A stretch of DNA of 64,000 nucleotides from Betaproteobacteria bacterium HGW-Betaproteobacteria-9 (GTDB lineage Bacteria; Pseudomonadota; Gammaproteobacteria; Burkholderiales; Burkholderiaceae_C): assembly GCA_002842215.1 (NCBI GenBank), contig PHCC01000011.1:62001-126000 (forward strand). The letters are read 5' to 3'. The first letter of the stretch is position 1; every line of letters begins with the position of its first letter. Below the pieces are notes generated by a model. The model searched no databases and was not told the DNA's origin. It saw nothing but the letters and a program-made list of their open reading frames with translations. The translations under genes were made by a program, and so were the position numbers. Below, piece by piece: positions 1 to 64,000 of the stretch.

Positions 1-2
1 TG

Positions 3-83
3 GCTCAGCGTGTCATCCGATGGCACCGGATGGGACTGGATGATGAGCAGATCGCGCGCAAGGTGGCAGAAGGGGCCGAGTAG
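3..83 (+). CDS. 3' end of an unidentified gene (partial)
   Basis: An open frame enters from the left edge and stops at TAG 81-83, three bases before the converging mltA stop. The visible tail (about 26 residues) is rich in charged residues and ends in GLDDEQIARKVAEGAE. This is too short to assign to a family. The abutting convergent stops and the lack of any other good frame make it plausible as a real C-terminus. No function is claimed. Confidence 0.4.
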   Translation, partial: AQRVIRWHRMGLDDEQIARKVAEGAE

Positions 84-85
84 CT

Positions 86-1243
86 TCAGCGCGGCCACAG
101 CGCCCAGAGCTGCAGCGGCTGCTTGAGCTTGCCAGCGAGCTGGTAGGCGGGGTCGGTCCAGCCGCCCCAGCCGGTGAAGAGGTCGGCACGCACGGCGCCG
201 ACGATGGCGCCGCCGGTGTCTTGCGCGAGCACGAGCTTCTGCTGGTTGAGCGCGCTGCCCTGCGTGGCGAGCCAGACCGGGGTGCCGTAGGGGATGCTTT
301 GGGGATCGACGGCGATGGAGCGCCCTGGCGTGAGCGGCACGCCCTGCGCGCCGCGCGGGCCGAAGCGGGCGTCGAGTTCGCTCAGGGCTTCTTCGCGGAA
401 GAACACGGTGCGCGGGTTGCTCCAGAGCATCTCGTTCAACCGGCGCGGGTTCTGCACGGCCCAGGTCTTGATGGCTTCCCACGAGGCTTCACGGATGGCG
501 CCCTGGTCGAGCAGCCAGCGACCGACGCTCTGGTAGGGCTGGCCGTTGTGCGCGGCGAAGGCAACGCGCACCTGACGCTGGCGGCCGTCGGGCTCGGTGA
601 TGTCGAGCCGGCCGGAGCCCTGGATCTGCAGGATCAGCGCGTCGATGGGGTCGGCGAGCCAGGCGATGGCCTTGCCTTGCAGCGCGGCCTGGGCGGCGGG
701 CAGGGTGTCGATGTCTTTGCGGCTGTACCAGGGCTGGCCGGCGCGCAGGCCGGCGGGCGGGGCGTAGAGTGGCGTGCGGTGGGTCGCGCTGGGCAGGCGG
801 CTGGCGCCGAGGATGGGTTCGTAGTAGCCGGTGAGCAGGCCCTGGGGCAGGCTGCCGTCGCGTTCGATGACGCGGTAGGGCTGGAAGCGGCGCTCGATCC
901 AAGCGCGCTGTTCGTCGGGTGTGGCGATGGCGAGCGGGCGGGCTTCGGCACAGAGGCCGGCGTGGCCGGCGACGGGTTTTTCGCAGCCGCGCAGCCAGGC
1001 GTTCCAGGCCTCAAACAGGCTGTCCTGGCCCCAGCCGGGCAGTTCGCTCCAGCGCACCGGCGTCCAGAGGCTCTTGCCGCGCTGCAGGGGGGGCGGCAGC
1101 GGGCCGGAGTCCACAGCACCGGGCGCGTCCACCGGCGCGCGCGGGGGCATGGGGACGGAAGAGCACGCCACGAGCAGGCTGCCTACAATGCAGGCCGCCA
1201 GCCGACCTCTCCAACCACCACCCCCACCGAAACGACCTGCCAT
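86..1243 (-). CDS. mltA: Membrane-bound lytic murein transglycosylase A (MltA)
   Basis: Outer-membrane lipoprotein that cleaves the MurNAc-GlcNAc bond of peptidoglycan with formation of 1,6-anhydromuramic acid. I chose the ATG at 1243 because it gives a short basic n-region, a hydrophobic core and a lipobox LLVAC with the lipidated Cys near residue 27; the reading frame continues upstream to 1381 but that part does not look like a signal sequence. MltA-family hallmarks follow: LLTGYYEP in the middle, then GSG(R)LD, and a C-terminal 3D-like domain with the GTPVWLAT and AQDTGGAI motifs whose acidic residues are catalytic in MltA. About 385 residues, normal for the family. Its start codon overlaps that of the divergent small gene at 1242. 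Confidence 0.93.
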   Translation of the reverse strand: MAGRFGGGGGWRGRLAACIVGSLLVACSSVPMPPRAPVDAPGAVDSGPLPPPLQRGKSLWTPVRWSELPGWGQDSLFEAWNAWLRGCEKPVAGHAGLCAEARPLAIATPDEQRAWIERRFQPYRVIERDGSLPQGLLTGYYEPILGASRLPSATHRTPLYAPPAGLRAGQPWYSRKDIDTLPAAQAALQGKAIAWLADPIDALILQIQGSGRLDITEPDGRQRQVRVAFAAHNGQPYQSVGRWLLDQGAIREASWEAIKTWAVQNPRRLNEMLWSNPRTVFFREEALSELDARFGPRGAQGVPLTPGRSIAVDPQSIPYGTPVWLATQGSALNQQKLVLAQDTGGAIVGAVRADLFTGWGGWTDPAYQLAGKLKQPLQLWALWPR

Positions 1244-1388
1244 GACTTTGCTGTTGCTTGAAGCGCTGGGCGCGCTGGTGTTGCTGGTGTTCATTGTGTG
1301 GTGGACCATGTTTTCCGGGCGCAAGAAGGGCGAGCTACCCGAGGATGTGCAGCGCGAGCGGGACAAGGACAGTTCGCCCAAGCCATGA
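1242..1388 (+). CDS. Small single-pass membrane protein (48 aa)
   Basis: Encodes a 48-residue protein: one strongly hydrophobic N-terminal segment (residues 2-23, Leu/Val/Ile/Trp rich) followed by a short charged tail with GRKKGELPEDVQRERDKD. Positive charges directly after the helix suggest a cytoplasmic C-terminus. I do not recognise a family. The ATG at 1242 shares the tetranucleotide CATG with the mltA start on the other strand, so both genes begin at the same four bases. There is no clear Shine-Dalgarno. It ends 25 bases before the stop of the converging response-regulator gene. Conservation beside mltA in relatives would confirm that it is translated. Confidence 0.6.
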   Translation: MTLLLLEALGALVLLVFIVWWTMFSGRKKGELPEDVQRERDKDSSPKP

Positions 1389-1412
1389 GGCGCCGCGACG
1401 CGGACCGGGCGC

Positions 1413-2042
1413 TCACGCCTGCCGCAGGGCGTTGGCCAGCTCCACCGCCGACTTCACCCCCATCTTGTCGAACACGCGCGAGCGGTGCACCTCGACCGTG
1501 CGCACGCTGATGTTGAGCTGGTCGGCGACGAGCTTGTTGGGCAGGCCCGCGATGACGAGGTTCATGACGTCGCGCTCGCGCTCGGTGAGCGAGTTCAGCC
1601 GCTGCTGCACTTCACGCTGTGCGCGGCGCGCGGCCAGCACCTGGGCCGACTGGTTGAGCGCCTGCTCGACGCGGTCGACGAGGGCGTTGTCGGAGAACGG
1701 TTTTTCGCAGAAGTCGAAGGCGCCGCGCTTGACCGCGTCGACGGCGGTGGGCACGTCGGCATGGCCGGAGAGAAAGATCACCGGCATGACGGCCTGCCAG
1801 GGCAGGGTGAGCAGGTGTTCGAACAGCGCCAGACCGCTGGTGCCGGGCATGCGCACGTCGAGCAGCAGGCAGCAGGGCGAGCCGGGTTCGCTGTGCCAGC
1901 GCGCGATCTCGGTCAGAAAAGCGTCGGCACTGTCGTAGCCTTCGCTGAGCAGGCGACGCGTGCGCAGCAGCCAGGCCAGCGCGTCGCGCACGCCGGCGTC
2001 GTCATCGACGAGAAAGATCCGGGCGTCGGGGTGCTGGGTCAT
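1413..2042 (-). CDS. FixJ/NarL-type response regulator (REC + LuxR HTH)
   Basis: Two-component transcription factor of 209 residues. The receiver domain occupies residues 7-120 with the acidic pair DDD at 13-15, phosphoacceptor Asp62 in LLLDVRMPG and the conserved Lys in CEKPF. The C-terminal LuxR/GerE helix-turn-helix (about 140-205) contains LTERERDVMNLV and the recognition helix LNISVRTVEVHRS. The start at 2042 is chosen because it places the receiver at the N-terminus; the frame extends to 2270 without similarity. The probable partner is the PAS histidine kinase encoded at 3510-5606 on the same strand, but two opposite-strand genes now lie between them. Confidence 0.92.
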   Translation of the reverse strand: MTQHPDARIFLVDDDAGVRDALAWLLRTRRLLSEGYDSADAFLTEIARWHSEPGSPCCLLLDVRMPGTSGLALFEHLLTLPWQAVMPVIFLSGHADVPTAVDAVKRGAFDFCEKPFSDNALVDRVEQALNQSAQVLAARRAQREVQQRLNSLTERERDVMNLVIAGLPNKLVADQLNISVRTVEVHRSRVFDKMGVKSAVELANALRQA

Positions 2043-2184
2043 GGCGGGATGATAGAGGAGGCAGGCCAGCGCAGACCAAGGCGCTTTGGCGCGGACACGC
2101 ATCACGCTGCATGAACTGACAGGTCCTTCATCCGAACGAATGTAACCAACTATTACGATGGCGCCCTTTTCAAAAGGAGTATCC

Positions 2185-2898
2185 ATGAACCGTTTGTTGC
2201 TTGCGTTCGCCGTTGTTTCCGTTGTGGTGCTGTCGGGCTGTGCCACACCCATTCCCAAGCAGGAATTCAACGCCGAAGCATCGGCTCACATCCAGAAGGT
2301 GGCGCTCACGCGATACGAAGAACAAAAGGAAATCGGTGTGGTGGTGGTGGCCCACGCGGGCGCCAGCTTCGGTCTGATCGGCGCGGTCATCGCGGCGACC
2401 GACATGAACAACAAGACCACAAAGCTCACCGCCGCACTGGACGTGGGCAAGCTGCAGCCAGCCAACACATTCAACGACAAGCTGCAGACCGCCTTGACGG
2501 CACAGGGCTACGCCATCACCACGGTGGGTCTGGGTCGTGAGGCCACCGAGTCCGACGTGAAGGCCAAACTGGCCGCCCTGGGGACCAAAGACGCCAGCCT
2601 GATCGTGCGGTCCGACGCCGGCTATGTTGCTGCCGGCTCCTCGTCGGACTATTTGCCATCGGTGAACGCTCGGGCCGAACTGCTCGATGTCAAAGGGGAC
2701 AAGGTGCTGTACCGCGAATTTTTTGCCTATGGCTTCAACGGTCAGGCCGCGAAGGACACGGTGAATCTGCCCGCTGCGCCGGAGTGCCGGTTTCCCGACT
2801 TTGATGCCTTGCTGAGCCAGCCCGATCTGGCCCGCCAGTGCCTGGCGACCGGCGTGGACGCGGTGGCGCAGGCCATCGCCAACGACCTCAAGCGCTGA
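2185..2898 (+). CDS. Putative lipoprotein of unknown function
   Basis: Encodes about 237 residues with a lipoprotein signal peptide: basic start, hydrophobic core and lipobox VLSGC (Cys near residue 20). A Shine-Dalgarno AAAGGAG lies just upstream of the ATG at 2185; an upstream in-frame ATG at 2158 would add a non-signal extension and is rejected. After the signal there is a Gly/Ala-rich hydrophobic patch (GASFGLIGAVIAA) that may insert in or contact the membrane, then an alpha/beta globular region. I do not recognise the family. It is followed after only ten bases by another exported protein gene, so the two form an operon, inserted between the genes of a kinase-regulator pair on the other strand. 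Confidence 0.8.
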   Translation: MNRLLLAFAVVSVVVLSGCATPIPKQEFNAEASAHIQKVALTRYEEQKEIGVVVVAHAGASFGLIGAVIAATDMNNKTTKLTAALDVGKLQPANTFNDKLQTALTAQGYAITTVGLGREATESDVKAKLAALGTKDASLIVRSDAGYVAAGSSSDYLPSVNARAELLDVKGDKVLYREFFAYGFNGQAAKDTVNLPAAPECRFPDFDALLSQPDLARQCLATGVDAVAQAIANDLKR

Positions 2899-2908
2899 AG
2901 GAGGCACG

Positions 2909-3529
2909 ATGCAAAGACGTGCTGCGCAGTGGGCATTGCTGGCCTGTCTCGCCGTTGGCTCAACGTCCCGGGCCGATGAGATGGTGACCGTTGCGGCGGC
3001 GCTCATGCCGCTGCAGTCGGTTGCCCAGCGGCAGACATTGCCGCTGGAGCCCCAAGCCTTCGAGCTCGACGACCAGTCGCCAACGCACGACTTCGGACAA
3101 GGTCCGCAGCCCTATGTGCTGGTCGAACTTCCGCCATACCAGGAACCGTACGAGGTGCGGGTCTGGAACGAACCCAAGGCCAATGGCGCCCGATCGGCGG
3201 ATCAACACACGCGCATCGTGCCGCGGATCTTCACATTGAAGGCGGACTTTTCAGTGGCCCGCTCGTACAGCGGCTCTCAACTGCGGGACCGCAATGGTTC
3301 GCAGGAAAAGACCGTGTTCATGAACCCGCCAAACCAGGAAGAGCGCTTCATCCTGGTCTTTGGCGACAAGAACGCCCAGCCTGCCGAGCTGGTGCGCTCC
3401 GAAGGGAAGACCGTGTTCGTGGGCACCGGCTTCTTCATGGACGGCTCGGACAACCGGTACACGCTGCACCCCTTCGACAAGGGCACGCTGCACATGGAAG
3501 TGCGCGGACTCAAGCCGCCGGCAAGGTGA
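2909..3529 (+). CDS. Secreted periplasmic protein of unknown function
   Basis: 206 residues starting with a Sec signal peptide (MQRRAAQWALLACLAVGSTSRA, probable cleavage after RA-D near residue 22). The gene has a strong Shine-Dalgarno (AAGGAGG) placed between the previous stop and the ATG. The mature part is beta-rich and has no recognisable catalytic motif; a very loose resemblance to MalM-type periplasmic proteins (an F-x-L-K-A-D-F segment, a short C-terminal beta pattern) is not enough to name it. Translationally close to the upstream lipoprotein, suggesting that both act together in the envelope. Its 3' end overlaps the end of the converging histidine kinase gene by 20 bases. Confidence 0.75.
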   Translation: MQRRAAQWALLACLAVGSTSRADEMVTVAAALMPLQSVAQRQTLPLEPQAFELDDQSPTHDFGQGPQPYVLVELPPYQEPYEVRVWNEPKANGARSADQHTRIVPRIFTLKADFSVARSYSGSQLRDRNGSQEKTVFMNPPNQEERFILVFGDKNAQPAELVRSEGKTVFVGTGFFMDGSDNRYTLHPFDKGTLHMEVRGLKPPAR

Positions 3530-5606
3530 AACGGAACACAGTACCCCTGGGCAACGCGGGCTCGTGGGTGAGCGCGCCGCCGTGCTGCTCGATCACGGTG
3601 CGGCAAAGGCTCAGACCCAGGCCCATGCCTTCGGCTTTGGTGGTGAAGAAGGGGGTGAAGAGCTGCTGGCGCACCGCTTCGCTCAGGCCGTGGCCGTGGT
3701 CGGTGACGGCGAATTCGACCCAGACTTTGCGCGGCCGGCTGCCGCTGGCGGCGGCTTCTTCATCGTCGTCGCTGGCGATCAGGCGCGTGCGGCTGACCGC
3801 CAGCGTGAGCACGCGCAGGCCGGAGGCGGCTGGCGGGTCGTCGGGCGGCATGGCCTGCACGCCGTTGCGCGCGAGGTTGAGCAGCACCTGCTCGACCATG
3901 GTGCGGTCGCACAGCACGGGCGGGCAGCCCGGGGTGATCTGGGTCTGCACGCGGATGCCCTGCTTCTTGGCCTGCAGGTCGAGCAGGGGCAGGATGGCGT
4001 CGATCAGGCTGGCGGGCGCGACGGCTTCACGCACCTGTTCGCGGCGGCGCACGAAGTCGGCCACGCTCTTGATGACGCGCCCGGCGCGCTCGGCCTGTTC
4101 GCCGATGCGCTGCATGGCCTGGCGCAGCTCGCCCTGCGGCAGGGCGGGCCCGTGGGCTTCGGGAGGTTCGTCGAGCAGGTTGAGCGTGCCGCTGGCGTAG
4201 CTGGCGATGGCCGCGAGCGGCTGGTTGAGTTCGTGGCTGAGCAGCGAGGCCATTTCGCCCACGGTGGCGAGGCGTGCGGTGGCCTGCAGGCGTTCCTGCG
4301 AGGCGCGGTTGAGCTCCTCCACGCGGCGTTGCTCGGTCAGGTCGAGGATGGCGCTCATGTAGCCGGTCTGGCTGCCCTGGGCGTCGATCAGAGGCGCTTC
4401 GATGATCAGCACCGGAAAGCGCGTGCCATCGCTGCGCTGGAACACCGACTCGTAGCCCTCGCGCGGCAGCGTCTGCCCGGCCAGGCGCACGGCCATGCGC
4501 TGCTGGTATTCGTCGACCAGCTCGGGTGGCCACCAGGGCGCGGGCAGGCCGGTGCCGATGAGTTGCTCGGGCGGCAAGCCGACCATCTGGCAGAAGGCGG
4601 GGTTGACGTAGGTGATGCGCCCGCTCATGTCGCGCGCACGCAGGCCGGTGACGAGGGAGTTTTCCATCGCCTTGCGAAAGGCCAGGGCGTCGCCGAGTTC
4701 GTGTTCGGCGCGCTGGCGCAGGCGCATGTCGCGCCCGAGCAGGCCGAGCACGGCGAGCAGGGCCAGCGAGAGCGCACCGACCACGGCGGTGAGCACGTTG
4801 GGCAGCAGACCGAAGGCCGCGCCGGTGCCCAGGCGCGGGCTCTCCAGGCGCAGCACCAGGGTGTGGCCGGGCAGGTCGAGCAGGGCGCGCGCGGTCTGGG
4901 TGCGGCGGCTGCCGGTGACGCTGCTGTGCAGCGCGAGGCGGGTGCCGTCGGTGTCGACGAAGGCCAGCCCGCGCCCGCGCAGCAGGGTCCTGTTGCCCAG
5001 CTCGGCGAGCAGGCCGGGCAGGGAGTAGGTGACGACGAGGAAGCCCGCGGGCTTGCCGTTGCGCACGACGGGCAGGCACATGTCCATGAGCTCCAGGCCG
5101 AGACCGCCGTTCATGGGCCAGAAATAGCTCGGGGAGTACGAGGGGCCGGAGCTGCGCTGGGCGTTGTCGCAGGCCTGGCGCATGTCGGGCAGGGCCTGGG
5201 AGCGGTCGAGGTAGCTGAAGAGGTCGGCGAGGTAGGGCGTGTCGCGGTGGGCGATGAGTGCGCGGCTGTTGTCACGCCACTCCAGGCGCACCATCTCGCG
5301 GTGCTCGGCCAGCACCTCGCCGGCCGGCGCCGTCCAGGCGCCGGGGCTGGCCGCGATGCTGTAGAGCGATTGCAGGGTCTGCACGTTGCGCACCAGGGCG
5401 CTGCGGATGTCGCTGCTGAGGGCTTCGGCGTCGGCTTCGAGCGCGGACTGGTCGCGCACCTCTTCGTATTCGGCGGCCAGAAAGACCAGCACACCCAGCA
5501 GGGCCAGCACCAGCAGCAGCAAGGCCGCCCACAGCAGCCGGCGGCGCGGGCGCAAGCCGCTGCCTGCGGACGGCACCGGGGGAACAACGGTATCGGGAAC
5601 AGTCAC
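3510..5606 (-). CDS. PAS-containing sensor histidine kinase
   Basis: Membrane sensor kinase of about 698 residues. A first transmembrane helix (22-44) and a second (about 262-290) bracket a roughly 215-residue periplasmic sensor region; a PAS domain follows (about 305-425, with FRKAMENSLVTGLRARD and an ITYVNPAFCQMVG core), then a PAC-like segment, HisKA with His458 in LLSHELNQPL, and an HATPase domain ending in the GMGLGLSLCR G2 box. The HELNQPL style is that of FixL/DctB-type kinases, which pair with FixJ-type regulators such as the one at 1413-2042. The start is uncertain: GTG 5606 or GTG 5576 both precede the first helix, with no clear ribosome site. A repeat element separates it from the upstream hydrolase gene. 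Confidence 0.88.
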   Translation of the reverse strand: MTVPDTVVPPVPSAGSGLRPRRRLLWAALLLLVLALLGVLVFLAAEYEEVRDQSALEADAEALSSDIRSALVRNVQTLQSLYSIAASPGAWTAPAGEVLAEHREMVRLEWRDNSRALIAHRDTPYLADLFSYLDRSQALPDMRQACDNAQRSSGPSYSPSYFWPMNGGLGLELMDMCLPVVRNGKPAGFLVVTYSLPGLLAELGNRTLLRGRGLAFVDTDGTRLALHSSVTGSRRTQTARALLDLPGHTLVLRLESPRLGTGAAFGLLPNVLTAVVGALSLALLAVLGLLGRDMRLRQRAEHELGDALAFRKAMENSLVTGLRARDMSGRITYVNPAFCQMVGLPPEQLIGTGLPAPWWPPELVDEYQQRMAVRLAGQTLPREGYESVFQRSDGTRFPVLIIEAPLIDAQGSQTGYMSAILDLTEQRRVEELNRASQERLQATARLATVGEMASLLSHELNQPLAAIASYASGTLNLLDEPPEAHGPALPQGELRQAMQRIGEQAERAGRVIKSVADFVRRREQVREAVAPASLIDAILPLLDLQAKKQGIRVQTQITPGCPPVLCDRTMVEQVLLNLARNGVQAMPPDDPPAASGLRVLTLAVSRTRLIASDDDEEAAASGSRPRKVWVEFAVTDHGHGLSEAVRQQLFTPFFTTKAEGMGLGLSLCRTVIEQHGGALTHEPALPRGTVFRFTLPAA

Positions 5607-5620
5607 GGTGGCGCGAGGTG

Positions 5621-5711
5621 GCCCAGCCAGCACACACCGAAGAACCGGCTTCGCCGGGCCAAAGGTGTGGTCCCCCTGGGGGGAAGCCGCGCAGCGGCGC
5701 AGGGGGGAGAC
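5621..5711 (-). repeat. Intergenic hairpin repeat, copy 1
   Basis: Lies between the nitrilase-family gene stop (5716) and the kinase start. Contains the core hairpin CCGGC-TTC-GCCGG, an outer stem CACACC/GGTGTG, the box CCCCCTGGGGGG and the terminal run GGCGCAGGGGGG, which ends a few bases from the stop codon of the minus-strand hydrolase gene. Same element as the other ten copies in the window. Confidence 0.85.
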
Positions 5712-5715
5712 AGTT

Positions 5716-6522
5716 TCACAGGCGTCTGTGTTGTAGCGCTGGCAGCTGTTCGCGCACGCTGTGCAGACGCGCCATGTCCAGGTCGGCGAGCACGACGCCG
5801 GGGCCTTCGGCCTGCATCGCCATGACCTGGCCCCAGGGGTCGATGACCATGCTGTGGCCCCAGGTGCGGCGGCCGTTTTCGTGGTTGCCGCCCTGGGCGC
5901 TGGCGATGACGTAGGCCTGGTTTTCGATGGCGCGCGCGCGCAGCAGGACTTCCCAGTGGGCCTGGCCGGTGGTGTGGGTGAAGGCGGCGGGCACGAGCAG
6001 CAGGTCGGCCGCGAGCATGCGGTAGAGCTCACCGAAGCGCAGGTCGTAGCAGACGCTCATGCCGACGCGCCAGCTCTGGCCCTGACGCGAGGGACAGTCG
6101 AAGACGGTGGGGGTTTCGCCCGCGCGCAGCACGCTGGCCTCGTCGTAGCTCTCGCGGCCGTTGTCGTAGCGGAAGAGGTGGATCTTGTCGTAGCGGCTGA
6201 CGCATTCGCCCTTGGGCGAATAGACCAGCGAGGCGTTGGCGGCGTGGGTGGGGTCGTCGGTGGCCATGGGCAGGGTGCCGCCGACGATCCACAGCTTGAG
6301 TTCACGCGCGGTGTCGGACAGAAAGTCCTGCACCGTGCCCAGGCCCGGGGTTTCGGCCAGCAGCAGCTTGTCGGCGTCGTTCTGACCCATGAAGCAGAAG
6401 TACTCGGGCAACACGGCCAGCTCGGCACCGCAATGGGCGGCCTGGTCCAGCAGGGCGCGCGCTGCGCTGAGGTTGGCGTCGAGGCTGATGCCCGAGACCA
6501 TCTGGATGGCGGCGACTTTCAT
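5716..6522 (-). CDS. Carbon-nitrogen hydrolase (nitrilase superfamily, Nit-type)
   Basis: 268-residue amidase of the nitrilase superfamily. The catalytic triad is visible: Glu40 in LPEYF, Lys113 in RYDKIHLF and Cys158 in SVCYDLRF. The length and the DKIHLFRYD signature place it with the bacterial Nit1/Nit2-like group; the best characterised members hydrolyse deaminated glutathione or omega-amides, so a metabolite-repair role is a reasonable guess but the substrate is not determined by sequence. A good Shine-Dalgarno (AGGAG) precedes the ATG at 6522. It lies downstream of yhdP on the same strand, an arrangement common in beta- and gammaproteobacteria. Confidence 0.92.
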   Translation of the reverse strand: MKVAAIQMVSGISLDANLSAARALLDQAAHCGAELAVLPEYFCFMGQNDADKLLLAETPGLGTVQDFLSDTARELKLWIVGGTLPMATDDPTHAANASLVYSPKGECVSRYDKIHLFRYDNGRESYDEASVLRAGETPTVFDCPSRQGQSWRVGMSVCYDLRFGELYRMLAADLLLVPAAFTHTTGQAHWEVLLRARAIENQAYVIASAQGGNHENGRRTWGHSMVIDPWGQVMAMQAEGPGVVLADLDMARLHSVREQLPALQHRRL

Positions 6523-6607
6523 GAGAACTCCTTTTTTTGAACCCAGCTACACATCTGTTTGTACCGCAGTAACAGAAACCAGTCGCGCATCCGGCGCAAG
6601 TGCCCCA

Positions 6608-6692
6608 ACCCAGAACGCCGCGGAACCGGCTTTGCCGGGCCGCCAGCGTTGCCCCCGGGGGGGTGACGGCCGCAGGCCGGCGCGGGGGGGTC
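6608..6692 (-). repeat. Intergenic hairpin repeat, copy 2
   Basis: Directly follows the yhdP stop (the G-run on the plus strand touches the TCA at 6691-6693). Core CCGGC-TTT-GCCGG, outer stem AACGC/GCGTT, box CCCCCGGGGGG and a small GGCCGCAGGCC-type hairpin before the terminal G-run. The outer stem differs from copy 1 in both arms but still pairs. Confidence 0.85.
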
Positions 6693-9600
6693 ACTTCTTT
6701 TCCAGTTTTTCGACTTGCGGATCAGCCCAGCTGCCCGTGATGTGGAACTGCTGCGTGGTGGCACTCTGCAGCGGTTGGCGCAGCAGGAACTGGGCCAGGA
6801 AAGTGCCCAGCCCGACGGCGGGGTTGATGGCGGTGGCGATCAAGGCGGCGGTGCCGGCGTTGATTTCGGGCACGACGACGACCTTGAGGTCCTGCTGCTC
6901 GCGCGCGATGTCGGCGCTGCCTTCCATCAGCACGGCGGCGTTGATGCCCTTCATCTGCAGGTTGTTGGTGCGGGCCACGCCCTGCTCGATCGAGGCGTCG
7001 CCACGCACGAAGTCGAACGCAAAGCCTTCGGAAAACACATCGCGGAAATCGAGCACCAGGCGGCGCGGCAGCGCCTGCAGGCTGAGCACGCCGAGCAGCT
7101 TGGCGGCGCCGGGTTCGACCTTGAGGAACTGGCCGCTCTGCACGTCGGCCTTGAGCTGGCCGGAGAGGCTGGGGTAGTCCAGCGTCATGGGCGAGCCGAC
7201 CCAGGCGATGTGGCCGCCGATCTGGCCCTTGCCGCCACGCACGACGCCCGCGCGGCCAAAGCGCGTGAGCAGCAGGCCGGCGTCCTGGATGTCGAGCTTG
7301 AAGTTGAGCGCGGTGCGCCGCACGGTGCCCGCGCTGTTGTCGGGCAGGGCCCAGCTGCCGGTGGCGGAGAGCTGGGCTTCGGGGGTGTCGATGTTGAGCT
7401 TGGTGAGCTGCCATTCGCGGGTGCGCGCCGCGGTACCGCGGTTCTGGGCCACGATCTCCACGCGGGAGAGCCGCCGGTTGGAGAGCACGAGGTCTTCGAT
7501 CGCGATGTCCAGCGCGGGCATGCTGGTGGGCTGCTGCAGCAGTTGTTCGACGTCGGCGGCGGCGGCCGGTGCGAGCTTGAGATGGGCCAGGCGCGCGTAG
7601 ATGTTGCCGGCGTTGTTGTCGACCGGCTGGCGGTATTCGATATAGCCGTTGAGTTCGTCGGCGTCGACGTTGGCGCGCCACTGGCTGCCTTCGCGCGAAC
7701 CGCCGACCACCACGTTGGTGAAGCCGCGCCCGCTGACCACGAGCTGGCCGGCGCGCACCGCCAGGCTCGACGGCAGGTAGCCCAGGCTGGCGCTGTCGGC
7801 GGCGCCGGGCGACTGCACGCTGGCGCGCACGTCGGTGCCGGTGGTGGCGGTGAAGACCCGTTCCCAGGCGTCGGCGTCGATGCGCTGGAAGCGGATGTTG
7901 GCCTGCACACCGGTGGCCGGCTGGGTGACGGTTTCGCCGGCGTCGAGCCCGGCGGCCATGCTGCCGCGCAGCACGCGCGGTTCGCCGGCGGTGATGTCGC
8001 GCTCGTAGCGCAGGTCGGCCAGCGGCTGACCCGGCGGGCCGAGGGTGACGGCCAGGCTGTCGGTGCGCGCGACTTCGCCCGAGGGATCGGCCAGCACCGA
8101 GAGCACCCGGTTCTCGTAGCGCAGCGGCAGGCTGTCGGCGGCGGCCTTGGCCAGCGGCGCGGGCAGGTTGATGGCCAGGCCCTGCAGGGTGCTGGTGACC
8201 ACGAGCTCGGGCACGCCGGCGCGGAAGCCGAGTTCGGCGCTGTAGCTGGCGTTGCCGCTGGCCTGGCCAAACAGGCGCGAGACAAAGCCCAGCCCGCCTT
8301 CGCTCAGGCCCTGGGCGCTGGCGCTGCCCTGGCCGCGGAACTGGATGCGCGGCGTTCCCCGGGCCACGGGCACCATGCCGCCATCAAAGCGGAGATCGCC
8401 ACCGTAGACGCGGGCCTGGGCGCCGGCGATGCTGAAGCCGGTTTCGCTGAAGCTCAGACGCCCGGTGGTGCGCCCGAGCAGCGGGGCATCGGGCGTGATC
8501 TGCAGGTCGTTGCCGGCGAACTGCACGTTGCCCTGCACGGTGGTCTTGTCGACGTGTTCCAGCGGCAGCTGGAGCTTGAACTGCACCTGGGCCGGGCCGT
8601 TGATGGTGGCGCGCTCCAGCGCCTGGCCGGTGAAGCCGTTGACCGGCGAGCTGCGCACGAAGCCCAGCACCTCGGTGGCCGGGCCCTGGGCGCTGGCGGA
8701 CACGGTGAGCACGGGGGCGCGGACCAGATCGGCGATGGCCACTTCGGCCTGGCTCAGGCGCACGCCGGGCGCGCCGTCGAGCCCGGCGTCGAGCTGGCTC
8801 AGGCGCAAGGCGGCGCGGTCGAGCACGAGCTGGCCGTTGACGCCTTTGAGGGCGGGCCAGGCAGGGTCGCCCTCGCTCTGCAAGAAGGACGGCACGTAGG
8901 CGAAATCAACCGCCTTGAGTTGGGCGGTGATGCGGAATTCACCGCGCGCACCGGGCTGGTTGAAGGGCACGTCCCAGAGGTCGCCCTGGATGCGGAAGTC
9001 AACCGGGCCGACCACTCCGCCTTGGACGGCGTCGCGCACGTAGCGCTGCGCGTCCGGGCCGACCACCAGCGGCAGGTAGCGGTGCACGCGGGTGGCTTCG
9101 CCGCGGGTGAGGCGGGCGGTGAGGTCGAGCACGCCGGGGAAGCGCGCGTCCGAGGGGCTGGTGGCGGGGTTGCTGGTGTGCCAGTGCACGCTGGCCGTGC
9201 CTTCGGCGTCGGCGTTGGCCAGGCGCACCTTGTCCAGCCAGGCGTCGATGCGCTCGCCGGCGACGCGCCAGCGGGCCTCGGCCGCGAACCGGGTGAGCGG
9301 GATGCGCACCTCTTCAAACACGCCGGGCAGGTCGACCGAGCCGTCGGCGATCTGGAGACGCGCCTGGCCGCCGTCCTGGTTGAGCTCGACATCGGCGGTG
9401 AGGCCCTGGACGCCGGGCCGCCCGGGCAGTGGGCGCTGGCCGCCCACCGGGGCACGCGCCTCACCCGCCAGCGCGAGACCGAGCACGCGGCCTTTGGCGC
9501 GGTAGCGCTCGGGGCGCCAGGCGGCAGACGCGTCGCCGCTGCCCGCTTCGGCGCCGGCCGGTGCCACGCCTTCCCAGCTGGCGTCGAGGGCTTCGATGCG

Positions 9601-10857
9601 GCCAGCGGGCTGCAGGTTGGCCAGCAGGGTGCGGCTGGCTTCGGGCAGGGGCAGACGCGTGGCGACGGCGGCCAGCGCGGCCAACTCGATGCGGTCGGCG
9701 TTCAGACTGGTGTTGGCGGGCTGGTTGCCGCGCGGTGCCTGGTGGCGCAGCCGCAGTTGACCGCCCGGCCAGTCTTCGCCACCCTGGGTGCGAAAGCGCA
9801 GGTTGTCGCTGGCGATCTCGAAACCGGCGTCGTTCCATTGGGCACTCAGGCGGCCGTGCAGATCGGCCAGCGCGAGTTCGGGCAGCTTCGGCCCGAGCCG
9901 GGTGGCCACGTCCTGCAGCGCCAGGTCGGTGATGACGCCGGTGATGCGGCCCTTGGCGACATCGGCCCAGGCGCGCACGGCGCCCTGGCCGGAACGCACG
10001 TCGACCTGCCAGGCCGAGAGGTCGAGGTAGCCGCGCAGGCGCGAGACGTCGGCCTTGGGGAAGTCGGCGTAGAGTTCGCCGCTCCAGCTGTGCCAGGGCG
10101 TGGTTTCGCTGCCGCCGCGGATGAGGTCGAGCAGCGGCTCGCGCAGGCGGCCGCGCAGGCTGAAACGGTCGCCCCATTCGGAGCTCGGGGTGGCGTCGAG
10201 GCGGAACTGGTGGTTGCGGCCCCCGTTGCGGGCCACGAAATCGAGGGCCGTCAGGACCAGCGGCGGCTGCGCGCGCAGGTCGTCGGTCCAGCGCACGACA
10301 CCATTCTGGATCACGAACTCGGTCTGGGCGAAGAACCAGTCGGCGGCGGCGTTGTCGTCCGGCGCGGGCCCGGAGAAGTCCAGGCCGGCGACTTCGATGC
10401 GGCCTTCGGCGGTGCGCCGCACGTCGAGCACGGGCGAGGCGATCACCAGCTGTTCGAAGCCCAGGCGCCAGAGCGAAGGGACCGACACCGCGGCCTGCAC
10501 GCTGGGCAGGTGCAGGGCCTCGCGCCCCGCCGGGTCGAAGAGCCGGACATCGGTGAGCTCGAAGGCCGGCACCAGGCTGGGCAGGAATCCGGCGCTCCCG
10601 CCGTCGCCCGCTCCCGCCGTCCGGGCGCGGATGGCGCCGACCTTCACGGGTACCCCCACAGCCCGGGTGGCCCAGCTTTCCAGCTCAGGGCGCCAGTCGT
10701 TGATTCGCGGCACAATCCACAAATGCAAGGCGCCGACAGTGAGCGCAAACAGGCCCCAGGCGGCCAGCACCATCCACAACAGAAGCCGCGCGGTCACTGA
10801 AAGGGTTTGTTGGGGTGTTCTCGTGGCAGACGCGAGAGATGCCGGGCTTTGATTCAT
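6691..10857 (-). CDS. yhdP: YhdP-family AsmA-like envelope protein
   Basis: Giant protein of about 1388 residues. One transmembrane helix close to the N-terminus (residues 25-50) anchors it in the inner membrane and the rest is periplasmic. The repeating beta-strand-rich sequence with many short polar/hydrophobic alternations, the length, the central DUF3971-like part and the AsmA-like C-terminal part (NLQMKGINAAVLMEGSADI, then VVVPEINAGTAALIATAINPAVGLGTFLAQ) identify YhdP/TamB-superfamily. E. coli YhdP is one of the bridge-like proteins that move phospholipids to the outer membrane. The frame can start at GTG 10863 or ATG 10857; I use the ATG. Only 14 bases separate it from the divergent glnE start. 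Confidence 0.9.
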   Translation of the reverse strand: MNQSPASLASATRTPQQTLSVTARLLLWMVLAAWGLFALTVGALHLWIVPRINDWRPELESWATRAVGVPVKVGAIRARTAGAGDGGSAGFLPSLVPAFELTDVRLFDPAGREALHLPSVQAAVSVPSLWRLGFEQLVIASPVLDVRRTAEGRIEVAGLDFSGPAPDDNAAADWFFAQTEFVIQNGVVRWTDDLRAQPPLVLTALDFVARNGGRNHQFRLDATPSSEWGDRFSLRGRLREPLLDLIRGGSETTPWHSWSGELYADFPKADVSRLRGYLDLSAWQVDVRSGQGAVRAWADVAKGRITGVITDLALQDVATRLGPKLPELALADLHGRLSAQWNDAGFEIASDNLRFRTQGGEDWPGGQLRLRHQAPRGNQPANTSLNADRIELAALAAVATRLPLPEASRTLLANLQPAGRIEALDASWEGVAPAGAEAGSGDASAAWRPERYRAKGRVLGLALAGEARAPVGGQRPLPGRPGVQGLTADVELNQDGGQARLQIADGSVDLPGVFEEVRIPLTRFAAEARWRVAGERIDAWLDKVRLANADAEGTASVHWHTSNPATSPSDARFPGVLDLTARLTRGEATRVHRYLPLVVGPDAQRYVRDAVQGGVVGPVDFRIQGDLWDVPFNQPGARGEFRITAQLKAVDFAYVPSFLQSEGDPAWPALKGVNGQLVLDRAALRLSQLDAGLDGAPGVRLSQAEVAIADLVRAPVLTVSASAQGPATEVLGFVRSSPVNGFTGQALERATINGPAQVQFKLQLPLEHVDKTTVQGNVQFAGNDLQITPDAPLLGRTTGRLSFSETGFSIAGAQARVYGGDLRFDGGMVPVARGTPRIQFRGQGSASAQGLSEGGLGFVSRLFGQASGNASYSAELGFRAGVPELVVTSTLQGLAINLPAPLAKAAADSLPLRYENRVLSVLADPSGEVARTDSLAVTLGPPGQPLADLRYERDITAGEPRVLRGSMAAGLDAGETVTQPATGVQANIRFQRIDADAWERVFTATTGTDVRASVQSPGAADSASLGYLPSSLAVRAGQLVVSGRGFTNVVVGGSREGSQWRANVDADELNGYIEYRQPVDNNAGNIYARLAHLKLAPAAAADVEQLLQQPTSMPALDIAIEDLVLSNRRLSRVEIVAQNRGTAARTREWQLTKLNIDTPEAQLSATGSWALPDNSAGTVRRTALNFKLDIQDAGLLLTRFGRAGVVRGGKGQIGGHIAWVGSPMTLDYPSLSGQLKADVQSGQFLKVEPGAAKLLGVLSLQALPRRLVLDFRDVFSEGFAFDFVRGDASIEQGVARTNNLQMKGINAAVLMEGSADIAREQQDLKVVVVPEINAGTAALIATAINPAVGLGTFLAQFLLRQPLQSATTQQFHITGSWADPQVEKLEKK

Positions 10858-10871
10858 ATCCACTGCAAATT

Positions 10872-13685
10872 ATGACGGCCAGCCCCAACATCGGTTCCCC
10901 AGCACTCGATTCCGCCTTGTCAACAAATGTGCCACCGGTCGCACCCTGCATGGATGCCCTGACGCAGGCCCACCGCGCGGCCGCCTATTCCCGCTTCGCG
11001 CAGCGCGTGCGCAGGCGCTATGCCAGCGAGCTGGACTGCCTGCCACCGGGTGCCCCGGTCCACGCCAGCATGCAGGCCTGCCTGGCGCAATTGCTGGAGC
11101 GCGGTCTGGCCATGCCCGCGGCCTTGCGCGTGTTGCGCCAGCTGGTGCTGGAGCGCCTGGTGGTGCTCGACTGCGAGCAGGACGCCCCGCTCCAGGTGGT
11201 GACCCGCGCGGTCACCGAACTGGCCGAACTCGCGCTCGACGCCGCCTGCACCCTGGCCTTCGCCGAGCTGGACGGGCTGTATGGCGCGCCGCTGGCCGAG
11301 GCGGGCCAACGGGCTCAACTCTGGGTGATCGGCATGGGCAAGCTCGGCGCGCGCGAACTCAACGTGTCGAGCGACATCGATCTGATCTATGTCTACGACC
11401 ACGATGGCGAAACCGCCGGCAACGAGCTGGGGCGCAACCGCATCAGCAACCATGAGTATTTCGGCAAGGCCGTCAAACACATCTACAACACGGTGGGTGA
11501 GACCACCGAACACGGCAATGTGTTCCGCGTCGACCTGGCCTTGCGGCCCAACGGCAACTCGGGGCCGAGCGCGGTGTCGCTGGGGGCGCTGGAAGAGTAT
11601 TTCCTGGTGCAGGGCCGCGAGTGGGAGCGGTTTGCCTGGCTCAAAAGCCGGGTGATCGCGCCGGCCGCCTGCGTGCAGGACAAGAGCGCGAGTGCCTTGC
11701 GCGGCGCGGTGCTGCCTTTCGTGTTCCGCAAGTACCTGGACTACAACGTCTTCGATTCACTGCGCAGCCTGCACCGCCAGATCCGCGAGCACGCGTCCAA
11801 GCGCGCCGCGGGCAACCCCGGTCGCGCCAACGACGTCAAGCTCTCGCGCGGCGGCATCCGCGAGATCGAGTTCACCGTGCAGCTGCTGCAGGTGGTGCGC
11901 GGCGGCCAGTTCCCCGAGCTGCGCACGCGCCCGACGCTGGACGCGCTGCAGCGCCTGTGCAAGGCCAACCTGATGCCCCCGGCCACGGCCGAGGCGCTGG
12001 CCACGGCCTACGACTTTCTGCGCCGGGTGGAACACCGCATCCAGTACCTGGACGACCAGCAGACCCACGTGATGCCCACGCGCGACGACGACCTGGCCTG
12101 GCTCGCCGCCACCATGGGCTGCGCCACGGTGTGCGAGTTCCTGCGCACGCTGGACGCGCACCGCGAAACCGTGGCGCAGGAGTTCGACATCCTGCTCGGC
12201 GGCACGGCCGGCGGCGGCTGCAACGGCGCGGGCTGCAACGGCAAGAACGGCGCCACCCGCAGCGCGGTCGACAGCCTGCAGAGCGTGTTGCCGCAACTGC
12301 CCGAGGCCTTTGCCGCCAAGGTGGCGCAATGGTGTGAACACCCGCGCGTGCTGGCGTTGCGCGAAGACGCCCGCAAGCGCCTGGTGCGCCTGGTGGAGCG
12401 CACCGGCGCCTGGCTGGAAGAGGGCCGCGTCAACGAGCAGGCGGCGCTGCGCCTGGCGGACTGGATCGAGCCTCTGCTGCGCCGCGAGAGTTACCTGGCG
12501 CTGCTGCAAGAACGGCCGTCGGTGCACGAGCGGCTGCTGCGCCTGCTGGGCGCGGCCAAGTGGCCGGCGCGCTACCTGCTGAAACACCCAGGCGTGATCG
12601 ACGAACTGGCGAGCCAGCAGCTGCTGACCGACCGCTTCGATGCGGTGCAGTTCGAGGCCGAACTGGAAAACCGCCGCGACGCGCTGCGGTCCACCGACGA
12701 AGACGACGAAGAAGCCCTGCTCAACCTCCTGCGCCGGGCGCACCACGCCGAGGTGTTCCGCACGCTGGCGCGCGATCTGGAAGGCGTGCTCACCGTGGAG
12801 CAGGTGGCCGACGACCTCTCGGCCCTGGCCGACACGATGCTGCGCGTGACGGCGCGCTGGTGCTGGGGCCGCCTGAAGAACCGCCACCGCGAAGAACCAG
12901 CCTTTGCCATCATTGGCTACGGCAAGCTTGGCGGCAAGGAGCTGGGCTATGGCAGCGACCTCGACATCGTCTTCGTCTATGAAGACGAGGACGAGAACGC
13001 CGGCGAGATCTACGCCGCCTTCGTGCGCAAGCTGATCAACTGGATGACGGTCAAGACCGGCGAGGGCGACCTGTTCGAGATCGACACCGCGCTGCGCCCG
13101 AACGGCAACTCGGGCATGCTCGTGACCAGCTTCACCGCCTACGCCAACTACCAGCAGCAGCGCGGCAGCAACACCGCCTGGACCTGGGAACACCAGGCCA
13201 TGACCCGTGCCCGCGCGGTGCTGGGCAGTCCGGCGATGTTTGCGCGCTTCGACGCGATCCGAGAATCGGTGATCACCGCCGCGCGCGATGCGCAGGCGCT
13301 GGCGGCCGAGATCGTGGCCATGCGCGAGAAGGTGCGTGCGGCGCACCCGGTGCGCGGTGCCATGTTCGACGTCAAGCACAGCCACGGCGGCATGGTGGAC
13401 GTGGAGTTCGTGGTGCAGTTTCTGGTGCTCTCGCAGTCGCGCGCCCACCCCGAGTTGCGCCTCAACACCGGCAACATCCATCTGCTGCAGCGCGCCGAAG
13501 CGGTGGGTCTGCTGCGGCCGGGCATGGGCCAGGCGGCGGCGGACGCCTACCGCGTGCTGCGCCAGATCCAGCACCGCGCCCGGCTCGATGAAGCGCCCAC
13601 GCAGGTCGACGCCGCGATGGTGGCGTCGGAATCGGCGGCGGTACAGGCGCTCTGGCAACACGTGCTGGGCACGCCCGGCGCATGA
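10872..13685 (+). CDS. glnE: Glutamine synthetase adenylyltransferase / adenylyl-removing enzyme
   Basis: Bifunctional enzyme of about 937 residues that adenylylates and deadenylylates glutamine synthetase in response to PII, setting nitrogen assimilation. Both nucleotidyltransferase-like catalytic halves are visible: the N-terminal adenylyl-removase with LNVSSDIDLIYVYD (about residue 165-180) and the C-terminal adenylyltransferase with GYGSDLDIVFVYEDED (about 690-705), each followed by the RPNGNSG block and, in the N-half, LSRGGIREIEF. A Gly/Asn/Cys-rich low-complexity linker (around residue 445-465) is unusual. The ATG 10872 is used; ATG 10950 is a possible shorter start. Its stop overlaps the next gene by four bases (ATGA). 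Confidence 0.96.
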   Translation: MTASPNIGSPALDSALSTNVPPVAPCMDALTQAHRAAAYSRFAQRVRRRYASELDCLPPGAPVHASMQACLAQLLERGLAMPAALRVLRQLVLERLVVLDCEQDAPLQVVTRAVTELAELALDAACTLAFAELDGLYGAPLAEAGQRAQLWVIGMGKLGARELNVSSDIDLIYVYDHDGETAGNELGRNRISNHEYFGKAVKHIYNTVGETTEHGNVFRVDLALRPNGNSGPSAVSLGALEEYFLVQGREWERFAWLKSRVIAPAACVQDKSASALRGAVLPFVFRKYLDYNVFDSLRSLHRQIREHASKRAAGNPGRANDVKLSRGGIREIEFTVQLLQVVRGGQFPELRTRPTLDALQRLCKANLMPPATAEALATAYDFLRRVEHRIQYLDDQQTHVMPTRDDDLAWLAATMGCATVCEFLRTLDAHRETVAQEFDILLGGTAGGGCNGAGCNGKNGATRSAVDSLQSVLPQLPEAFAAKVAQWCEHPRVLALREDARKRLVRLVERTGAWLEEGRVNEQAALRLADWIEPLLRRESYLALLQERPSVHERLLRLLGAAKWPARYLLKHPGVIDELASQQLLTDRFDAVQFEAELENRRDALRSTDEDDEEALLNLLRRAHHAEVFRTLARDLEGVLTVEQVADDLSALADTMLRVTARWCWGRLKNRHREEPAFAIIGYGKLGGKELGYGSDLDIVFVYEDEDENAGEIYAAFVRKLINWMTVKTGEGDLFEIDTALRPNGNSGMLVTSFTAYANYQQQRGSNTAWTWEHQAMTRARAVLGSPAMFARFDAIRESVITAARDAQALAAEIVAMREKVRAAHPVRGAMFDVKHSHGGMVDVEFVVQFLVLSQSRAHPELRLNTGNIHLLQRAEAVGLLRPGMGQAAADAYRVLRQIQHRARLDEAPTQVDAAMVASESAAVQALWQHVLGTPGA

Positions 13686-14308
13686 AACGCTCAGGCAGCT
13701 GGCTGCTGCTGTGCGCGCTGCACGCGGTGGCCAGCATGTTGCTGTGGTGGGCGCGCGAGGGCGTTGTGGACGTCTTCATCTGGCGCGCCGATGGCTGGAC
13801 CGCCCAGCCCTGGACGCTGTGGACCAGCGCCTGGGTGCACCTGAACACCCCGCAACTGATCTTCAACCAGATCGCGCTGGGCGCGCTGACCGCGTTCGCC
13901 TGGGTGGTCCGGCCCAACTGGACCTGCACGCTGGCCTGGCTGCTGGCCTGGCCACTGGGGCAGCTGAGCCTGTTGTGGTGGCCACAGATCGGCTACGCGG
14001 TGGGCCTGTCGGGCGTGCTGCACGCGGGCGTCGCGGTGCTGGCGGTGCAGCTGCTGCGCCGGTGCATACCGATCCCGAAAGCGAAACGCTGGGGCGGTCT
14101 GCTGGCGCTGGTGCTGCTGGGCAAGCTGCTGCTGGAGCGCGGCTGGGCGTACCCGGTGGTGTGGGACGGCGCCAATGAGATGTCGGTGGTGCAGGCGGGC
14201 CATCTGAGCGCCGCGGCCTGGGGGCTGCTGCTCGGCCTGGCCGCGACCTGGGGTCCGTTCTGGCGGCTCGCCGGTCTGCCCCCGGCGCCCAGCGCCGCGG
14301 GTCGCTGA
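13682..14308 (+). CDS. Rhomboid-family intramembrane serine protease, rhombosortase-like
   Basis: 208-residue polytopic membrane protein with about five to six hydrophobic helices. It carries a compact rhomboid core: WVHLNTPQLIFNQIALG (the HLN..N loop/helix), the nucleophile Ser110 in VGLSGVLHAG, and the partner His174 in QAGHLSAAAWG. Rhombosortases, which cleave GlyGly-CTERM proteins, share this minimal layout, but no such substrate was found in this window, so a generic rhomboid protease is equally possible. Translation is probably coupled to glnE through the ATGA overlap; a functional link to nitrogen control is not evident. Confidence 0.8.
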   Translation: MKRSGSWLLLCALHAVASMLLWWAREGVVDVFIWRADGWTAQPWTLWTSAWVHLNTPQLIFNQIALGALTAFAWVVRPNWTCTLAWLLAWPLGQLSLLWWPQIGYAVGLSGVLHAGVAVLAVQLLRRCIPIPKAKRWGGLLALVLLGKLLLERGWAYPVVWDGANEMSVVQAGHLSAAAWGLLLGLAATWGPFWRLAGLPPAPSAAGR

Positions 14309-14397
14309 TCCATCGGCCTGCGCACACCCCCTTCAAGGGGCTCCAACTGAAACCATGCTGCTTTCATGGTCATAGAGAAAAATCTTTCGGACAAATA

Positions 14398-14413
14398 GTG
14401 ACTGATCGGTCAC
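14398..14413. promoter_or_regulatory. Candidate operator palindrome (TetR-like)
   Basis: GTGACTGATCGGTCAC: a 16-base near-perfect inverted repeat with half-sites GTGAC/GTCAC around GATC. TGAC(C/T)GATCGGTCA-type palindromes are typical operators of TetR-family repressors. It sits in the AT-rich part of the leader about 310 bases before the first gene of the cluster. No TetR gene is present in the window. Confidence 0.45.
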
Positions 14414-14592
14414 AATAGAAACGTTGAAGTTCAAATAAAGAACTCCACGACTTATTCGACCACCGATCACACCGCCGGAAGAACCATGCACACACGGTTA
14501 CGGAACTTTTTTCAACCGCCGGTCCTCCATACCACCATGGCTGTGCGCAAGCTTGCGCGACCGACAGCCCACGTTTTTGCACTGCGAAGCCT

Positions 14593-14610
14593 TCCGGACG
14601 CGTGTCCGGA
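14593..14610 (+). other. Hairpin in the leader of the lipid-modification cluster
   Basis: TCCGGAC-GCGT-GTCCGGA forms a seven base-pair stem with a four-base loop. There is no U-run after it, so it is not a standard terminator; it could stabilise the leader RNA. Confidence 0.4.
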
Positions 14611-14716
14611 TGCAATCCCGAGGCGGAACTCCTCCTCCTCCCTCCCTCCCTCCTTCGTTTCGGGGCGCTTCGCAGGCCTTTGTTTTCCGGCCCCTCGGGC
14701 CGTGGGGGTCTGAGCC

Positions 14717-16135
14717 GTGTACGCCGACCCCCTCGCGTCGATCTTCGGCGGCCATGCCCGCCCACCGCTGCACCGGGTTGCCATCGTGGGCTCCGGCATC
14801 TCGGGCCTGGCCGCGGCCCACACCCTGGCCGGTCTGGCCGACATCACTCTGTTCGAAGCAGGCGCCTATTTCGGCGGTCACACCCACACGGTCGACATGA
14901 CCCTACCCGACCCGCAGGGCCAGGCCGTCACCTTCGGCGTGGACACCGGTTTCCTGGTGCTCAACGAACGCACCTACCCCAACCTGCTGGCGCTGTTCGC
15001 GCAGCTCGGGGTACCGACGGCCCCATCGGACATGTCCTTCTCGGTGCAGGCGCCGGGCGCCGCACCCGGTGGTGGCGCGCTCGAATGGAGCGGCTCCAGC
15101 CTGGCGACCGTGTTCGCGCAGCGGCGCAACCTCGGCAACCCGCGTTTCTGGCGCATGCTGGCCGACATCGTGCGCTTCAACCGCGTGTGCACGAAGCTGG
15201 CGCAGCGCGGCGAAGACCTGGCACCCGACAGCCCGCTGCTGCAGCCGCTGGGCGACTTCCTGCGCGCACAGCGCTTCTCCGACGAATTCCGTGACTGGTA
15301 CTTCCTGCCCATGATGGGCTGCATCTGGAGCTGCCCGACGGACCAGATGCTGCAGTTCCCGGTGGCGACCATGGTGCGCTTCTGCCACAACCACGGCCTG
15401 ATCCAGATCACCAACCGCCCGCAGTGGCACACCGTGGCCGGCGGCGCGCGGCAGTACGTGGAGAAGATCGTGGCCGGCATCGCCGACAAGCGCCTGAACG
15501 CGCCGGTGCAGCAGGTGCTGCGCGACGCCGACGGCGTGCGCGTGGTGACCGAAGGCCGGGTCGAACGCTTCGACGCCATCGTGATGGCCTGCCACAGCGA
15601 CCAGGCGCTAGCCATCCTGGGCGACGCCGCCTCGCCGGACGAACGCGCCGTGCTCGGCGCCATCCGCTACCAGCCCAACCGCGCCGTGCTGCACACCGAC
15701 GCATCCGTGCTGCCCGGCGAACGCAAGGCCTGGGCGGCCTGGAACTACGAGCGCGCGCCAAGCACCGACAGGGAATCCGCCCAGGTCTGCCTGCACTACT
15801 GGCTCAACCAGCTGCAGCCGCTGCCGGTGCAGCAGCCGGTGGTGGTGTCGCTCAACCCGCAGCGCGCCATCGATCCGGCACTGGTGCATGGGGAATTCGA
15901 ATACGCCCACCCGGTGTTCGACCTCGCCGCCATCCGCGCGCAGGCACGGATGCCCGCGCTGCAGGGCCGGCAGCACACGTATTTCGCCGGTGCCTGGATG
16001 GGTTACGGCTTCCACGAAGACGGCCTGAAAGCCGGGCTACACGCGGCCCGTGCGCTGATCGACGCGCACCTGCTGGAGCCCGCCAGCAGCCAAGCCGCCG
16101 CCCGCCGCGCCGCGCTGCCCGGGGTGTTTGCGTGA
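14717..16135 (+). CDS. FAD-dependent amine-oxidase-like oxidoreductase (UfaD-like)
   Basis: 472 residues. Rossmann FAD-binding motif VAIVGSGISGLAAA (Gly25, Gly27, Gly30) and a NAD(P)-binding/amine-oxidase fold; the GxxxxP-like region around YFGGHTHTVD is typical of the group annotated as NAD/FAD-binding protein next to DUF1365 and a cyclopropane-synthase homologue. In Rhodobacter sphaeroides the corresponding protein of the sigma-E/ChrR cluster (UfaD) dehydrogenates a methylated acyl chain on the way to furan fatty acids. Start: an in-frame TGA at 14711 leaves GTG 14717 as the only sensible start; the ribosome site is weak. The stop overlaps the next gene by four bases. Confidence 0.85.
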   Translation: MYADPLASIFGGHARPPLHRVAIVGSGISGLAAAHTLAGLADITLFEAGAYFGGHTHTVDMTLPDPQGQAVTFGVDTGFLVLNERTYPNLLALFAQLGVPTAPSDMSFSVQAPGAAPGGGALEWSGSSLATVFAQRRNLGNPRFWRMLADIVRFNRVCTKLAQRGEDLAPDSPLLQPLGDFLRAQRFSDEFRDWYFLPMMGCIWSCPTDQMLQFPVATMVRFCHNHGLIQITNRPQWHTVAGGARQYVEKIVAGIADKRLNAPVQQVLRDADGVRVVTEGRVERFDAIVMACHSDQALAILGDAASPDERAVLGAIRYQPNRAVLHTDASVLPGERKAWAAWNYERAPSTDRESAQVCLHYWLNQLQPLPVQQPVVVSLNPQRAIDPALVHGEFEYAHPVFDLAAIRAQARMPALQGRQHTYFAGAWMGYGFHEDGLKAGLHAARALIDAHLLEPASSQAAARRAALPGVFA

Positions 16136-16941
16136 ACACCGTGCGCAACACGCCTTTCCAGCCGCCACAGATCGGCTTTGGCCAGGTGCACCACACGCGC
16201 CACCGGCCGAAGCGCCACGCCTTCGCCTACCCGACCTACTTCCTGATGCTGCCCATGCGCAGCCTGCGCGCGCACGGCAACGGCGCACTCGCGCGCAACC
16301 GCCGCGCCGCGCTCGCTTTCCACGACACCGACCACGGCGACGGCCGCAGCGACAGCCTGGCCTGGCTCGACGAACTGCTGCAGCAACACGGTATCGACGA
16401 TGCCGCCGGTGAAGTCTGGCTGCACACCTACCCGCGCGTCTTCGGCTACAGCTTCAAACCGGTGAGCTTCTGGTACGCCCACCGCGCCGACGGCTCGTTG
16501 CTCGCCGTGGTGGCCGAGGTCAACAACACCTTCGGCGAACGCCACTGCTACCTGCTGGAAAACCCAACCTACGGCGTGCCCTGCACGGCGGACAAGGTGT
16601 TCCACGTCTCACCCTTTTGCCCGGTGCGTGGCCAGTACCGCTTCGTCTTCATGCGTTGCACCGTCGACGGACAAGACCGCACCGTGGCGCGCATCGACTA
16701 CTTCGACGCGCCCGGCGAACCGGTGCTGATCAACACCAGCGTCAGCGGCCAGCTGCAAGCGCTGGATGCGCAGAGCGTGCGCCGCGCGCTCTGGCGCTAC
16801 CCGGCCATGACCTTCGGCGTGATCGCACGCATCCACTGGCAGGCCTTGCGCCTGTGGATCAAGCGCGCGCCCTTCTTCCGCCAGCCCGAACCACCGCGCG
16901 ACTTCGTCACCGCGGGGGATGCCCCACCGCCCGCCCTCTGA
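16132..16941 (+). CDS. DUF1365 family protein
   Basis: 269 residues, beginning at a GTG that overlaps the preceding stop (GTGA). Although the frame is open from 15424, the upstream part is a shadow of the oxidoreductase gene. DUF1365 hallmarks: an N-terminal GFGQVHHTRHRPKRHAFAYP with several His/Arg residues, then VWLHTYPRVFGYSFKPVSFWY and EVNNTFGERHCYLL, and KVFHVSPF(C)P. The biochemical role is unknown; the gene nearly always sits between an FAD oxidoreductase and a cyclopropane-synthase-like methyltransferase, suggesting a part in modifying membrane acyl chains. Confidence 0.9.
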   Translation: MNTVRNTPFQPPQIGFGQVHHTRHRPKRHAFAYPTYFLMLPMRSLRAHGNGALARNRRAALAFHDTDHGDGRSDSLAWLDELLQQHGIDDAAGEVWLHTYPRVFGYSFKPVSFWYAHRADGSLLAVVAEVNNTFGERHCYLLENPTYGVPCTADKVFHVSPFCPVRGQYRFVFMRCTVDGQDRTVARIDYFDAPGEPVLINTSVSGQLQALDAQSVRRALWRYPAMTFGVIARIHWQALRLWIKRAPFFRQPEPPRDFVTAGDAPPPAL

Positions 16942-16966
16942 TCCATCACCGCTGCCCACCGCCGCC

Positions 16967-18190
16967 ATGAACAGCACCACCGCCCCCAACGCCGGTTTCG
17001 CCCTGCCCCGCAACGCCCCGGCCGCCGCCCGCAGCACGCTGCAACTGCTGCAGCGCCTGCGCCACGGCAGCCTCACGCTGCAACTGCCCGATGGTTCGGT
17101 GCAGCGCTTCGGCCATGGCGGGGGTATCCACGCCAGCCTGTCTCTTCACAGCTGGGCCGTGTTCGGCGCGGCTCTGAAATCGGGCGACATCGGCTTTGCC
17201 GAGAGCTACATCGCAGGCGACTGGCACACGCCCAACCTCACCGACCTGCTGCGCCTCTTCATCGCCAACCGGCGCGACATCGAAGACGTGATCTACGGCT
17301 CCTGGTTCGGGCGGCTCGCCTACTGGGTGAAACACAAGCTCAACCACAACTCCAGGACCAACAGCCGCAAGAACATCCACGCCCACTACGACCTTGGGAA
17401 CGCCTTCTACGAACTCTGGCTCGACGGCACGATGAACTACTCGTCGGCCCTGTTCGAAACACCCGATCAGGACATGGTGGCGGCGCAACACGCCAAGGTG
17501 CGGCGCGCGCTCAGCATGGCCGGCGTGCAAGCTGGCGACCGCGTGCTGGAGATCGGTTGCGGCTGGGGCGCGCTGGCCGAGATGGCGACCACCGAATTCG
17601 GCGCCTCGATCACCGGCGTGACCCTGTCCACCGAGCAACTGGCGTTTGCGCAGCAGCGCATGGAGCGGCTGGGCACGTCGTCCCGTGCCGATCTGCGCTT
17701 GCAGGACTACCGCGACATCAACGACGGCCCCTTTGATGCCATCTGCTCGATCGAAATGGTCGAGGCCGTGGGCCGCGAGTACTGGCCGACCTACTTCCAG
17801 TCGGTCGCGCGCCTGCTCAAACCCGGCGGCCGCGCCTGCGTCCAGAGCATCGTCATCGCCGACGAACATTTCGACCGCTACATCCAGGGCACCGACTTCA
17901 TCCAGCAGTACATCTTTCCCGGTGGCTGCCTGCCGTGCCCGCGCGCGTTTCGCGCCGAGGCCCAGCGCGCCGGGCTGGAGGTGGTGGACCAGTTCGCCTT
18001 TGGCCCCGACTACGCGCGCACCCTGCAGATCTGGCGGGACGCCTTCCTGCACCAGCAACAGCGCGTGTTGCAGCTCGGTTTCGACCAGCGCTTCCTGCGC
18101 ATCTGGGAGTTCTACCTCGCCTACTGCGAAGCGGCGTTCGCCGAGGGCAGCGTCGACGTCGTGCAGTTCACGCTGCGCAAACCCGCCTGA
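16967..18190 (+). CDS. Cyclopropane-fatty-acyl-phospholipid synthase family methyltransferase
   Basis: 407-residue SAM-dependent methyltransferase of the CFA synthase family. Motifs: the substrate-side signature HAHYDLGNAFYELWLD and TMNYSSALFE (about 138-163), SAM motif I VLEIGCGWG (193-201), then VTLSTEQLAFAQQR and the C-terminal QYIFPGGCLP. The enzyme transfers a methyl(ene) group to the double bond of unsaturated phospholipid acyl chains. In this gene context it may be the methylase of furan fatty acid synthesis (UfaM-like) rather than a cyclopropane synthase. ATG 16967 chosen; 25 bases from the previous stop. Confidence 0.92.
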   Translation: MNSTTAPNAGFALPRNAPAAARSTLQLLQRLRHGSLTLQLPDGSVQRFGHGGGIHASLSLHSWAVFGAALKSGDIGFAESYIAGDWHTPNLTDLLRLFIANRRDIEDVIYGSWFGRLAYWVKHKLNHNSRTNSRKNIHAHYDLGNAFYELWLDGTMNYSSALFETPDQDMVAAQHAKVRRALSMAGVQAGDRVLEIGCGWGALAEMATTEFGASITGVTLSTEQLAFAQQRMERLGTSSRADLRLQDYRDINDGPFDAICSIEMVEAVGREYWPTYFQSVARLLKPGGRACVQSIVIADEHFDRYIQGTDFIQQYIFPGGCLPCPRAFRAEAQRAGLEVVDQFAFGPDYARTLQIWRDAFLHQQQRVLQLGFDQRFLRIWEFYLAYCEAAFAEGSVDVVQFTLRKPA

Positions 18191-18213
18191 CCGCCCGATC
18201 ACCGGAGATCGCC

Positions 18214-18801
18214 ATGAACGCCCATCGCTGGTGGCCCCGCCGCCCGAACGCACGAGCCCTCTGTCTGGCGCTGGCGCTGGCCGGTGCGCCCGGCGCAGCG
18301 CTGCTCGCCAACACGCCGGAACCCACGGTGGATGCGGCCCTCAAGGAGCACCGGGCGGTGGGCCAGGCGCGGCTGCGGGTGTGGGGCTTCGAGGTCTACG
18401 ACGCCAGCCTGTGGACCACGCCGGGCTTTGACGCACAGCGCTACGCCGAGCACCGCTTCGGCCTGGAGCTGAGCTACCTGCGCCCCTTCAAGGGGCGCGA
18501 CATCGCCGAACGTTCGATCGACGAAATGCGCGGCCTTGCCAGCGTCAGCCCGGCGCAGGCCACCCAGTGGCTGGCGGCCATGAGCGCGCTGTTTCCCGAT
18601 GTGCAGCGCGGCGACCGCATCACCGGCGTGCACGTACCGGGCAGCGGCGCGCGCTTCTACCTGAACGGCCAATGGCGCGGCGAGATCGCCGACGCCGCTT
18701 TCGCCCGCCTGTTCTTCGGCATCTGGTTGTCGCCCAGGACTTCGCAACCGCGCATGCGCGAAACCCTGCTGCAACCACTGGCCCAGGTGCGCCAGCCATG
18801 A
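18214..18801 (+). CDS. Chalcone-isomerase-like exported protein
   Basis: 195 residues with a signal peptide: Arg-rich start followed by a Leu/Ala core, probable cleavage near ALLA-N at residue 30. The mature part has the chalcone isomerase fold signature of the bacterial family PF16036 (RLRVWGFEVYDASLWT, then FKGRDIAERSIDEM and GARFYLNG). Bacterial members are not proven flavonoid enzymes; plant fatty-acid-binding proteins share the fold, so binding a fatty acyl product in the periplasm is an attractive guess. Overlaps the next gene by four bases. Confidence 0.8.
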   Translation: MNAHRWWPRRPNARALCLALALAGAPGAALLANTPEPTVDAALKEHRAVGQARLRVWGFEVYDASLWTTPGFDAQRYAEHRFGLELSYLRPFKGRDIAERSIDEMRGLASVSPAQATQWLAAMSALFPDVQRGDRITGVHVPGSGARFYLNGQWRGEIADAAFARLFFGIWLSPRTSQPRMRETLLQPLAQVRQP

Positions 18802-20159
18802 GCGACATGGCGCCCGCCACCGAGCCCGCCGCGCGCTTCACCGCGCCCGGTGGCTGGCGACCCGGCCTGGGCTACGGGCTGCTGGGCCTGCCGCTGGCGT
18901 TCGTGGCGCTGCCGCTGTACGTCATCCTGCCCAACCACTACGCCCGCGAGTTCGCCGCGCCGCTGGCCGCACTGGGTGCCGTGCTGCTCGGGGCGCGCCT
19001 GATCGACGCCGTGCTCGACCCCTGGATCGGCCGCTGGTGCGACCGCCTCTTTGCGCGCTCCACCCGCGCGGTGCTGGGCGCTGCGGCGCTGGCCGCCGTG
19101 GTGCTGGCGCTGGGGCTGTGGGGCCTGCTGTTTCCGCCGGCCGCCGTGCTCGATCAAGGCATGGCCGCCCTGCTGGGTTGGGCCGGCGGCGTGATGGCCA
19201 TCACCTACACCGCGTTCAGCGTCGTGAGTGTGGCGCACCAGGCCTGGGGCGCACGGCTGGGCGGCAACGAAGCGCAACGCAGCCGGGTGGTGGCCTGGCG
19301 CGAGGGGCTGGCGCTGCTGGGCGTCTTGCTCGCCGCGGTGCTGCCCGGCACACTGGGGCTGGGCGCCACGGTGGCCAGTTTCGCCGTGCTGCTGGCGCTG
19401 GGCTGCTGGGTCTGGAGCCGCTCCGTCGGGCCCGTGATGACACCATCCAGCCCACCTCGCGCAGTGCCCGTCGCCGCCTTGCTGCCAGGCCGCTCGCCGC
19501 TGCGCCAGCCCGCGTTCCAGAAACTGCTGGCGGTGTTCGTGCTCAACGGCACGGCGAGCGCCATCCCGGCCACGCTGGTGCTGTTCTTCGTGCAGGACCG
19601 GCTGCAGGCGCCGCCCGCGCTGGAACCGGCCTTTCTGGCCACCTATTTCCTGTTTGCCGCGCTCTCGCTGCCGCTGTGGGTGCGCGCGGTGGCCCGGTTC
19701 GGACTGGCACGCACCTGGCTCGCGGGCATGGCGCTGGCGGTCGCGGTGTTCGTCTGGGCCGCCACGCTGGGCGCGGGCGATGCCGTGCCGTTCCTGATCG
19801 TCTGTGCGCTCTCGGGCGTGGCGCTGGGCACCGACCTGGCCCTGCCGGGCGCCATGCTGGCCGGCGTGATCGGGCAACTGGGCGAGCGCGGCCAGCGCGA
19901 GGGGGCGTATTTCGGCTGGTGGAGTTTTGCCACCAAGCTCAATCTGGCGCTCGCCGCCGGGCTCGCCTTGCCGCTGCTGGCGGGGTTCGGCTACACGCCG
20001 GGCGCCCGTTCGCCCGAAGCCCTGCAAACCCTCACCGCGGCCTATTGCCTGCTGCCCTGTGCGCTGAAGCTCGCCGCGGGCGCGCTGCTCTACACCCTGC
20101 TCATCCGGCCAGAACGGTTGGCCGCGCCCACTTCAAACCCGTTGAAAGTCCACCCATGA
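18798..20159 (+). CDS. MFS transporter, GPH (sugar:cation symporter)-like
   Basis: 453 residues with about 11-12 hydrophobic helices. The pattern GARLIDAVLDPWIGRWCDR in the loop between helices 2 and 3 is the GPH-family signature (R-x-x-D-x-x-x-D-P-x-x-G). Homologues inside the singlet-oxygen-response cluster are annotated as sugar/cation symporters, but with lipid enzymes on both sides the cargo may be a lipid or acyl derivative; the sequence does not tell. ATGA overlaps at both ends imply translational coupling with its neighbours. Confidence 0.82.
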   Translation: MSDMAPATEPAARFTAPGGWRPGLGYGLLGLPLAFVALPLYVILPNHYAREFAAPLAALGAVLLGARLIDAVLDPWIGRWCDRLFARSTRAVLGAAALAAVVLALGLWGLLFPPAAVLDQGMAALLGWAGGVMAITYTAFSVVSVAHQAWGARLGGNEAQRSRVVAWREGLALLGVLLAAVLPGTLGLGATVASFAVLLALGCWVWSRSVGPVMTPSSPPRAVPVAALLPGRSPLRQPAFQKLLAVFVLNGTASAIPATLVLFFVQDRLQAPPALEPAFLATYFLFAALSLPLWVRAVARFGLARTWLAGMALAVAVFVWAATLGAGDAVPFLIVCALSGVALGTDLALPGAMLAGVIGQLGERGQREGAYFGWWSFATKLNLALAAGLALPLLAGFGYTPGARSPEALQTLTAAYCLLPCALKLAAGALLYTLLIRPERLAAPTSNPLKVHP

Positions 20160-20689
20160 AACGTCGCCTCCTGCTCACCACCGGCGTGGCCTCGCTGGCC
20201 GTGCTGACCGGCTGTGCCGGCCCGCAGATCGCGGACTTTGCGAACGACCGGCCCACACTCGACCTGCGCAGCTACTTCAACGGCACCCTCGACGCCTACG
20301 GTGTCTTCACCGACCGCTCGGGCAAGGTGGTCAAACGTTTCACCGTGGTGATGCGCTGCAGCTGGACCGGCGAAGACGGCGTGCTCGACGAAGACTTCAC
20401 CTATTCCGACGGCACGACACAAAAGCGCATCTGGCGCCTGAAGCACCTGGGCAACGGCCGCTACACCGGCACAGCCGACGACGTGGTCGGCACCGCCCTG
20501 GGTGAAGCGCGCGGCAACGCCTTCCGCTGGGGCTACACGCTGGCGCTGCCGGTGGACGGCAAGGTCTGGCATGTCGAGTTCGACGACTGGATGTACCTCA
20601 TGAACGACCGTGTGATGCTCAACAAGGCCAGCATGAGCAAGTTCGGCATCCACCTCGGCGAAGTCACGCTCTCCTTCATCAAGAGATGA
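20156..20689 (+). CDS. DUF3833 family lipoprotein
   Basis: 177 residues with a lipoprotein signal peptide and lipobox VLTGC (Cys20). The DUF3833 hallmarks are the segment LDLRSYFNGTLDAYGVFTDRSG and the central W..DEDFTYSDGTTQKRIW, then VEFDDWMYLMND. A lipocalin-like beta-barrel is likely. These lipoproteins occur almost only in the FAD oxidoreductase/DUF1365/CFA clusters, so it probably handles the lipid product or its transfer between membranes. Starts in the ATGA of the upstream gene. Confidence 0.85.
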   Translation: MKRRLLLTTGVASLAVLTGCAGPQIADFANDRPTLDLRSYFNGTLDAYGVFTDRSGKVVKRFTVVMRCSWTGEDGVLDEDFTYSDGTTQKRIWRLKHLGNGRYTGTADDVVGTALGEARGNAFRWGYTLALPVDGKVWHVEFDDWMYLMNDRVMLNKASMSKFGIHLGEVTLSFIKR

Positions 20690-20815
20690 AGCACCCCCCG
20701 CGCCGTGAGATGGCACACCCCCCGCGCCGCTTCGCGTCACCCCCCTCCGGGGGGCGGCACTGGCCGTCTGGCAAAGCCAGCCCGGCGGTGCCCCTGGGTT
20801 GGCGCTGCTTCGTGC
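20690..20815 (+). repeat. Intergenic hairpin repeat, copy 3
   Basis: Follows the DUF3833 stop: C-run CCCCCC with GCGCCG (partly duplicated), GC-rich box CCCCCTCCGGGGGG, outer stem GGCAC/GTGCC and core CTGGC-AAA-GCCAG. This copy and copy 6 use CTGGC/GCCAG instead of CCGGC/GCCGG; the change is compensated in both arms. Confidence 0.85.
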
Positions 20816-20881
20816 GGGGCGGGTCGCGCTCCGGTACCCGGAAAAACACGCTTCTTGTTTCTGTCTCACCTGTCCGACCCC

Positions 20882-21754
20882 ATGACCACCCACAGCAGCT
20901 TCGTTGAATCCAGCCCGGCGCCCGCTGGCCGCTCTGCCGTGCGGCGGCGCGGCTGGCCTCTGTTGCGCCCGTTCAACCCACCCATCACCGACTGGCGGGG
21001 CCTGCGGGTCTGGGTGATCGGCGCGTCCAGCGGCATTGGCCTGGCGACCGCCGAAGCGCTGATCGCGCGCGGGGCGGTTGTGCAGGTGTCGGCGCGCGGG
21101 GCGGCGGCGCTGGAGCGCTTGGTGGCGCAACACACCCGCAGCGGCGAGCCGCCTGCGGTGCAGGCCTGGCCGCTGGACGTGACCGACACCGTCGCCGTGG
21201 CGGCCACCGCTCGCGCGATGCTGGCGCAGGGTCCGCTCGATCTGGTGCTCTATTGCGCGGGCCACTACCGCGAGATGCGCGCCACCCACATGGATCTGGT
21301 CGACATGCAGCAGCACCTGGCCATCAACTACAGCGGCGCCCTGAACGTGCTCGACGCCGTGCTGCCCGCGCTCATCGCGCGCGGCAGCGGTCACATCAGC
21401 CTGATCAGCAGCGTGGCCGGTTTTCGCGGCCTGCCCAAGAGCCTGGCCTACGGCCCCACCAAGGCCGCGCTCACCAACCTCGCCGAAACGCTCTACCTGG
21501 ATCTGGAGCCGCTCGGCCTGGGGGTGAGCGTGGTGCACCCGGGTTTTGTGCAGACACCGCTGACCGCACAAAATCACTTCAGCATGCCCGCCTTGATCAC
21601 GCCCGACCTGGCCGCGAAAGCCATGCTCGACGGCTGGGCGCGCGGTGCCTTCGACATCCACTACCCCAAGCGGTTCACACGCTGGATGAAACTGCTGCGC
21701 CTGCTGCCCTACCGCGCCTATTTCCCGACCGTGCGACGCTTCACCGGGCTATAA
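20882..21754 (+). CDS. Short-chain dehydrogenase/reductase (SDR)
   Basis: 290-residue classical SDR. NAD(P)-binding motif GASSGIG at 47-53, active-site Ser177 in LISSVAG and Tyr190/Lys194 in AYGPTKAA. The C-terminus, with a basic LL-rich tail (RWMKLLRLLPYRAYFP), may bind the membrane. A homologous SDR occurs at the same place in related lipid clusters. The frame is open from 20705 but ATG 20882 is chosen because it lies after the repeat and gives a normal SDR N-terminus. Seven bases separate it from the next gene. Confidence 0.88.
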   Translation: MTTHSSFVESSPAPAGRSAVRRRGWPLLRPFNPPITDWRGLRVWVIGASSGIGLATAEALIARGAVVQVSARGAAALERLVAQHTRSGEPPAVQAWPLDVTDTVAVAATARAMLAQGPLDLVLYCAGHYREMRATHMDLVDMQQHLAINYSGALNVLDAVLPALIARGSGHISLISSVAGFRGLPKSLAYGPTKAALTNLAETLYLDLEPLGLGVSVVHPGFVQTPLTAQNHFSMPALITPDLAAKAMLDGWARGAFDIHYPKRFTRWMKLLRLLPYRAYFPTVRRFTGL

Positions 21755-21760
21755 ACCCGC

Positions 21761-22204
21761 ATGCACACCGAAGACAGCCGCACCGTCGTGGCCGGCATCA
21801 CCCGCTGGTTCGAATCGCTCACGCCCGGCAACCTGGGGCAGCTGGAAGCGTTCTACAGCGCCGACGCGCGCTTCAAGGACCCGTTCAACGACGTGCGTGG
21901 CGTGCCCGCGATCACGCAGATCTTCAAACACATGTTTGTGGCGCTGCACGAGCCGCGCTTCGTCGTGACGCAGCAGATCGTGGATGGCGCGCAAGCCTTT
22001 CTGGTCTGGGAGTTCCGCTTCCGCTTCAAGCGCTTCGACACCGTGACCGAGCAGGTGATCCATGGTGGCTCACACCTGACCCTGACCGAAGACGGCCGCA
22101 TCAGCGACCACCGCGACTACTGGGACGCGGCCGAGGAGCTGTACGAGAAGTTGCCGGGGCTGGGCGCGCTGATGCGCTGGCTGAAACGCAGGGCGAACCA
22201 GTGA
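21761..22204 (+). CDS. SnoaL/NTF2-like family protein
   Basis: 147 residues with the small alpha+beta cone fold of the NTF2-like superfamily: N-terminal helix with WFESLTPGNLGQLEAFYS, then DARFKDPFNDVRG (the DP motif common in SnoaL-like proteins) and a beta-sheet with FLVWEFRFRFKRF. No catalytic residues can be fixed. Last gene of the cluster; homologues accompany the SDR in related clusters. Enzymatic role (isomerase/cyclase) or simple ligand binding are both possible. Confidence 0.83.
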   Translation: MHTEDSRTVVAGITRWFESLTPGNLGQLEAFYSADARFKDPFNDVRGVPAITQIFKHMFVALHEPRFVVTQQIVDGAQAFLVWEFRFRFKRFDTVTEQVIHGGSHLTLTEDGRISDHRDYWDAAEELYEKLPGLGALMRWLKRRANQ

Positions 22205-22227
22205 GGTTCACGGAGCAAGTGTCTGCC

Positions 22228-22337
22228 GCCCCAGAATGCGGCGGAACCGGCTTTGCCGGGCCGCTCGCATTGCCCCCTTGAGGGGGTGACGCGCCCTTGG
22301 GCGCGGCGCAGGGGTGGGCCGATCCATCGCGGGGGGG
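22228..22337 (-). repeat. Intergenic hairpin repeat, copy 4
   Basis: Abuts the stop of the minus-strand GST gene at 22338. Core CCGGC-TTT-GCCGG, outer stem AATGCG/CGCATT, box CCCCCTTGAGGGGG, hairpin GCGCCCTTGGGCGC and terminal G-run. The plus-strand gene to the left ends at 22204 without its own copy. Confidence 0.85.
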
Positions 22338-22952
22338 TCAATCAGGCTTTGTGTCCACAAAGCTCTGACGCAACGCCAGCTTCTCGCCGAGCTTGGCCAG
22401 GTTGGGATACGGCGTTCGCCAGTCGATCGCCGGGAAGCGGAAGTCCAGGTAACCCAGCGCGCAGCCCACCGCCACATCGGACAGGCTGAAGTGGATGCCG
22501 GAGCAGAAGGGCTTCTCACCCAGCCCCTGGCTCATGGACTTGAGGGCACCCTGCACCTTGTCCATCTGGCGATCGATCCAGGCGCCGCAGCGCTGTTCTT
22601 CGCTGCGGCCGGTCCAGGTGGCTTCAAGCCGCGCCAGGATCGAAGCGTCCAGCACGCCATCGGCCAGCGCCTCCCAGGTCTTGACCTCGGCGCGCTCGCG
22701 GCCCGATGTCGGGATCAGCTTGCCCACCGGGGACAGCGTGTCCAGGTATTCGACGATCACGCGCGAGTCAAACACCGCCTCGCCGCCTTCCATGACCAGG
22801 CAAGGCACCTTGCCCAGCGGATTGGACGCGGCAATCTTCGTGTCGGCGGACCACACGTCTTCCGGCAAGAACTGGTAATCCAGCTTCTTCTCGGCCATGA
22901 CGATGCGAACTTTGCGCACGTAGGGGCTGGTGATGGCGCCGATGAGTTTCAT
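22338..22952 (-). CDS. Glutathione S-transferase family protein
   Basis: 204 residues. N-terminal thioredoxin-like domain (MKLIGAITSPYVRKVRIVMAEK, SPYVRK at the glutathione site, then KVPCLVMEGGEAVFDSRVIVEYL with the cis-Pro VP and the ES/DS glutamyl-binding motif) and an all-helical C-terminal domain with SLSDVAVGCALGYLDFR. It belongs to the bacterial YibF-like group whose substrates are unknown. ATG 22952 chosen; the frame is open upstream but without similarity. Divergent from purB, about 170 bases apart. Confidence 0.9.
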   Translation of the reverse strand: MKLIGAITSPYVRKVRIVMAEKKLDYQFLPEDVWSADTKIAASNPLGKVPCLVMEGGEAVFDSRVIVEYLDTLSPVGKLIPTSGRERAEVKTWEALADGVLDASILARLEATWTGRSEEQRCGAWIDRQMDKVQGALKSMSQGLGEKPFCSGIHFSLSDVAVGCALGYLDFRFPAIDWRTPYPNLAKLGEKLALRQSFVDTKPD

Positions 22953-23083
22953 GAAGCAGGGATGTGTTGGGACGGATGACCGTGGGTCGGCCATTTTAGC
23001 GAGCGATCGCCGGCACGCAGCTGACTGGCGTGGCAGGGAAAACACCCGTTGCTGCCGGCGCTCTGGCTGACCCGTCCGCCTGA

Positions 23084-24550
<1,467 letters not shown>

Positions 24551-24556
24551 TCCCTG

Positions 24557-24578
24557 CGGGCCCGGGGTGGCCCGTTTT
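24557..24578 (+). terminator. Probable intrinsic terminator of purB
   Basis: CGGGCC / GGCCCG stem (24557-24562 with 2469-24574 counted as 24569-24574), six-base loop, followed by TTTT at 24575-24578, beginning seven bases after the purB stop. Short T-run, so moderate strength. Confidence 0.55.
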
Positions 24579-24770
24579 GCCCAGAATGGCGTGAAAAAAT
24601 CCTCGGATCGTTCTGTTTTTGTGGTCTTTTTATGTGACCATTTGGGCTGAAAGTGCGACTTTGCTGGCAAAGTGCACCGAATGGTTGATATGGCGCAAAC
24701 CGGTCAGTGACCGCGGCGCCTACAGTCCCGCGCTTGCGTCGCGCCCTCCAAAAAACCCAGAGCATTCCCC

Positions 24771-25538
24771 ATGGCCATTGAACTGTTCAACCAAGACGGC
24801 CACGTGTGCCTGATGTTCGCGCACCTGAGCGACGAGGGCGGTGAAGCGGTGCAGGCCAACCAGTTCCTGGTGATCGATGGCCAACAGGGCGCCATCATCG
24901 ACCCCGGCGGCAACGTGGCCTACAACGAGCTGCTGCTGACCATCGGGCATTACTTTCAACCCAGCAAACTGACGGAGATTCTGGCGTCGCACGCCGACCC
25001 GGACATCATCGCTTCGCTCGATCGCTGGATGACCAGCACCCAGGCCACGCTCTACATCTCGACCCTGTGGGAACGCTTCGCGCCGCACTTCTGCAAACCC
25101 GGCAAGACCGCGGGGCGCATCGTGGGCATTCCGGACCCAGGCATGCGCATTGCCCTGGGCCGATCGGAACTGGTGGCGATTCCGGCGCACTTCATGCACG
25201 CCGAAGGCAATTTCCAGTTCTGGGATCCCGTGAGCCGCATCCTGTTCTCAGGCGACCTCGGTGTGTCGCTGGGCACGTCGGCCGACGCCGCCAAACCCAT
25301 CACCTCCCTGGCCGAACACCTTCACCGCATGGCGGGCTTCCACCGCCGCTACATGGTCTGCAACAAGGTGCTGCGCCTGTGGGCCAACATGGCGCGCACG
25401 CTGCCGATCCACATGATCGTTCCGCAGCACGGCGCCCCGATCGCGGGACCCGCGGTGCAGGAGTTCATCAACTGGATCAGCACGGTGGAGTGCGGCGTCG
25501 ACAACGTGACGCAGGCGACCTACACCGTGCCGGCTTAA
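24771..25538 (+). CDS. MBL-fold diiron protein (flavodiiron-type beta-lactamase domain, ODP family)
   Basis: 255 residues containing only the metallo-beta-lactamase-like diiron domain of flavodiiron proteins, without the flavodoxin domain. Visible metal-ligand motifs: SHADPDII (73-80, the HxExD-type motif with Ala-Asp in place), HAEGNFQFWDP, FSGDLG and a late PQHG. The non-canonical ligand set (HxDxD rather than HxHxDH) indicates a di-iron O2/NO-reactive site rather than a zinc hydrolase. Possible roles: oxygen or nitric oxide sensing or reduction. Single-gene unit with a 220-base upstream region after the purB terminator. Confidence 0.78.
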   Translation: MAIELFNQDGHVCLMFAHLSDEGGEAVQANQFLVIDGQQGAIIDPGGNVAYNELLLTIGHYFQPSKLTEILASHADPDIIASLDRWMTSTQATLYISTLWERFAPHFCKPGKTAGRIVGIPDPGMRIALGRSELVAIPAHFMHAEGNFQFWDPVSRILFSGDLGVSLGTSADAAKPITSLAEHLHRMAGFHRRYMVCNKVLRLWANMARTLPIHMIVPQHGAPIAGPAVQEFINWISTVECGVDNVTQATYTVPA

Positions 25539-25542
25539 AACG

Positions 25543-25626
25543 GCTCTCCCCGAAGCGCCTGCGGCGCCTCCCCCAGGGGCAACACCAGCGGCCCGGCAAA
25601 GCCGGTTCCGCGGTGTTCTGGGTTTA
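25543..25626 (+). repeat. Intergenic hairpin repeat, copy 5
   Basis: Follows the stop of the diiron-protein gene. Hairpin GCGCCTGCGGCGC region, box CCCCCAGGGG, outer stem AACACC/GGTGTT, middle stem GCGG/CCGC and core CCGGC-AAA-GCCGG, ending CTGGG. Confidence 0.85.
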
Positions 25627-25673
25627 AAGCCTTCACTCGCTGCTGGAGTGGGCGACAGCTGACGCCCCCTGTC

Positions 25674-26075
25674 CTACAAGGCGCGCTCTGCATAGCGGTT
25701 GAAGCGCCAGGCGGTGCCTTCCAGCGTGATGCGCCGCCAGCTCGCGCGCTTTTCACCGGGCGTCATCTCGGTCCAGCGCTGCACTTCGTCAAAAGTGCGG
25801 CCGCAACCCTTGCAGACCGCATCCCCCTGGCTGGTGGAGCAAATGGCGATGCAGGGGGTGTCTGGTGTGGTCTGGAACCAGGCCAGCCAGGCTTCACGTG
25901 CCGGCAGCGACAGGCTGGCCTCTTCGATCTCGGTTTCGTGGCGGTACGCCATATGGGCATACAGCTCGGCGAGCGCACGCACGGGATCGGCCAGTGACAA
26001 GCTATCTGACGAGGGTGAGCGCTCACGCCAGTAGTTGATCGCGGCTTCAAGATCGGAGATGTGGATGCCGGCCAT
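25674..26075 (-). CDS. DUF3717-DUF1289 two-domain protein
   Basis: 133 residues. The N-terminal 30-40 residues match the DUF3717 pattern (HISDLEAAINYWRERSPS), the C-terminal half matches DUF1289 (TPCIAICSTSQGDAVCKGCGRTFDEVQRW) with four cysteines (C-x3-C-x7-C-x2-C) that could bind zinc or an iron-sulfur cluster. Function unknown for both. ATG 26075 is chosen since it gives a start directly before DUF3717. It is divergent from the riboswitch-controlled terC, whose promoter must lie in the roughly 90 bases between. Confidence 0.85.
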   Translation of the reverse strand: MAGIHISDLEAAINYWRERSPSSDSLSLADPVRALAELYAHMAYRHETEIEEASLSLPAREAWLAWFQTTPDTPCIAICSTSQGDAVCKGCGRTFDEVQRWTEMTPGEKRASWRRITLEGTAWRFNRYAERAL

Positions 26076-26157
26076 GGGGACTGGATGATAGCCAGCGTCC
26101 CGGTGCAAGTCTGTGGAAAGTCCGTATGACCCTGACAGCCGCTGACAGCCACGCCTC

Positions 26158-26165
26158 TATACAAT
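26158..26165 (+). promoter_or_regulatory. Probable -10 element of the terC transcript
   Basis: TATACAAT lies about ten bases before the first conserved base of the riboswitch, where the promoter is expected. Upstream -35-like CTGACA sequences (26132, 26142) do not have ideal spacing. Confidence 0.4.
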
Positions 26166-26169
26166 CGCG

Positions 26170-26320
26170 GCACTCGAAGGGGAGTAGCTCTCCGGTTAGG
26201 TTGGCGGCCAACAGGCCCGCAGGCCATGACCGTTCGGACCGTCGTCAAGACGAAGCGATCAGCTTCCGGCGATCCGAGCCCGGTGATCCGTCACCGGCCT
26301 GAGCAAGACCTTTGATAGGC
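26170..26320 (+). ncRNA. yybP-ykoY manganese riboswitch
   Basis: Conserved elements of the Mn2+-sensing yybP-ykoY class are readable: AAGGGGAGTAGCTC near the 5' end (26177-26190) and GCCTGAGCAAGACCTTTGA at the 3' end (26297-26315); TCGAAGG pairs with CCTTTGA to close the P1 stem. Internal GC-rich arms (for example GGCGGCC..., CCGGTGATCCGTCACCGG) form P2-P4. The gene directly downstream is a TerC-family membrane protein, the classic target of this riboswitch. A further hairpin AGGCC/GGCCT at 26327-26342 may be part of the expression platform. Binding of Mn2+ normally turns expression on. Confidence 0.9.
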
Positions 26321-26444
26321 CCACCCAGGCCGATCAAGGCCTGCCTGCCCTTGCCACGCTGCGTTTGCAACGTGCGCCAAGCAAATGTCAGCGCCCGCCG
26401 ATCGGCCGAGGTCAGGGACTCTCCCCCAACACCAAGAGGACCAC

Positions 26445-27176
26445 ATGGATTTCCTGACATCACCCCAGTTCTGGGTCGCCCTGGGACAGATCATCATCAT
26501 CGACATCCTGCTCGGTGGCGACAACGCGGTCGTGATCGCGCTGGCCTGCCGCAAGCTGCCGCCGGCGCAGCGCACCAAGGGCATCATCTGGGGCACCGCC
26601 GGCGCCATCGTGCTGCGCGTGGTGCTGATCATGTTCGCGATGACGCTGCTCAACGTGCCCTTCCTCAAGCTGGTCGGTGCGCTGCTGCTGGTGTGGATCG
26701 GCGTGAAACTGATCGCTCCCGACGAAGACGGCCACGGTGACATACAGACCAGCGACAAGCTGCTCGCCGCCATCAAGACCATCATCGTGGCCGACCTGGT
26801 GATGAGCGTGGACAACGTGATCGCCATCGCCGGTGCCGCACAGAACGCGGGCGAACACTCGACGCTGCTGGTAGTCATGGGTCTGCTGATCTCCATCCCC
26901 ATCATCGTCTGGGGCAGCCAGCTGGTCATCAAGCTGATGGCGCGTTTCCCGATCATCATCACGCTGGGCGGCATGCTGCTCGGCTGGATCGCCGGCGGCA
27001 TGCTGGTGTCCGACCCGGCCCTGGCCGACCCGGCCAACATGAGCTGGATGCCCAAGCTGTCACAAAGCGCCACCTTCCACTACGCCGCCGCCGTGGCCGG
27101 TGCGCTGCTGGTGCTGGCCATCGGCAAGGCACTGGCCGCACGCCAGAAGCCGGCCGACGCAGAAGCCAGCGCCTGA
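26445..27176 (+). CDS. TerC/YjbE family integral membrane protein, probable Mn2+ exporter
   Basis: 243 residues with about seven transmembrane helices and the TerC-family duplicated signature: IDILLGGDNAVVIALACRKLP in the first half and VADLVMSVDNVIAIAGAA in the second; the Asp-Asn pairs within these helices are the expected metal-binding residues. Bacterial TerC proteins of this type export manganese and help load exoenzymes with Mn. Shine-Dalgarno AGAGGA before ATG 26445; the frame extends upstream into the riboswitch and is ignored. Control by the upstream Mn2+ riboswitch supports the assignment. A strong intrinsic terminator follows. Confidence 0.92.
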   Translation: MDFLTSPQFWVALGQIIIIDILLGGDNAVVIALACRKLPPAQRTKGIIWGTAGAIVLRVVLIMFAMTLLNVPFLKLVGALLLVWIGVKLIAPDEDGHGDIQTSDKLLAAIKTIIVADLVMSVDNVIAIAGAAQNAGEHSTLLVVMGLLISIPIIVWGSQLVIKLMARFPIIITLGGMLLGWIAGGMLVSDPALADPANMSWMPKLSQSATFHYAAAVAGALLVLAIGKALAARQKPADAEASA

Positions 27177-27193
27177 TCGGGCGACTGACGAAC

Positions 27194-27224
27194 AGGGCGG
27201 CACCTTCGGATGGCCGCCCTTTTT
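27194..27224 (+). terminator. Intrinsic terminator after terC
   Basis: AGGGCGGC (27194-27201) pairs with GCCGCCCT (27213-27220), loop with CTTCGG, followed by TTTTT. Eight base pairs plus T-run, 17 bases after the terC stop. Confidence 0.85.
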
Positions 27225-27250
27225 CATGGCCGCGATGCTATGCTGCCCCC

Positions 27251-27601
27251 ATGAAACTCATCGTCAAATGGCTGCTCGCGGCCTGCGCCCTGCTGCTGGT
27301 GGCCTATCTCTACCCCGGTGTGCAGATCCAGAGCTTCACCTCGGCCCTCATCGCGGCGGCCGTGATCGGCCTCTTCAACATCTTCCTGCGGCCCTTGCTC
27401 GTCATCCTGACGCTGCCGGTGACGGTGGTCACGCTGGGCCTGTTCCTGTTCGTGATCAACGCCCTGCTGTTCTGGGCCGCGGCCAGCGTGCTCGATGGCT
27501 TCGGCGTCAACGGCTTCCTCGCCGCGCTGCTCGGCTCGCTGATCTACTCGGTGTTGATGCTGGTCGTGGACGCGGCGCTCAAACCGATGTTCAAGGGCTA
27601 G
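27251..27601 (+). CDS. Small four-helix membrane protein (phage-holin-4_2/DUF360 family)
   Basis: 116 residues, almost all hydrophobic, with four predicted helices: 1-20, 33-53, 56-85 and 88-110. The pattern AAAVIGLFNIFLRPLLVILTLPVTVVTLGLFLFVINALLFW is typical of the family annotated as phage holin family or mlr-type DUF360; in cellular genomes there is no evidence of phage lysis function. It lies 27 bases after the terC terminator, so probably has its own promoter. Role unknown. Confidence 0.88.
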   Translation: MKLIVKWLLAACALLLVAYLYPGVQIQSFTSALIAAAVIGLFNIFLRPLLVILTLPVTVVTLGLFLFVINALLFWAAASVLDGFGVNGFLAALLGSLIYSVLMLVVDAALKPMFKG

Positions 27602-27603
27602 CA

Positions 27604-27785
27604 GGGAAACACCCCCGCGCCGCTTCGCGCGCCTTGCAGGCCGCGGCATCGTCGGAGCCGAAGCCTCTTCGTCCCGTCCAAGCCTGCGCAGGCAGGCTTG
27701 GAGCCGCGGTCCTCAGCCCCCCTCAAGGGGGACGACACTGTCCGTCTGGCTAAGCCAGCCCGGCGGTGCCTCTGGGTGAGGTTGC
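27604..27785 (+). repeat. Intergenic hairpin repeat, copy 6, expanded
   Basis: Starts after the stop of the membrane-protein gene with ACACCCCCGCGCCGCTTCGCGCG, but about 100 extra bases are inserted before the usual second half (CCCCCCTCAAGGGGG, outer stem ACAC..GGTG, core CTGGC-TAA-GCCAG, CTCTGGG). The insert carries a perfect 11-base-pair hairpin at 27677-27702. Confidence 0.75.
27677..27702. other. Perfect 11-bp inverted repeat inside repeat copy 6
   Basis: TCCAAGCCTGC and GCAGGCTTGGA flank a four-base loop. No T-run on either strand. Located in the extra segment that distinguishes this repeat copy from the others. Confidence 0.7.
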
Positions 27786-27845
27786 TTCATGTATCGCGGG
27801 TGGCGCTTCGGGGCCATGAAAAACTGAAGTGGCCCCAGGCTTGCG

Positions 27846-29579
27846 CTACTCGTTGCGCTCCAGCGCCAGTTCGCGCTGCATGCGCTCCACCTCGCGGCGC
27901 CGGCTGTCCACGATGGCCAGCTCCATCGGGTCCGCCGCCCGCTGGGCCGCCGGCAAGGCCTGAGCGGCCCGGAAGCGGTCCGCCGCACCTTCGTAGTCCA
28001 TGTGCGCGGCGCGCGATTCGGCTTCGGCACGGATCGACCGCAACGTCTGCCCTTGAGCCTGGTGCGCTCGCGCCAGCACCTGCCAGGCCATGGCGTCGCG
28101 CGGGTGCTGCACCACCCAGGCCTGCAGGCGCGCCACCGCACGCTCAGGCACCCCCGTGGCCAGCGCGGCCTGCGCGCCCAGCAAGAGGTCTGCCCTCGAA
28201 TCACCGGCCAGGGCCTGGTCGCGCAAGCTCGCCAGCAGGGCACCGCTGGGGTCCACGCGGCTGTTGCTGCCAGCGGCGGGCGCGGTCAGCAGCAACTCCA
28301 GCATCAGCGCATCGGCGGCCGGGCGGGCGCTCACCGCCACCGCCCCCCGCAGGCGCTGCGCCAGATCCAGCGCCAGATCGCGCTGCCCCAGACGCTGCGC
28401 CGACAGGGCCGCCGTGTAGCGCACCCCAGGCGAGGCGCTGGCTCCCTGGCCGTTCTGCAGCCAGGCGCGCAACCGGTCCGGCCCGTTTTCGGCCAGCACC
28501 CGGGCCCGCGCCGCCATGAGCGCGTGTCGCTCGGCGCTGACGGTGGGGGCCACCGTCGCCAACCCGGAGGGGGGGGGGGTGGCGCTGGACAGCGCCGGCA
28601 AGTCGAGCCGGAGGCCGGCTGGCCCGCCGGTCGCGGGCGCATGAGCGGCAGCGCCAGGCACTGCAGACTTGAGCGGCCCCACGCCCGGACCGGCCCTCGC
28701 CGCCGACAGCGGCAGGCGCGCGCGCATGTCGGCGATGCGCTCGCTGGTCAGCGGATGGCTGCGCAGATAAGGGAACGAACCGTCGTCGTTGAGGCGCGAG
28801 GCCTGCTGCAGACGGTCAAACATGTCGACGAAGCCCTGCCCCTCAAAGCCCGCGCCGGTCAACACACCAAAACCCACCCGGTCCGCCTCGCGCTCCATGT
28901 CGCGCGAAAAATTCAGCTGGGTCTGCATCGCCACCGCCTGGCTGCCCACGATGGCGGCGTTGGCCACCTCGGTGTTGGCGCGCGCGGCCAGCGCACCCAG
29001 GATCATGGCGCCCAGCATCCAGGGCGCCAAACGGTCCTGGCTCGACACCAGGCGCGCGATGTGGCGCTGCGACACGTGGCTGAGCTCGTGCGCCATCACC
29101 GAAGCCAGCTCCTCCGGCCGCTCGGTCACCGCCAGCAGGCCGAGGTTCACCCCCAGATAGCCCCCCGGCAAAGCAAAGGCGTTCACCCGCCGGTCGCGCG
29201 AGATCATCAGCTCCCAGGCGAGACGCTCCGACAGCTCCGGAGGCACATCGCCGCGCGCGCGCGCCGCGCCCAGCAGCGGCTGCCAGATCGCCGCCAGGTA
29301 GTCGCCCAGCACCGGATCGTCCAGATAGTCCGGGTCGCGGTAGATGTCGCGCGCGATCCGGTCGCCCAGACGGCGTTCGGCCGCGATCGACATGCCCTGT
29401 TCGTCACCCAGGCTGGGCAGACCACCGCGCAGCACACCCGCCCCCGGCGCGTCGCCGCTGGCCGGGTTCGTCTGAGCGTTCGACAACGACACCGGTACCG
29501 CGGCCAAAGCGGCCAGCAGCACGGGGACTGAAAAGAGACGGCGGGACAACGGGAATCGGGGGGTCGTCAAAAGGCGCAT
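27846..29579 (-). CDS. M48-family periplasmic metalloprotease with TPR-like tail (BepA-like)
   Basis: 577 residues: signal peptide (MRLLTTPRFPLSRRLF then a hydrophobic core ending SNAQ), Zn-protease domain with HELSH at 164-168 and the third ligand in the helix with SRDMEREADRVG, and an alpha-helical TPR-like C-terminal half (about 330-570). This architecture is that of BepA/YfgC, which checks assembly of LptD and other outer-membrane proteins; orthology is likely but not proven. ATG 29579 is used (Shine-Dalgarno CGAGG); the frame extends upstream to 29660 without similarity. Divergent from moaC, 59 bases apart. Confidence 0.9.
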   Translation of the reverse strand: MRLLTTPRFPLSRRLFSVPVLLAALAAVPVSLSNAQTNPASGDAPGAGVLRGGLPSLGDEQGMSIAAERRLGDRIARDIYRDPDYLDDPVLGDYLAAIWQPLLGAARARGDVPPELSERLAWELMISRDRRVNAFALPGGYLGVNLGLLAVTERPEELASVMAHELSHVSQRHIARLVSSQDRLAPWMLGAMILGALAARANTEVANAAIVGSQAVAMQTQLNFSRDMEREADRVGFGVLTGAGFEGQGFVDMFDRLQQASRLNDDGSFPYLRSHPLTSERIADMRARLPLSAARAGPGVGPLKSAVPGAAAHAPATGGPAGLRLDLPALSSATPPPSGLATVAPTVSAERHALMAARARVLAENGPDRLRAWLQNGQGASASPGVRYTAALSAQRLGQRDLALDLAQRLRGAVAVSARPAADALMLELLLTAPAAGSNSRVDPSGALLASLRDQALAGDSRADLLLGAQAALATGVPERAVARLQAWVVQHPRDAMAWQVLARAHQAQGQTLRSIRAEAESRAAHMDYEGAADRFRAAQALPAAQRAADPMELAIVDSRRREVERMQRELALERNE

Positions 29580-29638
29580 CCTCGTATGATGCCGCCAACG
29601 CCCACAGGTTTCTGTAAAGACCGCGCAAAGATCCCGCC

Positions 29639-30139
29639 ATGACCCACCCGACCACCACAACCCCCAGCCCGCTCACCCATTTTGACGCCGAGGGCCAGGC
29701 CCACATGGTGGACGTGGCGGCCAAGGCCAGCACGCACCGCGTGGCCGTCGCCGAAGGCCGGATCACCATGGAGCCTGCCACGCTCGCGCTGATCCAGAGC
29801 GGCTCGGCCAAGAAAGGCGACGTGCTCGGCATCGCCCGCATCGCCGGCATCCAGGGCGCCAAAAAGACCAGCGACCTCATCCCCCTGTGCCACCCGATCG
29901 CGCTCACGCGCGTAGCGGTCGAGTTTGAAGTGGAGGCGGCAACCAACAGCGTGCTGTGCCGCAGCACCGCCGAATGCACCGGCCAGACCGGCGTGGAAAT
30001 GGAAGCCCTCACCGCCTGCAGCGTGGCCCTGCTCACGATCTACGACATGTGCAAGGCGGTGGACCGGGGCATGATCATTGGCGGGGTGCGGTTGATGGAA
30101 AAGCGCGGGGGGAAGAGCGGGCACTTTGTGGCGGGATGA
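29639..30139 (+). CDS. moaC: Cyclic pyranopterin monophosphate synthase
   Basis: 166 residues. MoaC converts the MoaA product to cyclic pyranopterin monophosphate, the first stable intermediate of molybdenum cofactor. Conserved blocks: [11 protein letters not shown](H)[30 protein letters not shown] with the active-site His, [23 protein letters not shown] block and the C-terminal Asp/Lys motif [13 protein letters not shown] with GGKSGHF. Complete length. Its last roughly 180 bases are present again as a diverged copy at 30880-31068. Confidence 0.97.
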
Positions 30140-30181
30140 TGTCTGCGCCTGTGTTGCATCAACACTTTCAAGCCGAAGGGT

Positions 30182-30484
30182 TCAGTGCACCGCCATCGGC
30201 TCGATTTCTGCCTCGATCCGGCTGGCCATTGCCCGCTCGGCCAGTTTCAGGTCGTACATCTGCTGGAGGTTGAGCCACGAGTGGGCATCACCACCAAAGT
30301 AGCGGGCCAGACGCAGGGCCGTATCCGGCGTCACACCACGCCGCTCCAGCACGATGTCATTGACCCGCCCTGCCGGCACATGCAATGCCTTGGAAAGCGC
30401 GTTGGAGCTCATGCCCAGCGGTTTCAAAAAATCCTCGCGCAAAACCTCGCCGGGGTGCACCGGCCGCATTCCGTTCTTGATCAT
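30182..30484 (-). CDS. higA: HigA-type antitoxin (XRE family)
   Basis: 100 residues with the HigA addiction-module pattern: RPVHPGEVLREDFLKPLGMSSNALSKALHVPAGRVNDIVLERRGVTPDTALRLARYFG, an HTH_XRE DNA-binding domain that neutralises HigB and autoregulates. Start ATG 30484 with strong Shine-Dalgarno AAGGAGG. It lies 25 bases downstream of higB, giving the usual toxin-first order. The gene is convergent with moaC. A degenerate second copy lies at 31125-31393. Confidence 0.94.
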   Translation of the reverse strand: MIKNGMRPVHPGEVLREDFLKPLGMSSNALSKALHVPAGRVNDIVLERRGVTPDTALRLARYFGGDAHSWLNLQQMYDLKLAERAMASRIEAEIEPMAVH

Positions 30485-30509
30485 GCTGCCCTCCTTGGGA
30501 TGAATAAAG

Positions 30510-30788
30510 TCAGTGGTCGTCAACGATCTCCACATCGGCTGGACCTTCGGCGGTCCAAACAAAGCACACCCGCCATTGTTTGTTGATGCGCACGCTGTGC
30601 TGCCCGACACGGTCACCCGACAAGGCTTCAAGGTGGTTGCCCGGCGGAGACCTCAGAAATTCCAGCGTGGTGGCTGCGGCCAACTGGGTCAGCTTGCGCT
30701 CAGCCACGTCCTTAATGTTGGCAAAACGCCGGGACTTGCCGGTCTCGTAAAGCGCCTGCGTTTCACCACACTTGAACGACTGGATCAT
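30510..30788 (-). CDS. higB: HigB-type toxin (RelE/ParE superfamily mRNA interferase)
   Basis: 92 residues, the normal HigB size. Signature: MIQSFKCGETQALYETGK at the N-terminus, LEALSGDRVGQHSVRINKQWRVCFVW in the middle/C-terminal beta-sheet with the basic residues needed for ribosome-dependent mRNA cleavage, ending VEIVDDH. First gene of a two-gene operon with higA. The AT-rich region before its start (30789-30850) probably holds the autoregulated promoter. Confidence 0.94.
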   Translation of the reverse strand: MIQSFKCGETQALYETGKSRRFANIKDVAERKLTQLAAATTLEFLRSPPGNHLEALSGDRVGQHSVRINKQWRVCFVWTAEGPADVEIVDDH

Positions 30789-30879
30789 GGAATGTCATTT
30801 TATAACGCATACCGCATACCGGTAAGCGGCAAATCTGTTTTTAGTATCTGGTGACATGCGAATAAAACCAACGGTCAAA

Positions 30880-31068
30880 CCCTTGTGCCACTCAACAACC
30901 GAATGCACCGGCCAGACCGGCGTGGAAAGGGGAGCCATCACCGCCTGCAGTGTGGTCCTGCTCACGATCTACGACATGTGCAAGGCGGTGGACCGGGGCA
31001 TCGTCATTGGCGGGGTGCGGTTGATTGAGAAGCGGGGCGGGAAGAGCGGGCATTTCGTGACGAGTTGA
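30880..31068 (+). pseudogene. Diverged duplicate of the moaC 3' end
   Basis: The translation of this stretch ([20 protein letters not shown], then [20 protein letters not shown], ending [10 protein letters not shown]) repeats the last about 60 residues of moaC with a handful of substitutions, for example M-to-R in GVEM. An open frame begins at ATG 30856 but lacks the first two thirds of the enzyme. It is the first part of a tandem duplication that continues into a decayed higA. Confidence 0.9.
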
Positions 31069-31124
31069 TTGCTCCGCTTTTGAGGCGTCGGTTCCACCCG
31101 GCATCAGCGATCAAAGCATCACCA

Positions 31125-31393
31125 TCAAGGCGATTTCAACCTCGATCCGGCTGACCATTGTCTGCCCGGCCAACTTCAGGCTGTACATCTGATGAAGATT
31201 GAGCCACGACTGAGCATCGCCATCAAAAAATGCGGGGCAAGCGCCAGCTGTGTCCGACGTCGCACCACGTCATTCAAGCACAATATGTCATTGACCTGAC
31301 CCGCCGGCACATGCACCGCCATCGATAGTGCGTTGGCACACATGCACAGCGGTTTCAAAATGAATCCTTCTGCAGAACCGTGCCGGGAGCCTC
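31125..31393 (-). pseudogene. Decayed duplicate of higA
   Basis: The DNA is clearly similar to higA over its length. On the minus strand the fragment KPLCMCANALSMAVHVPAGQVNDI is readable and matches the active HigA stretch KPLGMSSNALSKALHVPAG, but small deletions (for example around 31262-31285) break the frame and the normal start region is lost. Same order and orientation relative to the moaC fragment as in the intact copy, so both belong to one duplicated unit. No second higB is seen. Confidence 0.85.
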
Positions 31394-31608
31394 CAATGCA
31401 TAGGCATCTCCTTGCCCAGTCCGCGCAAGAGAAGTGCTTCCTATGTCACCGCACACCCATTTCCCTTGACTCAAGTCCATACAAGTCGCACCCCGGACGA
31501 TCATAGGAAAGCTCCGTCCTGCGTATCAATTCTGCTTTGCCTAGCGGGCGAACTGCAATAATTTACTTCAAGCGCAACTTTATCCAGCGACATCTTTCAC
31601 TGGACAAA
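31394..31608. other. Gene-free spacer after the decayed toxin-antitoxin copy
   Basis: No open frame, RNA or clear repeat is recognised. Base composition is already lower in GC than the flanking chromosome on the left. It marks the transition from the duplicated moaC/higA unit to the AT-richer surface-modification locus. Confidence 0.5.
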
Positions 31609-33102
31609 TCATTGAGGGCTCCGCTCAGCACGTGCGGCATCAAGCACTTTTGCCTCACGAGTGAGCAAAGCAGACAACATGCTCTGTAGAGATGCGTCCT
31701 TTGACTCCGGAGTCTGTCTGTCTGAAACCAAACGAGTGGCAACGAAAGCTGAGAGCAAGTTTTTGTAGGTTTGCTCATCCAAGACAGCTCTTGGGTCACT
31801 AGGCAAGTTTCTAGCCATTATTCGCGGCCCGTGATCTCCATGTATCACGAAGCGTGCACGCCCCGGGTGGGTCGCATCAATTACGTCAATTAATGCCAAC
31901 AATTTACGATGCGAGCAGATGGATTGATTCCAATAAGCTTCAAACGCCACTTCCCGCGAATTGGGAGTTTTATTAATTCGTCCAGCATAAGGCGATATCC
32001 ATTCACCCACCTCTTTCACCGCACAATTTTCGTCAAACACCCATGGAAAATGAGGCGAAAGCATGTGCGCAAATACATACTGCTGACCAGCGCTTCCAAC
32101 CAATGCATTCTGTAGTATTTCAAGTTGCTCGAAGGCAATAAAAGGAAGAGTTGGATTGACCCAACCCTCCTTTGAAATGACATGTTTAACAAGAGCAGGT
32201 CGATAAAACTGCAAAAAAAATAGACCTCGTGAAGATGAAAGCAACGTGGCAGCTATTTCCCTGAGAAAAATGCTTAATCGCAACCGTACATCTTGGATCT
32301 CCTCAAATACGCCAGAGCTACCGGCAAGGCCATACGTAAAGCAAGAAAATCCGGGTTGACAATAGTCCATATACTCCGGCTGAACAATAGAAACCGTCCA
32401 GCCTTGCGCCAAAATATTCTCATGTAGGCGGTTGTTAATGATCTGATAAGAATTCCCCCTCTCCACTCTTCGGGAATTTCCACTCAGATCTTTCGCAAAT
32501 GAATCATCCATTAAGACACTCATGGATTTGTAGGTATCCGGACTCAGACTATAAACGTTCTCATACAGGCGAAAGCCTCGTTCAGCATAAGCGCCTGTTA
32601 TCTGATCGATGTCTTTTTGTTTGCGATAAACCTGAGGAATAGAGTCAAACGATCCAAGTTCATCCATCACCAAATGAACCAGAAGTTGGTCGCTTTTAGC
32701 ACTTGATCTCTGCAATGAAACAGGGCTGGATCCCGAGTGCTTTTCTCCTTGGTAAAGGAGGTTCACAGTAAATACCAAGGCACAGATCACAAGCACATTT
32801 GCCTGCACTTTATGATGCAATCGAACTGCCAACCAAAGCCCTAGAATCATCGCAATAGCTGCAATCCAGGGCTCACGCAAGAAGTAAATGTCGAGCATGC
32901 ACAGGAACAAAAACACCACAAATACCCCATGTAGACGAGGTACCTTTGCAGACAGCAAGTTCAACAGCAATCCGGTAGCTAAGCCAACAAGCAAACCAAC
33001 GCCACTCTCCAATGAAAGCGGGCTATATCCGAGGTCCCATACCACAGACAACACCAACGCGACCGCTAGCAAGAGCAAACGTGAGCACAGGAGTTTTTTC
33101 AT
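31609..33102 (-). CDS. Membrane-anchored alkaline-phosphatase-superfamily (sulfatase-like) protein
   Basis: 497 residues. The N-terminal 120 residues form four to five transmembrane helices; the rest is a predicted periplasmic sulfatase-like domain with HLVMDELGSFD (acidic metal ligands about 147-148), a candidate nucleophile Thr190 in SLSPDTYKSMSVLM, and the metal-binding VIHGDHGPR near residue 420. Such membrane enzymes transfer phospho-groups (phosphoethanolamine, phosphoglycerol) or hydrolyse sulfate/phosphate esters on surface glycans. Its ATG overlaps the stop of the upstream methyltransferase by four bases. GC content and codon use are lower than in neighbouring core genes. Confidence 0.8.
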   Translation of the reverse strand: MKKLLCSRLLLLAVALVLSVVWDLGYSPLSLESGVGLLVGLATGLLLNLLSAKVPRLHGVFVVFLFLCMLDIYFLREPWIAAIAMILGLWLAVRLHHKVQANVLVICALVFTVNLLYQGEKHSGSSPVSLQRSSAKSDQLLVHLVMDELGSFDSIPQVYRKQKDIDQITGAYAERGFRLYENVYSLSPDTYKSMSVLMDDSFAKDLSGNSRRVERGNSYQIINNRLHENILAQGWTVSIVQPEYMDYCQPGFSCFTYGLAGSSGVFEEIQDVRLRLSIFLREIAATLLSSSRGLFFLQFYRPALVKHVISKEGWVNPTLPFIAFEQLEILQNALVGSAGQQYVFAHMLSPHFPWVFDENCAVKEVGEWISPYAGRINKTPNSREVAFEAYWNQSICSHRKLLALIDVIDATHPGRARFVIHGDHGPRIMARNLPSDPRAVLDEQTYKNLLSAFVATRLVSDRQTPESKDASLQSMLSALLTREAKVLDAARAERSPQ

Positions 33103-34511
33103 TGTTGGCTACACGCAAACAACACGCGACCTTTCTCCCGAATTCTATAAACTTCTTCGATCGTTGAATGCAATTCCAGAAGTCTAATGAAATTATCTTC
33201 TGTGTAGTCACCAAAAACATCCTCACGATTTCGAAGTAACCCCTTCACCATTGGATCGTTTTTGGGGACAAATTCCACTATGACTTTTCTGCCATAAGCA
33301 AAGAGCTGCCTGACAAATTCGCTCAAAGGCACATTGCCACCCACCACAATGTGGTGAACCACGGCCAGCGCCATGACGGTATCAACTTGCATACGCTGTT
33401 GCAAAGAAGCCCGTTCGTGTGCAGCCCAGCCTTGGCTGGGCGAAGGATCCGCCCAATTCATGACAAGAGGAAGCAACCCACCCATCCCTTGTTTGCGCTT
33501 TTTGTAAGCGATTTCCAGTGCGTCAACATCACCATCGACGCAATATGCGCGCGAGGCTCCACCGGCAATAGCCGCCTCGGAGTATTCAGCCGAGTTTCCA
33601 CCCACGTCCAAGAGCGCCCCTGAGCGCCATCGTCGTACTGTTCGCTCCACGAAAGCCTGCTTGTCACTCCTCTCTTTGTTGGAGTAACTATTGATGGAGG
33701 CATAGTCAGCCCAATATGTCTTATTTGAACGTTTTGACGTCATTGAAGCGACCCAGTCGCGCAACCCTTCCAGAAGAACTTGATATTGCTTTTTGGAAAT
33801 TTTTGGCAGGCGGATAGCTTCGTTCGACAAATTATTGCTGGACGCATTTTTCACTGCTTTCGCCTGCAACTGAACATGCATCAGAAGGTTCAAACTGGTG
33901 TAGCGTCGCCAAGCCGGAAGCAGCCGCATCATCTCATCAAGTTCGACTCCATTGATACTCCCGCGATACCAACGCTGAAAAGGTACTCCGAGGGCGTTTT
34001 CCAGCAACAATGGATAAATAAACTGCCTGCAAAACTGGTTGTAGCCCTCCCATGGGCGGCCGTCGCGGTAGCGTCGCAGCGATAACACGTCGATGTGCAA
34101 AGGCAGTCCAACATCAAATTGCATGTTGTATGCAGTTGCATCGGACAATTCAAAATTGTGAGCCAATGCTAGCAATTGAAGATCTAAGTGTTGAAGAGCC
34201 GCGTCCCGGAGTTGTTCGAATGTCCATTCATACGGATAAGTTATTAGCGGAATACGGGGGTGCTCTATCACCTGTACAGGTATTTCGCCACGAGCGCCGG
34301 TTAAGCTGTTCCCCAAGGCGCTGGCGTCGACAACACGACTGTCTATCAGCAGTCCTTTTTCAAAGGCCTTACTCAGCAAACCGCAAGTACGAGCTGACTC
34401 GAACTCGAGAGTCCCGGTTTTATTCAGGCCGCGAAGAATTCGCTCCCCATCAGAAAACACATAGCCTGATGGGTCACGAAACGATCCCGGGTTTCGTTGA
34501 AAACCAGCCAC
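33099..34511 (-). CDS. NoeA-like SAM-dependent methyltransferase
   Basis: 470 residues. The N-terminal half has the pattern seen in proteins annotated as nodulation protein NoeA-like: SGYVFSDGERILRGLN, PLITYPYEWTFEQLRDAALQHLDLQL, SDATAYNMQFDVGLPLHIDVLSL, then QFCRQFIYPLLL. The C-terminal half is a class I methyltransferase with motif I ALLDVGGNSAEYSEAA (about 295) and the late LAVVHHIVVG. Rhizobial NoeA acts in surface-signal production; the substrate here is unknown, probably a glycan or its carrier. Starts at GTG 34511, sharing one base with the preceding stop (TAGTG). Lower GC than the core genome. Confidence 0.8.
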   Translation of the reverse strand: MAGFQRNPGSFRDPSGYVFSDGERILRGLNKTGTLEFESARTCGLLSKAFEKGLLIDSRVVDASALGNSLTGARGEIPVQVIEHPRIPLITYPYEWTFEQLRDAALQHLDLQLLALAHNFELSDATAYNMQFDVGLPLHIDVLSLRRYRDGRPWEGYNQFCRQFIYPLLLENALGVPFQRWYRGSINGVELDEMMRLLPAWRRYTSLNLLMHVQLQAKAVKNASSNNLSNEAIRLPKISKKQYQVLLEGLRDWVASMTSKRSNKTYWADYASINSYSNKERSDKQAFVERTVRRWRSGALLDVGGNSAEYSEAAIAGGASRAYCVDGDVDALEIAYKKRKQGMGGLLPLVMNWADPSPSQGWAAHERASLQQRMQVDTVMALAVVHHIVVGGNVPLSEFVRQLFAYGRKVIVEFVPKNDPMVKGLLRNREDVFGDYTEDNFIRLLELHSTIEEVYRIREKGRVLFACSQQ

Positions 34512-34717
34512 TACTTGTTCCCGCGCTCGAACAAGTTGGAAAAAAAGTTGAGAATTTTCAGCCTTACCGATTTGACTCCGGCAACAACGCCAGCTACAAG
34601 GGCAATAAGACCTTGAACGAGCAAGCTACCAGTGACTGGGTCCAGATAGGCCAGTGCTGGACTACTTAATGCCAGAAAAAATATTGTCCCAGCAGAAATT
34701 TGAAGAAATGTATTCAT
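34511..34717 (-). CDS. Small exported membrane protein with YLDP motif
   Basis: 68 residues: signal-like hydrophobic segment ending SSPALA, then YLDPVTGSLLVQGLIALVAGVVAG, a second helix, and a basic tail. The YLDP-x-TGS-x-LLQ signature belongs to a widespread family of small membrane proteins that accompany sulfatase-like and NoeA-like genes in polysaccharide loci. ATG 34717 with AGAGAAAG upstream is chosen over the frame's first ATG at 34756. Overlaps the methyltransferase start by one base, indicating coupling. Molecular role unknown; a membrane scaffold for the partner enzymes is a guess. Confidence 0.78.
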   Translation of the reverse strand: MNTFLQISAGTIFFLALSSPALAYLDPVTGSLLVQGLIALVAGVVAGVKSVRLKILNFFSNLFERGNK

Positions 34718-34875
34718 GAGCTTTCTCTTTTGTGTTAGATGCGTAACCAGCATCACCTCGAATCAAATTGACCCACAATAAATTGTCGACAGGGCCACAC
34801 GCTCGAACTTTCTCGGCGAAATAGCCAGCCAACGAATGATCACGTTCAGCTGATGGCGGACACGATAGACGGCAG

Positions 34876-36285
34876 TCATTGCAGCGTGAAATGAAGCATG
34901 GGCACCTGTTCCTGCTCGAATCGCACGCGCGACGCTGAATCATTGAAAATGGGTGGATGGTCGCCCACCACGACCACCTCCACGCCCCTCATGGCTTCGT
35001 CTTCGGCGAGCTTGGCCAAGTGCTCAAAAAACTGCACATGCAGGTTCTGATAGCGGCACAGTTGCTCGTTGAAAGTCGCACCGAACACCGCACGGCACAA
35101 CTCCTCGCGATAGTTGGCGACATCTCGGCGATCGTAGGGTATGTGCGAATTCAAGGTCAACCAGTAGAGGAACACCTTGTCCTGGTTGAGCTTCTGTCGC
35201 ACGACACCGAGCAAATCGCGGTCGCAGTAGCCCGGGAAGGAATGACACTGCGTGCCTGTGAACGGCAGATCTTCCCTGAACACGAGATCGTCAAAACCGA
35301 TGACCGGGTACCACAGCGTACGACGGTACATGGCGCCAAACGCACCATGGAGCGCCACAGTCCGATAGCCTTGCTTGGCCAGCTTGGCGGGCATGCATTC
35401 CCCGACGGCTTCTGCCGTCATCTGCCGGAAGTTCAGACGCGTGGGAATCCGCCCGCAAAGCTCCCGCAGTTCCCCCGCAGCAGTCGTTCCAACGGCGTCG
35501 ATGCTGCCCAGACTTAGGTTCTGTACATGCTCGCTGGACGTCAAGGCAGCAATCTGCTGTCTGATCACCGCCGGATTCTTGGACACACCCCAGGATTCGG
35601 CAACGATGAACAGAATGCGCGGCGAGGTGGGCTGGTTGCCCCATATGAAGCTGGCCGCTGAAGGATCCGCAATCGGCAGATACTCGGCATCCTCCGCGTC
35701 GGCTCCCAGGTGAACATGTCGTCTGCGGTTTTCTTCCAGTACCTTATGAACAAACAGGGCTGAACTGCCAAAAAACAACTCACCTCTTTCGGCGAACGGT
35801 GGTGAAAAGAAGGTCGCCTTCGCGAATGACAATTGCCATTGGGCCAATATAAGAACCAGTGGCAGAAGCAGCAGCCACCGCCCGCGCAACTGCTTCAGGT
35901 TGCTGGCGGCGATCCAGAAGCCGGTCGCTGCAGCTGCCACCAGCACCAGCAGCAGCATGAGATAGGACCCCCTGGCCTCGAGCAGGTATTCACCAATGTC
36001 CCCTACCTGACCAATGTCAATCAGGCGAAACATCGTTATGGCTCCCAATGTCATTTCCAGACACGCGGTGACCAGGAAGAGGGTCAGGCCCAGCCACCGC
36101 AACCCGACAGCAAACAGTGTCATGGCCAAGAACATCTCTGCGCTCAGCAGATAGCGCTTGAAGCCAAAATGCAGGGACGCCCAGTGAAACACGAGGCTCA
36201 GGAGAACAAAGGCCCCAAATGCGAGACAGAACCGGCGAAAGCCACTGCCAGCAAACATCTCAAAATTGACACGCATGGTCTTCAT
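34876..36285 (-). CDS. Alkaline-phosphatase-superfamily membrane phosphotransferase-like protein A
   Basis: 469 residues: about four to five transmembrane helices in the first 150, then a periplasmic catalytic domain. Key residues seen: Glu230 in LFIVAESWG, candidate nucleophile Thr267/Thr268 in GTTAAGELREL, and Asp442-His443 in VVVGDHPPIF. Many Cys (LCG, EC, CH, YC, LC) suggest disulfides. The layout is that of the LtaS/OpgB/EptA group that moves phosphoglycerol or phosphoethanolamine onto glycans or proteins. Closely related to the upstream gene at 36388-37788 (paralogue) but clearly richer in GC. No partner substrate is known. Confidence 0.8.
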   Translation of the reverse strand: MKTMRVNFEMFAGSGFRRFCLAFGAFVLLSLVFHWASLHFGFKRYLLSAEMFLAMTLFAVGLRWLGLTLFLVTACLEMTLGAITMFRLIDIGQVGDIGEYLLEARGSYLMLLLVLVAAAATGFWIAASNLKQLRGRWLLLLPLVLILAQWQLSFAKATFFSPPFAERGELFFGSSALFVHKVLEENRRRHVHLGADAEDAEYLPIADPSAASFIWGNQPTSPRILFIVAESWGVSKNPAVIRQQIAALTSSEHVQNLSLGSIDAVGTTAAGELRELCGRIPTRLNFRQMTAEAVGECMPAKLAKQGYRTVALHGAFGAMYRRTLWYPVIGFDDLVFREDLPFTGTQCHSFPGYCDRDLLGVVRQKLNQDKVFLYWLTLNSHIPYDRRDVANYREELCRAVFGATFNEQLCRYQNLHVQFFEHLAKLAEDEAMRGVEVVVVGDHPPIFNDSASRVRFEQEQVPMLHFTLQ

Positions 36286-36387
36286 GTCAGTGATCTATAT
36301 GCAACGAAAATCAAATACAGCACCACTACATCCGTGAATTTTGTTGAATTCCAGGGGGGCGTGTTTTTATACCATCCTAGATGAGGA

Positions 36388-37788
36388 CTAATTGACATAA
36401 AAATGTATCATTGGCACCTTGGTGCGCTCGAACTTCGCACGTGAACTTTCATTCGAAAACACCGGCGAGTGATCTCCTACAACGACAACTTCAAGCCCCT
36501 TCAAATTTTCTGAATCGATCAACCTGGACAAGCCTTCGAAAAACTGAACATGGAGGTTTTGATAATTGCAGAGCTGCTCCTCGTACACCTCCTTAAAAAC
36601 ACCATGGCAAAGCTCCTCGCGATACATTGCAATATCTCGCCGATCATAGGGTACATGTGAGTTGAGAGTTAGCCAATATACGAACGCTTTATCATTTTGC
36701 AATTTTTGAGCAACAACTTCGACCAAATCGCGATCGCAATAACCGGGGAAGGAATGACAATCAGAAACAGCAAGAGGCAGCGCTTCCCTGAATATTAACT
36801 CGCTAAATCCTACCTCAGGCCACCATTGGAGCCGATGATACATCACACCATTAGCCCCATGGACTCCAACCGTCCGGTATCCTTTTTTTGCCATCAACAT
36901 GGGCAAGCATTCACCCACCGCTTCAGACGTTAATTTTCTGAAATTCAATCTCGTGGGGATCAATCCACAAATCTCGCGCAATTCACCAGCGACGGTGGCT
37001 CCAATTGCGTGAATGCCTCCCACCTCTAAATTGTTTACGCGCGGGCTCATGCGCAAGCTTTGAATCTGACTCTCCAAAACTGCTTGATCTCTCGGAAATC
37101 CCCACGACTCGGCGATAATGAACAAGATGCGAGAAGATGTAGGCACATCCTTCCAGATCGTTCGCGCAGCTGAGGCATTTTTAATTGGAACGTATTCTGC
37201 ATCCTCTGCCCCGTTGCCGATTACAACTCCCTTATTTACATGCATTGCTTCTCTCGTGAAGTGCATCGCGCTGCCAAAAATCAGATTTTTCCTTTCTGCA
37301 AAAGTCGGGGAAAAAAATGTGTTGTGCTCAGCGGAAAGTACCCATTGGTACTGAAACAGCCCGACAACGACAAGGAGCTGAAGGAGATATATTTTTTTAG
37401 ATGGCTTTTCTGTACAGATGCGAGCAGCCATCCAGGTAAATACCAATGCCAAAGTGAGGGCAAGAAAAAAGCCCCACAAATATTCAGCCCTGGCCTGAAA
37501 GAGAAAACCGGCCATATCCACAACCTGCACAGCTTCGAACAGGATGAATATCGATGCCATGCCGAGCATGATTTCCAGAATAACAGCGACAACCAACACA
37601 GCCGCACCAAGCCTCTTCATGCCGACAGATATCAGAACAAACGAAGCCAGCAATTCAGCACTAAACAAATGCCTTTTGTATCCAAAATGCAATGAAAGGG
37701 CTTGAAACCCCATGCTTATCACCACAAAAAGAAGCAGCGTCACAAACAACTGACGAATACCGCTCGTATTTGGCGACTCCATATTCAT
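36388..37788 (-). CDS. Alkaline-phosphatase-superfamily membrane phosphotransferase-like protein B
   Basis: 466 residues, the AT-richer paralogue of the protein at 34876-36285. Shared blocks include the membrane part (SLHFGYKRHLFSAEL), ILFIIAESWG with the metal-ligand Glu, GATVAGELREICGLIPTRLNF with the conserved Thr, HSFPGYCDRDL, VYWLTLNSHVPYDRRD and VVVGDHSPVF. All putative catalytic residues are intact. The ATG uses the last base of the stop of the upstream pilin accessory gene, so translation is coupled to it; this ties the enzyme to type IV pilin biology. Function in decorating pilin or a surface glycan is inferred. Confidence 0.8.
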   Translation of the reverse strand: MNMESPNTSGIRQLFVTLLLFVVISMGFQALSLHFGYKRHLFSAELLASFVLISVGMKRLGAAVLVVAVILEIMLGMASIFILFEAVQVVDMAGFLFQARAEYLWGFFLALTLALVFTWMAARICTEKPSKKIYLLQLLVVVGLFQYQWVLSAEHNTFFSPTFAERKNLIFGSAMHFTREAMHVNKGVVIGNGAEDAEYVPIKNASAARTIWKDVPTSSRILFIIAESWGFPRDQAVLESQIQSLRMSPRVNNLEVGGIHAIGATVAGELREICGLIPTRLNFRKLTSEAVGECLPMLMAKKGYRTVGVHGANGVMYHRLQWWPEVGFSELIFREALPLAVSDCHSFPGYCDRDLVEVVAQKLQNDKAFVYWLTLNSHVPYDRRDIAMYREELCHGVFKEVYEEQLCNYQNLHVQFFEGLSRLIDSENLKGLEVVVVGDHSPVFSNESSRAKFERTKVPMIHFYVN

Positions 37789-38579
37789 CAGAAGAACCCA
37801 TCGTAGGGCAAAAATCCAAGAATTTCTCCTTTGACGTTCAGTACAGCCACCGCGTCCTTTCGGGCATTCACGGGAAGAAATTTCGCGGATTTATTCTCAA
37901 TGTTCAATCTATCGAATAGTTGCTTTATTTCAATTGACGCACTGGGGTATTGCCGGCCAAGCTCTTCTATTGGCCTTCCTGCTGTGACAGCCTGCGTCCG
38001 CTCATGCGGCCCGTACGGTATCCAGAATTTGGGTCTCTGACTGGTGTCAATACCATCAAAGATGGCAGTGGCCAATGCATTGGATCGTTCCGCCCCGGAT
38101 TCAGATCTTCGCAGCGCAACGGTGGCGGGCCCAAAGAGCGGCAATGCTTGAAATTCCGGGAGTGCTTCTTTCAACTCTTCGGAAACCACCTCTGATTGCG
38201 AAATCACTCGAAACCTGTCAAACTCAAATACCAATGCCACTGGGCGAGCTTCACGTACCGTATTCAATCCATAGGCAAGCGCCAACATTTGCAAGACTGC
38301 GATTATGAAAATGTCGCGCCGCAGGTGCTGAATGCCTTTGGCTTTATTGAAAACGGCGAAAGTCAGAACCGGGCCCATGACCACATCTACCGCCATAACC
38401 AGCAATAGGAGCTCTGTACCACCAGCCAGATAGCGAAACTCGCCAGGGTACCAGACACTAAACACGAGCAACGCCACAACGCCTGCGATTGCAAGAGAGC
38501 CTATGAGATGCAGGCCCGCGGCGAGAATGCGATCTTTGAGTGAAATTGAGGCAAACAAGTTTGGACTTTTCGACGACAT
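37788..38579 (-). CDS. Type IV pilin accessory protein (TfpX/TfpZ-like)
   Basis: 263 residues: a long hydrophobic N-terminal region with about three helices (27-50, 55-80, 90-107) followed by a soluble, probably periplasmic domain. SLKDRILAAGLHLIGSLAIAG with LVFSVWYPGEFRYLAGG and VDVVMGPVLTFAVFNKAKG is the signature of the TfpX/TfpZ family described beside pilA in Pseudomonas and other bacteria, where these proteins tune pilin assembly or retraction. It lies 41 bases downstream of the second pilin gene on the same strand. Confidence 0.86.
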   Translation of the reverse strand: MSSKSPNLFASISLKDRILAAGLHLIGSLAIAGVVALLVFSVWYPGEFRYLAGGTELLLLVMAVDVVMGPVLTFAVFNKAKGIQHLRRDIFIIAVLQMLALAYGLNTVREARPVALVFEFDRFRVISQSEVVSEELKEALPEFQALPLFGPATVALRRSESGAERSNALATAIFDGIDTSQRPKFWIPYGPHERTQAVTAGRPIEELGRQYPSASIEIKQLFDRLNIENKSAKFLPVNARKDAVAVLNVKGEILGFLPYDGFF

Positions 38580-38620
38580 TGTTCAGTTGTGCTTCTTCTT
38601 TTTCATAGGGTAACGAAGCA

Positions 38621-39178
38621 CTACCGACATTCTGACGGTGCAAATTTAGCTGGGAGCGTCCCTAGCGTGCCAGACATATTTCTCGATATTGCGAGCAGAC
38701 GCGATTCAGACTGACAGCTCCAATCAATTGCGCCGGTGACACCTGCTGCAAATGAGCTACCCAACCTCACCACATCTGCCGATCCAGACCCATACTTTAT
38801 CCAAGGCGAAAGGACCAACGAGTCATTTGTTCCGGCAACAATGGGGCCAACCGCTTCGTTGAACACCAATGTTAGCTCGCCCTGAGTGGCGCCCTCAGCC
38901 CCTTCCATGCGAATGCTGGCCACATATTTGCTGGCAGTGCCAACGCTGCCCGCCTGCGCATTCCATGCCGACGCTGCGCTAGATAAATCAGTCTGTGTTC
39001 CCACACTGACGCCAACTTGTGTTTTTGCATCTCCAGCGAGCACTATCCCTTCACTTATCCGGGCACGAACCGTGTAATCTTGATACGCTGGCAGTGCCAA
39101 TGCTGCCAATATGCCAATAATAGCTACGACGATCATCAACTCAATGAGCGTGAATCCATGCACAAGGCTCGTCTTCAT
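38621..39178 (-). CDS. Type IV pilin, second copy
   Basis: 185 residues. Prepilin leader MKTSLVHG with cleavage before Phe9 by PilD, conserved Glu5 of the mature protein (residue 13) and the hydrophobic alpha-1 helix ([22 protein letters not shown]). The C-terminal disulfide pair is visible in WSCQSE...PSEC. Similar to the pilin at 39452-40027 but with a divergent surface region and lower GC. ATG 39178 (Shine-Dalgarno GGAAAG). It has its own sigma-54 promoter at 39244-39259 and is probably transcribed with the accessory and phosphotransferase-like genes downstream. Confidence 0.93.
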
Positions 39179-39243
39179 GGTGATCTTTCCGTTCAGATTG
39201 CGATTGGGTTTTAATGATTGGGCATGCTTCACATCAGTTGTTT

Positions 39244-39259
39244 AGCAGTTATTGTGCCA
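39244..39259 (-). promoter_or_regulatory. Sigma-54 promoter of the second pilin gene
   Basis: On the minus strand: TGGCACAATAACTGCT. The GG of the -24 box and the GC of the -12 box have the exact 10-base spacing required for RpoN. It lies 66 bases before the ATG. Pilin genes are classically activated by PilR with sigma-54. Confidence 0.8.
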
Positions 39260-39359
39260 GTCACATACCGTGATTAATTTCACGCCGTTTTCGCAAACTG
39301 GCATTTTTTGTCTTTTTTTGGTTTAAACCTCCCATTTTTTGCAACTCTTGATCTGTATT

Positions 39360-39390
39360 AGGAAAAAAAAGGGCACCCGAAGGTGCCCTT
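39360..39390 (-). terminator. Intrinsic terminator after the first pilin gene
   Basis: Stem AAGGGCACC/GGTGCCCTT (39369-39390) with a four-base loop, followed on the minus strand by a run of eight to nine T (39362-39370). It separates the two pilin transcription units. Confidence 0.93.
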
Positions 39391-39451
39391 ATTCTGAATT
39401 CGGAAATTCCCTACATTCACATCAATGCACTTGACATTTGAATGCCGGATT

Positions 39452-40027
<576 letters not shown>

Positions 40028-40072
40028 GAGAAAAACTCCTTGGGGGTTGTGGGACGGATACGCGCTCTACAG

Positions 40073-40088
40073 AGCAGGGTCCGTGCCA
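40073..40088 (-). promoter_or_regulatory. Sigma-54 promoter of the major pilin gene
   Basis: On the minus strand: TGGCACGGACCCTGCT, a near-consensus RpoN site (TGGCACG-N4-YTGC). The predicted transcript starts about 35 bases before the pilin ATG. Confidence 0.85.
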
Positions 40089-40213
40089 ACCGGAAATGGC
40101 CTGGGTTCTGCGGCCTTCTTCACGCTTCACCCGGTGCGTGTGACGATTTGTGTCCAGTGATGCCTTTTGCTACTGACAATTTTTGTCACCCACCCCCGGG
40201 GTGACGTTTTTTG

Positions 40214-41017
40214 TCAGAGCTCGAAGGTCTGCCCGGCGCTGAGCCAGCGGATGTCGTGGCGCGCGTCGTCGGCCCGGCTGGGCGTCTGGTCGAAGCGCTG
40301 GATCTCGTCCATGATGAGTCCGGTTTCGGCGGGCTTGGTGTGGGTGATGTAGATCGGGTAACGCTGGTTGGGCGCGATCTGGTCGAGCTCTTCGGCCAGG
40401 GTGCTGGGCGCGAGGTGCAGGCTGCGGCGGGCGAGCGCTTTTTCGCGGTCGCTGAAGGCGGTTTCGATGATGAGCAGGGCCACGGGCAGCTGGTTGACGC
40501 GCTGCCAGAACGCGGGGTTGCGCTCGGTGTCACCGCTGAAGACCCAGTGGCCCGAGGCGGTGGCGGCGGCATAACCGCAGGCGGGCACGGTGTGCACGGC
40601 CGGCAGCACCTCGATGGCCTTGCCGCCGACCTGCAGCACCTGCCCCACGGCGATGCTCTCAAAGCGCACGAGCGGGGTGTCGGCGCTGGGAATGGCCGAA
40701 AAATCGGGCCAGATCAGGTTGTTGAAGATGTGCACCCGCAGGGCGGCGATGGTGCCGGGCAGGGCGTGCACCTGCAGTGGTGGCGCGCCCGCGGCCATGC
40801 GCAGGGCGGCCACGGCGTCGATCATCAGCGGCAGGCTGGCCACGTGGTCGAGGTGGGAGTGCGTGAGCAGCACGTGGTTGATGCGGGCCATCTCTTCCAG
40901 GCGGAGGTCGCCCACGCCGGTGCCGGCGTCGATGAGCACATCGTCGTCGAGCAGGAAGGAGGTGGTGCGGCAACCTTGCGCGATAGCGCCGGAGCAACCC
41001 AGAACGCGTACCCTCAT
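40214..41017 (-). CDS. Class II 3',5'-cyclic-nucleotide phosphodiesterase
   Basis: 267 residues of metallo-beta-lactamase fold. MRVRVLGCSGAI at the N-terminus and the motif THSHLDH (52-58, the class II signature H-x-H-L-D-H) identify PDEase_II, as in yeast PDE1 and the bacterial cAMP phosphodiesterase family; further ligands are in VFSGDTERN and YITHTKP. It hydrolyses cAMP (possibly cGMP) to the 5'-nucleotide. It follows the adenylate cyclase gene by 36 bases on the same strand, so synthesis and degradation of the messenger are encoded together. Confidence 0.88.
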   Translation of the reverse strand: MRVRVLGCSGAIAQGCRTTSFLLDDDVLIDAGTGVGDLRLEEMARINHVLLTHSHLDHVASLPLMIDAVAALRMAAGAPPLQVHALPGTIAALRVHIFNNLIWPDFSAIPSADTPLVRFESIAVGQVLQVGGKAIEVLPAVHTVPACGYAAATASGHWVFSGDTERNPAFWQRVNQLPVALLIIETAFSDREKALARRSLHLAPSTLAEELDQIAPNQRYPIYITHTKPAETGLIMDEIQRFDQTPSRADDARHDIRWLSAGQTFEL

Positions 41018-41053
41018 CGGTCTTGTCAGCGGTTGGCGACCCAGTGGGCCGGG

Positions 41054-43315
41054 TTATTTGGACTCGAAAGTGGTGGTGCCGTCCCAATGGGCGTCGGGCG
41101 GCGACCGCCTCATGGAGGCTACCCGTTCGGCATACAGGCGGTAAAGGACTTTTTTGGCATTCTGGCGCTGCAGGTTGAGCAGGTGCACATCGCAGGCGTC
41201 CCAGTCCTGGGCCTGCCAGGCCCTGAACGCAAGCTTCCACTGCGCCAGTTCGCCGGTTTGTTCGGCCGTGAGCTGCTCGCGGCGCCCCAGCGGAGTGACG
41301 ATGGTGACGGCCTGGACCTTGCCCTTGACACGCACCCGGTCGAGCACCTGCCAGGCAAAGCCCGGCGCCTGGGCCTGGGTGGCTTCGCTGGCCACGATGT
41401 CCACACCATACAGGCGGGACAGCCCCTCCAGCCGTGAACCGAGGTTGACCGCGTCGCCGATCACGGTGTAGCTGCGGCGCACGTCGGAACCCATGTCGCC
41501 CACGCACATGTCGCCGGTGTTCAGACCGATGCCGAGCTGGATGGCGGGCAGGGCGCTGAGCGCCCGCTCGGCGTTGATGTCACGGATGGTTTGCGCCATG
41601 TCGATGGCGGTCTGCACGGCCAGGCTGGCGTGGTTGGACGTTTCGACCGGGGCGCCCCAGAAGGCCATGACACAGTCGCCCATGTATTTGTCGATGGTGC
41701 CGCGGTGGTGGCGGATGAGCTGGGTCAGCCGGCTGAACACGGTGTTGAGCAGGGCCTGGAGCTCGGTCGGCGCCATGGTCTCGGCGATCTGCGTGAAGCC
41801 GCGCATGTCGCAGAACATCACCGTCAGCTCGCGGGTGGTGGCGGTCATGCTGTAGCGGTCGGGGTCCTTCACCATTTCGTCGACCAGCTCGGGCGGCACA
41901 TAGGTGCCGAAGAGCTGCGCGAGTTCGCGCTTGGACCGGCTTTCGACGAAGTAGCCGTAGCTCATGTTGAGCGCAAAGGCGAAGCCCGCCATCAGCAGTG
42001 TGCTGGCCAGCGGCAGGACCAGCCCATGGCCGAGGTACAGCCAGGTGTTGAGCCCGAGCACCACCAGCACCACCCCCAAGCTCAGGACCACCGCGCGCGC
42101 CGCGCTCAACAACGGAAGCGCCAGCGCCAGGACCAGGCCGGCGATCACCAGCATGACCAGTTCGTAGCCGAGGGCGTAGTCGGGCTTGACCAGGAGCTGA
42201 CCGTCCAGCAGGCCGGCGATGAGGCTGGCATGGGTTTCGACGCCGGGATAGGCTTCGCCGACCGGTGTGACCCGCAGGTCCAGCAGCCCGGGTGCGGTGG
42301 TGCCGATCAGCACGATCTTGTTGGTCAGCAGGCCGGGCGCCACCCGCCCGGCGAGCACGTCGGCGGCGCTGAGGTAGGCGAACGACCCACCCTGGGGGCC
42401 ACCGGGGCCGCGGAACGGCACCAGCGTGGCCACCCGGTCGTCCACCGGAATGGCCAGCGTGGACGCGCCCTGGCGCAGGCGCACGCTTTCAAGCGCCTGG
42501 TACTGGCGGCCGACCACCCGCTCGGAGGGAAATCCCGGCTCCACGCCCGGTGAGCCGAGGACCATGCGGAACATGGCCAGCGACAAGGACTCGTAGTAGC
42601 GGCCACCGTGCTCGGCCAGCAAGGGCAGCGAGCGCACCACGCCGTCCGGGCTGGAGACGGCGTTGAAAAAACCGGCGCGCGGTGCCGCTTCGGCCAGCGG
42701 CGGGATGTTGGCTCCGTAGCCATCCCAGCGCGTGGCGAGAATGGGGCGGCCGCCCAATGCCTCCGCTTGCATCACCGGCGCGGGCAGGACCCCGCTGGTG
42801 CGCCCGTCGCGGTCGCTGGTGAAGTAGTAGCCCAACACCACCGGGCGGTCCTTGAGGGCCCGCGCCAGCAGGGCGTCGCGGTCGAGTTCGGGTTCCAGTT
42901 GCCGGACCCGCTCGGCAAAGCCGGGCTGGTCGGCGAGCGCACCGCCGGCCATTTGTTGCAACTGGCGCAGGCCGGAGCTGTGGTCGGCTTCGGCAAACAC
43001 GGTGTCAAAACCGAGCAGGGCGATGCGCTGGTCTTCGAACAGGGTGTCAACCAGCCGGGCCACGTGGTGCCGGGCCCAGGGCCAGCGCCCGACCTCGGCC
43101 AGGCTTTTTTCATCGATGTCGACGATCACCACACGTTCGTCACGCGTGCCCGGCATGGTGGCGCGCAGGCGCGTGTCGTAAATGATGTCGTCCAGCCGCT
43201 GCAGCACGCCCATGGGCAGCACACCTACCGCGTTCAGCACGGCCAGCAGCAAGGGCAGCAAGGTGACGGCGATGCGCGGGCCGTGTTTGCTCAAGGCCAG
43301 CATGGTGGACGCCAC
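41054..43315 (-). CDS. CHASE2-domain class III adenylate cyclase
   Basis: 753 residues. An N-terminal helix, a large extracytoplasmic CHASE2 sensor (about 40-350, with DERVVIVDIDEKSLAEVGRWPW), three transmembrane helices (about 365-450) and a cytoplasmic class III cyclase domain (about 480-660). Catalytic features: metal Asp in VMFCDMRGFT, purine-selecting Lys in TIDKYMGD, YTVIGDAVNLGSRLE with Thr at the second purine position (class IIIb adenylate cyclase pattern) and the transition-state Arg. A tail of about 90 residues follows. Start at GTG 43315 or ATG 43303. Part of a five-gene signalling cassette. Confidence 0.9.
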   Translation of the reverse strand: MASTMLALSKHGPRIAVTLLPLLLAVLNAVGVLPMGVLQRLDDIIYDTRLRATMPGTRDERVVIVDIDEKSLAEVGRWPWARHHVARLVDTLFEDQRIALLGFDTVFAEADHSSGLRQLQQMAGGALADQPGFAERVRQLEPELDRDALLARALKDRPVVLGYYFTSDRDGRTSGVLPAPVMQAEALGGRPILATRWDGYGANIPPLAEAAPRAGFFNAVSSPDGVVRSLPLLAEHGGRYYESLSLAMFRMVLGSPGVEPGFPSERVVGRQYQALESVRLRQGASTLAIPVDDRVATLVPFRGPGGPQGGSFAYLSAADVLAGRVAPGLLTNKIVLIGTTAPGLLDLRVTPVGEAYPGVETHASLIAGLLDGQLLVKPDYALGYELVMLVIAGLVLALALPLLSAARAVVLSLGVVLVVLGLNTWLYLGHGLVLPLASTLLMAGFAFALNMSYGYFVESRSKRELAQLFGTYVPPELVDEMVKDPDRYSMTATTRELTVMFCDMRGFTQIAETMAPTELQALLNTVFSRLTQLIRHHRGTIDKYMGDCVMAFWGAPVETSNHASLAVQTAIDMAQTIRDINAERALSALPAIQLGIGLNTGDMCVGDMGSDVRRSYTVIGDAVNLGSRLEGLSRLYGVDIVASEATQAQAPGFAWQVLDRVRVKGKVQAVTIVTPLGRREQLTAEQTGELAQWKLAFRAWQAQDWDACDVHLLNLQRQNAKKVLYRLYAERVASMRRSPPDAHWDGTTTFESK

Positions 43316-43365
43316 ATGTGGGGGTGCAGGCCGTTCATGGCCTGCGGATCGGGCTGCTGGCCGAG

Positions 43366-43992
43366 TCAGGCCTGAACGAACTGCATTTGCGTGCCCGCGA
43401 GTTCGATCAGGTCACCGTTGCGCAGGTTGACCGCGTCTGTGCCGATGGCGCTGCCGTTCACGGTGGGCTTGATGGCGCCTTCGACCAGCGCAACCACATA
43501 GCCATGCGGGCGGCGCGTGATGGCGGCCACCGCCACACCCGGTTTGCCGATGGTGGTGACCACCTTGACCAGCGGCACCTCACGGCCCGCGGCGGCGCCC
43601 GACATCACACGTATCGCCGCATTGCCCACCGGGGCAGCGGCTTCGGCGGCACCCACCACGGCTCCGGAGTTGATGACCATGGTCTTTTCAAAACTGTCGG
43701 CCGCGCCATCGTGCACGTACTTGATCTTGTACTTGCCGATTTCGACCGTGTCACCGTTCTGCAGCTGCTGCTTCTTGATGGCCTTGCCGTTCACATAGGT
43801 GCCGTTGGTGCTGTTGAGGTCTTCCAGAAACACCTGGGCACCGGACATCTGCATGACCGCGTGCTCACCGCTCACCGCCAGGTTGTCGATCACGATGTCG
43901 TTGTAAGGGCGGCGACCGAGCGTGGTGCGGTCTTTGGTGAGTTGCACTTCCTTGATGACGACACCATCGATGGAAACGATCATTTTCGGCAT
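43366..43992 (-). CDS. FHA-domain protein, two FHA modules
   Basis: 208 residues. The first FHA domain (about 20-95) has the canonical phosphothreonine-binding set: GRRPYNDIVIDN, Ser41-x2-His44 in VSGEHAV and Asn63-Gly64 in NSTNGTYVNG. The second (about 128-208) keeps the fold pattern (TTIGKP...NGSAIGTDAVNLRNGDLIELAG) but lacks the Arg and Ser-x-x-His, so it probably does not bind phosphothreonine. Between them FEKTMVINSG contains a TM-type Thr that resembles the kinase-phosphorylated Thr of GarA-like proteins; this is an inference. Phospho-reader of the adjacent kinase/phosphatase pair. The Shine-Dalgarno is weak. Confidence 0.9.
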   Translation of the reverse strand: MPKMIVSIDGVVIKEVQLTKDRTTLGRRPYNDIVIDNLAVSGEHAVMQMSGAQVFLEDLNSTNGTYVNGKAIKKQQLQNGDTVEIGKYKIKYVHDGAADSFEKTMVINSGAVVGAAEAAAPVGNAAIRVMSGAAAGREVPLVKVVTTIGKPGVAVAAITRRPHGYVVALVEGAIKPTVNGSAIGTDAVNLRNGDLIELAGTQMQFVQA

Positions 43993-44025
43993 GGCCGACT
44001 CCTGTGGAACCTGATGAAATAATTC

Positions 44026-44820
44026 TTAAGAACTACCGTTGCCAAGCATACGCGACAACAAACCCCTGCGAACCTGTTTGGCGCGCGCAAGCGTCAGTAT
44101 CACCGAAATATTATCGCGGCCCCCGCTCCCATTGGCGGCATCTACCAAGGCGCGACACTTTTCCTGCAGGCCGCCTGTCGACATCAGTATCGCGGCAAGC
44201 TGTTGATCGGACACCATGTCGCTCAGGCCATCGGAGCAAAAGAGGTACAGGTCGCCGTCTTCAACGCGGTATTCGTTGACTTCCAGCAACACCGTGTCCT
44301 CGACCCCCAGAGCCCGGGTGACGAGGTTCTTGTGGGTGGCGAACTGGGCCTGTTCCTGGGAAATCAGGCCGGCGTCGATCTGCTCCTGCAGCAAGGAGTG
44401 GTCGCGCGTGATCTGTTGCAGGGTGGTTCCCCGCAGTCGGTAGCAGCGCGAATCGCCCACATGGCCGATCATGGTTCGCGTTCCCATGAACACCCCCATG
44501 ACCATGGTGGTGCCCATCCCCGCGTACATGGCGTTGGAGTTGGCGGCGTTGAAGATCGAGCGGTTGGCGTTGTCGATGCAAATTTCCATCGCCCGCTTGA
44601 GTTCGCGGGCATTGGCCTCGTGCCCGCCCTCGACCAGCCAGCGACCCAGCTCTTCCTTGATGAACGTGGTGGCCATGGCACTGGCCACTTCGCCCGCGTT
44701 GTAGCCGCCCATGCCATCGGCCAGCACCACCAGATGGTTTTCAGCATCCAGGGCGACCGTGTCTTCGTTGTTGTCACGGACCAGGCCAGGGTCCGTGAGG
44801 GCGGCGTACTCAAAGTTCAT
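44026..44820 (-). CDS. PP2C-family protein serine/threonine phosphatase
   Basis: 264 residues, soluble, bacterial Stp1/PppA type. Conserved motifs: RDNNEDT (15-21), VLADGMGGYNAGE (32-44) with metal-binding Asp35/Gly36, IGHVGDSRCYRLR, LFCSDGLSDMV and GGRDNISVILT. It removes phosphate from Ser/Thr and needs Mn2+ or Mg2+. It lies between the kinase gene (98 bases upstream) and the FHA gene (33 bases downstream) and presumably opposes the kinase. The 98-base gap contains TATAAA on the minus strand (about 44831-44836), so an additional promoter is possible. Confidence 0.94.
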   Translation of the reverse strand: MNFEYAALTDPGLVRDNNEDTVALDAENHLVVLADGMGGYNAGEVASAMATTFIKEELGRWLVEGGHEANARELKRAMEICIDNANRSIFNAANSNAMYAGMGTTMVMGVFMGTRTMIGHVGDSRCYRLRGTTLQQITRDHSLLQEQIDAGLISQEQAQFATHKNLVTRALGVEDTVLLEVNEYRVEDGDLYLFCSDGLSDMVSDQQLAAILMSTGGLQEKCRALVDAANGSGGRDNISVILTLARAKQVRRGLLSRMLGNGSS

Positions 44821-44918
44821 GTTGAGCGGGTTTATACCTTTAGATGTGATCCGTCATCGTTCTTGATTTGCACTTTTGTCACATATTCCGCGACATCGGG
44901 GACGGCGTCCATGGGGAT

Positions 44919-47570
44919 TCAAGGACGGCGGGGTTCGACCTGGGTGGTTTCAAAGTGGCCGGACTGGCTGCGGGCATTGTCGCGCATTGAAATATCGCTA
45001 CCGGTCAGGGTACCCGCCAGCGCTTGCAACCGCTTCAGTTCGGCCGCCAGATCGGCGCCGGTCTGGTAGCGTTCACCGGGCGCCTTCGACAAAATTCGGT
45101 GGAGCAGGTCTGCGATGCCGGCCGGCAGTTCGGGGCGCAAGGTCCGCACATCGGGCGGGCTCTGGTTGGCGATCTGGAACATCAGCGCGGCCATGGAGTC
45201 GGCCCGGAACGGCAGCACGCCAGTGAGCAGCTGGAACAGCATCACCCCCAGCGAATAGAGGTCGGAGCGCCCGTCGATGTGCTGCCCGGCCAGTTGCTCG
45301 GGGGACATGAAGCTGGGGGTGCCCAGCACCATGCCGGTCTTGGTGCGGCTGGAATCGGTGATGCGCGCGATCCCGAAGTCGGTGACTTTCACCGAATCGG
45401 CATCGGGCGCATACATGATGTTGGCGGGCTTGATGTCGCGGTGCACCACGTTTTGCCGGTGTGCATAGTCCAGCGCCAGGGCCACCCGCTCGCCGATGCC
45501 CAGTACCGTGGCCACGGGCAGCAGGTGCCCCGCACGGGTGTGTTCCACCAGATCGCGCCCCGGCAGGAATTCCATGGCGATGTAGGCCAGATCGTGCTCT
45601 TCACCGGCGTCGAAGATGGTGACGATGTGCGGATGCTGCAGGCGCCCGGCGGTTTCAGCCTCGCGAAAGAAGCGCCCATGCGCGTCCTTGAGTTCCTCGC
45701 CTTCGAACTCGCTGCTCAGGGCCAGGGTCTTGATCGCGACCACTCGACCGATCTTCGGATCGCGCCCCTGGTACACCACACCCATCGCGCCCTTGCCCAG
45801 CTCCTTTTCGACGCTGTAGCGCCCGAGCATGGGTTTCTCCACCCCGTTGCCGCTGAGCAGCAGGGTCCCGCCCGGGTGCGAGGCCGAAGCCCCCTGACCC
45901 AGCATCACCGTCTCCGAGAGGTTCTTCGCCCGCTTCAGCCGCGACCGCACGTCCACATCGCCCCGGTCCAGCTGGGTCATGTGTTCGTACACCGACTGCG
46001 CCTTGTTAAACTGGCGCTTGCGTTCGAAATCCAGCGCCAGCTGCTTGAGGTTGTCCATCAGCGCCTCGCTGTGCGGCACACGGCGCAGACGGTCAAAGGC
46101 CATGTCGAGCTGGCCCTGACCCTGCAGGGCCAGACCCATCATGCGGTTGGTTTCGGCGGACTCGGCATCGGTCTGGACCTTGCGCGCCTCGGTGACACCG
46201 AAGCGCCGCGTGACCAGGGCCAGATGGCCCATCAGCAGCAGCGCGGCCGGAAACACCAGCTGCAGCCAGACCGCCGAATAGGCGAGCAGGCCGAACTCTG
46301 TCCCGAGCAGCGCGACAAACATCCCGGCCGTCACCCAGGCGCTGGCCGCGGCCGACAGGCGCGGCAACAGGAACACGAGGTAGGCCGCCACCAGACCCAG
46401 CACCGCCAGCACCGCGGCGCCGCCCCAGACCGGCTGCGCAACGAAATGCCCGTTGAGGATGCTGGACGTGATGTGGGCCAGGATGCCCGCCGGCGACATG
46501 GCGGGCGAAACGGGCGTGGCAAACAGCGTGCCCACCCCGGCGGCGGTGGCGCCGATGATCACGACCTTGCCGGCGTATTTGGTGGCCGGGATGCGGCCCG
46601 AGACCACGTCGTAGAACGAGTCGGTGGTGAACGCGGGGCGTCCACCGCGATCGGCATAGAACTGGGGCAGCACGACACCCGAGGCATCGGTGTCGATGCG
46701 CGTGCGACCCAGCATCACCCCTTCGCCGGGCAGCAGGCGGATGTCCTGAACCCCTAGGTTCAGGCTCTGGGCCGCCACCATCAGACCCATGGAGGGAATG
46801 CCGTGCCCGTCGAAGTGCAGGAGCAGGGGTTCGCCACGGACGGCCCCATCGCGGTCGGGCAACTGGTTCAGATGGGCCACGGCGAGTGCCGCCTGGCCGA
46901 TGGCTTCGAGTGGCTGCTGGGCCGCGGAAGCGGCCACACCGACGCCCTGGGGGTCGGGCACAGCGCTTTTCTGTGCGAAGGCGGGCAGCGGTTGATCGGG
47001 TCGCCCTTGGGGTGCACCCAGTACGTAGAGCGAAGGCACGACCACGTTCCCTGCCTGGCCCAGACTGTTCACCAGACGGGCGTCCGTATCGAGATCCTGT
47101 TCAGCGGTCTCGATGAATGCCTGCAAGCGCTGGCGCGCATCGGGGCCCAGGTCGGTCCAGGCGGGTGCAGAGGCGTCGCCTGAAAGCAGTTGCTCGCGCA
47201 AGTCGCGCAAGCGGGTCAACCCCTGATCGGTCTGCGGCTCGAAGAAAAAGGCGGTGTGCGCCACCGTTTTGGTGCCCGCTGCCGCGAGCTGATCGATCAG
47301 CCGGGCGTGCACCTCGCGCGGCCAGGGCCAGCGCCCGATGTTGGCGATGCTCTCATCGTCGATGGCAATGATGGCCACACGATCACTGGGCGTTCTGTCG
47401 CTGCGGGTGCTGGCGAAATCGTAGTACCGACGCTCCAGTCCGCCAAACAGGTCTGTCGCAAAGTGCAGTGCAAAAGCCGCCACGACCACCACGAGGGCAA
47501 TGATCGCGTCGGAAGGTTGACCGCGCCGGCGACGCGCCAACGCGGGCTTCACACTGGAGTTGCTGGACAA
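44919..47570 (-). CDS. CHASE2-domain serine/threonine protein kinase
   Basis: About 883 residues if started at TTG 47570, which has a Shine-Dalgarno (AGAGGAAG) at proper distance; GTG 47552 and a longer TTG at 47669 are alternatives. Order: short basic N-tail, one helix, CHASE2 sensor (about 50-345, with DRVAIIAIDDESIANIGRWPWPRE), three helices (about 380-455), a TPR-like helical linker (475-540) and a Hanks-type kinase domain (about 585-850) with LGKGAMGVVY, Lys614 in VAIKTL, HRDIKPANIM, DFGIARI and an activation-loop TGMVLGTPSFMSPE. Thr-rich C-tail. First gene of the kinase-phosphatase-FHA-cyclase-phosphodiesterase cassette; CHASE2 resembles that of the cyclase. Confidence 0.92.
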   Translation of the reverse strand: MSSNSSVKPALARRRRGQPSDAIIALVVVVAAFALHFATDLFGGLERRYYDFASTRSDRTPSDRVAIIAIDDESIANIGRWPWPREVHARLIDQLAAAGTKTVAHTAFFFEPQTDQGLTRLRDLREQLLSGDASAPAWTDLGPDARQRLQAFIETAEQDLDTDARLVNSLGQAGNVVVPSLYVLGAPQGRPDQPLPAFAQKSAVPDPQGVGVAASAAQQPLEAIGQAALAVAHLNQLPDRDGAVRGEPLLLHFDGHGIPSMGLMVAAQSLNLGVQDIRLLPGEGVMLGRTRIDTDASGVVLPQFYADRGGRPAFTTDSFYDVVSGRIPATKYAGKVVIIGATAAGVGTLFATPVSPAMSPAGILAHITSSILNGHFVAQPVWGGAAVLAVLGLVAAYLVFLLPRLSAAASAWVTAGMFVALLGTEFGLLAYSAVWLQLVFPAALLLMGHLALVTRRFGVTEARKVQTDAESAETNRMMGLALQGQGQLDMAFDRLRRVPHSEALMDNLKQLALDFERKRQFNKAQSVYEHMTQLDRGDVDVRSRLKRAKNLSETVMLGQGASASHPGGTLLLSGNGVEKPMLGRYSVEKELGKGAMGVVYQGRDPKIGRVVAIKTLALSSEFEGEELKDAHGRFFREAETAGRLQHPHIVTIFDAGEEHDLAYIAMEFLPGRDLVEHTRAGHLLPVATVLGIGERVALALDYAHRQNVVHRDIKPANIMYAPDADSVKVTDFGIARITDSSRTKTGMVLGTPSFMSPEQLAGQHIDGRSDLYSLGVMLFQLLTGVLPFRADSMAALMFQIANQSPPDVRTLRPELPAGIADLLHRILSKAPGERYQTGADLAAELKRLQALAGTLTGSDISMRDNARSQSGHFETTQVEPRRP

Positions 47571-47743
47571 AGCCCGACTTCCTCTTGCTAAAGCGAATGA
47601 CCCGAAAATTGCGCGATCTGACCCACGCCAACCGGGAACGGAGTGCACCACATGGTGAAACTCTGGCAACCTGTTTCATTCTGCCAGACCCCATTGGACG
47701 GAAACCGGGCAAAAGCCACGGGTGGCGGGGTTTGGCACAGCCG

Positions 47744-47771
47744 AAAAAAAGGCAACGCAAGCGTTGCCTTT
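47744..47771 (-). terminator. Intrinsic terminator of sucCD
   Basis: GGCAACGC/GCGTTGCC stem (47751-47768) with a two-base gap, followed on the minus strand by seven T (47744-47750). It lies 24 bases after the sucD stop and insulates the signalling cassette from sucCD transcription. Confidence 0.92.
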
Positions 47772-47794
47772 GTCGCGTCAGCCTCAGGGCCGCT

Positions 47795-48688
47795 TTACAG
47801 CTGCGCCTTGAGCAGCTTGCCCAGCTCGGACGGGTTGCGCGTGATGATGAAGCCCGACTCTTCCATGATGGCGAGCTTGGCGTCCGCCGTGTCAGCGCCA
47901 CCGGAGATCAGCGCACCGGCATGGCCCATGCGCTTGCCGGGAGGGGCGGTCACGCCAGCGATGAAGCCGACGATGGGCTTCTTCATGTTCGCCTTGCACC
48001 ACATGGCGGCTTCGGCTTCGTCCGGGCCACCGATCTCGCCGATCATGATCACGGCGTCCGTGTCGGGATCGTCGTTGAAGGCCTTCATCACGTCGATGTG
48101 CTTCAGACCGTTGATCGGGTCGCCACCGATGCCGACGGCGCTGGACTGGCCCAGACCGACTTCGGTCAGCATGGCCACGGCTTCGTAGGTCAGCGTACCC
48201 GAACGGGACACCACGCCGATGCGGCCCTTGCGATGGATGTGACCGGGCATGATGCCGATCTTGATCTCGTCGGGCGTGATCAGGCCGGGGCAATTGGGGC
48301 CCAGCAGCAGCGTCTTCTTGCCACCGGCGGCTTCCTTGGCCTTCATGCGGTTGCGCACTTCCAGCATGTCCTTGACCGGGATGCCTTCGGTGATGCAGAC
48401 CGCCAGATCGAGATCGGCCTCGACGGCTTCCCAGATGGCTGCGGCAGCGCCTGCGGGTGGCACGTAGATCACCGACACGGTGGCGCCGGTCTGCTGCGCG
48501 GCTTCCTTGACGGAGGCGTAGATCGGGATGTTGAAGATCGACTCGCCGGCCTTCTTCGGGTTCACGCCGGCCACGAAACAGTTCTTGCCGTTCGCGTATT
48601 CCTGGCACTTTTCGGTGTGGAACTGGCCGGTCTTGCCCGTGATGCCCTGGGTGATGACCTTGGTGTCTTTGTTGATGTAGATCGACAT
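47795..48688 (-). CDS. sucD: Succinyl-CoA synthetase alpha subunit
   Basis: 297 residues. With SucC it interconverts succinyl-CoA and succinate with formation of ATP/GTP in the TCA cycle. Motifs: CoA-binding [17 protein letters not shown] near the N-terminus, [10 protein letters not shown], and the phosphohistidine site in [24 protein letters not shown] (His of GHAGA). Start ATG 48688 follows the sucC stop by 18 bases, so the two subunits are co-transcribed, ending at the strong terminator at 47744-47771. Confidence 0.97.
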
Positions 48689-48706
48689 GGTGTTTCTTCT
48701 CCGGGC

Positions 48707-49867
<1,161 letters not shown>

Positions 49868-49994
49868 GAGGTCTCTCTCGGACTGAGGGGGTTGTTCGAT
49901 CCGGCCAATAGGCGCAGCCGGCGCACGGGCAATGAACACGGCAGCCGGCGACTGTATCATGGTGCAACGCACCAATCTATATAAGCGGCGGCTT

Positions 49995-50024
49995 ACGTAA
50001 TGCATAATTATAAAGACCGACACT
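49995..50024 (+). promoter_or_regulatory. Possible argC promoter region
   Basis: An unusually AT-rich patch (TTACGTAATGCATAATTATAAAG) lies about 35-60 bases before the argC start. TATAAA or CATAAT could be the -10 element with TTACGT as a weak -35. The same patch could also serve sucC on the other strand. Confidence 0.35.
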
Positions 50025-50054
50025 GAACCCTGACTGACATCCACAGGAGACGCC

Positions 50055-50978
50055 ATGGCCAAGATCTTCATCGACGGCGAAGCCGGCACCACCGGCCTGC
50101 AGATCCGTGAGCGGCTGCAACAGATGCCTGCTATCGAAATGCTGAGCATCGCCCCGGAGCGTCGCAAGGACCCCGAGGCCAAGCGCGAACTCATGTCGCA
50201 GGCCGATCTGGTGATCCTTTGTCTGCACGACGACGCGGCCATCGAGTCGGTGGCCATGATCGACGGCCTGTCGGGCCGCAAACCCCGGATCATCGACGCC
50301 TCCACCGCGCACCGCTGTGCGTCCGGCTGGGCCTATGGCTTTCCCGAACTCTGTGCCACGCAGCGCGAGGCGGTGATGAAAGCCGATCGAGTGGCCAACC
50401 CCGGCTGCTACGCCACCGGTGCCATCGCGTTGCTGCGTCCGCTGGTCGATGCCGGGCTGCTGCCCAAAGACTTCCCGGTTTCGCTGCCCTCGGTGAGCGG
50501 TTATTCCGGTGGCGGGCGCGGCATGATCGAAGCCTATGAAAAGGGCGAGGCGCCGCTGCACGAAGCCTATGCGCTGGGCCTCGCGCACAAGCACATTCCA
50601 GAGATCCTTCGCTACACCGGCATGAGCCGGCGGCCGATCTTCATCCCCGCGGTGGGCAATTTCCGCCAGGGCATGCTGGTGCAACTGCCACTGCACCTCG
50701 ACGACCTGCCCGGCGCGCCGAAAGCCAGCGACCTGCACGAAGCGCTGGTCGCCCACTACGCGGCCAGCGTCTCGACCGGCGGCTGGGTCAGCGTGGAGCC
50801 CGCCCCGGAGAGCGGCAAGCTCGACGCCACCGCCCTCAACGACACCAACCGGCTGGAACTGCGGGTGTTTGCCAACGAAGCCCATCGCCATGCCGTGCTG
50901 ATCGCGCGCCTGGACAACCTGGGCAAGGGCGCTAGCGGCGCCGCGGTGCAAAACCTCCAGCTCATGCTCGGTCTCTGA
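50055..50978 (+). CDS. argC: N-acetyl-gamma-glutamyl-phosphate reductase, type 2 (short form)
   Basis: 307 residues, the short type 2 ArgC found in betaproteobacteria. It reduces N-acetylglutamyl phosphate to the semialdehyde in arginine synthesis. Rossmann-fold start [19 protein letters not shown], active-site Cys in [18 protein letters not shown], then [16 protein letters not shown] and the His-containing AHKHIPEI. Shine-Dalgarno AGGAGA before ATG 50055. Single gene, with a stem-loop just after the stop. Confidence 0.96.
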
Positions 50979-50994
50979 GCGGCGCTTCCGCTCA
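50976..50994. terminator. Stem-loop between converging argC and CZB genes
   Basis: TGAGCGG / CCGCTCA stem with a five-base loop, including the argC stop codon and touching the stop region of the converging gene. No T-run, so termination on its own is uncertain. Confidence 0.4.
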
Positions 50995-51459
50995 GTTCGA
51001 CCGACCGGGTTCGCTGCGGGGCTGGTTCACCACCTGCTGCAACAAGCACAGGTCTTCCGTCACCCGGTCCGAATAGGCCTCGAACTGGTCGGCCACCATG
51101 CGGCGGGCGTCGCCCCGCTTGCCCGCCTGCTCCAGCGCGAGCACATTGCACGCCACGTGGTGGAACATGCGGTGGTGCGAGAGCAAGGTGGTGAAGCCCG
51201 GGAAGGTGCCCAGGCGGGCACGGGCCTGACCGTGGATCCAGCGGCCCAGATCGCAACGGTCGTCGCGGCAAATTTGTTCGGCGTCCATTCCGGCTTCGGG
51301 GTGGCCGGCCAGATGCGCCAGCAAGTGCTGCTTCCACTGCTGGTGAGCGGCCACGGCGGCGTCGATGTCCAGGCCTTGCGCAGCATCCGCCGCCTCTGCC
51401 TGCAGCTGGTTGTCGTGCACCGCCCCTTCAGCTCCAAAGAACCGCCGGAATAAAGCCAT
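50992..51459 (-). CDS. Stand-alone CZB (zinc-binding) domain protein
   Basis: 155 residues, soluble. The domain (about 30-110) carries the chemoreceptor zinc-binding pattern: AAHQQWKQHLLAHL (His39), CDLGRWIHG with Cys69, and SHHRMFHHVACNV with the two His ligands. CZB domains usually sit at the C-terminus of chemoreceptors or on diguanylate cyclases (DgcZ) and sense zinc or hypochlorous acid through the Cys. Here no output domain is attached, so it may act on a partner elsewhere. ATG 51459 chosen; the frame is open upstream without similarity. It is 80 bases downstream of recX. Confidence 0.83.
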   Translation of the reverse strand: MALFRRFFGAEGAVHDNQLQAEAADAAQGLDIDAAVAAHQQWKQHLLAHLAGHPEAGMDAEQICRDDRCDLGRWIHGQARARLGTFPGFTTLLSHHRMFHHVACNVLALEQAGKRGDARRMVADQFEAYSDRVTEDLCLLQQVVNQPRSEPGRSN

Positions 51460-51538
51460 GGTTTGTCTCCAGGGACACGCATCAAGGCGTGTTTTTGAAT
51501 ACCCCGGATAGTACTTCGAACACCAGGCTCTCAGCGCC

Positions 51539-51988
51539 TCAGTCCTCGTGGCGCCCGCCCACCACTTTTCGGATGACATCCCCTCCAAAGCCGCGAGTGG
51601 CCAGAAAGCGCATCTGCTTGGCCTGTCCCGCGGCATCGGCGGCCGGCTCACCGAACTTGCGGCGCCAGATCTCGCGCGCACGCTCGAACTCGGAACCCTG
51701 CAGATCGGCCACCGCCGTGGCCACGGCTTCGGCGCTCACGCCCTTGGCCTGCAACTCGTGCTTCACGCGCGACGCCCCGAGCCGACTGGCACGGCGGTGC
51801 AGCACCGACGCCACCACACGCTGCTCATCGATGAAGCCCTTGGCCTGCAGCTCATCGAGTGCGCGGGCCAGCTCACCGGGCTCGATTTCGTGGGGCTTGA
51901 GCTTGCGCTCCAGCTCGGCGCGCGAATGCTCGCGACCGGCCAGCAGACGCAGCGCGCGACCCTTCAGTGACGGCTGATCAAAACCCAT
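51539..51988 (-). CDS. recX: Regulatory protein RecX
   Basis: 149 residues composed of three-helix repeats; LKGRALRLLAGREHSRAELERKL at the N-terminus and LHRRASRLGASRVKHELQAKGV in the middle are typical. RecX binds and caps RecA filaments to limit recombinase and co-protease activity. It is encoded 45 bases downstream of recA on the same strand, the usual order, and will share its SOS control. Confidence 0.94.
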   Translation of the reverse strand: MGFDQPSLKGRALRLLAGREHSRAELERKLKPHEIEPGELARALDELQAKGFIDEQRVVASVLHRRASRLGASRVKHELQAKGVSAEAVATAVADLQGSEFERAREIWRRKFGEPAADAAGQAKQMRFLATRGFGGDVIRKVVGGRHED

Positions 51989-52033
51989 GCCGGCCTGCCT
52001 CTGTCGAATGGTGCGTGCGATCCACCGGGACGC

Positions 52034-53131
<1,098 letters not shown>

Positions 53132-53190
53132 TTGATGCTCCTGAGCGAGTGAGTGGGTGTTCGCTTCCAGAATGTGTTTTTGTGTACAGG

Positions 53191-53206
53191 CTGGATGCTT
53201 GAACAG
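53191..53206. promoter_or_regulatory. Candidate LexA (SOS) box of recA
   Basis: CTGGATGCTTGAACAG fits CTG-N10-CAG; one half (ACAG/CTGT) is consensus, the other (CTGG) has one mismatch. It sits in an AT-rich stretch 60-75 bases before the recA start, where an SOS operator is expected. Confidence 0.5.
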
Positions 53207-53266
53207 CAGTTTACAGCGATATATATTTCGAACAAGTCAATTTTTGGTCAGTTTGACTTACTATTT

Positions 53267-53352
53267 AACCCCCCCTGCGCCGTTGCGCGACTTCCCCCAG
53301 GGGGGGACCACGCCCTTGGCCCTGCAAAGCCGGTTCTTCGGCGTGGGCTGGG
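53267..53352 (+). repeat. Intergenic hairpin repeat, copy 7
   Basis: C-run, GCGCCGTTGCGC hairpin, box CCCCCAGGGGGGG, outer stem CCACGCC/GGCGTGG and an imperfect core (CCTGC-AAA-GCCGG). The only copy that does not follow a stop codon: it lies between the divergent recA and marR genes. Confidence 0.85.
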
Positions 53353-53384
53353 CTAACAAACACCTCCTCCGACTGGCTGAACCG

Positions 53385-53870
53385 ATGAACGAAGGACTCC
53401 CTTTGGCGGCTGGCGACGACCGCTGGCGCTCCGGCCACCTGGGCCGACTGATGGGGCTGGCCTTGCGCCGTTTTGACGAGCGGGTGCTGCACCTGATGGC
53501 GCACGATGCCAACGTGCCACTGGGCTTGTCCAACCTCGCCGCGCGCGCGCAGGTGGGTGCGGCCCACATCCACATCACGCGCCACCTGGCGCTCAAGGGC
53601 TCTCGCCTGACCGAGCTCGCCCGGCAGGCCGGCATGAGCAAGCAGGCCATGGGCGATCTGGTGACACAGTGCGAGGCCTGGGGCCTGGTGCGGCGCGAAC
53701 CCGATCCGCTGGATGCGCGCGCACGCCGCATCGTGTTCACCGAAACCGGCCTGCTCTGGCTGGAAGCGTTTCGCCAGGCGGTGGCACAGGCCGAGGCAGA
53801 GTTTCGCGCCCAGGTCGGCGCCGAGGTGGCCACCGTGGTGGCGCTGGGGCTGGAGGCGTACGGCACCTGA
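53385..53870 (+). CDS. MarR-family transcriptional regulator
   Basis: 161 residues with a winged helix-turn-helix: LKGSRLTELARQAGMSKQAMGDLVTQCEAWGLVRREPDPLDARARRIVFTETG, where the D-x-R-[AR]-x-x wing is diagnostic of MarR proteins. N-terminal and C-terminal helices form the dimer interface. The effector is unknown. ATG 53385 is chosen; the frame is open upstream through the repeat and into the recA promoter, which is not credible. Located divergently from recA and upstream of a two-component system with 168 bases in between. Confidence 0.9.
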   Translation: MNEGLPLAAGDDRWRSGHLGRLMGLALRRFDERVLHLMAHDANVPLGLSNLAARAQVGAAHIHITRHLALKGSRLTELARQAGMSKQAMGDLVTQCEAWGLVRREPDPLDARARRIVFTETGLLWLEAFRQAVAQAEAEFRAQVGAEVATVVALGLEAYGT

Positions 53871-54038
53871 CCGGCCGCATGGCGCGCGCTCTGGCGCCCC
53901 ATGAGTCGGGGGTTTCTCCCGCAACCGACCCTGCTGGCGAGGCCTAAAATGACTGAGGAGACCATGCCGCCGCCAGCCGGTTGTGCGGCGACAGTGCCCC
54001 CACAACAGGCCGCCCGACCGGCCGAAAAGGAAACCCGC

Positions 54039-54713
54039 ATGCGCATCCTGATTGCCGAAGACGACCAGGTTCTGGCCGATGGTCTGCTGCGCAGTCTTCG
54101 CGCGGCCGGCGCGGCCGTCGATCACGTGGCCAGCGGCAGCGAAGCCGACGCCGCGCTGATGACCAACAACGAGTTTGACCTGCTGATCCTGGATCTGGGT
54201 CTGCCGAAAATGCATGGTCTGGAGGTGCTCAAACGCCTGCGCTCGCGCGGCTCGGCGCTGCCGGTGCTGATCCTGACCGCTGCCGACAGCATCGAAGAAC
54301 GCGTCAAGGGCCTGGACTACGGCGCCGACGACTACATGGCCAAACCGTTCAGCCTGCAGGAACTCGAAGCCCGCGTGCGCGCCCTCACGCGCCGCGGCAT
54401 GGGCGGCGCCAGTTCCACCATCAAACACGGCCCGCTGGTGTACGACCAAGCCGGCCGCGTGGCCACCATCGACGGCAAGATGGTCGAACTCTCGGCGCGC
54501 GAACTCGGCCTGCTCGAAGTGTTGCTGCAGCGCGCCGGGCGGCTGGTGAGCAAGGACCAGCTGGTCGAGCGCCTGTGCGAATGGGGCGAAGAGGTGAGCA
54601 ACAACGCCATCGAGGTCTACATCCACCGCCTGCGCAAGAAGATCGAGAAGGGCCCGATCCGCATCGCCACCGTGCGCGGCTTGGGCTACTGCCTTGAAAA
54701 GATCCCTGGATGA
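54039..54713 (+). CDS. OmpR-family response regulator (TctD/QseB-like)
   Basis: 224 residues. Receiver domain with DD at 8-9, phosphoacceptor Asp52 in LILDLGLPKMHG and Lys in DDYMAKPFSL; C-terminal winged helix (about 125-222) with ELSARELGLLEVLLQRAGRLVSKDQL and NAIEVYIHRLRKKI. The EVSNNAIEVYIHRLRKK pattern is that of the TctD/QseB/PmrA group. ATG 54039 has a Shine-Dalgarno (AAAAGGA). Its kinase follows at 54852 with a hairpin repeat between them. Confidence 0.94.
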   Translation: MRILIAEDDQVLADGLLRSLRAAGAAVDHVASGSEADAALMTNNEFDLLILDLGLPKMHGLEVLKRLRSRGSALPVLILTAADSIEERVKGLDYGADDYMAKPFSLQELEARVRALTRRGMGGASSTIKHGPLVYDQAGRVATIDGKMVELSARELGLLEVLLQRAGRLVSKDQLVERLCEWGEEVSNNAIEVYIHRLRKKIEKGPIRIATVRGLGYCLEKIPG

Positions 54714-54812
54714 AGGCTCCCCCCGCGCCGGGCTTGCAGCCCGTCACCCCCCCAGGGGGCAGCACTGGTGGCCCGGCAAAGCCGGCTCCACGGTGCTCTG
54801 GGTTGGAACCCG
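54714..54812 (+). repeat. Intergenic hairpin repeat, copy 8
   Basis: Begins right after the response-regulator stop. C-run, CGGGCTTGCAGCCCG hairpin, box CCCCCCCAGGGGG, outer stem AGCAC/GTGCT, middle stem GTGG/CCAC, core CCGGC-AAA-GCCGG and CTCTGGG. It lies inside the regulator-kinase operon. Confidence 0.85.
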
Positions 54813-54851
54813 CCGCTCCGGACAAGTTTGCGATAAACCGCCGCAGCTGAC

Positions 54852-56327
54852 ATGTCCGACCCCAAAAAGCACGACAACGGCCAGATGTCGTTCGGGCTGT
54901 TCCAGCGCGAGCAGCGCAGCCTGTTTGGCGAGATCCTGGACTGGATGCTCACGCCGCTGCTGCTGCTGTGGCCGCTGTCGCTGGCGCTGACCTGGTTCGT
55001 GGCGCAGGGGATTGCGAGCAAGCCGTTTGACCGTGCGCTGGAGTTCAACCTGCAAGCGCTCACGCAATTCGTCGTGAACCAGAACGAAAAGGTGAGCTTC
55101 AACCTGACGCCGCAGGCGCGCGACCTGCTGCGTGCCGACGACAGCGATCTCGTCTACTACCAGGTGCTGGACCCCCGCGGCGAGCTCATCAGTGGCGAGG
55201 GTGACTTTCCCCTGCCGCAGGACAACGAAACCCCCGAACCGGGGCGGGTGATGCTGCGCGACGACATCGTGCGCGGTGATGAAGTGCGTGTGGCCTACGC
55301 CTGGCTCTCGCGCAACCAGGACCCCAAACGCCTGGTGCTGATGCAGGTGGCCGAAACCAAGGGAAAACGCTCCACACTGGCCACCGAAATCATCAAGGGT
55401 GTGATGGTGCCGCAGTTCGTGATCCTGCCGCTGGCGGTGCTGCTGGTGTGGATGGCGCTGGTACGCGGCATCCGCCCGCTCAACGAACTGGAGCAGCGCA
55501 TCCGCGCGCGCAAACCCGACGACCTGAGCCCGATCGAAGAGTCTTTCATTCCCCAGGAAGTGGCGCCCTTGGTGTCGTCCATCAACGACCTGCTGACGCG
55601 GCTGAAGACCTCGCTGAGCACGCAGAAACGCTTCCTGGCCGACGCAGCCCACCAGCTCAAGACACCCCTGGCGGGGCTGCGCATGCAGGCCGAGCTGGCG
55701 CAACGCGAGAGCGATCCGCAGGAAATCCGCGGCTCGCTGCAGCAGATCGCTCGCTCCAGCACCCGCGCCACCCACACCGTCAACCAGTTGCTGTCACTCG
55801 CCCGCGCCGAAACCACCGGCCGCACGCTGCCGACCGCGCGCATCGACCTCGCCCGGCTCGTGAAGGGGGTCGTGCAGGACTCCGTTCCACGGGCGCTGGA
55901 GCACGGGATCGACCTGGGTTACGAAGGGCCCGAAGAGATGCCCGCGGATTGCCTGATGGAAGGCAATCCGACCCTGCTGCAGGAGATGACGCGCAACCTG
56001 GTGGACAACGCCATCAACTATTCCGGCCGGGATGGCGTCGTCACTGCGCGTGTGCTGCTGGACCGCTTCAGCGGCGTGATGATCCTGCAGGTCGAGGACA
56101 ACGGGCCGGGCATCCCGGAAAACGAGCGCGCACTCGTGCTGCAGCCGTTCTACCGCGCGCTGGGCACCAACGTTGACGGCTCGGGCCTGGGTCTGGCCAT
56201 CGTGCACGAGATCGCCCAGCAACACGGCGCCGTGGTGTCCATGGAGGACGCCCAGCCGGACCGCCCCCACCGGGGTCTACGCGCATCGGTGCGTTTTGCG
56301 CCCCGCAAGTCCCCGGACAAGGACTGA
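54852..56327 (+). CDS. Sensor histidine kinase, TctE-like
   Basis: 491 residues. Transmembrane helices at about 33-52 and 185-204 enclose a periplasmic domain of about 130 residues (2CSK_N type); a short HAMP-like linker, HisKA with His267 in DAAHQLKTPLAGL, and HATPase_c with NLVDNAINYS, VEDNGPGIP and GSGLGLAIV. TctE-type kinases with TctD-type regulators often control uptake of carboxylates, but no transporter is encoded nearby, so the signal is unknown. ATG 54852, 138 bases after the regulator stop because of the intervening repeat. Confidence 0.94.
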   Translation: MSDPKKHDNGQMSFGLFQREQRSLFGEILDWMLTPLLLLWPLSLALTWFVAQGIASKPFDRALEFNLQALTQFVVNQNEKVSFNLTPQARDLLRADDSDLVYYQVLDPRGELISGEGDFPLPQDNETPEPGRVMLRDDIVRGDEVRVAYAWLSRNQDPKRLVLMQVAETKGKRSTLATEIIKGVMVPQFVILPLAVLLVWMALVRGIRPLNELEQRIRARKPDDLSPIEESFIPQEVAPLVSSINDLLTRLKTSLSTQKRFLADAAHQLKTPLAGLRMQAELAQRESDPQEIRGSLQQIARSSTRATHTVNQLLSLARAETTGRTLPTARIDLARLVKGVVQDSVPRALEHGIDLGYEGPEEMPADCLMEGNPTLLQEMTRNLVDNAINYSGRDGVVTARVLLDRFSGVMILQVEDNGPGIPENERALVLQPFYRALGTNVDGSGLGLAIVHEIAQQHGAVVSMEDAQPDRPHRGLRASVRFAPRKSPDKD

Positions 56328-56352
56328 GGCCAGGCGACGCGGCCGCGGAAAA

Positions 56353-57006
56353 TCAGGCCGCTGCCGGCTGGTACACGTTGAGCTGCAGGCGCTCGCGCTC
56401 CACGGCACGCACCACGGCCGGCAGCGCCGCAAACCGCTGGGCCAGATCCCAGGTGGCGGGGAAGGTGGTGGGGTCGATGCCTGCGTAACCACCCCAGCGC
56501 AGCAAGGTCAGCGCATAAGCGTCGAGCGCACCCGGCTTCTCGCCAGTGAGCCAGGGCGAGGCCCGGGCCGCGAGCGCCTCGATCTCGCCCAGCAGACCCC
56601 GGTAGCTGTTCGCGGCGAACGCGCCAATGACCTTCTGCGTGCCTTCGTCGTCGGCGAACTTCTGCGGCATGAACACGTGGGTGAAGGTGGGGTGCACCGT
56701 GTTGTTCATCCAGGCCAGCGTGGACAGCGCACGCGTGCGCGCCAGACCCGACGCGGGCAGGATGCCGGCCTGAGGAAATTTTGCGTCCAGGTGCAGCAGG
56801 ATGGACACGATCTGGGTGACCACCTCGCCGTCGTCCACCAGCACCGGCACCTGACCGCGAGGGTTCAGCGCCAGGTAGTCGGCCGAGCGCTGCTCGCCCT
56901 TGTGCAGCTTCACGCTGACGGGTTCGAAGGCAGCGCCCGAGAGTTCCAGCATGCTGTGCGGCACGAACGAGCAGGCGCCGGGGGCGAAATAGAGTTTGAG
57001 GCTCAT
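56353..57006 (-). CDS. Glutathione S-transferase, beta-class-like
   Basis: 217 residues. The N-terminal segment LKLYFAPGACSFVPHSMLEL has the catalytic Cys (CSF) of bacterial beta-class GSTs such as GstA; cis-Pro in GQVPVLVDDGEVVTQI follows; the helical C-terminal domain contains GALDAYALTLLRWG (N-capping Asp). It conjugates or thiol-exchanges with glutathione; the natural substrate is unknown. ATG 57006 ends 18 bases downstream of the topB stop, so it may be co-transcribed with topB. Confidence 0.92.
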   Translation of the reverse strand: MSLKLYFAPGACSFVPHSMLELSGAAFEPVSVKLHKGEQRSADYLALNPRGQVPVLVDDGEVVTQIVSILLHLDAKFPQAGILPASGLARTRALSTLAWMNNTVHPTFTHVFMPQKFADDEGTQKVIGAFAANSYRGLLGEIEALAARASPWLTGEKPGALDAYALTLLRWGGYAGIDPTTFPATWDLAQRFAALPAVVRAVERERLQLNVYQPAAA

Positions 57007-57023
57007 GGATGGGTCTCCCGTGA

Positions 57024-59996
57024 TCAGCTGAGGTGTTTGCCGAGCACGCCGGCAATTTCAAACATCGTGACTTGCGGCTTGCCGAACACCGGCTCCAGCT
57101 TGGCGTCGGCGTTGACGTTGCGTTTGTTGGTGGCGTCCTGCAGCCCGTTGGCTTTGATGTAGTCCCACAGCTTCTTCACCGCTTCGGGGCGCGACACAGC
57201 GTCCGGTCCGATCACCGCGGCCAGCGCCGCGCTGGGCTGCTTGCCGCTGGCGGCGGTGGTCTTGCGCGGCGCCTTGGGGGCTTTCACCGCCGGCGTCTTC
57301 TTGGCTGCGGCTTTCTTCGCGGGCGCCGCCTTCTTGGCCGGTGCGGCTTTGCCGGCGGCCGCGCGCACGGGTGCACCGGCTGCCGTCTTGCGCGGCGGGA
57401 ACTTGGACGGTGCGAACTCGAAGTTCACCTTGCCGGCTTCCTTGTCCCAGGCCAGGAAGGCCTTGAACGCACGGCGCGTGCGCATGGAGACGAACTTGTC
57501 GAGCAGGTCGGTTTTTCCTGTGGTCAGCAATTTCTGCATCTGCTCGCGCGCCACCGGCTGCTGCAGGATGATCTTGCCGCTCTTGAAATCGCAAGTCGGT
57601 GTGGCCTGCGCCATCGTCGGCACCGACTTCTCGCAGACGTAGTTGGCGCCGTGTTCGTGCACCGCTCCGCCACACTTGGGGCAGGCACCGAGCGATTCGC
57701 TGCCTGTGAAATCGACCAGCTCGCCGGTCTCTTCGTTTTTCTTGTCGTCGCCGAAGTCGAATTCGAGTTTCCAGTTCTTCTCTTCTTCGTTGAACTTGAT
57801 CACGATCTCGGCCACGAAGGGCCAGCCCGCCTTGGAGCGGAAACCCTCCAGCGGGCCGATCTTCTTGGTCGCCAGCAGCTGTTCGGCTTCTTCGGGCTCG
57901 AAGGTGCGGCCGGCCGGCGACTTGCCGAACGAAAAGCCGCAGCCCTCGCTGTTGCCGTCGGCGCCGGCGCAGCCGTAGCGGCGGTAGTTTTCCTTCACCA
58001 CGCCGCCGCAGTTGGGGCAGGGCGTTTGCAGGGTGGCGTAGTTGCCGGGGATGGTGTCGCGGTCGTATTCCTTGGCCTTCTTCACCATGCGCTCGGTCAT
58101 GGCGGCGATCTCGCCCATGAAGGCGGCGCGGCTGAGCTTGCCGTGCTCCATCTGAGCCAGCTTGTATTCCCACTCGCCGGTGAGCTCGGGCTTGGAGAGT
58201 TCCTCCACGCCGAGGCCGCGCAGCAGCGTCATGAGCTGGAAGGCCTTGGCCGTGGGGATGATCTCGCGGCCTTCGCGGAACATGTACTTCTCGGTCAGCA
58301 GGCCTTCGATGATGGCCGCGCGCGTGGCAGGCGTGCCCAGGCCTTTTTCCTGCATCGCTTCGCGCAGCTCGTCGTCATCCACCAGCTTGCCCGCGCCTTC
58401 CATGGCGCCCAGCAGGGTGGCTTCCGAATAGCGTGCGGGTGGCTTGGTCTTCAGGCCTTTGGTTTCCACCGATTCGGTGCGCACGGTCTCACCTTCGCGC
58501 ACCGGCACCAGGTTCTGACCCTTGTCGCCCTCTTTGGCATCCACCACGTCTTCGGCGGCTTCCTTGCCATAGACCGCCATCCAGCCCGGCTTGACCAGCA
58601 CCTTGCCTTCGGTCTTGAAGTGATGATTGACCACAGACGTGATTCGGGTCGTGACCATGAATTCAGCCGACGGGAAAAACACCGCCAGGAAGCGGCGCAC
58701 CACCAGGTCGTACAGCTTCTGCTCGGCTTCGCTCAGCCCGTGCGGCGCCTGCAGCGTGGGGATGATGGCGAAGTGGTCCGACACCTTGCTGTTGTCGAAG
58801 ATGCGCTTGCTCGGGCGGATGTAGCCGCCGTCGAGCGCGGTGCGCGCGTGCGGCGCCAGGTGCTTCATGCCGCTGCCGGCCAGCATCTCGAAGGTCTGCT
58901 TCACCGTGGGCAAATAGTCTTCGGGCAGGGCGCGCGAGTCGGTCCGCGGGTAGGTCAGGGCCTTGTGGCGCTCGTACAGGCTTTGCGCCAGTTGCAGCGT
59001 GGTCTTGGCGGAAAAGCCGAAGCGGCCGTTGGCCTCGCGCTGCAAGCTGGTCAGGTCGTACAGCAGGCCGCTGGCCTGCGTGGTGGGTTTGCTTTCTTCC
59101 TTGACGCTGGCGGCCTTGCCGCGCACCGCATCGGCGATCGCCTGGGCTTCGCGCTGGCTCCAGACGCGGTCGGCGCGCTGCTCCAGGTCGGCGTCGTCGC
59201 CGGTGGGCTTCTTGAACGCGGGGTCGAACCACTTGCCCGGGTACTCGCCGGCTTCGGCAAGGAAGCTGCCGTGGATCTCCCAATAGTCGCGGCTGCGGTG
59301 GGCGCGGATCTTTTCTTCGCGCTCGACCACGATGGACAGCGTGGGCGTCTGCACCCGGCCGACGGTGGTGAGGAAAAAACCGCCGTCGCGCGAGTTGAAC
59401 GCGGTCATGGCGCGCGTGCCGTTGATGCCCACCATCCAGTCGGCCTCGGAACGGCTGCGCGCGGCGTCGGCCAGTCCCTGCATCTGCGCATCGCTGCGCA
59501 GGTGCTCGAAGCCGTCGCGGATCGCCGCCGGCGTCATGGATTGCAGCCACAGACGCTGCACCGGTTTGCCCAGCGTCTGGTACGAGCCGCCCTTCAGGCC
59601 ACCGGCGTACTGTTCGATCAGTCGGAAGATCAGCTCGCCCTCGCGGCCGGCGTCACAGGCGTTGATGAGTTTCGTCACGTCCTTGCGCTTGGCCAGGCGC
59701 ACCACCGCCGACAGGCGCGACTTGGTCTTGTCGATCGGCTTGAGTTCAAAGTAGGGCGGCAGCACCGGCAGGTGGGCGAAGCTCCACTTGCCACGTTTGA
59801 CGTCGAACTCTTCGGGCGCGGCGATCTCCACCAGGTGGCCCACGGCTGAAGTGACGACGTAGGTGTCACTCTCGAAGTGGTCATCGTGCTTGTCGAACTT
59901 GCCCGCCACCGGGGTGAGCGCTCGCACGATGTCCTGGGCCACGGACGGCTTCTCGGCAATGACCAGGGTTTTGGCGAAACCTTCAGCAGTTTTCAT
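57024..59996 (-). CDS. topB: DNA topoisomerase III with C-terminal SWIB domain
   Basis: 990 residues, type IA topoisomerase. Toprim domain at the N-terminus (TLVIAEKPSVAQDI, NACDAGREGELIF), the active-site Tyr in LTYPRTDSRAL, then two Cys-rich zinc modules (CPNCGG...C, CPKCGG...C, about 680-800). A Lys/Ala/Pro-rich basic linker (about 870-918, repeats of PAKKAA) leads to a SWIB/MDM2-type domain in the last 70 residues (AVKKLWDYIKANGLQD, then VFGKPQVTMFEIAGVLGKHL). The SWIB addition is absent from E. coli TopB and resembles the chlamydial topoisomerase I-SWIB fusion. Divergent from a SET-domain gene. Confidence 0.94.
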   Translation of the reverse strand: MKTAEGFAKTLVIAEKPSVAQDIVRALTPVAGKFDKHDDHFESDTYVVTSAVGHLVEIAAPEEFDVKRGKWSFAHLPVLPPYFELKPIDKTKSRLSAVVRLAKRKDVTKLINACDAGREGELIFRLIEQYAGGLKGGSYQTLGKPVQRLWLQSMTPAAIRDGFEHLRSDAQMQGLADAARSRSEADWMVGINGTRAMTAFNSRDGGFFLTTVGRVQTPTLSIVVEREEKIRAHRSRDYWEIHGSFLAEAGEYPGKWFDPAFKKPTGDDADLEQRADRVWSQREAQAIADAVRGKAASVKEESKPTTQASGLLYDLTSLQREANGRFGFSAKTTLQLAQSLYERHKALTYPRTDSRALPEDYLPTVKQTFEMLAGSGMKHLAPHARTALDGGYIRPSKRIFDNSKVSDHFAIIPTLQAPHGLSEAEQKLYDLVVRRFLAVFFPSAEFMVTTRITSVVNHHFKTEGKVLVKPGWMAVYGKEAAEDVVDAKEGDKGQNLVPVREGETVRTESVETKGLKTKPPARYSEATLLGAMEGAGKLVDDDELREAMQEKGLGTPATRAAIIEGLLTEKYMFREGREIIPTAKAFQLMTLLRGLGVEELSKPELTGEWEYKLAQMEHGKLSRAAFMGEIAAMTERMVKKAKEYDRDTIPGNYATLQTPCPNCGGVVKENYRRYGCAGADGNSEGCGFSFGKSPAGRTFEPEEAEQLLATKKIGPLEGFRSKAGWPFVAEIVIKFNEEEKNWKLEFDFGDDKKNEETGELVDFTGSESLGACPKCGGAVHEHGANYVCEKSVPTMAQATPTCDFKSGKIILQQPVAREQMQKLLTTGKTDLLDKFVSMRTRRAFKAFLAWDKEAGKVNFEFAPSKFPPRKTAAGAPVRAAAGKAAPAKKAAPAKKAAAKKTPAVKAPKAPRKTTAASGKQPSAALAAVIGPDAVSRPEAVKKLWDYIKANGLQDATNKRNVNADAKLEPVFGKPQVTMFEIAGVLGKHLS

Positions 59997-60012
59997 CTCT
60001 ACAATCAGCTTT

Positions 60013-60060
60013 CACGCGCGCATGCACGCGCACACATGGGTACGCACACACACGCGCGCA
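60013..60060. other. Alternating purine-pyrimidine (Z-DNA-prone) tract
   Basis: Two uninterrupted alternating Py-Pu runs, 26 bases (60013-60038) and 20 bases (60041-60060), made almost only of CG and CA steps and separated by GG. Such tracts adopt left-handed Z-DNA under negative supercoiling. It fills the 98-base space between the divergent topoisomerase and SET-protein genes. Confidence 0.8.
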
Positions 60061-60094
60061 CCTGCATGAATCAACCTTACCAAAAATTCCGGCC

Positions 60095-60640
60095 GTGACG
60101 AAAACCGCAGGTTTCGCAAAAAGCCCACGCCAGACGCGCGCCGCTTCCGCCACCAAAACGCCCGCTGCCAGCAGCCGGCGCATCCAGACGCGGCGCTCCG
60201 GTGTGCATGGCAAGGGCGTCTACGCCGTCGTGGATCTGGCCGAAGGTGAGACCCTGATTGAATACGTGGGGGAGATCATCAGCTGGGACGAGGCGCTCAG
60301 GCGCCACCCGCACGACCCCAGCGATCCGAACCACACCTTCTATTTCCACATCGACGAAGGCCACGTCATCGACGCCAAGGTGGGCGGCAACTCCTCGCGC
60401 TGGATCAACCACAGCTGCAAGCCCAACTGCGAAGCCGAGGTGGATGAAGGCCGGGTCTTCATCCGCGCCCAGCGCAACATCGCCGCGGGCGAAGAGCTGT
60501 TCTACGACTACGGCCTGGTGATCGACGAGCCCTACACGCCGAAGCTCAAGGCCGAGTACCCCTGCTGGTGCGGCGCCAAGAACTGCCGCGGCACGCTGCT
60601 GGCGCCCAAGCGCGGTGGCCGTGCCACCAAGTTGGGATGA
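60095..60640 (+). CDS. SET-domain protein-lysine methyltransferase-like protein
   Basis: 181 residues. A basic N-terminal tail (first 30 residues, Lys/Arg/Thr/Ala rich) precedes a complete SET domain: SGVHGKGVYA, EYVGEIIS, RWINHSCKPNC with the pseudoknot NHSC (105-108), GEELFYDYG (132-140), and a post-SET Cys cluster CWCGAKNC (157-164). All residues for SAM and lysine binding seem present. Bacterial SET proteins can methylate histone-like or ribosomal proteins; the target here is unknown. Start GTG 60095; an ATG in frame is lacking. Faces the SWIB-topoisomerase gene. Confidence 0.88.
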   Translation: MTKTAGFAKSPRQTRAASATKTPAASSRRIQTRRSGVHGKGVYAVVDLAEGETLIEYVGEIISWDEALRRHPHDPSDPNHTFYFHIDEGHVIDAKVGGNSSRWINHSCKPNCEAEVDEGRVFIRAQRNIAAGEELFYDYGLVIDEPYTPKLKAEYPCWCGAKNCRGTLLAPKRGGRATKLG

Positions 60641-60730
60641 CCCCCCTGCGCCGCTTCGCGTCTTCCCCCCTGAGGGGGGACAACACCAGCGCCCCGGCAA
60701 AGCCGGTTGCGCGGTGTTCTGGGCTGCAGG
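60641..60730 (+). repeat. Intergenic hairpin repeat, copy 9
   Basis: Begins at the SET-gene stop. C-run, GCGCCGCTTCGCG hairpin, box CCCCCCTGAGGGGGG, outer stem AACACC/GGTGTT, middle stem GCGC/GCGC, core CCGGC-AAA-GCCGG, then CTGGG. One of the most regular copies. Confidence 0.88.
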
Positions 60731-60745
60731 CACGTCTCTCCGGTC

Positions 60746-61558
60746 ATGTCTGATCTGCTGGCCCACGTCGAATCAGTCTGGCAGGCGGTCGTGCCCGACC
60801 TGCCGGGCTTCACGGTCGAGGTGCTGCCCAGCATCGACTCCACCAGCAGCGAGCTCATGCGCCGCGCGCGCGCCGGGTTGATGGAGCCGGTGCTGCTGGC
60901 GGCCGATGAGCAGACCGCCGGGCGCGGTCGTCTGGGCAAGGGCTGGCACAGCAAGGCCGGCCAGTCACTGACGTTTTCGCTCGCGCTGCCGCTGGCGCCG
61001 GCCGACTGGTCGGGCCTGTCGCTGGCGGTCGGCGTGAGCCTGGCCGAGAGCCTGCACCCGGACGTGCGGCTCAAGTGGCCCAACGACCTCTGGCTGCACC
61101 AGCGCAAGCTCGGTGGCATCCTGGTGGAAACCGCCAGCAACGGCACATCGGTCGGCAGCGCTGCCACGCACCCGCGCCTGGTCGTGGTGGGCGTGGGCAT
61201 CAACATCGCCCGCCCTGAAGCCGCGGCCGTGAGCGCCTTGGCCAGCCCGGATGCGGTGCTGCCCGCGATGGCACCCGCCGGCTTGTCCGAGATGCTGGTC
61301 GGCCTGACCGCGGGCGAGGTGCTGGCACGGGTGGCGCCCGCGCTGGTGCGCGACATCCAGGCCTTTGAGTCGCAAGGCTTCTCCGCCTTTGCCGAGCGTT
61401 TCGCCCGGCGCGATGCGCTCCAGGGGCAAAGTGTGCGCCTGTCCGACGGCAGCCAGGGATCCGCCTGTGGTGTGAGCCCGCAAGGGGCCTTGCTCGTTCA
61501 GACCGGCCAGGGCATGCAGGCGGTCACCAGTTCGGAAGTGAGCGTGCGGCCATGTTGA
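60746..61558 (+). CDS. birA: Biotin-[acetyl-CoA-carboxylase] ligase
   Basis: 270 residues. Ligase core motifs: SIDSTSSELMRRA, the biotinyl-AMP loop DEQTAGRGRLGKGW, LKWPNDLWL with KLGGILVE, and VVVGVGINI. It attaches biotin to the BCCP subunit of acetyl-CoA carboxylase. There is no N-terminal helix-turn-helix, so unlike E. coli BirA it is not a repressor. ATG 60746 chosen as the first Met before the conserved region and after the repeat. Overlaps the next gene by seven bases. Confidence 0.94.
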   Translation: MSDLLAHVESVWQAVVPDLPGFTVEVLPSIDSTSSELMRRARAGLMEPVLLAADEQTAGRGRLGKGWHSKAGQSLTFSLALPLAPADWSGLSLAVGVSLAESLHPDVRLKWPNDLWLHQRKLGGILVETASNGTSVGSAATHPRLVVVGVGINIARPEAAAVSALASPDAVLPAMAPAGLSEMLVGLTAGEVLARVAPALVRDIQAFESQGFSAFAERFARRDALQGQSVRLSDGSQGSACGVSPQGALLVQTGQGMQAVTSSEVSVRPC

Positions 61559-62313
61559 GGGTAGTGATCGGGTTGCTGGTGCTGGCCAACGCGGGCTATT
61601 TCGCCTGGACCCAGGGGTACCTGGGCGCCCTGGGCCTGAAACCGGTGGTGCAATCCGAGCCCGAGCGGTTGCGATCCCAGATCAAGCCCGAGGGCTTGCG
61701 CCTGCTCAACGCCCCCCGGCCTGCCGAGGCACCATCGAACGACGCCACGGCACCGACGGCTACGCCCCCATCACCACCCGCTCCAGCGCCAGAGGCAACG
61801 GCAGCGACCACGGTTGCAGCCGCCGAAGTCCCTGCCAAGCCCCAGACCGACAACACGCCCGCCACCGCTTGTTGGCAAGCCGCCATCTACTCGCCCGCCC
61901 AGGCCGATGTGTTGCGCAGTGCCCTGCAGCAGCTGGGCCTGCCCGACGGCGCCTGGCGGCTCAATGAAGTTCTCAGCGGAGGCCGCTGGATTGTCTACAT
62001 GGGACGCTACAACGACGAGCAGATGGCGCGCAAAAAGACCGAACTGCGTGACATCAAGATCGAATTCCGGGAGGTCACGGTGCCAGCACTCGGACGCGGT
62101 CTGGCGCTGGGCACCTTCTCCAGCGAAGCCTCGGCCGAGCAGGCCCTGCAGGACCTGAGCAAAAAGGGCGTGCGCACCGCGCGCGTGGCGCTGGAGCGGC
62201 CCGAAGGCACCAACTTTGTCCTGCGCCTGCCCGCCGTCACGGCGGCGCAGCGCGCTCAGGTGGCGGGTCTGGGTGCTGCACTGGCCGGCAAATCCCTGCA
62301 AGCCTGCGAGTAA
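61552..62313 (+). CDS. Membrane-anchored SPOR-like domain protein
   Basis: 253 residues: one N-terminal transmembrane helix (3-20), a Pro/Ala/Thr-rich linker (about 55-105) and a C-terminal region with two short RNP-like beta-alpha-beta repeats (RWIVYMGRYNDEQMARKKTELRDIKIEF; GLALGTFSSEASAEQALQDLSKKGVRTARV), which fit the SPOR peptidoglycan-binding fold. SPOR proteins bind denuded glycan strands at division septa. The sequence similarity is only at the pattern level. Starts inside birA (seven-base overlap). Confidence 0.75.
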   Translation: MLRVVIGLLVLANAGYFAWTQGYLGALGLKPVVQSEPERLRSQIKPEGLRLLNAPRPAEAPSNDATAPTATPPSPPAPAPEATAATTVAAAEVPAKPQTDNTPATACWQAAIYSPAQADVLRSALQQLGLPDGAWRLNEVLSGGRWIVYMGRYNDEQMARKKTELRDIKIEFREVTVPALGRGLALGTFSSEASAEQALQDLSKKGVRTARVALERPEGTNFVLRLPAVTAAQRAQVAGLGAALAGKSLQACE

Positions 62314-62317
62314 ACAC

Positions 62318-62380
62318 CCCCCTGCGCCGCTGCGTGGCTTCCCCTCTGTGGCAAAGGCGTGGGCTGGCGTTGCATTTCGC
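62318..62380 (+). repeat. Intergenic hairpin repeat, copy 10, deleted form
   Basis: Follows the SPOR-gene stop with ACACCCCCCTGCGCCGC and CCCCTCTGTGG, then jumps to GGCAAAGGCGTGGGCTGG: the core and part of the outer stem are missing. It appears to be a decayed copy. Confidence 0.7.
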
Positions 62381-62389
62381 GCCCCAGAA

Positions 62390-62428
62390 ACGAAAAACGC
62401 CGGATGCACTTTTCAGTGCAACCGGCGC
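62390..62428 (-). terminator. Probable intrinsic terminator of gap
   Basis: GCCGG-TGCACT paired with AGTGCA-CCGGC around a TTTC/GAAA loop (62399-62426), with one unpaired A on each side, followed on the minus strand by GTTTTTCG. It lies about 105 bases beyond the gap stop, after repeat copy 11, and could also halt plus-strand transcription. Confidence 0.65.
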
Positions 62429-62444
62429 GAATTGCCTTCTCCCA

Positions 62445-62532
62445 GCGATCACCGCGGAACCGGCTTCGCCGTGCCGCAGGTGATGCCCCCTTGAGGGGGT
62501 GACGCGCCCTTAGGCGCGGCGCGGGGGTGACT
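62445..62532 (-). repeat. Intergenic hairpin repeat, copy 11
   Basis: Ends two bases from the gap stop. Outer stem ATCACC/GGTGAT, core CCGGC-TTC-GCCG, box CCCCCTTGAGGGGG, hairpin GCGCCCTTAGGCGC and terminal G-run. Confidence 0.85.
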
Positions 62533-62533
62533 C

Positions 62534-63577
<1,044 letters not shown>

Positions 63578-64000
63578 TTACTTGGTCAGCACGGTGCGCA
63601 CCGTGTCCGCCACGTTCTGGGCGGTGAAGCCGAAGTGTTCGAACAGCACCGGCGCCGGGGCGGACTCGCCGTAGGTGTCGAGGCCGACAACCGCGGCCAC
63701 GCCGTATTTCCACCAGCCGTCGGTGGAGCCCATTTCGACCGCGATGCGCGGCAGGCCGGCCGGCAGAACCGAAGCCTTGTAAGCGGCGTCCTGGCGGTCG
63801 AAGGTCGTGGTGCTGGGCATGGAGACCACGCGCACCGCGATGTTGTAAGCACGGGCCAGCAGGTCTTGCGCCTTGAGCGCGAGCTGCACTTCGGAACCGG
63901 TGGCGATGATCACCGCCTGGGCCTTTTTCTTCAGACCCACTTCGCTGGGTTCGGCCAGCACGTAGGCGCCGCGGCTGATGTCGCCGAGATCGTGCTTGGG
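63578..64000 (-). CDS. tkt: Transketolase, C-terminal part (runs off the window)
   Basis: The last 140 residues of transketolase are present; the gene enters from the right edge. Recognisable: HDLGDISRGAYVLAEPSEVGL..., AVIIATGSEVQLALKAQ (the C-terminal domain signature), VRVVSMPSTTTFDRQD and VGLDTYGESAPAPVLFEHFGFT. Transfers two-carbon units between sugar phosphates with thiamine diphosphate. Upstream of gap, an arrangement (tkt-gap) common in Comamonadaceae. Confidence 0.96.
   Translation of the reverse strand, partial: PKHDLGDISRGAYVLAEPSEVGLKKKAQAVIIATGSEVQLALKAQDLLARAYNIAVRVVSMPSTTTFDRQDAAYKASVLPAGLPRIAVEMGSTDGWWKYGVAAVVGLDTYGESAPAPVLFEHFGFTAQNVADTVRTVLTK

Follow-up and report, generated by a model that had tools for sequence, protein, structure and literature searches.

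A palindromic repeat of about 80–90 nt, running from a C-run through a variable hairpin, a CCCCC/GGGGG box, and a long hairpin to CTGGG, lies directly behind stop codons, mostly in the same direction as the preceding gene, both in the window (the whole 64,000-nt stretch of DNA analyzed here) and across the genome to which it belongs. The best explanation, to which we assign a probability of about 0.5, is a dispersed REP/BRE-like palindromic repeat kept in the sense orientation on account of an effect of its RNA, as part of the 3' UTR, on mRNA decay or translation termination. All eleven places listed in the original prediction were confirmed on reading, ten as full copies and one (at 62318) as a truncated copy:

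Element 1, 5621..5708, minus strand: just past a CN_hydrolase stop (gene at 5716-6522, minus), next gene co-directional (R1 68.5 bits, Pfam, gene calls).
Element 2, 6608..6690, minus strand: directly after the stop of the yhdP gene (6691-10773, minus; R1 75.2 bits, Pfam YhdP).
Element 3, 20693..20800, plus strand: CTGGC/GCCAG subfamily, after a DUF3833 gene, with an extra partial 5' copy (R1 72.0 bits).
Element 4, 22228..22337, minus strand: after a GST gene (22338-22952, minus), in a convergent gap (R1 76.8 bits).
Element 5, 25543..25626, plus strand: after a metallo-beta-lactamase-fold (ODP) gene, in a convergent gap (R1 72.7 bits).
Element 6, 27611..27778, plus strand: ~9 nt after a stop, with a second palindromic repeat of ~85 nt inserted between the first hairpin and the box (R1 63.9 bits for 27715-27774).
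Element 7, 53268..53352, plus strand: the exception, between recA and a MarR gene, the starts of both facing the element, with no sense stop upstream (R1 62.3 bits).
Element 8, 54717..54804, plus strand: between a response regulator (53994-54713, plus) and a histidine kinase (54852-56327, plus; R1 76.5 bits).
Element 9, 60641..60726, plus strand: between SET-domain and biotin-ligase genes, starting directly after TGA (R1 76.3 bits).
Element 10, 62317..62369, plus strand: truncated, C-run and first hairpin with the CCGGC/GCCGG core lost, after a gene at 61564-62313, plus (no R1 match).
Element 11, 62440..62529, minus strand: after GAPDH (62534-63532, minus), followed by a U-tract hairpin (R1 70.9 bits).

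The C-run starts ~0–10 nt after the stop codon of a gene in 10 of the 11 window copies, and all nine window boxes (at least five C, 0–4 nt, at least five G) fall within elements. The ten full copies match the covariance model R1 at 62–77 bits, which is so by construction because R1 was built from these same copies. The 60-nt R1 matches have a GC content of 65–83%; nested and duplicated copies are present as well. As predicted, no T-run is found 3' of the hairpin in the 137-copy consensus, which is G-rich and GTTGGG-like there. A closed cloverleaf, formed by pairing of the C-run with downstream GGGTTGGG, was discarded, since the alignment fold does not keep such pairing.

The location of the element relative to genes is firmly established. 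The original prediction described a polar, stop-adjacent placement and named a lack of stop preference among the copies as the observation that would speak against it; among 137 copies of the same genome, drawn from stretches picked largely for holding copies, the C-run end faces a stop in 126, and 11 break this rule. Stretches not picked for copies comprise the contig of the window (14 copies in 164 kb) and those of genomes G333 and G148. Genes were called with our own simple codon-model finder, not a standard annotator, and this finder misses ORFs at about 30–40 kb of the window. Co-directional gaps contain 89 sense vs 6 antisense copies (binomial p = 5e-20 with copies treated as independent), and divergent gaps hold only 3/137 copies. 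Of the 34 copies in convergent gaps, 31 could be measured, and 27 of these have their C-run end closer to their own stop. The distance from the stop to the C-run has a median of 4 nt; where a stop was called 17–54 nt before the model start (116 copies), it is at most 15 nt in 109. The next start follows the element at a median of ~54 nt.

The same arrangement is encountered elsewhere: a sense stop lies upstream of 48/54 copies in twelve other genomes (co-directional, 30 vs 5), of 18/22 copies in 200-kb stretches, not picked for copies, of two further genera (9 vs 1), and 13/16 copies in Pigmentiphaga follow the rule (7 vs 1). That the element mostly runs in the direction of the gene suggests that it works in the mRNA and is not stray mobile DNA alone.

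The covarying stems claimed at the outset are real. In the ten window copies, 94.7% of the stem cells of the alignment pair and both sides change in 9/15 pairs; in the genome set (140 distinct aligned copies), 96.9% pair, with two-sided changes in 309 cells, where shuffling gives a mean of 76.9. Orthologous gene ends show 21 double-compensated, 4 one-sided, and 6 broken pairs. The further claim that compensatory changes imply selection for an RNA or cruciform structure is not supported as stated: some of the paired changes separate subfamilies, template switching can also correct palindromes, and the G-U vs A-C comparison, meant to detect a strand-specific RNA, loses significance when one subfamily pair is removed (20 vs 13, p = 0.30). 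The G-U vs A-C imbalance was thus dropped as a proof of RNA, its significance not extending past that subfamily pair.

The genome, a Hydrogenophaga as judged from the nearest relative with a name, harbors at least 150 element copies, and the core CCGGCAAAGCCGG occurs 173 times in it vs once for the reversed pattern. The scan across genomes proposed with the original prediction revealed a widespread element: R1 matches were obtained in 206 of the 299 genomes of the family, 93/299 being without a match, and the element was also found in a second family of the same order; the per-genome R1 counts of 150, 91, 18, or 13 are to be read as "at least". A search by named genus, with 24 of its 30 loci examined, gave 88 R1 matches in Polaromonas, 14 in Acidovorax soli, 1 in Rhodoferax, and none in Delftia sp. 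PS-11, all strains other than those of Hot et al. Phage records searched were without a match; six plasmid records, five of them Comamonadaceae by name, carry the element. Tandem arrays occur too, with 4.3 units of 124 bp at one locus (L236) and 2–3 head-to-tail copies at two others (L252 and L254). At orthologous gene ends of five congeners, the element is present in 10 cases and absent in 26, e.g., the ortholog of element 8 is without an R1 match in 4/5 congeners, and decayed copies were seen by eye at two orthologous sites. Because presence varies so much, no single site can be essential; the same variation supports the mobile palindromic repeat that had been hedged as one possibility.

Among the literature titles listed, with subscription journals thinly covered, the only one to describe a repeat of this type from these bacteria is on the Beta-proteobacterial repeat element (BRE), whose function was unknown at the time (Hot et al. 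2011, PMC3110155). According to the available text of that paper, BREs are ~75–91 bp long with a GC content of ~64–79%, usually intergenic, and found at 1–29 copies per genome in Bordetella and in Comamonadaceae such as Polaromonas, Acidovorax, Rhodoferax, and Delftia; they differ between relatives, occur in tandem with variable copy number at some loci, and some lie wholly within coding sequences. Its Table 3 gives 13 Bordetella loci, not one of them between divergent genes, and a BRE is present at lexA in three Bordetella species. Our element is likely the BRE, as compared by description and not by letters. It lies within the length range and, like the BRE, is GC-rich, usually intergenic, tandem in places, and variable between relatives, occurrence in Comamonadaceae being a probable further point in common, but some of its matches exceed the GC range, its copies number at least 150 vs 1–29, and its polarity to stops and paired stems are absent from the available BRE description (PMC3110155). 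R1 gave no match at four lexA loci (L230-L233), whose genomes are not established as Bordetella. In Rfam, no match at the gathering score was obtained in the window; at E up to 1, eight loci gave nothing at the element and one match elsewhere (P11, 21.8 bits, below the cut-off).

The resemblance extends to REP/BIME sequences, likewise high-copy extragenic palindromes lying mostly downstream of genes (PMC3733652, in its available part) and in some cases within 15 nt of the stop; E. coli REPs so placed are reported to stall ribosomes (PMC12306157, citing others, in the part available). REPs are however 20–40 bp in length, and the element has several stems in ~80–90 nt. Unlike RAYT-associated REPs, it is strongly sense-polar and has neither a Y1 transposase link nor the GTAG/CGTC tag, found at the foot of the long hairpin in only 2/136 copies; CGTC within 6 nt before the C-box (61/136 copies) is read as part of the first hairpin.

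In the reading preferred here, a 3'-UTR element active as RNA, copies would be gained and lost fast and those retained would be mostly sense and directly 3' of stop codons. In the mRNA of the upstream gene, the end of the reading frame would be followed by immediate folding into strong hairpins. The upstream message is the most likely target, its hairpins protecting it against 3'-to-5' exonucleases; being within ~15 nt of the stop, they may also slow ribosome release. The net effect would be an output of the upstream gene shifted relative to its operon neighbors. A bolder version is offered tentatively: a clade-wide, orientation-selected 3'-UTR module, i.e., a mobile repeat turned into a plug-in mRNA end behind at least 100 stops per genome, could couple translation termination to mRNA decay and rebalance operon genes.

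REP-like repeats are commonly argued over as selfish DNA or regulators. The strong gene-orientation bias makes this question cheaply testable here, because congeners provide natural pairs in which a gene carries the element in one and lacks it in the other, within the same neighborhood. For a repeat family left without a function in its 2011 description, the analysis provides a candidate role as well as a model to search with.

Several points speak against the preferred reading: the polarity could stem from the insertion process, replacement of subfamilies or correction of palindromes may account for the paired changes, 93/299 genomes of the family are without a match, and one BRE is reported to give rise to an RNA from the strand that does not encode the genes on either side (PMC3110155, available part). 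The variable presence, the G-U vs A-C result, and the 11 copies that break the stop rule count against it as well. The first of these leads to a rather unlikely alternative, a mobile palindrome, largely neutral, that is inserted by a machinery favoring gene ends and one orientation, e.g., via single strands exposed at transcript ends, the polarity being a matter of targeting and not of function. Presence/absence between congeners, the decayed copies, the tandem, nested, and duplicated copies, and counts ranging within one family from no match to those lower bounds all accord with it. Against it, no target motif was seen by eye at empty sites, and the copies at orthologous sites mostly retain their pairing. 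A Y1 transposase link is not seen either: genome tables compared by reading show no tracking between RAYT/Y1 transposase (PF01797) genes and the element. G333, G308, G147, and G077 hold 112, 68, 67, and 66 pattern copies, yet lack a PF01797 match; G103 and G110, with three PF01797 matches each, are without an R1 match; and around the single Y1_Tnp of the own genome (L037 18791-19081), the stretch reaching from 13 kb before the gene to 0.9 kb behind it is free of R1 matches. RAYT as the mover of the element is thus unsupported.

It is improbable that the element is a terminator or attenuator devoid of a U-tract, i.e., either a Rho-dependent end shielded by a hairpin or a partial terminator within operons. 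Strong stop-adjacent hairpins and the C-run close to the stop agree with such a role, and Rho-independent terminators likewise have a hairpin just after the stop codon; these, however, have a U-tract, whereas the element has none and can precede a U-tract hairpin, as in four of eight element-carrying GAPDH loci, probably six (by eye). In a congener without the element, the response regulator and kinase genes are ~20 nt apart and the SET and biotin-ligase genes ~9 nt (by eye). Lying between near-abutting genes, or upstream of a U-tract hairpin, the element is therefore not simply the terminator. Structure and G-runs, both present in the element region, are not known as features of rut sites. 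U-tract hairpins are no commoner at element ends (6/31 convergent, 5/84 co-directional) than at other ends (7/26 and 28/211), as a terminator role would allow, in a scan of little power whose reverse strand gives 8/26; with rates so similar, U-tract hairpins as the real transcript end were not retained.

Very improbable, finally, is a DNA-level element, a gyrase or nucleoid-protein site or a cruciform where positive supercoiling arises behind genes: REPs are described as gyrase and IHF sites (PMC2267715) and as mostly downstream of genes in the available text of these sources, but the sense orientation of the element would be of no evident use to a palindrome acting as DNA.

Ten of the eleven window copies have a common layout, oriented like the preceding gene. 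Reading 5' to 3', the stop codon and a spacer of 0–10 nt are followed by a C-run, a GC hairpin whose sequence varies, the CCCCC/GGGGG box and a long hairpin that has an outer stem (e.g., AACACC/GGTGTT), an inner GCGG/CCGC stem and a CCGGC-AAA-GCCGG core; CTGGG comes last. Of the ten, only that at 53267 has no gene before it; the element at 62318 is truncated. The covariance model R1 (60 positions, 15 pairs), derived from the ten full window copies, gave at least 150 matches in the source genome (5.26 Mb, 57 contigs), the weakest among the matches listed scoring 56 bits; a strict core-plus-flank pattern occurred there 170 times vs. once for its reversed control.

The location of the element is real and unusually polar. 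Using gene calls from our own gene finder, 137 source-genome copies from 57 sources were assessed (of 143 matches, the four lowest-scoring and two overlap duplicates were set aside), and the C-run side bears a gene stop in 126 of them. In co-directional gaps, 89 copies are in sense (C-run end toward the stop of the upstream gene) and 6 in antisense; the remaining contexts are convergent (34), divergent (3), with the right neighbor unknown (3), or within a called gene (2). In the 116 copies with a stop 17–54 nt upstream of the model start, the stop-to-C-run distance has a median of 4 nt and is ≤15 nt in 109. In convergent gaps, where a stop is possible at either end, the C-run end is the closer one in 27/31 measurable cases. 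No sense stop was called at the usual distance for 14 copies, one of which, on re-inspection, has a probable sense ORF.

A further twelve genomes, of which three belong to a second family of the order, yielded 54 copies (58 matches minus two duplicates and two weak overlaps), with an upstream sense stop in 48 and within 60 nt in 36. Among the exceptions are tandem followers, one copy within a called gene, and 5 in antisense. Stretches picked without regard to copies had a sense stop for 18/22 copies (16 of them within 60 nt), and six Pigmentiphaga stretches for 13/16, only 8 within 60 nt, with two copies between divergent genes.

Stop codons of the 98 element-bearing genes of the source genome are TGA in 66% and TAG in 17%, the ranges by gap class in its other genes being 82–92% and 3–9%; the coding score is higher in element-bearing genes. 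The copy at 53268–53352 lies upstream of recA, away from any gene end, and the congener G005 has the element at the same place (locus L189, 5413–5472).

Pairing is pronounced in the 140 distinct copies, although their alignment was fitted to the model and so favors it: 96.9% of cells are paired (82.1% in shuffles), 309 carry double changes (76.9 in shuffles), and the covariation score is 0.442 vs. 0.149 in shuffles and ≤0.134 in slid controls. In ten comparisons at orthologous gene ends of congeners (two of them, at GAPDH, with identical changes), 21 pairs were double-compensated, 4 changed on one side only and 6 were broken, some changes being an exchange of the entire hairpin. At the SET gene site six compensated pairs set the outer stems apart, with the first hairpin and box nearly unchanged. 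The excess of G-T over A-C mismatches (71 vs. 16) is that predicted for a sense RNA; 51 of the former stem from one subfamily pair, and without it the counts are 20 vs. 13 (p = 0.30).

The presence and absence of the element among congeners indicate that it is gained and lost. Five congeners scored at 14 source-genome sites of the window's contig gave 10 presences and 26 absences, two of the latter resembling decayed copies by eye; three sites had no alignable ortholog, and 4 more cells were unscorable, one of which, GAPDH of G005, does carry a copy. Across the genus, the element follows the GAPDH stop at 8 of the 29 loci that could be read (source genome included; a 30th was cut). A U-tract hairpin comes after it clearly in four of the eight and probably in two more, as judged by eye, and in convergent gaps may serve the opposite gene. 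Behind the CN_hydrolase gene, visual inspection found the element in a single relative, Hydrogenophaga sp. A37, out of the 79 that were readable. Likewise by eye, the element-free spacing is about 20 nt between response regulator and kinase in G025 and about 9 nt between the SET and biotin-ligase genes in G001, so the element is able to sit between closely spaced genes. These observations imply that, at least in some places, it should be transcribed within a 3'-UTR.

All 36 genomes of the genus searched (own included) have an R1 match, as do 206/299 genomes and 102/126 genera of the family (E ≤ 0.001). No match was found in 24 genomes from other families of the order; a wider draw gave 12/399, three of the 12 in the second family. 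Among 18 genomes reached via named loci, 12 have matches: at least 150 each in Hydrogenophaga sp. A37 (closest named relative of a window protein, 89% identity, in a comparison that may have excluded the source genome's own record) and Pigmentiphaga humi, 88 in Polaromonas, 82 in Pseudacidovorax, 40 in Paracidovorax, 39 in Variovorax, 35 in Rubrivivax, 14 in Acidovorax soli, 2 in Roseateles, and one each in Comamonas, Curvibacter and Rhodoferax; Burkholderia, Cupriavidus, Pandoraea, Duganella, Methylibium and Delftia sp. PS-11 had none. A genome of another family has a head-to-tail array of four copies, repeating every 124 bp (L236, 2435–2970), which is a possible strain-typing marker.

The source genome has one Y1_Tnp gene. 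Across the 299 genomes, with tables compared by reading rather than by a fitted statistic, PF01797 (the Y1_Tnp, or RAYT, domain) is not tracked by element copy number: G333, G308, G147 and G077 have 112, 68, 67 and 66 pattern copies without a PF01797 match, G103 and G110 have three PF01797 matches each and no R1 match, and G072 has 14 with no pattern copy, yet 17 R1 matches.

The element can safely be classed as a REP/BRE-like repeat. Its position and hairpins resemble those of E. coli REPs, for which mRNA stabilization (PMC2267715) and, within 15 nt of a stop, ribosome stalling (PMC12306157) are reported. It most likely belongs to BRE, the Beta-proteobacterial repeat element (PMC3110155), to which its authors assigned no function. 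The same paper describes an ~80-nt RNA from one B. pertussis BRE, on the strand opposite to the flanking genes, and some BREs entirely within genes; if BRE and the element are the same, this does not match a simple sense reading. Our best guess is a putative RNA module acting behind stop codons.

The window region at about 30200–40200 has no R1 match and contains long ORFs (e.g., 31609–33102, 33099–34511, 36388–37788) left uncalled by the genome-trained codon model. The region may represent an acquired island. Some elements contain, in either orientation, a nested second palindromic repeat (GCCTTGCAGGCCGC...GAGCCGCGGTCCTCAGC, about 85 nt; window 27625–27712; L064, L050, L049 and L045; by eye also L072 and L184), whose start motif occurs outside elements as well.
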